Notes under the pieces: generated by a model
Seen by the model: the letters and a program-made list of their open reading frames with translations, nothing else
Databases searched by the model: none
Told to the model about the DNA's origin: nothing
Assembly: GCA_013426785.1 (NCBI GenBank)
Contig: JACDZI010000024.1
Location: forward strand, 1 to 38,892
Source of the DNA: Rhodocyclaceae bacterium
Lineage (GTDB): Bacteria; Pseudomonadota; Gammaproteobacteria; Burkholderiales; Rhodocyclaceae
Length of the DNA stretch: 38,892 nt
Direction: 5' to 3'
Part shown: positions 1 through 38,892 of the stretch, in pieces
Layout of the letters: each line of letters begins with the position of its first letter
Numbering within the stretch: position 1 is the stretch's first letter
Made by a program: the position numbers and the translations under genes

Positions 1-53
1 AGCATGACAATGAAATCGTTCACTCCAATCAACACTTATTCAGTGTTTCCCTA

Positions 54-512
54 ATGGCAAAAATTACAAAAATCACCCTCTCACTCGCTTCAGCACTGAT
101 GGTCTCCGGCACGGTCATGGCCGCCGAAATCGAACCGGCCAGGGAAGCCAGCTTCAACAAAGTCGATCTTAACGACAGCGGCAGGCTGTCGCTGGTCGAA
201 CTCGGCAAAGTCTCCGGCCCCGAGTTCGCCTTCATGAAGAAGAATTTCAAGGCGATGGACATCAACAAGGATGGGCACATCACCCTCGTCGAGCAGCAGG
301 CCTACCTGGCGAAAAGCAAAACCGTGGCGACCACCGCGAAGAAAACCGTCGCCAAGGACCAGTGCCAGCCGAATTGCGGCGTGGTCACCGCCACCGATCG
401 CTACAAGGTTGAGAGAGAGGGCGGTGTGCTGGGTGCCGTCGCTGGCGCCGTGGCCGGCGACCTGTTCGGCAACCAAGTCGACGGCCAGCTATCGGCGTAC
501 AGCGGCAAATGA
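54..512 (+). CDS. Secreted EF-hand protein with C-terminal glycine-zipper segment
   Basis: A 152-residue protein with a typical Sec signal peptide (about residues 1-23, cleavage near VMA-AE). Two EF-hand calcium-binding loops are visible: DLNDSGRLSLVE at residues 38-49 and DINKDGHITLVE at 69-80, both with acidic residues at the usual ligand positions. A Lys/Thr/Ala-rich linker follows, then a Cys pair (about residues 103 and 107), and a glycine-zipper-like stretch, GGVLGAVAGAVAGDLFG, near residues 123-139. That resembles the membrane-associated segment of 17-kDa surface-antigen proteins. It probably acts in the periplasm or at the outer membrane and binds calcium; a specific role cannot be named. 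The stop codon lies one base before the next start. No strong ribosome binding site precedes the ATG. Confidence 0.8.
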   Translation: MAKITKITLSLASALMVSGTVMAAEIEPAREASFNKVDLNDSGRLSLVELGKVSGPEFAFMKKNFKAMDINKDGHITLVEQQAYLAKSKTVATTAKKTVAKDQCQPNCGVVTATDRYKVEREGGVLGAVAGAVAGDLFGNQVDGQLSAYSGK

Positions 513-513
513 C

Positions 514-1719
514 ATGACCCCGGTCGCCATCGTCGGCGCCGGCCCGGCCGGCCTGATGGCGGCCGAGGTGATCAGTGCCGCCGGCATCGCGGTGGATGTT
601 TATGACGCGATGCCCACTGCCGGACGCAAGTTACTGCGCGCCGGCATCGGTGGCCTCAACATCACCCATTCCGAGCCCCTGGCTGATTTCCTCACCCGCT
701 ATGGCGAACGACAAGATATCGTCGCGCGCTGGCTGGCCGACTTCGGTCCGCAGGCCTTGCGCGATTGGGCGCGAGGGCTCGGCATCGAGACCTTCATCGG
801 TAGTTCCGGCCGGGTATTTCCGCAGGGCATGAAAGCGGCACCGCTGCTGCGTTCCTGGCTGCAACGGTTACAAACGCAGGGGGTCCGCTTCCACCCGCAG
901 CACCGTTGGCTGGGCTGGACTGACGATGGTGGCTTGCGCTTTGCCACCCCTGACGGCGAAAAAAAAGTCGGCGCTGGCGGGTCGGCCACCGTGTTGGCTT
1001 TGGGCGGTGGCAGCTGGGCACGGCTCGGTGCCGATGGTGCCTGGGTCCCCTTGCTGGCGGCACGCGGCATTCAGGTCGCCCCACTGCGACCGGCCAACTG
1101 CGGTTTCGATGTGAGCTGGAGCGCGCACCTGCGCGAGCGCTGCGCCGGCCAGCCGGTCAAAGGCGTGCTCGCCCGTTTCGGCAACCTGGTGCGGCAAGGC
1201 GATCTGATCCTCACCCGCCACGGTGTCGAGGGCGGGGTGATCTACGCGCTCGCCGCGCCGTTGCGCGATGCGCTGAAACGGGACGGACAGGCCACGCTGA
1301 ACCTCGATCTGGTGCCCGGTCGCGATTCCGCTCGTCTCACTGCCGACTTGCAGCAGCCCCATGGCCACGACTCCTTCGCCAACCATCTGCGGCGACGCGC
1401 CGGCATCACGGGCGCCAAGGCCGCACTGCTATACGAAACGACCGCGGCTGCACAACGCTGCGACCCCGTGCAACTGGCGACAGCGCTCAAGTCACTGCCA
1501 TTGGTACTCGTCGCCCCTCGGCCCATCGACGAAGCGATCAGTACCGCAGGCGGCATCACTTTCAGCGAATTGACCGATGAACTCATGCTGAGACGACTGC
1601 CGAGCACATTCTGCGCTGGGGAAATGCTGGATTGGGAGGCGCCTACCGGCGGCTATTTGCTGTCCGCCTGTTTCGCCAGCGGCCGGATCGCCGGTCGGGG
1701 CGTACTCGCCTATCTATAA
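514..1719 (+). CDS. BaiN/HI0933-like FAD-dependent oxidoreductase (TIGR03862-type flavoprotein)
   Basis: A 401-residue flavoprotein. The start at ATG 514 is chosen because it gives the dinucleotide-binding N-terminus MTPVAIVGAGPAGLMAAE (GxGxxG at residues 8-13). Other family signatures are GRKLLRAGIGGLNITHSE, VLALGGGSWARLGADGAW and the C-terminal TGGYLLSACFASGRIAGRG, which closes the FAD site. The family includes uncharacterised NAD(P)/FAD-dependent oxidoreductases related to HI0933 and BaiN; the substrate is unknown. Residues about 150-158 (KKVGAGGSA) are encoded by a copy of the dispersed 24-base repeat (963-986), placed just before the conserved VLALGGGSW strand, where homologues are expected to vary. 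The gene follows the EF-hand gene after one base, so the two are probably co-transcribed. Confidence 0.85.
   Translation: MTPVAIVGAGPAGLMAAEVISAAGIAVDVYDAMPTAGRKLLRAGIGGLNITHSEPLADFLTRYGERQDIVARWLADFGPQALRDWARGLGIETFIGSSGRVFPQGMKAAPLLRSWLQRLQTQGVRFHPQHRWLGWTDDGGLRFATPDGEKKVGAGGSATVLALGGGSWARLGADGAWVPLLAARGIQVAPLRPANCGFDVSWSAHLRERCAGQPVKGVLARFGNLVRQGDLILTRHGVEGGVIYALAAPLRDALKRDGQATLNLDLVPGRDSARLTADLQQPHGHDSFANHLRRRAGITGAKAALLYETTAAAQRCDPVQLATALKSLPLVLVAPRPIDEAISTAGGITFSELTDELMLRRLPSTFCAGEMLDWEAPTGGYLLSACFASGRIAGRGVLAYL
963..986 (-). repeat. Dispersed 24-bp repeat, copy A (inside the flavoprotein gene)
   Basis: Matches the reverse complement of the family consensus (GCCGT then CCYGCCAGCGCCGACTTTT) with one mismatch. 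On the + strand it begins with an A tract that runs eight bases in total. It is translated as KVGAGGS in the host gene. Confidence 0.8.
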
Positions 1720-1790
1720 CTTTCGTCCAATAGGCAAAACCGCTCTAAGGTTGTACGCTTCGCGCCATTGGGAATCTGGGGAGGAAACCA

Positions 1791-2543
1791 ATGACGGCAG
1801 GGCAGCATCCACCGGGCGCGGTGAGTTGCGCGCAAACAGGATTCTTCGCCATGGCCGACGCCTCGCCAGCGATGATCTGGGTCCGCTGTGTCGCCTGGGT
1901 CGAAGGCGTTCACCCCGATGACCTGCAAGCCTGCGTGGATGCCTATATCCGGCATTTCGACGCCTGGGGCATTTCCTTCTGGAGTACCGTTTGCGCCGTC
2001 ATGACAGCGAATACCGCTGGATTCTCGATTCAGGTACGCCTCGCTATGACAGCACGGGAAATTTCGAGGGCTACAACGGTATCTGCTTCGACATCCACGA
2101 GCGCAAGTTGTGTGAAGAGAAGCAGCGCGCCCTAATCAATAAGCTCGAACATCAGGCACAAACCGACTACCTGACGGGCCTGCCCAACCGTCGCCATTTT
2201 TTCGCGCTGGCGGATCTCGAGTTGAATCGCACACGGCGCTACGGAGGATCCTTGTCCCCGCTGATGATCGACATCGATCACTTCAAGGACATCAATGATC
2301 TTCACGGTCACCAGGCAGGTGACCTCGTTCTGACGACTTTTCTGGAGACCTGCCGCGCCACCCTGCGGGAAATCGATGCGCACCACCCTGCCAGATGGCC
2401 AGTCGGTCGGGATTACCGCCTCGTTCGGCGTGACCAGCGTGACCCAGGAATCGATCAATCTGGACGGGCTGATGCAGCAGACCGATCATGCGTTGTACGG
2501 GGCCAGGCTGGCTGGGTGTAACCGCGTGCTGGCTCACCTCTGA
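1791..2543 (+). pseudogene. Decayed PAS-GGDEF diguanylate cyclase
   Basis: The start (ATG 1791) has a good ribosome binding site (GAGGAA). The N-terminus reads as a PAS domain: FFAMADASPAMIWV, then a jump to WVEGVHPDDLQACVDAYIRHFDA, with the central PAS residues (roughly 20) missing. Near 1980 the frame shifts: the PAS C-terminus EYRLRRHDSEYRWILDSG continues in another frame through GYNGICFDIHERK and the GGDEF N-terminal part DYLTGLPNRRHFFALADLE, MIDIDHFKDIND. After CRATLREID (about 2375) the sequence jumps, again out of frame, to TLPDGQSVGITASFGVTS and a normal GGDEF tail ending at stop 2541-2543. The segment with the catalytic GG(D/E)EF motif is deleted. With at least three lesions, it cannot make an active diguanylate cyclase. 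Boundaries of the lost segments are inferred from family architecture. Confidence 0.85.
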
Positions 2544-2554
2544 ACAATATAGAC

Positions 2555-3442
2555 CTATTCGAGCACCAGCGCCAGCGCCAGTGGGATGAACAGCAAGGAA
2601 CCGAGGTTGCCCAGCATCACCAGGGAGGCGACCTTGCCCGGTTCCTGGTGATAGCGTTCGGCAAAGACGTAGTTGAGTACCGCTGGCGGCAGGGCGCCAA
2701 ACACCAGCAGCATGGTGGCATCCCGCTCCGACAAACCCAAGGCCTTGCCCAGCCCCCAGGCGAGGGTCATCCCGACCAAGGGGCGAAACACTGCACCGAC
2801 CAGGCCGATCCGCAGATCCGAAAATGTCGATACCGCCAGGCGCACCCCCAGCGAAAACAGCAGCAGCGGCACCGCAACATCGCCAACCAGCTTGATCGAC
2901 AGGTAAAGCGGTGGCCAGACCTCGATGCCAGCCAGATTGACAGCGAAGGCCACCAGCGCGGCGAAGGTAACCGGCACCCGCCAGAGGTTCCGCAGACGCG
3001 CATGGTGGTCGAGCAACCACGTGCCGAGCGTGTAGTGCAGCGTATTTTCGACGAAGAACAATACCACGGCGGCCGGCAGGGCGGCCTCGCCGAAGGCCAG
3101 CATCATCAGCGGCAGCCCCATGTTGCCCGCATTGACGAACATCATCGGCGGCGTAAAGGTCTTGGGCTGCTCGCGTAACAACCGGGCCAATCCCCAGGCC
3201 AGCAACCCCGACCCCAACAGCATCACCAGCGCACCGATCGCCAGGCGGTCGAATGCCGCGAGGTCAAAGCTCTTTGCCGTCAGCGCGGCGAACACGAGTG
3301 CCGGGACGAAGATCTCCATGTTGAGCTGGTTGGCGAACGTCATGTCGATGCCGCCGCGGGTATGCCGGTAGCGCGCGTAGAGCCAGCCCGCCACAACGAT
3401 GGCGAAGATCGGAAAAACGATGGCGAGGATGCGCAGCAGCAT
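2555..3442 (-). CDS. Auxin efflux carrier (AEC) family permease
   Basis: A 295-residue, very hydrophobic protein with about ten membrane segments. It has AEC family features: an N-terminal half starting MLLRILAIVFPIFAIVVAGWL, the motif FVNAGNMGLPLMMLAFGE in the middle, and a second homologous half with VLNYVFAERYHQEP near the end. Bacterial members (MdcF/YwkB-type) move malonate, malate or other organic acids; the substrate here is not determinable. It starts three bases after the dctM stop and is the last gene of the TRAP operon. This suggests that both transporters handle the same or related carboxylates, possibly in opposite directions; that is inference. Confidence 0.85.
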   Translation of the reverse strand: MLLRILAIVFPIFAIVVAGWLYARYRHTRGGIDMTFANQLNMEIFVPALVFAALTAKSFDLAAFDRLAIGALVMLLGSGLLAWGLARLLREQPKTFTPPMMFVNAGNMGLPLMMLAFGEAALPAAVVLFFVENTLHYTLGTWLLDHHARLRNLWRVPVTFAALVAFAVNLAGIEVWPPLYLSIKLVGDVAVPLLLFSLGVRLAVSTFSDLRIGLVGAVFRPLVGMTLAWGLGKALGLSERDATMLLVFGALPPAVLNYVFAERYHQEPGKVASLVMLGNLGSLLFIPLALALVLE

Positions 3443-3445
3443 CCC

Positions 3446-4729
3446 TTACAGATAACCCAGGGTACGCGGTAGCCAGAGGGCAATGTCGGGCACGAAGGTC
3501 ACGAGGAACATCGCACCTGTCATGGCCAGGACCATCCATAGCACCCAGCTGACCGTGGTTTCCATGCCGATGCCCGCCATGCGCGAGGTCACCATCAGGT
3601 TGACACCCATCGGCGGAGTGAATTGGCCGATGGCCATGTTCATGGTGATGATCACGCCGAACCAGACCAGATCCCAGTTGAAGTGGATCGCGATCGGCAC
3701 CAGCAGCGGCAGGAAGATGAAGTAGATCGAGATCGCGTCGAGAAACATACCGGCAACCAGTAACAGCAACTGGATCACGATCAGCATGACGAACTCGTGC
3801 AGTCCTGCGCCGAGCAGGGCCTTGGCGAGGTGATCGAAGGTGCCCAGCGTACTGCTGGCCCAGGCGAAGACGCTAGCCAGCGCTACGACGCAAAGGATCA
3901 CCGAGGAAATCTCCGCCGATTCGACCAGCACCTGATAAAGGTCGCGCCAGCGCAGGTTGCGATAGACCACCATGCCGACGAAGAAACCGTAGAACACCGC
4001 CACTACCGCTGCCTCGGTGGGGGTAAACAAGCCGCTACGGATACCGCCGAGAATAATGATCGGGGCGGCCAGGCCCCAGCCCGCCTCCTTCATGCTTTGC
4101 CAGAAGGGCGGACGCGGTTCGGCCGGATGTGCTTCAAAGCCGTTTTTTACCGACAGCCACCAGGCAACGAGGATCAGCGTCAGGCCGGAAAGAATGCCGG
4201 GGATCAGCCCGCCGGCAAACAGCGCCGGTACCGAGGCCTGTGGCACCAGCAGGCTGTAGATGACGAATGCAATCGATGGAGGAATCAGGATGCCGGTCGA
4301 GCCGGCAGCGGCGATCACGCTGGCAGTAAAGGCCCGCGGATAGCCTGCCTTGAGCATCGAGGGCAACATCACGGCGCCGACCGCCGCCGAGTCGGCCGGG
4401 CCGGAACCGGAAATGCCACCCATGATCATCGCCACGAGAATGGCCACGATGGCGAGCGCGCCCTGGCGCTGGCCGACCACGGCCGAAGCAAAGCGCACAA
4501 TGCTGGCAGCGACGCCGACCCGCTCGAAGATCATGCCGGCAATGACGAAGACGGGGATCGCCATCAGCGGATACTTGGCGATGCCGGTATAGACGTTGGT
4601 GGGCAACGACATCATGCCCATGCCGGTGGCGGCGACCACCGCCGTGCCGGCCAGGCCCATCGCCACGGCGATGGGCACACCTGCCAGCATCAGGACAAGA
4701 AAGATGCCGAACAGCAGCCAGTCCATCAT
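3446..4729 (-). CDS. dctM: TRAP transporter large permease (DctM family)
   Basis: A 427-residue integral membrane protein of the TRAP large-subunit family, with about twelve hydrophobic segments. Recognisable stretches include GIFLVLMLAGVPIAVAMG, the first core motif GGISGSGPADSAAVG, GSTGILIPPSIAFVIY and the C-terminal FTPPMGVNLMVTSRMAG. The start at 4729 is preferred over an upstream in-frame start at 4810 because it gives the normal N-terminus (MMDWLLFG) and a 4-base ATGA overlap with the dctQ stop, a sign of translational coupling. It forms the sodium-driven channel of a tripartite ATP-independent periplasmic transporter with DctQ and DctP. The substrate is probably a C4-dicarboxylate or similar organic acid, but is not proved by sequence. 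Confidence 0.93.
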   Translation of the reverse strand: MMDWLLFGIFLVLMLAGVPIAVAMGLAGTAVVAATGMGMMSLPTNVYTGIAKYPLMAIPVFVIAGMIFERVGVAASIVRFASAVVGQRQGALAIVAILVAMIMGGISGSGPADSAAVGAVMLPSMLKAGYPRAFTASVIAAAGSTGILIPPSIAFVIYSLLVPQASVPALFAGGLIPGILSGLTLILVAWWLSVKNGFEAHPAEPRPPFWQSMKEAGWGLAAPIIILGGIRSGLFTPTEAAVVAVFYGFFVGMVVYRNLRWRDLYQVLVESAEISSVILCVVALASVFAWASSTLGTFDHLAKALLGAGLHEFVMLIVIQLLLLVAGMFLDAISIYFIFLPLLVPIAIHFNWDLVWFGVIITMNMAIGQFTPPMGVNLMVTSRMAGIGMETTVSWVLWMVLAMTGAMFLVTFVPDIALWLPRTLGYL

Positions 4730-5202
4730 GGCAGCTTCTTGCGCAGTACGCCGATCAGGCGCAGCAAGATCAGCAGCGACAACAATGGTAGCCAGATCGA
4801 ATACCACCACTGCGGCACCCCCAGCGAGGGGGAGGTCACCTCAAAGCGGTAGTCGTCCCAAGCCATGCGTGTGCCGTACCACGCCAGCAGCCCGAACATC
4901 AATAACGAACTGCCGGTAGCCAGGCGCGCGCCGACACGTCGCAGCGCAGGTTTGTACTCGACCAGGTAACCGATGGCGATGTGGTGGTTGCCGGCAAAGG
5001 CATGGGAAGCACCGACCAGGGTCAGAAAGACCAGCAACACGACCGATACTTCCTCGGTAAAGGCAAAGGAGATGTGGGTGAAGTAACGCACCAGCACGTT
5101 CGCCATGGTCAGCAGGCATAGCGCGCCCATCGACATGGCCATGAGAAAACGCTCGACAGCAGAGAGTCGGTCTCCGCCGTCGTGATGTTGCCCTTCAGTC
5201 AT
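4726..5202 (-). CDS. dctQ: TRAP transporter small permease (DctQ family)
   Basis: A 158-residue protein with four hydrophobic segments, as expected of the TRAP small membrane subunit. Characteristic stretches are TMANVLVRYFTHISFAFTEEVSVVLLVFLTLVGA and the region near residue 130, PSLGVPQWWYSIWLPL, which resembles the family P-x-W motif. It associates with DctM in the inner membrane. It lies between dctP (3-base gap) and dctM (4-base overlap), the usual dctPQM order. Confidence 0.92.
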   Translation of the reverse strand: MTEGQHHDGGDRLSAVERFLMAMSMGALCLLTMANVLVRYFTHISFAFTEEVSVVLLVFLTLVGASHAFAGNHHIAIGYLVEYKPALRRVGARLATGSSLLMFGLLAWYGTRMAWDDYRFEVTSPSLGVPQWWYSIWLPLLSLLILLRLIGVLRKKLP

Positions 5203-5205
5203 GCA

Positions 5206-6228
5206 TCAGCGCTGGGCGATGGCCCCTTCGGCCTTCTTCACCAGATCGGCGCCGATGGTCTTGGACCACTTTTCATAGACCGGGCGCGTCATCTTGACGA
5301 AAACTTCGCGCTGCTCGGGGGTCAGGCTCGTCACCGTCACGCCGGCCGCTTCGATCTGCTTCAGCACGGCGTTGTCGCTGGCGGCAATGCCCTTGCGTGC
5401 TTTTTCGACGTTTTCCTTGCCGGCTTCCAGCGCCGCCTGCTTCACCGCCTCGCGGTCGGCCGGCGTCCAGCTCGCCCAGACTTCCTTGTTGACGACGAAG
5501 ATCAGCGGATCGGCGACGTAATGCCACAGCGTCAGGTACTTCTGGCCGACGGTCGGCAGCTTGGCGGCGACGAACACCGATAGCGGGTTTTCCTGGCCAT
5601 CGACGGCACCCGAAGCCAGCGCCGGCTGGGCATCGGCCCAGCTCATCTGGGTCGGGTTGGCACCCAGCGCACTGAAGGTTTCGTTATAGAGCGGCGAACC
5701 GACCACACGGAACTTGAAGCCCTTCATATCGGCCGGCGAGGACACCGGGCGCTTGGAATTCGACATTTCGCGGAAACCGTTTTCGCCCCAGGCCAGCGGC
5801 ACGACTTCACGCTGCTCAAGCGTTTTGAACAGCTGCTTGCCGACTTCGCCCTGGGTGAGAGAGTCAATCGCCTTGTAGTCGGGCATCAGGAAGGGCAGCG
5901 AAAACAGGTTGAGTTCCTTGACTTGCGGCGACCAGTTGATGGTCGAGCCGATGGCGAGGTCGATGACGCCCTGGCGGATCGCGGTGAATTCGCGCGTCTG
6001 GTCGCCGCCGACCAGCGAGGTGCCCGGATAAAGCTTGATGTTGATGCGGCCCTGGGTCTTTTCCTTGACCAGCTCGGCCCAGCGCTCGCCAGCCTGGCCC
6101 CAGGGAAAGGCAGTGCCAAGTACGGTGGACAGACGATATTCGGCACGGTAGGCATCAGCGGCCAGCGTCGAACCGGCGACCATCATCATGCAAGCGGCCG
6201 TGGCGACCATGAAAGTTCTGCGCAGCAT
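5206..6228 (-). CDS. dctP: TRAP transporter periplasmic solute-binding protein (DctP family)
   Basis: A 340-residue protein with a signal peptide (about residues 1-23, ending STLA-ADAY). The family features are the early strand YRLSTVLGTAFPWGQAGERWAELV, the substrate-anchoring region MKGFKFRVVGSPLYNETFSALGANPTQMSWADAQPALASGAVDGQENPLS, where the Arg in FRVVGS normally forms the salt bridge to the substrate carboxylate, and the late KMTRPVYEKWSKTIG helix. It captures an organic acid in the periplasm and delivers it to DctQM. It is the first gene of the operon, with ribosome binding site AGGAGAG before ATG 6228. It is transcribed divergently from ribBA. Confidence 0.93.
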   Translation of the reverse strand: MLRRTFMVATAACMMMVAGSTLAADAYRAEYRLSTVLGTAFPWGQAGERWAELVKEKTQGRINIKLYPGTSLVGGDQTREFTAIRQGVIDLAIGSTINWSPQVKELNLFSLPFLMPDYKAIDSLTQGEVGKQLFKTLEQREVVPLAWGENGFREMSNSKRPVSSPADMKGFKFRVVGSPLYNETFSALGANPTQMSWADAQPALASGAVDGQENPLSVFVAAKLPTVGQKYLTLWHYVADPLIFVVNKEVWASWTPADREAVKQAALEAGKENVEKARKGIAASDNAVLKQIEAAGVTVTSLTPEQREVFVKMTRPVYEKWSKTIGADLVKKAEGAIAQR

Positions 6229-6312
6229 TGTTCTCTCCTAGTGTTATCGGGCAAGGGAGGGATTATCGCTCCGGCCGGCGTAAAATGCGCATCTTATTGA
6301 ACGGAGCAAGCC
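6229..6312. promoter_or_regulatory. Divergent intergenic region between dctP and ribBA
   Basis: These 84 bases must carry the promoters for both directions. On the + strand a TAAAAT element (about 6282-6287) could be a -10 for ribBA, but no convincing -35 precedes it. On the - strand a GATAAT element could serve dctP, again with a weak -35. The space is too short for an FMN riboswitch and no such fold is seen. Confidence 0.3.
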
Positions 6313-7413
6313 GTGAGTATCAGCCCTATCCATGACATCGTCGCCGACATCCGCGCCGGCAAAATGGTCATCCTTGTCGACGAAGAGGATCGCGAAAACG
6401 AGGGGGACCTCATCCTCTCCGCCGAGCATGTCACCCCCGAGGCAATCAACTTCATGGTCAAGCACGCACGCGGTCTGGTGTGTCTGACGCTCTCGGAAGA
6501 GCGCTGCCGCCAGCTCGATCTTCCCCTTATGGTACGTGACAATAAAACTCCTTACGGTACGGCCTTCACCGTGTCGATCGAGGCAGCGGAAGGGGTGACC
6601 ACCGGCATTTCGGCGCAGGACCGCGCACGCACCGTGCAGGCCGCCGTGGCAAAGCAGGCCAAGCCGGCCGACATCGTCCAGCCCGGCCACATCTTTCCCT
6701 TGATGGCGCAAAAGGGCGGCGTGCTGGTACGCGCCGGCCATACTGAAGCCGGCTGCGACCTCGCCCATATGGCGGGCTGCGCACCGGCCACCGTAATCTG
6801 CGAGATCCTCAAGGATGACGGCACGATGGCGCGACTGCCCGATCTGTTCGAATTTGCCAGGGAACATGGCATGAAGATCGGTACCATCCGCGATCTGATC
6901 CAGTACCGCTCCGAAAACGAAAAGCTGGTCGAATGCGTGGCCGACAAGGAAGTGGTCTGCACGCATGGCTCGTTCCGCCTGCGCGCCTACAGCGACAAGA
7001 CCAGCGGCGACGTGCATCTGACCCTGACGCGCGGCGAGATCCGCCCCGAGGCCGAAACCTTGGTACGCGTCCATGAACCCGTCTCGGTTCTTGATTTCCT
7101 GGACTGCCACAGCCACCGTCACAGTTTCAGCATCGATCAGGCGCTGCGCACCATTGCAAAATCGGATAGCGGCGTGGTGGTACTGCTGCATCGCAACGAG
7201 ACCGGCAGCGATCTTCTGTCGGTGTTGAAAAACGACGAGGCCAAACCCGCCGCCAAGTGGGATCCGCGCATCTATGGCATCGGCGCGCAGATCTTGCGCG
7301 AACTGGGCGTCGGCAAGATGCGCCTGCTGTCGAGTCCGCGCAAGATGCCGAGCATGGCGGGCTTCGGCCTCGAAATCTGCGGCTATCTTTCTCCCGAGGA
7401 GGCGATGCAATGA
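6313..7413 (+). CDS. ribBA: 3,4-dihydroxy-2-butanone 4-phosphate synthase with degenerate GTP cyclohydrolase II-like domain
   Basis: A 366-residue two-domain protein. Residues 1 to about 205 are RibB, which converts ribulose 5-phosphate to 3,4-dihydroxybutanone 4-phosphate in riboflavin synthesis: [11 protein letters not shown] (acidic metal-binding loop), [36 protein letters not shown]. The C-terminal part is related to RibA but appears non-catalytic: the Zn-binding Cys cluster and CxCGxQ-type motif of GTP cyclohydrolase II are absent, the equivalent region reading [18 protein letters not shown]. The GTG start at 6313 follows an ACGGAG ribosome binding site. The stop overlaps the ribH start (ATGA). 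A separate functional RibA would be needed elsewhere in the genome. Confidence 0.93.
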
Positions 7414-7910
7414 GCTTCACTCCTACCGCCAACGCAACTGCCCCCACTGGCCGCTGCGACGAGCTGCGTGAAATCGAGCCGAACCTGACCGGCGCCGGGT
7501 TGCGCATCGGTATCGTGATGGCACGCTTCAACAAGGATGTGGGCGAAGGCCTACTTTCGGGTTGCTGCCACGAACTGCGCCGCCTCGGCGTGACGGATAT
7601 CACGCTGGCCAGTGTGCCGGGCGCGCTCGAAATCCCGCTAAGCTTGCAGGCGATGGCGCAAAGCGGCAAGTTCGATGCGCTGGTGGCCCTCGGTTGCGTG
7701 ATCCGCGGGGAGACCTACCATTTCGAGATCGTCTCGAATGAGTCGGCCCGTGGCATCACCGATGTGCAATTGAATACCGGAATCTCCATTGCCAACGCCG
7801 TACTGACCGTCGATAACGACGCGCAGGCCGAAGTGCGCATGATCCAGAAGGGCACCGAAGCGGCACAATGCGCCGTCGAGATGTGTAATCTGTTGAAAGC
7901 ATTGAAATGA
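7410..7910 (+). CDS. ribH: 6,7-dimethyl-8-ribityllumazine synthase
   Basis: A 166-residue lumazine synthase. It condenses the RibB product with 5-amino-6-ribitylaminouracil in the penultimate step of riboflavin synthesis and normally assembles into pentamers or capsids. Family motifs: [53 protein letters not shown] (with the catalytic-region His) and the C-terminal [17 protein letters not shown]. The start at 7410 is chosen over an upstream in-frame start because it overlaps the ribBA stop by ATGA and gives the usual length, with a modest N-terminal extension. Confidence 0.95.
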
Positions 7911-8374
7911 GTAGTATGCCGGTGAATCCCGTGAAGCCCCCCGGCAAGCCAACCTCGCCGCGCCACCGCGCCCGCGAATTCGTCGTGCAAGGGCTGTACC
8001 AATATCTGGTGGGCGGGCAGGACGCCGCTGCCATCATCGTTCAGGCCGAGTCGGTCAAAGGTTTCGACAAGGTGAATCGCCCACTCTACGACGCGCTGCT
8101 CGACGGCGTGCTCAATCACGTCACCGAACTGCAGGCCCTGCTCGAACCTCACATCGAGCGGTCCTGGACGGAAGTTTCGCCGATCGAGCGCGGCATCCTG
8201 CTGATGGCTACCTGCGAGTTGCAGCAGCATCTAGAAACGCCCTACCGCGTCGTCCTCAACGAAGCCATCGAGTTGACCAAGTCCTATGGCGGTACCGACG
8301 GCCACAAGTTTGTCAATGGCGTACTCGACAAGCTGGCCCCCCAATTGCGGCCGCACGAAATTACGAGCAAGTAA
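7907..8374 (+). CDS. nusB: Transcription antitermination factor NusB
   Basis: A 155-residue all-helical protein. NusB pairs with S10 (NusE) to bind boxA RNA and support antitermination of rRNA operons. Seen here: [18 protein letters not shown] (Arg-rich N-terminal helix that contacts RNA), [17 protein letters not shown], and the C-terminal motif [33 protein letters not shown], which is almost invariant in the family. The start overlaps the ribH stop by ATGA; linkage with ribH is widespread in proteobacteria. Confidence 0.96.
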
Positions 8375-8383
8375 GATTCGGGG

Positions 8384-9325
8384 ATGCCCTCCGAGTTTGC
8401 CCTGATCGACCGTTACTTCAAGCGCCCGACCCGGCACACGGTACTGGGCGTCGGAGACGACGGCGCCATCTTCAGGCTATCAGCGGGCTGCGAACTGGTG
8501 GTGTCGACCGACATGCTGGTGGCGGGTACCCACTTTCTGGCGAACACCGACCCCGAAGACCTCGGCTGGAAATCACTGGCGGTCAATGTTTCGGACCTCG
8601 CAGCTATGGGAGCCCGGCCGAAGTGGGCATTATTGGCCGCAGCCCTGCCAGCGGCGACGGAAGCCTGGATCGAAAAATTTGCGCGTGGTTTTTTTGCCTG
8701 CGCCGACACATTTGGCATCGATGTGATCGGCGGCGATACCACCAAGGGGCCACGCAATTTCTGCGTGACGATCCTCGGCGAGTTGCCGACAGGCACGGCC
8801 TTGCTTCGTTCGGGCGCCTGGCCCGGCGACGAAATCTGGGTTTCCGGAATACCAGGTCGCGCGGCACAGGGGCTCGCACACCTTCAAGGGCATGTGGTCC
8901 TCAGTGAGCCAGCGCTCACCGACTGCCTTGCTGCCCTGTATCGTCCCCAGCCGCGTGTCACACTCGGACTGGCGTTGCGTGGTCTGGCAACCGCCGCCAT
9001 CGACGTTTCCGACGGGCTGCTGGCCGACCTCGGACACATTCTCGATGCCTCCGCCGTCGCCGCCACGCTGACACTCGCCGTCCTGCCGGAGCCGACTTTT
9101 TCTGACAATTGTTATCTTGCCGGCGGCGACGACTACGAACTCTTGTTCACCGTTCCGGCAAGTCACCATGAAGAAGTGCTCACTCTGGCGCAAACCCTTG
9201 CTCTGCAAATCACCTCCCTGGGCCGTATCGAAGCCGGCCCGGCCGGCCAACTGACCGTGCTCGATACCGCTGACCAGCCCGTCAACTTCAGCCGCTGCGG
9301 CTACGACCATTTCGCCTCTCGCTAA
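8384..9325 (+). CDS. thiL: Thiamine-monophosphate kinase
   Basis: A 313-residue ATP-dependent kinase that makes thiamine diphosphate from thiamine monophosphate. Motifs: N-terminal FALIDRYFKR, GVGDDGAIF, the Mg-binding STDMLVAGTHF, VNVSDLAAMGARPKW, GGDTTKGP, IDVSDGLLADLGHIL and GGDDYELLFTVP. Residues 232-239 (AVLPEPTF) are encoded by a copy of the dispersed repeat (9077-9100), in the variable loop before GGDDYELLF. The gene follows nusB by nine bases and precedes pgpA, the usual order. Confidence 0.95.
   Translation: MPSEFALIDRYFKRPTRHTVLGVGDDGAIFRLSAGCELVVSTDMLVAGTHFLANTDPEDLGWKSLAVNVSDLAAMGARPKWALLAAALPAATEAWIEKFARGFFACADTFGIDVIGGDTTKGPRNFCVTILGELPTGTALLRSGAWPGDEIWVSGIPGRAAQGLAHLQGHVVLSEPALTDCLAALYRPQPRVTLGLALRGLATAAIDVSDGLLADLGHILDASAVAATLTLAVLPEPTFSDNCYLAGGDDYELLFTVPASHHEEVLTLAQTLALQITSLGRIEAGPAGQLTVLDTADQPVNFSRCGYDHFASR
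9077..9100 (+). repeat. Dispersed 24-bp repeat, copy B (inside thiL)
   Basis: GCCGT followed by CCTGCCGGAGCCGACTTTT. It is identical over all 24 bases to copy E inside rsmG, about 20.8 kb away, although the two are translated in different frames (here AVLPEPTF). It differs from the majority form at two positions. Confidence 0.8.
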
Positions 9326-9341
9326 CCCTAACCCTGCTGTC

Positions 9342-9845
9342 ATGTCCAAAACACCCGCCCCACCTTTCTCCTTCCTGCTGCAACATCCTGCACACCTGAT
9401 CGCCTGCGGTTTCGGCAGCGGCCTGTCGCCGATTGCCCCCGGCACCGCCGGCACACTGTTCGCCTGGCTGACTTTCCCGTTGGTGCATAGCGCGTTTCCC
9501 GATGACCTGGGTTTCGGCATCTTTATGCTGCTGGCCTTCCTGCTGGGCTTGACCGCCTGTCAGATTGCCGGCCGGGCGCTTGGGGAGATGGACCACGGCA
9601 GCATCGTCTGGGACGAGATCGCACCCTTCTGGGCCGTGCTTTTTTTCACGCCCGCCGTCTGGCTGTGGCAGTTGGCCGCCTTCGCTGCCTTCCGCTTTTT
9701 CGATATCGTCAAACCACCGCCTGCAAGCTATTTTGACCAAAAAGTGAAAAATGGCTTCGGCGTGATGATGGACGACGTGATTGCCGCAGCCTATGCCATC
9801 CTGACACTGGCGCTGTCCAAGGCAGTGATGGACCGTCTGTTCTGA
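9342..9845 (+). CDS. pgpA: Phosphatidylglycerophosphatase A
   Basis: A 167-residue membrane phosphatase that dephosphorylates phosphatidylglycerophosphate to phosphatidylglycerol. Family features: HLIACGFGSGLSPIAPGTAGTL near the N-terminus, the catalytic acidic motif DHGSIVWDEIAPFWAVL in the middle, RFFDIVKPPPASYFDQKVKNGFGVMMDDVIAA near the end, and three to four hydrophobic segments. Its stop overlaps the pncC start (TGATG). Linkage thiL-pgpA-cinA is common in proteobacteria. Confidence 0.95.
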   Translation: MSKTPAPPFSFLLQHPAHLIACGFGSGLSPIAPGTAGTLFAWLTFPLVHSAFPDDLGFGIFMLLAFLLGLTACQIAGRALGEMDHGSIVWDEIAPFWAVLFFTPAVWLWQLAAFAAFRFFDIVKPPPASYFDQKVKNGFGVMMDDVIAAAYAILTLALSKAVMDRLF

Positions 9846-10354
9846 TGGACCGGGAATTGGCAAAAATTTCTGAGGCCTTCGGTGCGGCGTGTCGCCGGTA
9901 TCGACTGACGATCGCCACGGCCGAATCCTGCACCGGCGGCTGGGCCGCCCAAGTGATCACTCACACGGCGGGTAGTTCGGCCTGGTTCGAACGCGGCTTC
10001 GTCACCTATACAAACACAGCGAAAACAGATATGCTTGGTGTTCGCATGGACACCATATTGACATTTGGCGCGGTCAGCCTTGAAACGGCAGGAGAAATGG
10101 CTACCGGAGCACTGCAAAACTCCAAGTCACTGGTCGCGCTGGCGATCACCGGGGTTGCCGGCCCGGCCGGTGGCTCGCCGGACAAGCCGGTCGGCACCGT
10201 CTGCTTTGCCTGGTGCTGGCGCAACACCCAAGGCCAAATCGATGTGCCGTCCTGCGAGCGCCGACTTTTTCCCGGTGATCGGGAAGCCATTCGGCGTCAA
10301 GCGGTAATTCATGCGCTTTCTGGCTTGCTAGATCGCGCAAGAAACATGCCATAA
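9845..10354 (+). CDS. pncC: Nicotinamide-nucleotide amidohydrolase (CinA C-terminal domain protein)
   Basis: A 169-residue, single-domain CinA-C protein. It deamidates nicotinamide mononucleotide to nicotinate mononucleotide in pyridine nucleotide salvage. Motifs: [18 protein letters not shown] (catalytic Ser/Lys region), [43 protein letters not shown], and [17 protein letters not shown]. The N-terminal MoaB-like domain of full CinA is absent, as is normal in Gram-negatives. Residues about 134-142 (VPSCERRLF) are encoded by a dispersed-repeat copy (10246-10269), just before the conserved GDRxxIR motif. recA follows 28 bases later. Confidence 0.94.
10246..10269 (+). repeat. Dispersed 24-bp repeat, copy C (inside pncC)
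   Basis: GCCGT followed by CCTGCGAGCGCCGACTTTT, one mismatch from copy H. It is read as VPSCERRLF, a different frame from the other in-gene copies. Confidence 0.75.
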
Positions 10355-10382
10355 TCGGAACCATTACAGGGAAGGATCCACC

Positions 10383-11405
10383 ATGGACGAGAACAAGACA
10401 AAAGCACTCCAAGCCGCACTGGCGCAGATTGAAAAGCAGTTCGGCAAGGGCTCCATCATGAAGATGGGCGAAGGCCTGGCTACCGATGACATTCAAACCG
10501 TATCGACCGGCTCACTCGGGCTTGACATTGCGCTGGGCATCGGCGGCCTGCCACGCGGCCGCGTGGTGGAAATTTACGGCCCGGAATCTTCCGGCAAGAC
10601 CACGCTGTGCCTGCATGTCGTAGCGGAAATACAGAAGGCTGGCGGAGTGGCCGCTTACATTGACGCGGAAAACGCGCTCGACCCGTCCTACGCCGCAAAG
10701 CTAGGCGTCAATGTGCCGGACCTGCTGATCTCGCAACCCGATACCGGTGAGCAAGGACTGGAAATCACCGACATGCTGGTACGGTCCGGTGGTGTCGACC
10801 TGATCGTCATCGACTCGGTGGCGGCGTTGACACCCAAGGCCGAAATCGAGGGCGAGATGGGCGACCAGCTGCCGGGCCTGCAGGCCCGACTGATGTCGCA
10901 GGCACTGCGCAAACTCACCAGTAACATCAAGCGTACCAATACGCTGGTAATCTTCATCAACCAGATCCGCATGAAGATCGGCGTCATGTTCGGCAACCCG
11001 GAAACCACCACCGGCGGCAACGCGCTCAAGTTTTATGCCTCGGTACGCATGGACATCCGCCGCACCGGCGCGATCAAGAGCGGTGACGAGGTGGTCGGCA
11101 ACGAGACCAAGGTCAAGGTGGTCAAGAACAAGGTGGCGCCCCCCTTCCGTGAAGCGCACTTCGACATCCTCTACGGGGAAGGCATTTCCCGCGAAGGCGA
11201 GGTCATCGAACTCGGCGTCGAGCACAAGATCGTCGAAAAATCCGGGGCCTGGTATTCCTACAAGGGTGAAAAGATCGGCCAGGGCAAGGACAAGACGCGC
11301 GAATTCCTGCGCGAGCACCCCGAGATGGCGATTGAGATCGAAAACCGGGTGCGCGAAGCTGTCGGCGTTGCCGGCATTGCCGCCCCGGTTGCCCAGACCG
11401 AGTAA
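10383..11405 (+). CDS. recA: Recombinase RecA
   Basis: A 340-residue RecA, full length. It polymerises on single-stranded DNA, catalyses strand exchange and triggers LexA cleavage. Visible: N-terminal [23 protein letters not shown], Walker [32 protein letters not shown] (Walker B and L1 region), [31 protein letters not shown] (L2) and the acidic C-terminal part. The ribosome binding site AGGGAAGG lies eight to nine bases before ATG. Only 28 bases separate it from pncC, so its promoter probably sits in the end of pncC. I could not see a clear SOS box there. Confidence 0.98.
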
Positions 11406-11415
11406 ATGAGCCAAT

Positions 11416-11841
11416 GTGAGTGAACTGAAGCAGCGCGCGATCAAGTTACTGGCCCGGCGCGAGCACACCCGCGCCGAATTGGCCCGCAAGCTGGCACCGC
11501 ATGGCAACCCCAATGAAATCGACACCGTGCTGAACGAACTCTCCGCCAGCGGGCTCCAGTCCGATGCACGTTTCGCGGAAAGCTACGTGCGCAGTCAGAC
11601 GGCTCGACTCGGGGCAGCACGGTTGCGGCAGACACTGCGGCAGAAAGGCGTGGCCACGGAACTTATTCAGGAACATGTGGTGGATTTGCCAGACGAAATC
11701 GACCGGGCCCGTACCCTGTGGACCCAAAAATTCACCTCTCCACCGGCCGATTCCCGCGAATGGGCAAAGCAGGCGCGGTTCCTGCTGGGGCGCGGCTTTG
11801 CCGTCGACGTGATCCGCAAATTGTTGAAAGAAACTGATTGA
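11416..11841 (+). CDS. recX: Regulatory protein RecX
   Basis: A 141-residue RecX, a modulator that caps or inhibits RecA filaments. It is built of three-helix repeats; recognisable pieces are [68 protein letters not shown] and [20 protein letters not shown]. The GTG start at 11416 lies ten bases after the recA stop. The stop codon overlaps the lptB start (TGATG). Confidence 0.94.
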
Positions 11842-12575
11842 TGAGTACGCTGGCCACCTACAACCTGTTCAAGAAGTATCGTTCGCGCTCCGTCGTCAAG
11901 GATGTCAGCCTGCACGTCGATGGCGGCGAAGTGGTCGGGTTGCTGGGGCCTAACGGCGCGGGCAAGACCACCTGCTTCTACATGATCGTCGGCCTGATCG
12001 CCTCGGATGGCGGTGAAATTGTCATTGTAGATAAGGGTACCGAGACCAAGATCACCCATTTACCAATCCACAAGAGAGCCCGGCTTGGCGTGTCTTACCT
12101 GCCCCAGGAAAACTCGGTGTTCCGCAAGCTGACAGTACAGGAAAACGTCCGCGCCGTCCTCGAACTTCAGGATTACGATCCGCCTTCGCTGGAAACCCGG
12201 CTTGAGGAACTGCTCGAAGAACTCCACATCACCCACCTGCGTGACCAGCCTTCGGCGGCGCTCTCGGGAGGCGAACGGCGCCGCGTCGAAATCGCCCGGG
12301 CGTTGGCCACATCGCCGCGCTTCATCCTGCTCGACGAACCCTTTGCCGGCGTCGATCCGATCGCGGTGATCGATATCCAGAAGATCATCAAGTTCCTCAA
12401 GGAACGCGGCATCGGCGTGCTGATCACTGACCACAACGTACGCGAAACACTGGGCATCTGCGACCGCGCCACCATCATCAATGCCGGCGAAGTGCTGGCG
12501 GCTGGACATCCAGCCGAGATCATCGACAATGAAAGCGTGCGCCGGGTGTATCTTGGCGAACACTTCAAGATGTAG
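11841..12575 (+). CDS. lptB: LPS export ABC transporter ATP-binding protein LptB
   Basis: A 244-residue ATPase that powers lipopolysaccharide extraction by LptB2FG. Walker [10 protein letters not shown], the LptB-type signature [16 protein letters not shown], Walker [17 protein letters not shown], and [29 protein letters not shown] are all present. ATG 11841 is preferred over an in-frame TTG at 11838. In proteobacteria lptB normally follows lptC and lptA; here it directly follows recX with a one-base overlap, and neither lptC nor lptA is in the window. It leads into rpoN, as expected. Confidence 0.96.
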
Positions 12576-12583
12576 CGGCGGTA

Positions 12584-14035
12584 ATGAAGCAAACTCTTCA
12601 GCTCCGACTTTCCCAGCATCTTGCGCTCACGCCGCAGTTGCAGCAGTCGATCCGATTGTTGCAACTCTCTTCGCTGGAACTCAATCAGGAAATAGAGCAG
12701 GCGCTTCAGGAAAATCCTCTCCTTGAACGAGAGGAGGGCGACGAGCCGGCACCCTTTATCGGTGGCGAAGACGCGCTGACGCGCTCCCGTAGCGAAGAAT
12801 CCGCCCCTGTTACCGAAGAACGCGCCGAAGCGCCAGACGACTGGAGCCAGGACAGTACGGATTGGCCAAGCTCCGGCAGTTCGAAAGGACCGCAAGACCC
12901 GAACGACGAAAGTGACAATGATGCTGGAGAGTATCAGGCAGCAGCGATCAGCCTGCAGGATCACCTGATCGCTCAGTTGGCCCTGAGCCAGTTGAGCGGG
13001 AAGGATCGTCTGCGCGTCGCCTTCCTGATCGAGGCGCTTGACGACGATGGCTACCTTGGTCAGACACTTGAGGAACTTGTCGAGGTCCTTCCGGAAGAGT
13101 TCATCGGTGAGCCCGATGAAATTCTCGAAGATTTACAGATCGCATTGCGGCATGTGCAGAACTTCGATCCATCAGGCATCGGTGCACGCAATCCGCGCGA
13201 GTGCCTGTTACTGCAACTCGGCAATCTGGCAGCTTCGCCTGTTCACGCCTTGGCCGTTACCGTAGTAAGTGACCACTTGGAATTGCTGGCTCACCGTGAC
13301 TACGCACGTATCAAGAAATTGCTCGGCTGCAGTGACGCCGCCCTGCGTGACGCCCAGACCCTGATCAGGTCACTGAATCCGCGGCCCGGCGCGCAATTCG
13401 CCGCACTCGATACGCGCTACATCGTGCCCGATGTGGTGGTCCGCAAGATACGGAACGGCTGGGTGGTCAGTCTCAATCAGGAGGCCATGCCGCGTCTGCG
13501 CATCAACCGGCTGTATGCCAACCTGCTGCGCCAGCAACGCAGCAACGGCGGCAGCAACCTCACTGGCCAGCTGCAGGAAGCCAAATGGCTGATCAAGAAT
13601 ATCCAGCAACGCTTCGATACCATTGCCCGCGTTTCACAGGCCATTGTCGACCGTCAGCGGGCTTTCTTCGATCACGGCGAGGTGGCCATGCGGCCATTGA
13701 CCCTGCGCGAGATCGCCGATACCGTCAGCCTGCACGAGTCGACCATTTCACGCGTCACCACCCAGAAATACCTGGCCAGTCCGCGCGGCATTTATGAACT
13801 TAAATATTTTTTCGGCAGCCACGTCGCCACGGATACTGGCGGCGCGGCGTCATCCACTGCGATCCGGGCGCTGATCAAGCAGCTGGTGGGCGCCGAGAAT
13901 GGCCACAAGCCGCTCTCGGATGCCCGCATCGCAGAAATCCTCGGCGAACAGGGTATCGTCGTTGCGAGGCGCACCGTCGCCAAGTATCGTGAATCCCTGA
14001 ACATCCCGCCGGTCAATCTACGCAAAACTCTCTGA
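12584..14035 (+). CDS. rpoN: RNA polymerase sigma-54 factor
   Basis: A 483-residue sigma-54. Region [45 protein letters not shown]. An acidic, low-complexity region II follows (residues about 50-115). Then come the core-binding domain and the DNA-binding part with the helix-turn-helix [25 protein letters not shown], and the C-terminal RpoN box [15 protein letters not shown]. It directs transcription at -24/-12 promoters together with AAA+ activators. It heads the classic rpoN-hpf-ptsN cluster and follows lptB by eight bases. Confidence 0.98.
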
Positions 14036-14048
14036 AAGAGGAGCCATC

Positions 14049-14363
14049 ATGAACCTCAATATCACTGGACATCATGTCGAAGTCACCCCCGCGCTGCGCG
14101 AATACGTCACCGGCAAGGTGGAGAAGGTCATCCGCCATTTCGATCATGTCACCAGCGTCCATGTGATTCTCTCGGTCGAAAAACTGGTCCAGAAGGCCGA
14201 GATCACCCTGCACGTAAAAGGCAAGGACATCTTTGCCGACAGCAGCGATGCCGATCTATATGCCGCAATCGACCTGCTGGTGGACAAGCTCGACCGTCAG
14301 GTTCTCAAGTACAAGAGCAAACAGAAGGATCACGGCCACGACCGTCCGCTTGCGGAAGGCTGA
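14049..14363 (+). CDS. hpf: Ribosome hibernation promoting factor, short form
   Basis: A 104-residue protein of the Hpf/RaiA family, which binds the 30S decoding region and supports ribosome dimerisation in stationary phase. Seen: [87 protein letters not shown]. It lacks the long C-terminal dimerisation domain, as expected for the short proteobacterial form. The ribosome binding site AAAGAGGAG precedes the start. Position after rpoN is conserved. Confidence 0.95.
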
Positions 14364-14395
14364 AAAATGGCGCTTACGGCATAAAAAATGGCGAT

Positions 14396-14463
14396 TTGCA
14401 TGCGGCGGGGTGAAGGTTATACTTCGCCTCCGCCGTCGGGTCATCAATCCCCCCGACGTTTTA
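14396..14463 (+). promoter_or_regulatory. ptsN leader: sigma-70-like promoter followed by a hairpin
   Basis: A TTGCAT (14396-14401), 16-base spacer, TATACT (14418-14423) arrangement fits a sigma-70 promoter. Just downstream lies a GC-rich hairpin, CGTCGGG (14434-14440) pairing with CCCGACG (14452-14458), followed by TTTTAT. The hairpin could be a terminator for the rpoN-hpf transcript or an attenuator in the ptsN leader. A 10-base direct repeat AAAAATGGCG (14363-14372 and 14384-14393) precedes the promoter. Confidence 0.5.
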
Positions 14464-14489
14464 TAGGGTGTCTGGGTGATCCCTGCACG

Positions 14490-14951
14490 ATGAATCTTAT
14501 AGCCAAACTTCTCTCCGTCGACAACATCGTCGTCGGTCTAGACGCGAGCAGCAAGAAGCGCGTTTTCGAGCAGGCCGGCCTGTTGTTCGAGAATCATCAT
14601 GGCATTGCGCGCAGCGCAGTTTATGACGCACTGTTCGCCCGCGAGAAAATGGGTTCCACCGGCCTGGGGCTTGGCATCGCCATTCCCCACGGGCGCATTA
14701 AGGGCCTCAAGGAGGCGCGGGGTGCATTCCTGCGTCTCGTCGCCCCCGTCCAGTTCGATGCCCCGGATGGTCACCCGGTCGATCTGGTTTTCGTGCTGCT
14801 CGTCCCTGAAGCTGCCACCGAACATCATCTGCAACTACTTTCCGAACTGGCGCAGATGTTCAGTGACAAGCTATTCCGCGAAAAATTGGCGACCGCAGCG
14901 GATGCCAGCGCAGTACAAACCCTCTTCGCGCAGTGGCAGTCGGCCAGCTGA
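14490..14951 (+). CDS. ptsN: Nitrogen PTS enzyme IIA
   Basis: A 153-residue EIIA-Ntr. The active-site His is in GLGLGIAIPHGRIKGL, and the family pattern EREKMGSTGLG is seen here as FAREKMGSTGLG. It is phosphorylated by the nitrogen-related PTS (PtsP/NPr) and regulates potassium uptake, nitrogen and carbon responses. ATG 14490 is chosen because it starts the normal N-terminus (MNLIAKLLSVDNIVVGLD). The upstream extension to 14388 runs through the promoter and hairpin and is not protein-like. The 3' end overlaps the hprK start by 19 bases. Confidence 0.95.
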   Translation: MNLIAKLLSVDNIVVGLDASSKKRVFEQAGLLFENHHGIARSAVYDALFAREKMGSTGLGLGIAIPHGRIKGLKEARGAFLRLVAPVQFDAPDGHPVDLVFVLLVPEAATEHHLQLLSELAQMFSDKLFREKLATAADASAVQTLFAQWQSAS

Positions 14952-15877
14952 TCGTCGCGCAGCTGTTCGAGCGTAACCGCGAACGGCTGCAACTCACCTG
15001 GGTCGGCGGCACACTCAACCGTCCGATTGCAGTCAATCGCGATGACGTTTCACCCGCCGACTTGATCGGCCACCTGAACCTGATTCACCCCGAGCGCATC
15101 CAGGTACTCGGCTCACCCGAAATCATCTGGTACAAGCGACACGCCCACGGCAAGGGCGAACACATCTTCTCGCAGATCATCAATGCTCATCCGCCTGCCG
15201 TGATCGTTGCCGACGACTGCGTGGTCCTCGAAGAAATCCGCACTTCCTGCGAAAAAAACGATGTCCCACTTTTCGCTACGCCGCTGCCTACCGCTCAGGT
15301 CATCGACGCACTACGCATTTATGTATCCCGCCAACTCGCCGAGTCCGTCACTCTGCATGGTGTGTTCATGGACGTCCTTGGCATCGGCGTCCTCATTACC
15401 GGTGACTCCGGCGTCGGCAAGAGCGAACTCGGTCTTGAACTGATTACCCGCGGGCATGGCCTGGTGGCCGATGACGTTGTCGAAGTGTCGCGTATCTCGG
15501 CGGATACCCTGGAAGGGCGCTGTCCCGAACTGCTCAAGGATTTCATCGAAGTCCGTGGGCTGGGTCTGCTGAACATCCGCACCGTCTTCGGTGAAACCGC
15601 CTGTCGGCGCAAGATGCGCCTCAAGCTCATTGTCCATCTACAAAAGCCAGCGTCGAGCCCTTTCGAGACTTCCCGCCTACCCCTCGATGCGCTCACTGAG
15701 AACGTTTTGGGGGTACCGGTGCGCAAGGTGGTGCTGCCGGTTGCGGCCGGGCGCAACCTGGCGGTGCTGCTTGAGGCAGCAGTACGCTCAACCATCCTGC
15801 TGTTGCGTGGCATCGACAGCATGGATGAATTCCTGCAGCGCCAACAGCAGGCACTGGATAACGGCGACAACGATTAA
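14933..15877 (+). CDS. hprK: HPr kinase/phosphorylase
   Basis: A 314-residue bifunctional enzyme that phosphorylates and dephosphorylates a serine of HPr. Walker A GDSGVGKSELGLELITRGHGLVADD, the HprK signature ELLKDFIEVRGLGLLNIRTVFGE, and the C-terminal VLPVAAGRNLAVLLEAAVR are clear. The GTG start at 14933 overlaps ptsN and gives VGQLIVAQLFERNRERLQLTWVGG, typical of the proteobacterial family. In many relatives rapZ follows; here the gene ends against convergent phoR, sharing four bases. Confidence 0.93.
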   Translation: MAVGQLIVAQLFERNRERLQLTWVGGTLNRPIAVNRDDVSPADLIGHLNLIHPERIQVLGSPEIIWYKRHAHGKGEHIFSQIINAHPPAVIVADDCVVLEEIRTSCEKNDVPLFATPLPTAQVIDALRIYVSRQLAESVTLHGVFMDVLGIGVLITGDSGVGKSELGLELITRGHGLVADDVVEVSRISADTLEGRCPELLKDFIEVRGLGLLNIRTVFGETACRRKMRLKLIVHLQKPASSPFETSRLPLDALTENVLGVPVRKVVLPVAAGRNLAVLLEAAVRSTILLLRGIDSMDEFLQRQQQALDNGDND

Positions 15878-17184
15878 GAGCCGACCCGCTGTGCGGGAAA
15901 CACGGCAGCGAAAGAACTGCCGTTGCCCAGCTTGCTCTCTATGATCAGTGTTGCCTGATGGCGCTCCAACACATGCTTGACAATCGCCAACCCCAGTCCT
16001 GTCCCGCCGCTCTCACGTGAACGGCCACGATCGATGCGATAAAAACGCTCGGTCAGCCGAGGAATATGTTTGGATTCGATGCCGATGCCACTGTCGATGA
16101 CTTTGAATACGGCTCCCCCGGCATTTTGACGATTCCAGCGCAAGGCGATCCGCCCCCCCGCTTGGGTATATCGTATCGCATTGCTGGCCAGATTGCTGAA
16201 TGCGCTATGCAGTTCGCGGCTACTGCCCAGTAATGTCGCAGGCCCTTGATTCTCAAGTACAAGCTCATGTCGTCCCGACGACAACGCCTGAGTTTCCTCC
16301 GCCACAAGTGCTAGCAGTGCATTGACATCGACCACCTCTTCCTGAGGAGGCGCATCGGTCTCCAGGGTCGATAAGGTCAATAAGTCCTCGATCAACCGTT
16401 GCATGCGATGCGCGTGGTCAAGCGCCATGTCGAGGAACGTCATGATTTCCTCAGGCAGCATCGGTTGCTGGGTATCTCCGATACTGTCGCGAGCAGTTTC
16501 AAGAAAGCCCTGTACTACCGTCAGCGGGGTGCGCATCTCGTGCGATACGTTTGCAACGAAATCCCGCCTCACTGTCTCCAGTCGTTCCAGTTGGGTCAAA
16601 TCTTCCACCAGAAGCAGAGTACTGCCCGCCGAGAAAGGCACTCCACGAATGTGCAATACGTGGCCCGGGCTGCGGAGCGGACGGACCGTGAGTGGCACCG
16701 AGGAATCACCGGTTTCAAGCTGTCTTTCAACGAATGAAATAAATTCGGGTTCACGCACCAAATGAGTCACCGGCATGCCGACGTCACGTTGGCGGTCGAG
16801 TCCAAGCAAAACCTCGGCGCGCGGATTCATCCATTCGATCTGATGGCCACGGTCGAGAATCAACACTCCCTCGGGCAGTGCTTCTGCAACCATACGGAAA
16901 CGCTCACCCATCTCTTGCAGCGCCTCGCGCTGTGCGGTCGCCTGCCGCGCGCGACGATGCAGGGCCATGAAGGCCTTCGACCAACTTCCCGTTGCCAGCG
17001 GAACTGGTGTGCCGAGCGGCTGTTCAGCCCACACTTTCAAGCGGGCAAGCTGGAGTTCATGGCGCCACAGAAGCAATAACGCCAGGGTAGCCACGGCGAT
17101 GATCGCGGCCGACGGCCCGAACAACCACCCGACCAACATTGCAATGACCGAAAATATCCCGACGGCGAGTAGCAGACCTTTCAA
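15874..17184 (-). CDS. phoR: Phosphate regulon sensor histidine kinase PhoR
   Basis: A 436-residue sensor kinase. Two N-terminal membrane segments (MKGLLLAVGIFSVIAMLVGWLF and AAIIAVATLALLLLW) are followed by a charged linker, a PAS domain (MGERFRMVAEALPEGVLILD, IEWMNPRAEVLLG), the HisKA dimerisation box FVANVSHEMRTPLTVVQGFL with the phospho-accepting His, the N box HSAFSNLASNAIRYT, and the G boxes DSGIGIESKHIP and GGTGLGLAIVKHVLE. It probably senses phosphate status through the Pst/PhoU complex and phosphorylates PhoB. The start is TTG at 17184, directly after the phoB stop. The 3' end overlaps hprK by four bases in a convergent arrangement. Confidence 0.93.
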   Translation of the reverse strand: MKGLLLAVGIFSVIAMLVGWLFGPSAAIIAVATLALLLLWRHELQLARLKVWAEQPLGTPVPLATGSWSKAFMALHRRARQATAQREALQEMGERFRMVAEALPEGVLILDRGHQIEWMNPRAEVLLGLDRQRDVGMPVTHLVREPEFISFVERQLETGDSSVPLTVRPLRSPGHVLHIRGVPFSAGSTLLLVEDLTQLERLETVRRDFVANVSHEMRTPLTVVQGFLETARDSIGDTQQPMLPEEIMTFLDMALDHAHRMQRLIEDLLTLSTLETDAPPQEEVVDVNALLALVAEETQALSSGRHELVLENQGPATLLGSSRELHSAFSNLASNAIRYTQAGGRIALRWNRQNAGGAVFKVIDSGIGIESKHIPRLTERFYRIDRGRSRESGGTGLGLAIVKHVLERHQATLIIESKLGNGSSFAAVFPAQRVGS

Positions 17185-17877
17185 TCAGTTCGCCTCGATG
17201 GAAAAACGATAACCGCTGCCGCGCACCGTCTGAACATAGTGGTCCAGACCGCTGGGTTCCAGAGCCGCCCTCAGGCGGCGGATATGGACATCGACGGTGC
17301 GCTCTTCGACGAACACGTGGTCACCCCAAACTTGATCCAGCAGTTGATCGCGGGTGTGCACGCGGTCAGGGTGCGTCATCAGGAAATGCAGCAGGCGAAA
17401 TTCAGTGGGTCCGAGGGACACCGGGCTTTCATCGGCACTCACACGATGCGATGCCGGGTTAAGCCTGAGTTTGCCGGCTTCGACCGGGCTTTCACTGGCC
17501 TGAGGCCGTCCGCGTCGCAATACGGCCTGGATGCGCGCCAGCAACTCCCGCGGAGAAAAGGGTTTCGTCACGAAATCATCCGCACCGCTTTCAAGGCCCA
17601 TCACCTTGTCCCGCTCCTCACCCCGAGCAGTCAGCATGATGATGGGAATACTCCGGGTACGTGAATCGGTGCGCAGGCGACGGGCAAAGTCCAAGCCACT
17701 CATGCCCGGCAACATCCAGTCGAGCAGGATCAGGTCAGGCAGGGTTTCGTTGATCTGTCGCAGGGCGGTTTCGGCATCCATCGCCGCCGTAACAATGTGG
17801 CCGTGGCGACGCAGGTTGGCGGCGATCAACGTCTGGATCGCGGGCTCATCTTCAACGACCAGTATGGCTGCAGGCAT
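17185..17877 (-). CDS. phoB: Phosphate regulon response regulator PhoB
   Basis: A 230-residue OmpR-type regulator. Receiver domain: [18 protein letters not shown], phosphoacceptor Asp in [16 protein letters not shown], Lys in [17 protein letters not shown]. The winged-helix DNA-binding domain includes [31 protein letters not shown] and [16 protein letters not shown]. It activates phosphate-starvation genes by binding Pho boxes. The start at 17877 ([12 protein letters not shown]) is preferred over an upstream in-frame start at 17910. A Pho-box-like site lies upstream, so it is probably autoregulated. Confidence 0.95.
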
Positions 17878-17910
17878 GGCAAGACTTTGGAGCGATAGTG
17901 GAATAATCAA

Positions 17911-17944
17911 AGTCTATTGCAGGCAGATGATGGTTTTGTGACAG
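17911..17944 (-). promoter_or_regulatory. phoB: Pho box and -10 element of the phoBR promoter
   Basis: On the - strand, 17944 to 17927 reads CTGTCACAAAACCATCAT, which agrees with the consensus Pho box (CTGTCATAWAWCTGTCAY) at 15 of 18 positions; the first half-site is almost perfect. Ten bases later comes TAGACT (17916-17911), correctly spaced for the -10 of a PhoB-activated promoter. It lies about 50 bases upstream of the phoB start. Confidence 0.65.
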
Positions 17945-18025
17945 TGGGCACGGCTGATTTCGCTGCCTTGAGTTATGATAGGCTTCCCAATACGGCGGCA
18001 TGCCCAGATCCAACAAAATTACATC

Positions 18026-18448
18026 ATGGCCGGACTCAATAAGGACATTCCTCGTCCCAATGAAATCAAGCTACACCAGAAATCACGCGAACTCGAAGTT
18101 TCGTTTGACGATGGCAGTAATTTCCGCCTGAGTTTCGAATTCCTGCGGGTTTATTCTCCCTCTGCCGAAGTCCGTGGGCATGGTCCCGGTCAAGAAACGC
18201 TGCAAACGGGTAAGCGCAACGTCGATATTACCTCCCTGGCTCCAGTGGGTAACTATGCCGTCCAGCCCACCTTCTCCGACGGCCACAATTCCGGCATCTA
18301 TTCCTGGGATCTTCTCTTCAAGCTGGGCCAGAACCGACAAGCGCTGTGGGCCGATTATCTGGCCCGGCTGGAAACTGCCAACGCCAGCCGTGACATTGAT
18401 TCGACCACCCTGCCCCCCAAGTCCGGCAGTGGTTGCGGCACACACTGA
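18026..18448 (+). CDS. DUF971 domain protein (gamma-butyrobetaine hydroxylase-like N-terminal domain)
   Basis: A 140-residue protein of the DUF971 family. Recognisable pattern: [44 protein letters not shown] followed by [28 protein letters not shown]. The biochemical role is not firmly known; related domains occur in iron-sulfur assembly proteins and at the N-terminus of gamma-butyrobetaine hydroxylase. The C-terminus GSGCGTH has a single Cys and a terminal His. ATG 18026 is chosen as the start of the conserved part ([14 protein letters not shown]). It sits 14 bases before ubiE, a linkage common in betaproteobacteria. Confidence 0.88.
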
Positions 18449-18462
18449 AATCGGGAACCGGG

Positions 18463-19203
18463 ATGGCGGAAACACCTCATACCCACTTCGGCTACGAGAA
18501 GGTAGCTGTAAATGAAAAAGCCTACCGGGTCAGGGAGGTCTTTTCGTCGGTGGCCGACAAGTATGACTTGATGAATGACCTGATGTCGGCCGGTCTGCAC
18601 CGCTTGTGGAAGCTATTCACAATTCATGTGGCGGGCGCGCGCACGGGGGACAAAGTGTTGGACATCGCTGGCGGTACCGGCGACCTAGCTTCGAATTTCC
18701 GTTGCACGGTTGGGCCGACCGGTGAAGTCTGGCTGACCGATATCAATAATGCGATGCTGGCGCGAGGACGTGACCGCCTGCTTGATGAAGGCCGGCTGGG
18801 TCCGGTTGCGCAATGCGATGCCGAAAAACTCCCATTCCCTGATAACTATTTCGACATCGTCACCGTTGCCTTCGGCCTGCGCAACATGACGCACAAGGAT
18901 CAGGCACTAGCCGAAATGCGCCGCGTCCTGCGACCCGGTGGCCGATTGCTGGTACTGGAATTCTCGAAGGTCTGGGAACCGCTTGGTCCCGCCTACGATT
19001 TTTATTCCTTCAAGATACTGCCTTGGCTGGGGCAGAAAATTGTTAGCGATTCCGCCAGCTACCGATATTTGGCGGAGTCGATACGCATGCATCCCGACCA
19101 GCCAACTCTCAAGGGCATGATGGAAGCAGCAGGATTTTCTCGAGTCGACTTTTTTAATCTGACCGCAGGAGTGGTCGCCCTTCACCGCGGCTACAAAATC
19201 TAA
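18463..19203 (+). CDS. ubiE: Bifunctional demethylmenaquinone/2-polyprenyl-benzoquinol methyltransferase UbiE
   Basis: A 246-residue class I SAM-dependent methyltransferase that methylates the quinone ring in ubiquinone and, where present, menaquinone synthesis. Motifs: [28 protein letters not shown] (UbiE signature), [16 protein letters not shown] (SAM-binding motif I), [52 protein letters not shown] and the C-terminal [20 protein letters not shown] 18463 gives the usual N-terminus ([14 protein letters not shown]). Confidence 0.97.
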
Positions 19204-19219
19204 CTCAGCAAAACCCATC

Positions 19220-19786
19220 ATGCTCGATGCGGCCCTGATCGCCGGCCTGAACCACCTCCTGGCTAGTGCCAACTGGGCCCGCGGACGACTCAGGCCCTTT
19301 GCCGGACGTCACGCCCGGTTCGATATTCCCCCTTTCGAACTCGCTTTTGTTGTCAGCGTTGAGGGAAATCTGGATTCCGGCCCTGATAGCGGTTCGCCTG
19401 ATGTCACCATTCTGCTGCCAGCCAACGCTGCCTTCCTCTTGCCGCAGGGACTGGACAAGATCATTTCCCTCGCTCGCGTCGAGGGAAATGCCGAATTCGC
19501 TACCGAGCTTTCCTTTGTTTTTCGCAATCTACGTTGGGATGCCGAAGAAGATCTTTCGCGCCTGTTTGGCGATATTGCCGCCCGTCGGCTTATCCTGGTC
19601 GCAGGTAAACTGGACGCCTGGAAGCGAAATGCAGTGGCCCGACTGACTGCCAACCTCGCTGAGTATCTGGTTCATGAACGCACCCTGCTGATCGCCGATC
19701 CGGAATTCGACCTTTTTCGTACCGAGGTTGCATCGATGGCCAGCGATCTGGCCCGTATCGACAAACGCATCGACTCGATTACTTAA
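19220..19786 (+). CDS. ubiJ: Ubiquinone biosynthesis accessory factor UbiJ-like (SCP2 domain)
   Basis: A 188-residue protein in the usual ubiJ position after ubiE. It has an SCP2/sterol-carrier-like lipid-binding fold pattern: RFDIPPFELAFVVSVEGNL, SPDVTILLPANAAFLLPQGLDKIISLARVEGNAEFATELSFVFRNLRWDAEEDLSRLFGDIAARRLI, and a helical C-terminus with LAEYLVHERTLLIADPEFDLFRTEVASMASDLARIDKRIDSI, which could form a coiled coil. UbiJ helps ubiquinone-synthesising enzymes handle their lipid substrates. Normally ubiB follows; here a response-regulator gene follows instead. Confidence 0.85.
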   Translation: MLDAALIAGLNHLLASANWARGRLRPFAGRHARFDIPPFELAFVVSVEGNLDSGPDSGSPDVTILLPANAAFLLPQGLDKIISLARVEGNAEFATELSFVFRNLRWDAEEDLSRLFGDIAARRLILVAGKLDAWKRNAVARLTANLAEYLVHERTLLIADPEFDLFRTEVASMASDLARIDKRIDSIT

Positions 19787-19800
19787 CCAAGTAGTTTTGT

Positions 19801-20691
19801 ATGGTTAAACCCTTGCTGCTCGTCGTTGAAGACGAACCGATCAGCCTCGAAGTACTGGTTGATATCCTGCATGAATACGGTTACGCAACGGTGACTGCCA
19901 CCACAGGGGCTGGGGCATGCTCGCTGATTGAAGAGTACGGTGCCCGGCTTGATGGCATCCTGCTTGATCGCTTGCTACCCGACATGGATTCACTCAACCT
20001 ACTGGTCAAGCTGAAGAGTGTTCCCGCCCTAACCCACTTACCCGTCATCATGCAGACTTCGTTGTCTGCCGAGCAGGACATTGCCGATGGCTTGAAAGCT
20101 GGTGCCTACTATTACCTGACCAAGCCCTTCCTGCCTGCCACACTCTTGGCGATCGTCCGCTCCGCCGTCAAGGATCGGTATGAATACCCCGAATTGCAGC
20201 AGAGCCTGCTACAGACTCGCGGCATTCTCAAGAATCTACGTCATGCCGAATTCTGCTTCACCACTCAAGGAGAAGCCCGCGCTCTCGCCACTTTGACCGC
20301 CCATGTCGCTCCCGACCCCGAGCGCGTCGTCCTTGGTCTTACCGAGCTGATGCTGAATGCGGTCGAACACGGTAATCTCGGCATTGCCTATGCCGAGAAA
20401 TCGGCTTTGATCGCTGCCAATGCGCTCGAGAGCGAAGTTGAACGTCGCCTCAAGTTACCGGAGTTTTCCCACCGCCTGGCGCGATTGAAAATCGACCGTG
20501 ATCTCGAAATTGTCAGGTTCGAGATCATCGATGAGGGCAGGGGCTTCGACTGGCAGCCTTTTATGGAAATGTCGCCTTCCCGCGCCTTCAACACTCACGG
20601 CCGGGGCATCGCTATGTCCAAACTATTGAGTTTCGACCAGATGGAATATCGTGGCTGCGGCAATGAGGTCGTCGGCCTGATCAGCCTGTAG
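19801..20691 (+). CDS. Response regulator with HATPase_c (serine/histidine-kinase-type ATPase) output domain
   Basis: A 296-residue protein. The N-terminal receiver domain (residues 1 to about 120) has acidic pair E10-D11, the phosphoacceptor D56 in ILLDRLLPDMDS, Thr in VIMQTS and Lys in YLTKPF. After a helical linker (PELQQSLLQTRGILKNLRHAEF) comes a GHKL ATPase-like domain: N box LTELMLNAVEHGNLGI, G1 DEGRGFDW, G2 THGRGIAMSKLLSFDQMEY. There is no HisKA domain, so the output resembles RsbW-type anti-sigma kinases or phosphatase-partner ATPases rather than a histidine kinase. Its target is unknown. It lies 14 bases after ubiJ, probably in the same transcript, and ends before a strong terminator. 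Confidence 0.85.
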   Translation: MVKPLLLVVEDEPISLEVLVDILHEYGYATVTATTGAGACSLIEEYGARLDGILLDRLLPDMDSLNLLVKLKSVPALTHLPVIMQTSLSAEQDIADGLKAGAYYYLTKPFLPATLLAIVRSAVKDRYEYPELQQSLLQTRGILKNLRHAEFCFTTQGEARALATLTAHVAPDPERVVLGLTELMLNAVEHGNLGIAYAEKSALIAANALESEVERRLKLPEFSHRLARLKIDRDLEIVRFEIIDEGRGFDWQPFMEMSPSRAFNTHGRGIAMSKLLSFDQMEYRGCGNEVVGLISL

Positions 20692-20696
20692 GTCTA

Positions 20697-20720
20697 GCCG
20701 TCCCGCCAGCGCCGACTATT
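20697..20720 (+). repeat. Dispersed 24-bp repeat, copy D (intergenic, beside terminator)
   Basis: GCCGT followed by CCCGCCAGCGCCGACTATT, one mismatch from copy G. It lies six bases after the response-regulator stop and just before the convergent terminator hairpin. Confidence 0.8.
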
Positions 20721-20726
20721 TATAAG

Positions 20727-20752
20727 ACAAGGCAGCCGAAGCTGCCTTGTTT
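20727..20752 (+). terminator. Bidirectional rho-independent terminator
   Basis: A perfect 10-bp stem (ACAAGGCAGC with GCTGCCTTGT) closes a four-base CGAA loop. A short T run follows on the + strand, and an A/T-rich TTATAAATA stretch follows on the - strand. It serves both the response-regulator gene and the ATP synthase operon, which converge here. Confidence 0.85.
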
Positions 20753-20769
20753 GCGGGTGAAGGTCCGAA

Positions 20770-21189
20770 TTAACGGCCGCGCAGTTTCTGGATTGCCGCC
20801 AGCTGGGCCACGGCTTCAGCCAATTCGGCCTGTGCACGGGCATAGTCCATCTCGGCGCTCCGGTCGGACATCGCCTCCTCCGCTCTTTTCTTGGCATCGA
20901 GCGCCTTGGCTTCGTCCAGATCGCGGCCACGAATAGCCGTATCTGCCAATACGGTAACCAGACCCGGCTGCACCTCCAAAATACCGCCCGCGACGAAGAT
21001 CAGTTCTTCCTGATCCTGTTGTGGCAGCTTGAGGCGTACCGCACCCGGCTTGATGCGCGTCATCAGCGGCATGTGGCCGGGCAGGATGCCGAGCTCGCCG
21101 GCTTCGCCCGGCAGCACGACAAACTCGGCCAGGCCGGAGAAGATCGACTCCTCCGCGCTGACGACATCTACATGAACGGTCAGTGCCAT
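20770..21189 (-). CDS. atpC: F1Fo ATP synthase subunit epsilon
   Basis: A 139-residue epsilon subunit of the F1 rotor stalk. N-terminal beta sandwich: [50 protein letters not shown], then [26 protein letters not shown], followed by a helical hairpin rich in Ala/Glu/Arg. It couples rotation to catalysis and can inhibit ATP hydrolysis. It is the last gene of the atp operon, nine bases after atpD. Confidence 0.97.
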
Positions 21190-21198
21190 GTTGGCCCC

Positions 21199-22605
<1,407 letters not shown>

Positions 22606-22620
22606 TTAAACGCTAAGTCG

Positions 22621-23508
22621 TTAACCCGCGATCGCGGCAGCACCGCCGACGATCTCGGAAATTTCCTTGGTAATCGACGCCTGACGGGCCTTGTTGTAGA
22701 TCAGCTGCAATTCCTTGATGACGACACCGGCGTTGTCGGATGCCGATTTCATCGCCACCATCCGCGCCGACTGCTCGGAGGCCATGTTCTCGGCGACCGC
22801 CTGATAAATCAGTGCCTCGACATAGCGAATCAACAGTTCGTCGATGACGACATGGGCGTCGGGTTCGTAGAGGTAGTCCCACGATCCGGCCGGCGTACCA
22901 AGACGATCGCCGGTCAGGGGCAGCAACTGCTCCAGAACGGGTTCCTGGCGCATCGTGTTGATGAAGCGCGTATAGGCAATATGCACCACATCCAGTTCTC
23001 CGTTCTGGAAGGCATCGATCATCACCTTCATCGGACCGATCAGCTTTTCAAGATGAGGCTTGTCACCGAGATGCACGACATGCGATGTCACCTTGGCGCC
23101 GAGGCGCTGCATGAAACCCAGACCCTTGTTACCGATGCAGGTGGCACGGATGTCACTGGCTCCCGCGGCTTCCCACTGACGCATCGCATTCAGGGTCATG
23201 CGCAACACGTTGGTATTGAGGCCCCCACAGAGACCCTTGTCGGTCGTTACCACCACCACACCCACACGCTTCGGGGCTACTGCTTCATGGTTATGCTTGC
23301 CGAGGAATGGATGCCGATATTCGGTCACGTTGGCCACCGCCAGATTAGCCGCCAGATGACGGATTTTCTCGCTATAGGGACGGGCGGCACGCATCCGATC
23401 CTGCGCCTTGCGCATCTTGGACGCGGCCACCATCTCCATGGCCTTGGTGATCTTGCGGGTGTTCTGGACCGACTTGATCTTGGTGCGAATTTCCTTGCCG
23501 CCTGCCAT
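22621..23508 (-). CDS. atpG: F1Fo ATP synthase subunit gamma
   Basis: A 295-residue central stalk subunit. N-terminal helix [36 protein letters not shown] and C-terminal helix [47 protein letters not shown] are the two coiled-coil strands of the rotor. The middle [17 protein letters not shown] is the conserved Rossmann-like core. It lies 20 bases after atpA. Confidence 0.98.
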
Positions 23509-23528
23509 GGCGCTCTGCTCCTAAAGGA

Positions 23529-25067
23529 TTAAGCCCAGGTTTTCTTGAACGCGGCAACAGCGATGCCCATTTCGGCCTCACCTTCCTTGTCCAGATCCTT
23601 GGTGGCTTCAATCTTGTCCATCAGAGCGCCGTACTGCTGACGCATGTACTGATGCAGCGCCGCTTCGAAGGCCAGAATCTTGGTGCCATCGACATCGTCG
23701 AAGTGACCCTGGTTCACCGCATAGAGTGAAACCGCCATTTCGGCAACCTGCAACGGGGAGTACTGGGCCTGCTTCATCAGTTCGGTGACGCGGCGACCAC
23801 GCTCCAGTTGCTTGCGGGTGGCATCGTCCAGATCGGAGGCGAACTGCGCAAAGGCAGCTAGTTCACGATATTGGGCCAGTGCCAGACGCACACCGCCACC
23901 GAGTTTCTTGATCGCCTTGGTCTGCGCTGCACCGCCGACGCGCGACACCGACACACCGGCATTGATGGCGGGGCGGATACCGGCGTTGAACAGGTCGGTT
24001 TCCAGGAAGATCTGGCCGTCGGTAATCGAGATCACGTTGGTCGGCACGAAGGCGGAAACGTCGCCCGCCTGCGTTTCGATCACGGGCAGCGCAGTCAGCG
24101 AACCAGTCTTGCCCTTCACGGCACCATTGGTATGACGTTCGACCCAAGCTTCGGAGACGCGTGCGGCACGCTCAAGCAGACGGGAGTGGAGGTAGAACAC
24201 GTCGCCCGGATAGGCTTCGCGGCCGGGAGGGCGGCGCAGCAACAGGGAAATCTGGCGATATGCCCAAGCTTGCTTGGTCAAGTCGTCGTAAATGATCAGG
24301 GCGTCTTGTCCGTTGTCGCGGAAATATTCGCCCATCGTGCAACCGGAGTAGGGAGCAATGAACTGCATCGCGGCGGACTCGGAAGCGGTGGCGGCAACAA
24401 CGATGGTATAAGCCATCGCGCCGGACTCTTCGAGCTTGCGCACCACGTTCATCACGGTCGAAGCCTTCTGGCCGATCGCGACGTAGATACAGAACAGGTC
24501 TTTGCCTTTCTGGTTGATGATGGTGTCGATCGCGACGGCCGTTTTGCCGGTCTGGCGGTCGCCAATGATCAGTTCGCGCTGACCGCGGCCAATCGGTACC
24601 ATCGAGTCGACCGACTTGAGACCGGTCTGCACCGGCTGGGAAACGGATTTGCGCCAGATCACGCCCGGGGCGACTTTTTCAATCTTGTCGGTCTGCATCG
24701 CCTCGATCGGCCCCTTGCCATCGATCGGTTCACCCAGCGCATTCACCACGCGGCCAATCAGTTCAGGACCCACGGGGACTTCAAGAATACGGCCGGTACA
24801 TTTGACCGTGTCGCCCTCGGTGATGTGTTCGTACTCACCGAGAACCACGGTCCCGACAGAGTCGCGCTCAAGGTTCAACGCAAGGCCGAAAGTATTGCCG
24901 GGGAATTCAAGCATCTCCCCCTGCATGACGTCGGCCAGGCCATGGACACGACAGATACCGTCGGTCACCGTTACCACCGTGCCTTCATTTTTGGCGGTGG
25001 GGGCAAGCTGCATATTCTGGATCCGGCTCTTGATCAGGTCGCTGATTTCGGAGGGATTGAGATTCAT
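23529..25067 (-). CDS. atpA: F1Fo ATP synthase subunit alpha
   Basis: A 512-residue non-catalytic nucleotide-binding subunit. Walker [62 protein letters not shown], and [17 protein letters not shown] (family signature) are visible. ATG 25067 ([19 protein letters not shown]) is preferred over an upstream in-frame start at 25106, because it matches the family N-terminus and length. Confidence 0.99.
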
Positions 25068-25077
25068 GGAAAAACTC

Positions 25078-25611
25078 CTAGTTCTTGAGCGAAACCGCCA
25101 TGGCATTCAATTTGCCACGGACGGAAGCGTCGATAACCTGGTCACCCAGGGCGATGCGGACACCACCGATCAGTTCCGGCGCGAGTTCGACGGTTGCCTT
25201 CACCTTGCATGCAAACTTGCGTTCGAGGTCAGCCACCAGCTTGGACAGTTGCCCTTCCTCGAGCGGAAAAGCAGAACTCACCACCGCTTCACGCCTACCC
25301 TCCTGGGCATTCTTCAGATCGACGAAGAGTTGGCTGATCTCGGGCAGCACGCCAAGACGACGGTTCTCAATCAGCACGCTGGCAAAGTTCCGCTGTTCCA
25401 ATGTCAGTTCACCAGCAACACCGAGGAAGAGATCGCCAAGGGCGGCAGGCGAAACGCGCGGATCGGCGATACACTCGACCATCTGGTCATCGGTCGCAGC
25501 CGCTGCCATACGTTCGAGTGCGCCTTCCCATACAGTCAGCGCCCCACCTGCCTTGGCCAGCTCGAAAGCCGCTTCGGCATAGGGACGGGCGACGGTGACG
25601 TTCTCGGCCAT
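25078..25611 (-). CDS. atpH: F1Fo ATP synthase subunit delta
   Basis: A 177-residue peripheral-stalk subunit. [31 protein letters not shown] at the N-terminus and the signature [30 protein letters not shown] at the C-terminus are typical of OSCP/delta. It holds F1 to the b-subunit stalk. It follows atpF by six bases and precedes atpA by ten. Confidence 0.97.
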
Positions 25612-25617
25612 GGCGGA

Positions 25618-26088
25618 TCAGAGCTCCGCTTTCAGCTGATTGAGCAAGTCGGCATGCATGGCCGCATCAATCTCCTTGCGGAGAATCTGCTCGGCACCGG
25701 CTACTGCCAGCAGAGCCACCTGGTCGCGCAGGGCTTCCTTGGCGCGCTGGGCAGCGACCTCGGCCTCACCTTCTGCCGCCGTCCGGGCAGCAGCAATGAT
25801 GCGTGCGGCTTCGGCTCGTGCTTCGTCAATCAGTTGGGTACCCTGTCGTTCGGCCCCGGCACGCAGCTCATTCGACGTTTCACGGGCCTTGCGCAACTCG
25901 TCGGTCGCTCGACGTTCGGCCAGGGACAGATCGGTTTTCGCCTTGTCCGCAGCAGCCAGACCATCAGCGATCCTGGTAGCACGCTCGTCAAGCGCCTTCA
26001 TGATGGGTGGCCACACGAATTTCATCGTGAACCACGCCAGAATGAAGAACACAACGAGCTGGGAGAATAGCGTTGCGTTCAGATTCAC
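25618..26088 (-). CDS. atpF: F1Fo ATP synthase subunit b
   Basis: A 156-residue subunit with one N-terminal membrane helix ([36 protein letters not shown], typical of the family) and a long Ala/Glu/Arg-rich coiled coil that dimerises as the peripheral stalk. It is the usual proteobacterial length, and a single copy lies between atpE and atpH. Confidence 0.97.
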
Positions 26089-26131
26089 GGTTCTCGCTCC
26101 TTAAGCGTCAATCAAACGTAAAGGGCGCCGC

Positions 26132-27622
<1,491 letters not shown>

Positions 27623-27713
27623 GCTCCTGGCGACTTTCCCGCCATGCTGCTTCTTGTCTCGCCAACCGCCGAAATGTCCTTCGACGGATGCGCGCTACCG
27701 AACAAAGCGGAAG

Positions 27714-27742
27714 ATTCTAGTTTGTACATGGCGATTCGTCAA
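27714..27742 (-). promoter_or_regulatory. atpI: Sigma-70-type promoter of the atp operon
   Basis: On the - strand, TTGACG (27742-27737), a 17-base spacer and TAGAAT (27719-27714) form a good sigma-70 promoter. It lies in the 176-base gap between parB and atpI, about 90 bases upstream of the atpI start. The rest of that gap shows no other obvious element. Confidence 0.65.
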
Positions 27743-27798
27743 TGATCTTATTGCGATGCAGCAATTTTATGGGGCTATCAGTGTTCGGGTATCCCCTC

Positions 27799-28647
27799 TC
27801 ACCCTTTCAACCGCTTCATGATGCCGTCGAGCTGGTCCAGAGAGGAAAAACGGATCGCCAGCACACCCGCGCCTTTGCGATTGGCACCAATCTTTACCGT
27901 GGCGCCGATGGCGTCCGCCAATTCCTCTTCCAGGCGTGCCAGATCGCTACTCTTTTCCTGCCCCCCTTTTTTGATAGGCGGATTGAGTTCCCTGGCAACG
28001 CGCCGCTCGGTTTCACGCACCGAATAGCCCTTGTCGGCAATTTCCGCCGCCAGCCGGCCCTGATCGGTTTTTGGCGCAGCGAGGATGGCGCGGGCATGAC
28101 CCATCTCAATGTCGCCGGCCATCAGCAAATCCTGTGCCGGCTTGGCCAGTTGCAACAACCGCAGCAGGTTGCTGGCCGCCGGACGAGACCGGCCCACCGC
28201 ATCGGCGGCCTGTTGATGCGTCATGCCGAACTCATCGATCAGGCGCTGTAGGCCAGCCGCCTCTTCCAGCGGGTTCAAATCTTCGCGCTGGATGTTTTCG
28301 ATCAGCGACATCGCCAGTGCGGCATCGTCCGGAATTTCGCGGATCAGCACCGGCACCTCCATGAGGCCGGCAATCTGCGAGGCCCGCCAGCGACGCTCGC
28401 CCGCGATGATCTCGTAACGCCCGTTCGCCACCGGCCGGACCGAGATCGGCTGGATCAGCCCCTGGGCCTTGATCGAAGCTGCCAGGTCTTCAAGCGAGCC
28501 TGGGTCCATGCGGGTGCGTGGCTGGTATTTTCCCGGCTGCAGGTCGCCGATTGGCAGGTTCCCCTGCTGCTGCGTCGCTGCCGATTCTTCGTTGCCGGCG
28601 AGCAATGCTTCCAACCCACGCCCCAGTCCTTTCTTGCGTTGAATCAT
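27799..28647 (-). CDS. parB: Chromosome partitioning protein ParB
   Basis: A 282-residue ParB/Spo0J. N-terminal ParA-contact peptide QRKKGLGRGLEALLAG; the CTPase/ParB boxes PGKYQPRTRMD, SIKAQGLIQPISVRPV, YEIIAGERRWRASQIAGL and LIENIQREDLNPLEEAAGLQRL; the helix-turn-helix MTHQQAADAVGRSRPAASNLLRLLQLA; and a C-terminal dimerisation domain. It loads on parS as a CTP-dependent clamp. ATG 28647 overlaps the parA stop (ATGA). Two parS-like sites lie about 3.4 kb away at the head of the same operon. Confidence 0.97.
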   Translation of the reverse strand: MIQRKKGLGRGLEALLAGNEESAATQQQGNLPIGDLQPGKYQPRTRMDPGSLEDLAASIKAQGLIQPISVRPVANGRYEIIAGERRWRASQIAGLMEVPVLIREIPDDAALAMSLIENIQREDLNPLEEAAGLQRLIDEFGMTHQQAADAVGRSRPAASNLLRLLQLAKPAQDLLMAGDIEMGHARAILAAPKTDQGRLAAEIADKGYSVRETERRVARELNPPIKKGGQEKSSDLARLEEELADAIGATVKIGANRKGAGVLAIRFSSLDQLDGIMKRLKG

Positions 28648-29432
28648 GTTGCTCGCCTCTCCGTTTCCCATGTTTTTGCCCGCTCGATCATTTCATGTGC
28701 GAAGGCCAGATAGGCCTGTGCCCCCTTTGCATTCTTGTCAAACAATATTCCCGGCACGCCATAGCTCGGTGCCTCGGCCAATCGCACGTTGCGCGGTACC
28801 AGTGTCTTGAATACCTTGTCGCCGAAATGCTGCTCCAACTGTGCCGACACCTGATTCGACAGCGTAGAGCGGGGGTCGAACATCACGCGCAGCAGGCCAA
28901 TGATCTTGAGATCCCGGTTGAAATTCTTGTGCACCTGCTTGATGGTGTTGACCAGATCGGACAGGCCTTCGAGCGCGTAGTACTCGCACTGCATCGGGAT
29001 GATCACCCCGTGCGCCGCGCACAGGCCGTTGAGCGTCAACATCGATAGCGAAGGCGGACAATCGATCAGCACGAAATCGGTATTGCCGACATGTTCGGCC
29101 AGCGCCTTTTTCAGGCGCAACTCGCGCTGCTCCAGATCAACCAGTTCCACTTCGGCACCCGCGAGATCGCGATTGGCAGGCATTACGGCATAGTGGCCCG
29201 ACGGAGATACCGTACACACTTCGTCGAGGGTGGCGAGTCCCAGTAGTACGTGGTAAACCGAGCGTGGCAGGGTGCGCTTGTCGATGCCGCTGCCCATGGT
29301 GGCATTGCCCTGCGGATCGAGATCGATCAGTAACGTGCGCTGCCCGGCCTGGGCGAGGGCGGCCGCGAGGTTGACGGAAGTGGTGGTTTTGCCGACCCCG
29401 CCCTTCTGGTTGGCGATGGCGAAAATGTGCAT
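28644..29432 (-). CDS. parA: Chromosome partitioning ATPase ParA
   Basis: A 262-residue Soj-type ParA. The deviant Walker A is KGGVGKTTTSVNLAAALA, with LLIDLDPQGNATMGSGID and DFVLIDCPPSLSMLTLNGLCAAHGVIIPMQCEYYALEGLSDL following. It is a short chromosomal ParA without an N-terminal helix-turn-helix. The start at 29432 ([12 protein letters not shown]) overlaps the rsmG stop (TGATG). Confidence 0.97.
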   Translation of the reverse strand: MHIFAIANQKGGVGKTTTSVNLAAALAQAGQRTLLIDLDPQGNATMGSGIDKRTLPRSVYHVLLGLATLDEVCTVSPSGHYAVMPANRDLAGAEVELVDLEQRELRLKKALAEHVGNTDFVLIDCPPSLSMLTLNGLCAAHGVIIPMQCEYYALEGLSDLVNTIKQVHKNFNRDLKIIGLLRVMFDPRSTLSNQVSAQLEQHFGDKVFKTLVPRNVRLAEAPSYGVPGILFDKNAKGAQAYLAFAHEMIERAKTWETERRAT

Positions 29433-30049
29433 CAGGTTTTCTCCAGTTGAAGCAAATGACGCTCGGCCGCAAGGCCGGGAACAACGAGGCGGTGTGATTC
29501 GGCCACGCGCCAACCGGCGGGCAGGGCGGCGATTTCATCGGCAGGATACTCGCCCTTCATCGCCCACAGACAATCCGCCAACGGCCCGGCCAGGCAAACG
29601 AAATCCCCAAGGCTGGCAAAAGCGCGGGAGATGACTGCATCGAACCTATAGTCGCAAGATTGAACACGGGCGCAGTGAATGCTCACATTAACCAAGCCCA
29701 GCTCAATCTTCGCCTGGCGCTGAAAAGCCGCTTTTTTCTCGACCGTTTCGATGGAGGACACCATCCAGTCGGGCCGGGAGATGGCCAGCACCAGACCCGG
29801 CAGACCGGCGCCGCTGCCAATGTCTGCAAGGGTAAAACGCCGTCCTGCCGGAGCCGACTTTTCAACTATGGGTATCACCGCAAGGGAATCGAGCAGGTGA
29901 TGCGTGACCATCTCATCCGGGTCACGGATGGCGGTCAAGTTGTAGGTCTTGTTCCATTTTTCCAGCAGAGTGAGATAGGCCCCGAGCTTAGCTTCCGCTC
30001 CCGCCGGCAGGTTCAAGCCCGCTGCGGCAATGCCTTCGGTCAGGTTCAT
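29432..30049 (-). CDS. rsmG: 16S rRNA (guanine527-N7)-methyltransferase RsmG
   Basis: A 205-residue SAM-dependent methyltransferase of 16S rRNA G527. Motifs: [35 protein letters not shown], then [22 protein letters not shown] (SAM site), [13 protein letters not shown] and [19 protein letters not shown]. The start at 30049 overlaps the mnmG stop (ATGA). Residues 63-71 (EKSAPAGRR) are encoded by a dispersed-repeat copy, placed between the HLLDSLAV helix and the SAM-binding strand, where length varies in the family. Confidence 0.96.
29839..29862 (+). repeat. Dispersed 24-bp repeat, copy E (inside rsmG)
   Basis: Identical over 24 bases to copy B in thiL. It runs antisense to rsmG, so the gene reads it as KSAPAGR. 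Confidence 0.8.
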
Positions 30050-31920
30050 CCGCGCAATCTCTTCAGATGAACCAGCAGCACGGCAATCGCTGCGGGCGTC
30101 ACGCCCTGGATGCGGCTGGCCTGCCCGACGGTCTGCGGCCGATGCTGGGCCAGGCACTGGCGGACCTCGAACGAGAGTCCATTGAGCGCCGCGTAATCGA
30201 GGTCGGCCGGGATCGGCTGATTTTCCTGCGCCGCCATCTTCGCCACTTCCTCTTTCTGCCGCACGATGTAGCCGTGGTACTTGGCCTGGATATCCACCTG
30301 CTCGATGATGTCGGCCGCTTCGAGCGGAGCGCCGGCGCCGGGCAATGTCATCAGGTCGGCATAGCCCACCTCGGGACGGCGGAGCAGTTCGAACAGGCTG
30401 TATTCGCGCTCGATCGGCTTGCCCAGCACCCGTTCGACTTCGTGCATCGCCACCACGTTCGGGTTGATCCAGACATGCCGGAGGCGTTCGACCTCGGCTG
30501 CGATGGCATCGCGCTTGCGGTTGAACACATCCCAGCGCACATCATCGACCAGCCCGAGCCGGCGGCCCGCTTCGGTCAGGCGCAGGTCGGCATTGTCCTC
30601 GCGCAGGCTGAGCCGAAACTCGGCGCGGCTGGTGAACATCCGGTAGGGTTCGCTGACGCCGCGAGTGATCAGGTCATCCACCAGCACCCCCAGATAGGCT
30701 TCGTCGCGGCGCGGCCACCAACCCTCCAGCCCTTTGGTCTGCCGGGCTGCGTTCAGTCCGGCCAGCAGTCCCTGGGCGGCCGCCTCCTCATAACCAGTGG
30801 TGCCGTTGATCTGCCCGGCAAAGAACAGCCCGCCGATGGCCTGCGTCTCCAGCGTCGCCTTGAGTGCCTGCGGATCGAAATAATCATATTCGATCGCATA
30901 GCCGGGCCGGGTGATGTGGCAGCGTTCGAGGCCGCGGATCGAATGGACCAGCTCCAGTTGCACGTCGAAGGGTAGGCTGGTCGAGATGCCTTGCGGATAG
31001 TATTCGTGCGTCGTCAGCCCCTCGGGTTCGAGGAAGATCTGATGGGCATCTTTGCCCGCGAACTTGTGGATCTTGTCCTCGATCGACGGGCAGTAACGCG
31101 GCCCGACCCCCGCGATCACACCGGTAAACATCGGCGAGCGATCCAATCCGCCACGAATGATGTCGTGCGTATGGGCATTCGTATGGGTAATCCAGCAGGG
31201 CACCTGGCGCGGATGTTGCTCGGCATTGCCGAGGAAGGAAAACACCGGCACCGGGTCTTCGCCCGGCTGTTCCTGCATCACGGAGAAATCGATGGTCTTG
31301 CCGTCGAGCCGGGGTGGTGTGCCGGTCTTCAGTCGCCCGACCGGCAGTAGCAATTCGCGCAGGCGTTCTGCCAGCGATAGTGATGGGGGATCGCCGAAGC
31401 GTCCGGCGCGGTATTGTTCCAGCCCGACATGGACTTGTCCGTTCAGGAAAGTGCCGGCGGTCAGCACCACCGTGGGCGCCTCGAAATGCACTCCAAGCTG
31501 CGTCACCACCCCGGTCACCCTGTCACCCGCAACCGTGATGTCATCGACCGCCTGCTGGAACAAGGTCAGGTTCGATTGGTTTTCCAGCCGGTGGCGAATC
31601 GCCTCACGATACAGCGCGCGGTCGGCCTGCGCCCGGGTCGCGCGCACCGCCGGCCCCTTCGAGGCATTGAGGGTGCGGAACTGGATGCCCGCCTCGTCGG
31701 TCGCCGCCGCCATCGCTCCGCCGAGCGCATCCACCTCGCGGACCAGATGACCCTTGCCGATCCCGCCGATCGACGGGTTGCAGGACATGGCCCCCAGCGT
31801 TTCGATGTTGTGGGTCAGCAGCAGCGTCTGCGCGCCCATGCGTGCCGCAGCGAGCGCCGCCTCGGTGCCGGCATGGCCGCCACCGATCACGATGACATCG
31901 AATCTTTGCGGGTAAAGCAT
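30046..31920 (-). CDS. mnmG: tRNA uridine-5-carboxymethylaminomethyl modification enzyme MnmG
   Basis: A 624-residue FAD protein that, with MnmE, modifies wobble uridine 34 of tRNAs. FAD-binding N-terminus [23 protein letters not shown], the signature [24 protein letters not shown], the second signature [22 protein letters not shown], and the C-terminal MnmE/tRNA-binding domain ([40 protein letters not shown]) are clear. Full length. A dispersed-repeat copy ends two bases before the ATG, so no Shine-Dalgarno is visible. Confidence 0.98.
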
Positions 31921-31922
31921 GA

Positions 31923-31946
31923 AAAAGTCGGCGATGGCAGGACGGC
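31923..31946 (-). repeat. Dispersed 24-bp repeat, copy F (mnmG leader)
   Basis: On the - strand GCCGT followed by CCTGCCATCGCCGACTTTT, one mismatch from copy H. It ends two bases from the mnmG start codon and occupies the place where a ribosome binding site would be expected. Confidence 0.8.
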
Positions 31947-31987
31947 AGAAGGGGGCGAATGATACGCCGAAGACCCTGCTGTTTTAC

Positions 31988-32003
31988 TGTTTCACGTGAA
32001 ACC
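31988..32003. other. parS: parS-like centromere site 1
   Basis: TGTTTCACGTGAAACC matches the conserved ParB-binding palindrome TGTTTCACGTGAAACA at 15 of 16 positions. It lies at the upstream end of the mnmG-rsmG-parA-parB operon. Confidence 0.88.
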
Positions 32004-32011
32004 GCAGCTAG

Positions 32012-32027
32012 AGTTTCACGTGAAACA
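32012..32027. other. parS: parS-like centromere site 2
   Basis: AGTTTCACGTGAAACA matches the parS palindrome at 15 of 16 positions. Its centre is 24 bases from that of site 1; the second half is perfect. Confidence 0.88.
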
Positions 32028-32029
32028 TA

Positions 32030-32779
32030 TCAATCTTTCCTGCCACCTAAACCGAGGTAGGCCTCGACCACCTTCGGATCATCGGCCAAAGCATCGGATT
32101 CGCCAGCCAGTGCAATCTCGCCGGTTTCGAGAACGTAACCATAGTCCGATACCTGTAACGCCGCCCGCGCATTCTGCTCAACCAGCAGGATCGCCACGCC
32201 GAGCGCACGCAGGTCGGAAATGACGCGGAAGATCTCGCGCACGATCAGCGGCGCCAGACCCAGACTCGGCTCGTCTAGCATGAGGATCTTCGGTTGCGCC
32301 ATCAGGGCACGGCCCACCGCCAGCATCTGGCGTTCGCCGCCCGACAGCGTGCCGGCCATCTGCTGATGTCGTTCCTTGAGGCGTGGGAAGATGCTGTAAA
32401 CCTTGTCCAGCGTCTGCTGTTCATCGCGAAAACCGAGCCGCCTGCGCATGAAGGCGCCCAACAGCAGGTTGTCGGCCACGCTCATTTCGCCGAACAATTC
32501 GCGCTTCTCCGGCACCAGCGTCATGCCGCGTGCCACCATCTGCTCGATGTCGATGTGCCGATACACCTCGCCCTGATAGCGCACTTCCCCACTACCGAAC
32601 GGCAACACACCCATGATAGCGGCGAGCAGGGTCGTCTTGCCGGCGCCGTTCGGCCCAATCACCGTGACGATCTGACCCGGTTGCACCTTGAGCGAGACAT
32701 GATGGAGCGCCTCGACCTTGCCGTAAGAGACGCAGAGGTCGCTGACATCCAATATTGGCACCAGGATCGGTTCCGTCAT
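32030..32779 (-). CDS. livF: Branched-chain amino acid-type ABC transporter ATP-binding protein LivF
   Basis: A 249-residue ATPase. Walker [10 protein letters not shown], signature GTLSGGERQMLAVGRALM, Walker B KILMLDEPSLGLAPLIV and switch His in LLVEQNARAALQVSDYGYVLETG (the LivF-type EQN). It powers a LivHM-type permease. The start overlaps the livMG stop by ATGA. The substrate is an amino acid or amide-like compound by family; it is not certain that it is a branched-chain amino acid. Confidence 0.95.
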   Translation of the reverse strand: MTEPILVPILDVSDLCVSYGKVEALHHVSLKVQPGQIVTVIGPNGAGKTTLLAAIMGVLPFGSGEVRYQGEVYRHIDIEQMVARGMTLVPEKRELFGEMSVADNLLLGAFMRRRLGFRDEQQTLDKVYSIFPRLKERHQQMAGTLSGGERQMLAVGRALMAQPKILMLDEPSLGLAPLIVREIFRVISDLRALGVAILLVEQNARAALQVSDYGYVLETGEIALAGESDALADDPKVVEAYLGLGGRKD

Positions 32780-34578
32780 TCCACACCCCCGAGATACGCC
32801 TCGATTACCGCCGGATCAATCTGCACCTCGTGCGGCAGGCCCTCGGCGATCTTCTTGCCGAACTCCATCACCACCACCCGGTCGGCCAGATCCATGACGA
32901 ATTCCATGTCGTGCTCGACCAGCAGCACACCCATGCCTTCGGCGCGCAACTGTTTCAGCAGCTCGGCCAGCGCCTGCTTTTCGAGGAAACGCAAGCCGGC
33001 GGCCGGTTCGTCGAGCAGCAGCAGGCAGGGATCCGCCGCCAACGCCCGGGCAATTTCGACGATGCGCTGCTTGCCGAGCGGCAGGCTGCCGGCGGCATCA
33101 TCGAGGTGCATGCCCAAACCGACCCGCTCGCACTGGCGGGCCGCCTCGGCCAGCAGGCGAAGCTCTTCGCCGCGCTCGAGATGCAACATGGCCACCGGTA
33201 CGCCGTGCCGGCCGCGCATGTGAGCGCCGAGGGCAACGTTCTCCAGCACCGTCATGCCGGCCAGCAGGCGCACATGCTGAAAGGTGCGGCTCATGCCCAT
33301 GCGCGCGATAGTGCGAGAATTCAGGCCGGCAACAGCCTCACCGAGAAAGTGCACTTCGCCGGACGTGGGCGGATCGACGCCGGTAATCAGATTGAACAGG
33401 GTCGACTTGCCGGCGCCATTCGGACCGATCAGGGCGAGGATCTCGCCGGCCGATACCGCGAGATTCATCCGGTCGTTGGCCAGCAGGCCGCCGAACTGCT
33501 TGACGGCATCCTTAACCTCAAGCAGTCGCGTGCCGCCCGACGGCACGGCCCGGCGGGGCAGGGGTTCGGCCTCACGCAGCCGTCCCGCCAGCGCCGACTT
33601 TTGCTCCGGCACCCAGCGCGCCAGCCAGGGCCAGAGGCCATCGCGAGCGCGGTGCAGCACCACGATCATCAGCAGGCCGAAGGCGATCACCTCGAAATTG
33701 CCGGTGGCGCCGAACAACTGCGGCAGCAGGTCCTGCAGCCACTGCTTGAGGATGGTGATGACCGCCGCCCCGACCAGCGCTCCCCAGACGTGCGCGGCCC
33801 CGCCGATCACCGCCATGAACAGGTATTCGATGCCGATGTGCAGGCCGAAGGGCGTCGGATTGACGAAGCGTTGCAGGTGGGCGTAGAGCCAACCCGACAG
33901 GCAGGCGAACAGGGCAGCCAGTACGAAGATGACCAGCTTGGCGCGGCCGGTATCGACGCCCATCGCCTCGGCCATCACCACGCCGCCCTTGAGCGCACGG
34001 ATGGAACGCCCGGCGCGCGAATCGAGCAGGTTGCGCGTCAGCCAGACCGCCATCAGAAGTACCAACCAGATCAGGTAGTAATAATGGCGGCCGTCGCGCA
34101 GTTCGAAGCCAGCCAGGCTCAAGGAAGGAATGCCGCTGATGCCGGTGTGACCGCCGAGGAATTCGAGGTTGCCGAACAAGAAGTAAAGCGAGATGCCCCA
34201 GGCGATGGTGCCCAGCGGCAGGTAGTGGCCCGACAGGCGCAGTGTCAGGAGGCCGAGCAGCAAGGCTACCAGGGCCGTAACCACCATGCCGGCGACCAAC
34301 CCGCCCCAGGGATTCGCCAGCAGGCCCATCCAGGCGGGCAGGTTGGTGGCCGTCGTCAGCCAGGCGGTCGCATAGGCACCGAGCCCGACGAAGGCGGCCT
34401 GGCCGAAGGAAGTGAGACCGCCGACCCCTGTCAGGAGGACCAGCCCGAGCGCCACCAGCGCATACAGGCCGATGTAGTTGAGCAGGGTGATATGGAATTC
34501 CGGCAGGAACTGCGGCCCGAGGACCAGCAGGACCAGGAACACGCCGAGGATGGGGCCGGGCGCCAGCAAGGACCTCAT
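32776..34578 (-). CDS. Fused ABC transporter permease (LivM) and ATPase (LivG)
   Basis: A 600-residue protein joining two normally separate subunits. Residues 1 to about 322 are a LivM permease: LLTGVGGLTSFGQAAFVGLGAYATAWL, LPLGTIAWGISLYFLFGN, the coupling region RNLLDSRAGRSIRALKGGVVMAEAMGVD and IGIEYLFMAVIGGAAHVWGALVGA. Residues from about 352 are LivG: Walker A GPNGAGKST, GMSRTFQHVRLLAGMTVLENV, signature [16 protein letters not shown], Walker B LLLLDEPAAGL and LLVEHDMEFVMDLADRVVVMEFG. The linker (about 323-351) holds a dispersed-repeat copy read as QKSALAGRL (residues 326-334). ATG 34578 overlaps the livH stop by ATGA; the open frame further upstream is only the shadow of livH. Such fusions are known in the family. 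Confidence 0.94.
   Translation of the reverse strand: MRSLLAPGPILGVFLVLLVLGPQFLPEFHITLLNYIGLYALVALGLVLLTGVGGLTSFGQAAFVGLGAYATAWLTTATNLPAWMGLLANPWGGLVAGMVVTALVALLLGLLTLRLSGHYLPLGTIAWGISLYFLFGNLEFLGGHTGISGIPSLSLAGFELRDGRHYYYLIWLVLLMAVWLTRNLLDSRAGRSIRALKGGVVMAEAMGVDTGRAKLVIFVLAALFACLSGWLYAHLQRFVNPTPFGLHIGIEYLFMAVIGGAAHVWGALVGAAVITILKQWLQDLLPQLFGATGNFEVIAFGLLMIVVLHRARDGLWPWLARWVPEQKSALAGRLREAEPLPRRAVPSGGTRLLEVKDAVKQFGGLLANDRMNLAVSAGEILALIGPNGAGKSTLFNLITGVDPPTSGEVHFLGEAVAGLNSRTIARMGMSRTFQHVRLLAGMTVLENVALGAHMRGRHGVPVAMLHLERGEELRLLAEAARQCERVGLGMHLDDAAGSLPLGKQRIVEIARALAADPCLLLLDEPAAGLRFLEKQALAELLKQLRAEGMGVLLVEHDMEFVMDLADRVVVMEFGKKIAEGLPHEVQIDPAVIEAYLGGVE
33579..33602 (+). repeat. Dispersed 24-bp repeat, copy G (LivM-LivG junction)
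   Basis: GCCGT followed by CCCGCCAGCGCCGACTTTT, the majority form. It lies antisense to the fused livMG gene, within the interdomain linker, and is read as KSALAGR. Confidence 0.82.
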
Positions 34579-35618
34579 TCCTCTTCCTCGACATGACGAC
34601 TGGTCAGCGAGCGCCATACCAGCACCGGGATGATCAGGGTAAAGACGATCACTTCCTTGAAGGCCGAAGCATAGAAGGAGGAAAAGGATTCCAGCAGCCC
34701 GACCAGCAATGCACCCGCCGCCGCCACCGGATAGCTGACCAGCCCGCCGATGATGGCACCGACAAAGCCCTTGAGGCCGACCAGAAAGCCGGTGTCGTAA
34801 TAGATGGTGGTGATCGGCGCGATCAGGATGCCGGACAGGGCGCCGATCGCTGCCGCCAGCAGGAAGGTCAGCTTGCCGGCCAGCGTGGTCGAAATGCCCA
34901 TCAGCCGCGCGCCGGAGCGATTGATCGCCGTTGCCCGCAGCGCCTTGCCGTAGAGACTGCGGCCAAAGAAGATATACAACGCGACGATCAGCACGGCGCT
35001 GGCACCCACCACCCACAGGCTCTGCCCGGTGATGGTCAGGCCGCCGACCTCGAACGCCGCTTCCGAGAAGGCTGGCGTGCGCGAACCCTCGGCGCCGAAA
35101 AACAGCAGGCCCAGCCCAACCAGCGCCAGATGCAGGGCCACCGCAACAATCAGCAGGATCAGCACCGGCGCCTCGGCGATCGGCTGGAAGGCGACGCGGT
35201 ACAACTGCGGCCCGAGCGGTACCACCACCGCGAGCGCCAGCAGCACTTGCAGCAGCAGCGGCCAATCTTTCGGCGCGGCGCCGGCGGCACCGAACACCAG
35301 CCCGATCATGACGAGTGGATAGACGAGCTGACGCGCGACGAGTCCGGCCAGTTGCCGCGAACCCTGCCGCCAAGCGTGCGGGGCATCGATGGCGGTCACC
35401 GCCACGCCAAGGCCGAGCAACAGCCATAGCGTGCCGGGGGCCTGGCCGGCCTGCAGGCTGGCCAGCGTCAAGGCACCATAGGCGACGAATTCGCCCTGCG
35501 GGATGAAGATCACGCGCGTCACGGCAAACACCAGCACGAGGGCGAGCGACAGCAAGGCGTAGATCGCACCGTTGACGATGCCATCCTGCCCGAGCAGCAG
35601 CGCGATTTGCAGATCCAT
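34575..35618 (-). CDS. livH: Branched-chain amino acid-type ABC transporter permease LivH
   Basis: A 347-residue membrane permease. N-terminus QIALLLGQDGIVNGAIYALLSLALVLVFAVTRVIFIPQGEFVAYGAL is typical of LivH. The coupling region RSLYGKALRATAINRSGARLMGIS and the C-terminal GFLVGLKGFVGAIIGGLVSYPVAAAGALLVGLLESF are conserved. The middle is longer than in E. coli LivH, adding extra hydrophobic segments (residues about 70-150). It is the first permease gene after livK, separated by a hairpin. Confidence 0.94.
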   Translation of the reverse strand: MDLQIALLLGQDGIVNGAIYALLSLALVLVFAVTRVIFIPQGEFVAYGALTLASLQAGQAPGTLWLLLGLGVAVTAIDAPHAWRQGSRQLAGLVARQLVYPLVMIGLVFGAAGAAPKDWPLLLQVLLALAVVVPLGPQLYRVAFQPIAEAPVLILLIVAVALHLALVGLGLLFFGAEGSRTPAFSEAAFEVGGLTITGQSLWVVGASAVLIVALYIFFGRSLYGKALRATAINRSGARLMGISTTLAGKLTFLLAAAIGALSGILIAPITTIYYDTGFLVGLKGFVGAIIGGLVSYPVAAAGALLVGLLESFSSFYASAFKEVIVFTLIIPVLVWRSLTSRHVEEEE

Positions 35619-35647
35619 CGGGTCCCCTTGCCAGCCCCTACAAACAA

Positions 35648-35681
35648 CAAGGGCGCCGCATCCAGAAGAGCGGCGCCCTTG
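35648..35681 (-). terminator. Hairpin between livK and livH
   Basis: A perfect 12-bp stem (CAAGGGCGCCGC with GCGGCGCCCTTG) closes a 10-base loop. On the - strand it is followed by TTGTTTGT. It lies in the 81-base gap downstream of livK. It is probably a partial terminator or RNA-stabilising hairpin that lets the binding protein be made in excess over the membrane subunits. Confidence 0.8.
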
Positions 35682-35699
35682 CTCCGAAGTGGCCGGATT

Positions 35700-36851
35700 C
35701 TACTGGATCAGTTTCCAGTCACCATTCTCGACCTTCACCATCACGCGGGCGCGCTGATCGAAACCGAGGTGATCCTGCGCCGACATATTGACGATGCCGT
35801 GCGAGACGGTGATGTTCTTGAGCCCCTCCAGCGCATCGCGCAGCGCCAGCTTGAACTCCTTGCTGCCCGGCTTGCCTTTCTTGAGGGCAACCGGCACCGC
35901 ATTGGCCAGCAGCAGGCCGGCATCCCAGGCATGTGCGCCAAAGGTGGAGGTGCTGCCCTTGCCATGTGCCGCCTCGTACTTGCCGACATAATCGAGCGCC
36001 ACCTTCTTGATCGGGTTGTCGGCCGGCAACTGCGCGGCGATCAGCACCGGGCCGGCCGGCAGGAAAGTGCCTTCGCAGTCCTTGCCGCAGACGCGCAGGA
36101 AGTCCTTGTTGGCCACGCCGTGGGTCTGGTAGAAGGCGCCCTTGTATCCCTTTTCCTTCAAGGCCTTCTGCGGCAGCGCGGCGGGGGTGCCGGAACCGGC
36201 GATCAGCACCGCATCGGGCTTGGCCGCCATCATCTTGAGTACCTGGCCGGTCACCGAAGTATCGGCGCGGTTGTAGCGCTCGTTGGCGACGATCTGTAGT
36301 TTGCGGGCCTCGGCGATCTTGCTGAATTCGTTGAACCAGCCCTCGCCGTAGGCGTCGGCAAAGCCGATGAAGGCCACCGTCTTCACGCCGGCGCTGGTCA
36401 TGTGCTCGACGATGGCCGTGGACATCTGGATGTCGTTCTGCGGCGTCTTGAACACCCATTTGACCTTCGGGTTGGCCGTATCGACAATGCGCGAGGAAGC
36501 CGCCATCGAGATCATCGGCGTCTCGGCCTCGGCGGCAATGTCGATCATCGCCAGCGAGTTCGGGGTGATGGTGGAACCGACGATCACATCCACCTTGTCT
36601 TCGGTCAGCAGTTTGCGGGTATTCTTCACCGCCGTGGTGGTGTCGGACGCGTCGTCGAGGATGAGGAAGTTGACCTTCTCGCCGCCAATGGTCGTCGGCA
36701 TCAGCGCGAAAGTATTCTTCTCGGGAATGCCCAGCGAGGCAGCCGGGCCGGTCGCCGAGACCACCACACCCACATTGATGTCGGCCAGCACCGGTGCCGC
36801 AAACGCCGCCGTAATGGCGACCGCCAGCAGTGACTTCAGCTTCAGGTTCAT
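35700..36851 (-). CDS. livK: Periplasmic substrate-binding protein of the LivKHMGF-type transporter
   Basis: A 383-residue type I periplasmic binding protein with a signal peptide (MNLKLKSLLAVAITAAFAAPVLA, residues 1-23). Family features: INVGVVVSATGPAASLGIPEKNTFALMP, FLILDDASDTTTAVKNTRKLLTEDKVDVIVGSTITPNSLAMIDIAAEAETPMISMAAS (ligand site), KTVAFIGFADAYGEGWFNEF. The start at 36851 has a strong ribosome binding site, GGAGGAG, and is preferred over 36893. The ligand could be a branched-chain amino acid, an aromatic acid or another small molecule; the sequence alone does not decide. Confidence 0.93.
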   Translation of the reverse strand: MNLKLKSLLAVAITAAFAAPVLADINVGVVVSATGPAASLGIPEKNTFALMPTTIGGEKVNFLILDDASDTTTAVKNTRKLLTEDKVDVIVGSTITPNSLAMIDIAAEAETPMISMAASSRIVDTANPKVKWVFKTPQNDIQMSTAIVEHMTSAGVKTVAFIGFADAYGEGWFNEFSKIAEARKLQIVANERYNRADTSVTGQVLKMMAAKPDAVLIAGSGTPAALPQKALKEKGYKGAFYQTHGVANKDFLRVCGKDCEGTFLPAGPVLIAAQLPADNPIKKVALDYVGKYEAAHGKGSTSTFGAHAWDAGLLLANAVPVALKKGKPGSKEFKLALRDALEGLKNITVSHGIVNMSAQDHLGFDQRARVMVKVENGDWKLIQ

Positions 36852-36937
36852 GAATCTCCTCCGAATATTTTTTGAGAACGGCGAATTTATCATCGCTCCG
36901 TCCCGCCGTCCATGAACTTGTCAGGGTTATCCGCCCA

Positions 36938-37711
36938 TCACGCCATCAGGATATCCCAGCCGATCTTGCCGATCAGCAGGCTGGTCATGACGAGAAAGAC
37001 GACGCGCACGAAACCGCTGCCATGCTTGATGGCAAGTTTACTGCCGAGCTGCGCCCCGGCGATGTTGCACACCGCCATGCCAAGGCCAAGCATCCACAAC
37101 ACATGGCCCTGCGGCACGAACAGCAGCAGGGCGCCGGCGTTGGTGGCGGCATTGACGACTTTCGCCGTCGCCGAGGCATGCAGGAAATCCATGCCGAACA
37201 GGCGCACGAAGGCAAAGATCATGAAACTGCCCGCGCCGGGCCCGAAGAATCCGTCGTAGAAACCGAGCACCATCCCGCACAGCAGCGCCACCGGCAGAGC
37301 GTGCCGGGGCGCCACGCGCGACGCCTGCGCCTGCTTGCCGAAATCGGGCTTGGTCCAGGTGTAAATCGCCACCGCCACCAGCAGCCACAGCACCAGCGGC
37401 CGCACCACCTCCCTCGGCAGCCAGGCCACGGTCGCCGCGCCGAGGAAGGAAAGGGCGAAGGCGGCGAGCGCGGTCGGCACGGCAATCGCCCAGGGCATCT
37501 CGACCTCGCGGACGTAGCGGCGCGCGGCATTCAGCGTGCCGAAGATCGAGGCGAGCTTGTTGGTGCCGAACAGCGTCGCCGGGCTTTCCTTCGGCAGGCC
37601 GGCGAACAACGCCGGCACCTGGATCAGCCCACCGCCGCCAGCCACCGCATCGACGAAGCCGGCGAAGGTGGCGGCAACCAGAAACATCAACCAAAGGGGA
37701 TCAATTGCCAC
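36938..37711 (-). CDS. TauE/SafE (TSUP) family membrane permease
   Basis: A 257-residue protein with about eight membrane segments. Family motifs are present in both halves: FVDAVAGGGGLIQVPALFAGLPKESPATLFGTNKLASIFGT near residues 18-58 and GFYDGFFGPGAGSFMIFAFVRLFGMDFLHASATAKVVN in the second half, followed by AGAQLGSKLAIKHGSGFVRVVFLVM. Members export sulfite, sulfoacetate or other organosulfur or organic anions. The start is GTG 37711; the nearest purine-rich stretch (AGGACGG) belongs to dispersed-repeat copy H. Confidence 0.9.
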   Translation of the reverse strand: MAIDPLWLMFLVAATFAGFVDAVAGGGGLIQVPALFAGLPKESPATLFGTNKLASIFGTLNAARRYVREVEMPWAIAVPTALAAFALSFLGAATVAWLPREVVRPLVLWLLVAVAIYTWTKPDFGKQAQASRVAPRHALPVALLCGMVLGFYDGFFGPGAGSFMIFAFVRLFGMDFLHASATAKVVNAATNAGALLLFVPQGHVLWMLGLGMAVCNIAGAQLGSKLAIKHGSGFVRVVFLVMTSLLIGKIGWDILMA

Positions 37712-37718
37712 GATGTGT

Positions 37719-37742
37719 GCCGTCCTGCCAGCGCCGACTTTT
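37719..37742 (+). repeat. Dispersed 24-bp repeat, copy H (between integrase and TSUP gene)
   Basis: GCCGT followed by CCTGCCAGCGCCGACTTTT. It begins eight bases upstream of the TSUP GTG start and its T tract overlaps the integrase stop codon. Confidence 0.8.
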
Positions 37743-38724
37743 ACAACTGGTCCAGCGGACTGGTCACCCCGTGCCCGCCCTTGTTGAGCACATGGGTGTA
37801 AATCATGGTGGTGCTCACATCGCTATGGCCGAGCAGTTCCTGCACCGTGCGAATATCGGAACCGCCTTCCAGCAAATGCGTGGCGAAGGAATGGCGCAGC
37901 GTGTGGGGCGTGGCCGGCTTGGCCAGATCAGCATCGCGCACCGCCTGCTTGATGGCGCGCTGCAGTGCCTGATCCTGCACATGATGGCGGCGCGTTTCGC
38001 CGCTGCGCGGATCGATGGCCAGCTTCGCCGATGGGAACACATATTGCCAACCCCAGTCGCGCGCCGCCCCTGGATACTTGCGCTCCAGCGCGTACGGCAG
38101 ATACACCGCACCGTAGCCTTCCGCCAAATCCTGGCGGTGCAACTCCCGCACTCGCAGCAGATGCGCCCGCAACGACTCGACCAGCGCCGCCGGCAGCATC
38201 GTCACCCGATCCTTGAAGCCCTTGCCGTCGCGTACCAGAATTTCCTTGCGCGCAAAATCGACATCTTTCACGCGCAGGCGCAAACACTCCATCAGCCGTA
38301 GCCCGGCACCATAGAGCAGGCTCGCCATCAGCCAGTGCGACCCCTCCAGCCGCGTCAGCAGAGCCTGCACCTCAGCGCGTGTCAGCACCACCGGCAGGCG
38401 CTTGGGCGCCTTGGCGCGCTCGACGTTATCGAGCCAAGGCAACTCGATATCCAGCACTTCTCTGTAGAGAAACAACAGCGCGCTCTTCGCCTGATTCTGC
38501 GTGGCTGCCGCCACCTTGCCCGCCACGGCCAGATGCGTCAGAAACGCCTCGACCTCGGCCGCCCCCAGCTCGCGCGGATGACGCTTGTCAAAATACAGAA
38601 TGTATCGTTTAATCCAATCAACATAAGCCTGCTCGGTACGAATACTATAGTGCTTGAGGCGAATCTTGCCCCGTACCTGATCCAGCAGGCGCACGCCATC
38701 GGGTTGAGTTTTTTGCTCTGTCAT
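37741..38724 (-). CDS. intI: Integron integrase (IntI family tyrosine recombinase)
   Basis: A 327-residue tyrosine recombinase. The N-terminal SAM-like domain includes [33 protein letters not shown]. The catalytic set is complete: Arg in [20 protein letters not shown]-x-x-R in [24 protein letters not shown], His in [12 protein letters not shown] and the nucleophile Tyr in [21 protein letters not shown]. The stretch [21 protein letters not shown] followed by [12 protein letters not shown] is the extra patch found in integron integrases and absent from phage and XerCD recombinases. It would insert and excise gene cassettes at attI/attC. It appears intact, with no frameshift. It reads toward the TSUP gene, so cassettes would lie beyond its 5' end, at the right edge. 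Confidence 0.93.
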
Positions 38725-38877
38725 TATGGGATGCGCTAAAAAAATGTATCACACTGAAGTTCAACGAATTCTAGGCGTTGATTCCAGGCGTAAACAATGT
38801 CAGACGCAATATTTTCCGTCTTTTCGGAAGTACATTTAACGTTCCCCGCTCATGACTGCCTGCGCTGAGGAAAACCT
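38725..38877. other. Region upstream of intI, possible attI
   Basis: This 153-base stretch is where the attI site of an integron normally lies. Boxes that fit the integrase consensus RYYYAAC (GTTRRRY on the other strand) are GTTCAAC at 38759-38765 and ATTTAAC at 38834-38840. A segment GCGTAAACAATGTCAGACGC (38788-38807) loosely recalls an attI core but has GTCAGAC instead of GTTRRRY. I cannot assign the recombination point. No clear LexA site and no complete attC site are visible. Confidence 0.35.
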
Positions 38878-38892
38878 ATGATGATGCCCGAA
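38878..38892 (+). CDS. Start of an unidentified gene, cut by window edge
   Basis: GAGGAAAA (38867-38874) is followed by ATG ATG ATG CCC GAA to the window end. The ribosome binding site and spacing look genuine, but only five codons are visible. Divergent from intI, it could be the first cassette gene or an ordinary neighbour. Confidence 0.4.

Follow-up and report, generated by a model that had tools for sequence, protein, structure and literature searches.

Strong sequence preferences in DNA uptake have been described in species of two families, the Pasteurellaceae and the Neisseriaceae (PMC7811141). According to PMC1939737, the known uptake sequences are non-palindromic and free of orientation bias; many of them lie within open reading frames, and they are in excess in non-coding DNA. 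The uptake sequences of the Neisseriaceae (DUS) are described as high-copy elements, both genic and intergenic, which occupy permissive regions and form dialects with a constant core (PMC3630211). For the uptake sequences of the Pasteurellaceae (USS), PMC7811141 gives a full length of 31 bp in its model, a relatively even distribution and a spacing of approximately 1 kb, and the predicted receptor is ComN/PpdA (PMC12616744). We have analyzed a 24-bp motif that recurs in a 38,892-nt stretch of a Rhodocyclaceae genome (the window) and throughout that genome. The motif is quite probably a DNA uptake sequence, i.e., a self-label for natural transformation; binding, uptake, competence and a candidate receptor are inferred.

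All eight copies in the window that the original prediction had listed are found at their positions and on their strands, with 0–2 mismatches to GCCGTCCYGCCAGCGCCGACTTTT; no copy was found in 100 dinucleotide shuffles, in agreement with the view that they are not due to chance. The copy at 963..986 (− strand, one mismatch) is inside a HI0933-like flavoprotein gene (271–1719, +; Pfam PF03486), in whose frame it translates as KKVGAGGSA. The copy at 9077..9100 (+, two mismatches) translates as AVLPEPTFS in a gene that we name thiL-like from its AIRS domains (8384–9325, +), and the one at 10246..10269 (+, one mismatch) as VPSCERRLF in cinA (9845–10354, +). The copy at 29839..29862 (+, two mismatches), which is identical to the 9077 copy as had been claimed, runs antisense within rsmG/gidB (29432–30157, −). 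A perfect copy at 33579..33602 (+) is antisense within a fused branched-chain amino acid ABC transporter gene (32776–35427, −) and sits between the permease and ATPase domains. At 20697..20720 (+, one mismatch), the motif begins 5 bp past the stop codon of a gene (19801–20691, +) in which response-regulator and ATPase domains are found; at 31923..31946 (−, one mismatch), it ends 2 bp ahead of the start codon of mnmG (30046–31920, −). The other perfect copy, 37719..37742 (+), is intergenic: it is flanked by a TauE/SafE gene (36938–37711, −) and a phage-integrase-family gene (37741–38724, −), which are 29 bp apart, and it shares its final two bases with the end of the integrase-family gene. The T-tract end had been described as constant. 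The ends are indeed sharp, but constancy is incomplete: the 20697 copy ends in TATT, and some relatives, e.g., G017 and G016 (such codes denote genomes compared with the source genome), are loosely conserved at position 24. Single copies contain no dyad by inspection, in line with the claim that they form no hairpin.

The family extends over the whole 3.24-Mb genome, with 734 copies at three or fewer mismatches (356 forward, 378 reverse) and none for a reversed-pattern control. The mismatch spectrum is 45/40/16/11/6/2 for 0–5 mismatches, with background beyond. The conserved unit runs from approximately one pyrimidine ahead of the G through the last T and carries about 38 bits in 24 bp; its flanks are nearly uninformative, and different copies do not share them. 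In a de novo scan for over-represented words, motif words rank at the top in the source genome and in G017, and the motif-free G005 has no word of comparable over-representation (305 kb scanned). Among nine further genomes, the motif or a relative of it ranked first in only six; other words came first in G040, G161 and G118 (20 kb).

Copies are spaced about 3 kb apart, with a coefficient of variation of 0.77 against 0.94 for random placement, a value not reached in any of 2000 simulations. The evenness is due entirely to short gaps being rarer than random; gaps above 8 kb are not rarer (12 vs 9.5), and counts in 20-kb intervals follow a Poisson-like distribution. The scarcity of short gaps would also be compatible with the motif being the site of an intracellular DNA-binding protein, selected at hundreds of places for chromosome organization, replication or repair, or as a two-part restriction-modification target. 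We consider this explanation unlikely. By our reasoning, about 38 bits per site is far above what would be needed for marking sites in a 3-Mb genome. The two chromosome halves of G017 show no strand bias (p-value 0.19), although the power of this comparison is weak (83 copies, 380 kb). Furthermore, two 20-kb stretches have zero copies, and one of them, which contains a ribosomal operon, argues against such a site; the other contains a polysaccharide-type cluster. The motif is absent from the constrained and atypical-GC stretches sampled. Its density goes up with GC content, a trend that tolerance of a GC-rich word could yield by itself. Close inverted pairs occupy just two of 196 neighbouring gaps; both give strong hairpins when folded (−61 and −53 kcal/mol), and at this frequency we reject a terminator function for the motif.

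Of 238 copies in the source genome, 133 are inside called genes. This number is a lower bound because the calls come from a crude codon-usage caller (79% coding), which fails to call some real genes, cinA and rsmG among them. The 133 copies use the reading frames preferentially (48/30/27/18/5/5), with four main ones. The original prediction had named protein constraint as an explanation that would undo it. Since copies occur in both orientations and in four main frames, we reject protein constraint as a general cause; at the cinA site it may contribute.

Does the motif arrive by insertion, or does it change in place? It had been suggested that the 24-mer is a defined mobilized unit, i.e., a very small mobile repeat (a small dispersed repeat or MITE-like element) inserted as 24 bp, and its sharp ends and high copy number would suit such an element. 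In aligned genomes of the same genus, however, the motif often recurs at orthologous positions, in most cases with no change in length. At five or fewer mismatches it is present in 11 of 16 other genomes at the thiL-like site (9077), in all 16 at the cinA site (10246), where it adjoins an insertion in G015 and G007, and in nine of 15 at the mnmG site (31923); the 29839 site is left out of the ortholog counts. Motif-free species have the same length at the thiL-like site and align there without a gap. At the 33579 site, ten other genomes could be aligned: the motif has the same orientation in three, is inverted in place in six and is absent from one. Only 52 orthologous pairs were scored, and in 26 of these the ortholog lacks the motif. 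Seventeen of the 26 show no length difference, while in two our own copy is longer by 18–30 bp, as would fit insertion. Motif sites have more indels than control sites. In G017, 13 of 32 orthologous sites keep the motif and two have it inverted, compared with one of 120 control positions. The motif therefore evolves in place at most sites compared, and insertion of a mobile unit is rejected as the general mode. Together with the strong frame preference, these comparisons largely refute a mobile repeat, which we regard as very unlikely.

In-place inversion could instead reflect a template-directed process that overwrites copies within the cell, such as gene conversion templated by a master copy or by RNA, and that is unrelated to uptake; a changing master copy could also account for the concerted dialect changes described below. 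This seems highly improbable to us, given that copies have no common flanks and that both the decay spectrum and the spacing are explained more simply by biased uptake.

In other genera the motif takes the form of dialects, which retain two anchors with constant spacing (GCCGT-N12-GACTTT) and have constant ends and differing middles; the N12 spacing is retained in the dialects of G028 and G094, too. Of 249 Rhodocyclaceae genomes, 36 have at least 50 places with this bipartite pattern, and none of 386 genomes outside the family has more than 18, so that the motif is nearly restricted to one family. A second peak is seen at spacer 15 (G000, 12 places; G149, six; G028, four), because GCC stands just ahead of the motif in 11/12, 5/6 and 4/4 of these places, respectively. 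A change of dialect can be followed in G016, a species of the same genus. Counted without overlapping stretches, position 5 is changed at 12 of 12 sampled sites (C in all 12) and position 20 at 11 of 12 (G in ten), whereas the source genome has T at position 5 and C at position 20 in 204 of 233 copies. Dialects thus combine rigid geometry with concerted change. Neither this concerted change nor constant ends with variable middles would be expected of inserted copies. A rigid two-part geometry with dialects would fit any sequence-specific protein, an intracellular one included. However, the congeneric G005 has zero copies of the 24-mer, and copies are few in G202 (five places for the bipartite form) and G285 (19), whose sister genomes contain the bipartite form or the 24-mer hundreds of times; the motif is therefore dispensable, which argues against an intracellular role. 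Among 80 named loci of relatives, one (UBA6160) has copies at four or fewer mismatches, and counting words in 49 of the 80 revealed no clear relative of the motif; these results are weak because the stretches are short (3.9–22 kb each). Densities in G040, G094 and G105 are biased upward because their stretches were partly picked at known matches.

We looked for candidate receptor and competence genes. The source genome encodes a ComP-like minor pilin (PF16732; 36.8 bits, cut-off 27.3) and has a minor pilin operon. A profile search of PDB sequences with this pilin returned generic type IV pilins, one PilE among them, so ComP and PilE are not distinguishable by this comparison. The PF16732 pilin was found in 72 of 81 relatives, motif-free genomes included; it was not detected in the incomplete G012 and G015 nor, in a set of 30 genomes, in the motif carriers G094 and G185. 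FimT/GspH was not detected in the motif carriers G028, G094, G095 and G185. ComEC is present in 18 of 19 same-genus genomes and in 74 of 81 relatives overall, and is uninformative because it is near-universal. None of the ComEC, ComP-like and FimT/GspH-like genes tracks the motif, and we rejected them as markers of it.

Over-representation, evolution in place, permissive placement, a shortage of short gaps and dialects are hallmarks of DNA uptake sequences, and the traits that PMC1939737 lists for known ones agree with those of the motif. If the motif is one, it would be bound by a DNA receptor on the cell surface, probably a type IV minor pilin, which would recognize GCCGT and GACTTT at their fixed spacing together with the dialect-specific middle. 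Fragments that bear the label would be preferentially taken up and recombined; label-matching alleles would therefore displace non-matching ones, and the label would accumulate wherever the sequence is free to change. It is tempting to go further and see here a third, independently evolved uptake-sequence system, whose receptor measures two rigid anchors 12 bp apart plus a swappable middle; we find the case for and against this evenly balanced. Such labels in the Rhodocyclaceae are new to us, the families named in print being the two given in PMC7811141. With a third, independent system of this kind, the recognition code would have two parts and be spread over ten or more genera of a single betaproteobacterial family, and close relatives would display both a dialect switch across a whole genome (G016) and near-total losses (G005, G202, G285). 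If the Rhodocyclaceae are a third family with uptake labels, natural transformation would be routine in a group of presumably environmental bacteria. Since such a family would have a motif and dialects of its own as well as apparent losses, comparisons across genera could then test how labels originate, why some lineages lose them and by which pilin they are read.

How does the motif compare with known elements? Small dispersed repeats, MITEs and REP-RAYT elements are short, high-copy and dispersed, as is the 24-mer. Unlike small repeats and MITEs, it has no general insertion signature and its dialects shift in concert; unlike REP/RAYT elements, its single copies form no hairpin by inspection and are frequent within genes. 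With the USS of the Pasteurellaceae it shares a long motif and a relatively even spread and would, as an uptake label, share the preference for self DNA, though its spacing is about 3 kb rather than about 1 kb; the letters of the USS are unrelated to it. The resemblance to the Neisseriaceae DUS (GCCGTCTGAA and its dialects, receptor ComP) is wider: high copy number, genic and intergenic copies, constant-core dialects, permissive regions and a ComP_DUS-family pilin encoded in the source genome. Close inverted pairs are common in Neisseria and rare here. A further difference is that the PF16732 pilin also occurs here in motif-free genomes. The 5' half of the 24-mer starts with GCCGT(C), like the DUS 10-mer as given in PMC3630211. 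With respect to the CTG core of the DUS, 120 copies were compared at position 8: 38 have T and 81 have C, which makes GCCGTCCCG more common and GCCGTCCTG a minor form. The conserved stretch of 24 bp is longer than the 10–12 bp of the DUS, and in place of a single short core the motif of this other family has two anchors, with GACTTT near its 3' end.

All eight copies of the 24-bp motif proposed for the window are present where the original prediction placed them (starting at 963, 9077, 10246, 20697, 29839, 31923, 33579 and 37719), with 0–2 mismatches, and none was found in 100 shuffles. The genome-wide search it had proposed as a check, allowing up to three mismatches, gave 734 copies (356 forward, 378 reverse) in the genome to which the window belongs, an assembly of 3.24 Mb in 241 contigs; the reversed control gave 0. 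This is approximately one copy per 4.4 kb, or one per 3.5 kb when five mismatches are allowed. In 429 kb of this genome, the numbers of sites with 0–5 mismatches are 45, 40, 16, 11, 6, and 2, followed by background; the reversed control has none at five mismatches or fewer. The motif logo has sharp edges and almost flat flanks, and a motif-blind scan for over-represented words in the genome ranks pieces of the motif first. Taken together, the shuffles, genome counts, mismatch spectrum, logo, and word scan show that the repeat is real and genome-wide.

How are the two ends of the motif arranged? In genome G000, the anchors GCCGY and GA[CG]TTT occur at 194 places with a spacer of 12, versus 1–12 at each of the other spacers from 8 to 16. 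The same spacer forms the single main peak in all ten of the other motif-bearing genomes sampled; the peak is lowest in G094 (5 versus 0–1). No peak is seen in G005, a motif-poor member of the same genus. A minor peak at spacer 15 arises because GCC precedes the motif (20 of 22 cases examined in three genomes). We also ran motif-blind word counts in nine further genomes. The motif or a relative came first in six (G026, G087, G105, G149, G094, G028); other words came first in G040, G161, and G118 (20 kb only for G118). G094 has the dialect GCCGTnn..CCAGCGTCGACTTTT, and G028 has GCCGTn....GGGACTGACTTTT (28 sites in 100 kb). Within the genus, sampled sites of G016 carry C at position 5 (12 of 12) and G at position 20 (10 of 12); our genome has T and C at these positions in 204 of 233. 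Genome-wide, G016 has 199 copies at up to three mismatches but 10 exact GCCGT-N12-GACTTT. Such joint alteration of the same letters at many sites points to a putative reader molecule whose taste would have shifted.

The motif is abundant in 18 of 19 genomes of the genus, our own included (199–734 copies each), with zero in G005. Among 249 genomes of the family, 28, from six of 68 genera, have at least 185 copies, and the other 221 have at most 30. The bipartite pattern GCCGT-N12-GACTTT has at least 50 occurrences per genome in 36 of the 249, spanning ten genera (reversed controls: at most 11 per genome). In 386 genomes from other families of the order its maximum is 18, and the reversed control peaks at 24, in a single genome. 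That control pattern, TTTCAG-N12-TGCCG, is unusually common in genus g111 of family f44 (24 in G455). In its letters it is similar to the Neisseria DUS read on the opposite strand, and this group may itself carry DUS. The closest named records by MnmG are of the Rhodocyclales type. One of the nearest, UBA6160, has within 13.6 kb one copy with a single mismatch and another with two; of the 80 named loci, the remaining 79 contain no copy at four mismatches or fewer. A collection of 2.9 million viral contigs yields exact copies in just 27 stretches (raw count). Three lone species, G005, G202, and G285, have few or no copies while their sister species have hundreds; they represent natural experiments on loss of the motif system.

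We compared orthologous sites in genomes of the genus, at roughly 65%–82% DNA identity. The original prediction suggested that the 24-mer is a defined mobilised unit, which the sites do not support. At thiL (window 9077), 11 of 16 other genomes have the motif in the same place at up to five mismatches, and the motif-free G002, G003, G005, and G017 are unchanged in length there. In a wider set of 52 pairs (11 in G005, 9 in G016, 32 in G017), 26 orthologs lack the motif: 17 have no length difference, two are shorter by 18–30 bp, five are longer by at least 6 bp, and two differ otherwise. At 33579, in the stretch of a fused transporter that joins its permease and ATPase domains, ten other genomes show the motif in the same orientation in three, inverted in place in six, and absent in one. 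The equal-length empty sites and these inversions both argue against an inserted 24-bp unit. The mnmG start site (window 31923) has the motif in nine of 15 other genomes. Of the 32 sites in G017, 13 keep the motif, two have it inverted, and four match partially; of the nine in G016, five keep it and two have it inverted (controls with motif: 1/120 in each genome). Control positions show no length change in 94%, 78%, and 96% of cases (G005, G016, G017); motif sites are more indel-prone, as expected of permissive positions. In two related species, G015 and G007, the motif at cinA (window 10246) and rsmG (window 29839) is interrupted or flanked by inserts of at least about 100 bp, and part of it is repeated past the insert; a separate small element may favor the motif site there. 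In G012 and G009, thiL has up to 33 bp extra beside the motif with a second GCCGTC start, which may reflect slippage or duplication of the motif.

According to a crude gene caller, the 238 copies divide into 133 inside called genes, 15 across an edge, and 90 outside, versus 78% genic for random positions; copies are thus enriched outside genes, yet frequent within them. The six frames of genic copies are used very unevenly (48, 30, 27, 18, 5, 5), and the commonest encoded peptides are mild (KVGAGGT, RPASADF, AVPPAPT, KSALAGR). Spacing is more even than random (CV 0.77 versus 0.94; 0 of 2000 simulations as low) because short gaps are rare: 13 gaps are below 500 bp versus 31 expected. Long gaps are not depleted (12 above 8 kb versus 9.5 expected), and copy numbers in 20-kb stretches follow a roughly Poisson distribution. 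Density climbs with GC (rho 0.65, 75 10-kb windows), which may in part be plain tolerance of a GC-rich word. Two of 41 stretches, both low in GC, have no copy; one encodes RpoA, S4, S5, EF-Tu, and EF-G (five of 12 called genes scanned), the other nucleotide-sugar and related enzymes (five of seven). A third zero-copy 10-kb window lies in stretch L183. The strand split by chromosome half in G017 is 17/24 and 24/18 (P 0.19). Close inverted motif pairs at L115:13031–13108 and L120:19799–19880 would fold into long hairpins with a T run at the end and may act as terminators. In the window, the end of a phage-integrase-family gene (37741–38724) overlaps the 37719 copy by two bases, the final two of that copy, and two GTTTCACGTGAAAC sites, which we take to be parS-like, lie upstream of mnmG (31989–32002 and 32013–32026), near the 31923 copy.

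Which molecule might read the motif? Our genome has a minor-pilin operon, downstream of genes that are presumably lspA/fkpB/ispH-like. Its first product (140 amino acids, four cysteines) scores above the Pfam cut-off for ComP_DUS (36.8 versus 27.3 bits). FimT/GspH-like, PilV, and PilW proteins follow, then two products tentatively matched to PilX by position and to PilY1 by size. Judged from sequence, the ComP_DUS-family pilin is a candidate reader only. The family occurs in 72 of 81 relatives, motif-bearing or not, and in 28 of 30 genomes searched, including the motif-poor G005, G202, and G285; among these 30 it was not found in the motif carriers G094 and G185. FimT/GspH is present in 27 of 31 genomes searched and was not found in the carriers G028, G094, G095, and G185. 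ComEC is near-universal (74 of 81 relatives).

In the open-access literature, we found no paper linking DNA uptake sequences with Rhodocyclales, with repeats in Rhodocyclaceae, or with competence in Burkholderiales, and none on an overrepresented DNA uptake sequence together with natural transformation in betaproteobacteria. Searches by genus names returned no "uptake sequence" among the matches listed, and the motif letters returned only the 12-letter G028 word, in two unrelated papers. From its distribution and evolution, the motif is best read as a putative DNA uptake sequence, 24 bp long with two anchors, in what would be the third family to have one. PMC7811141 names two families, Pasteurellaceae and Neisseriaceae, as those with species known to show strong uptake preferences. 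According to PMC1939737, uptake sequences are not palindromes, exceed expectation in non-coding DNA, and have no orientation bias; 65% in H. influenzae and 35% in N. gonorrhoeae lie inside ORFs. The placement of our motif matches the patterns printed there for uptake sequences. The concerted letter change of the G016 type can likewise be likened to the dialects of Neisseriaceae, as described in PMC3630211.
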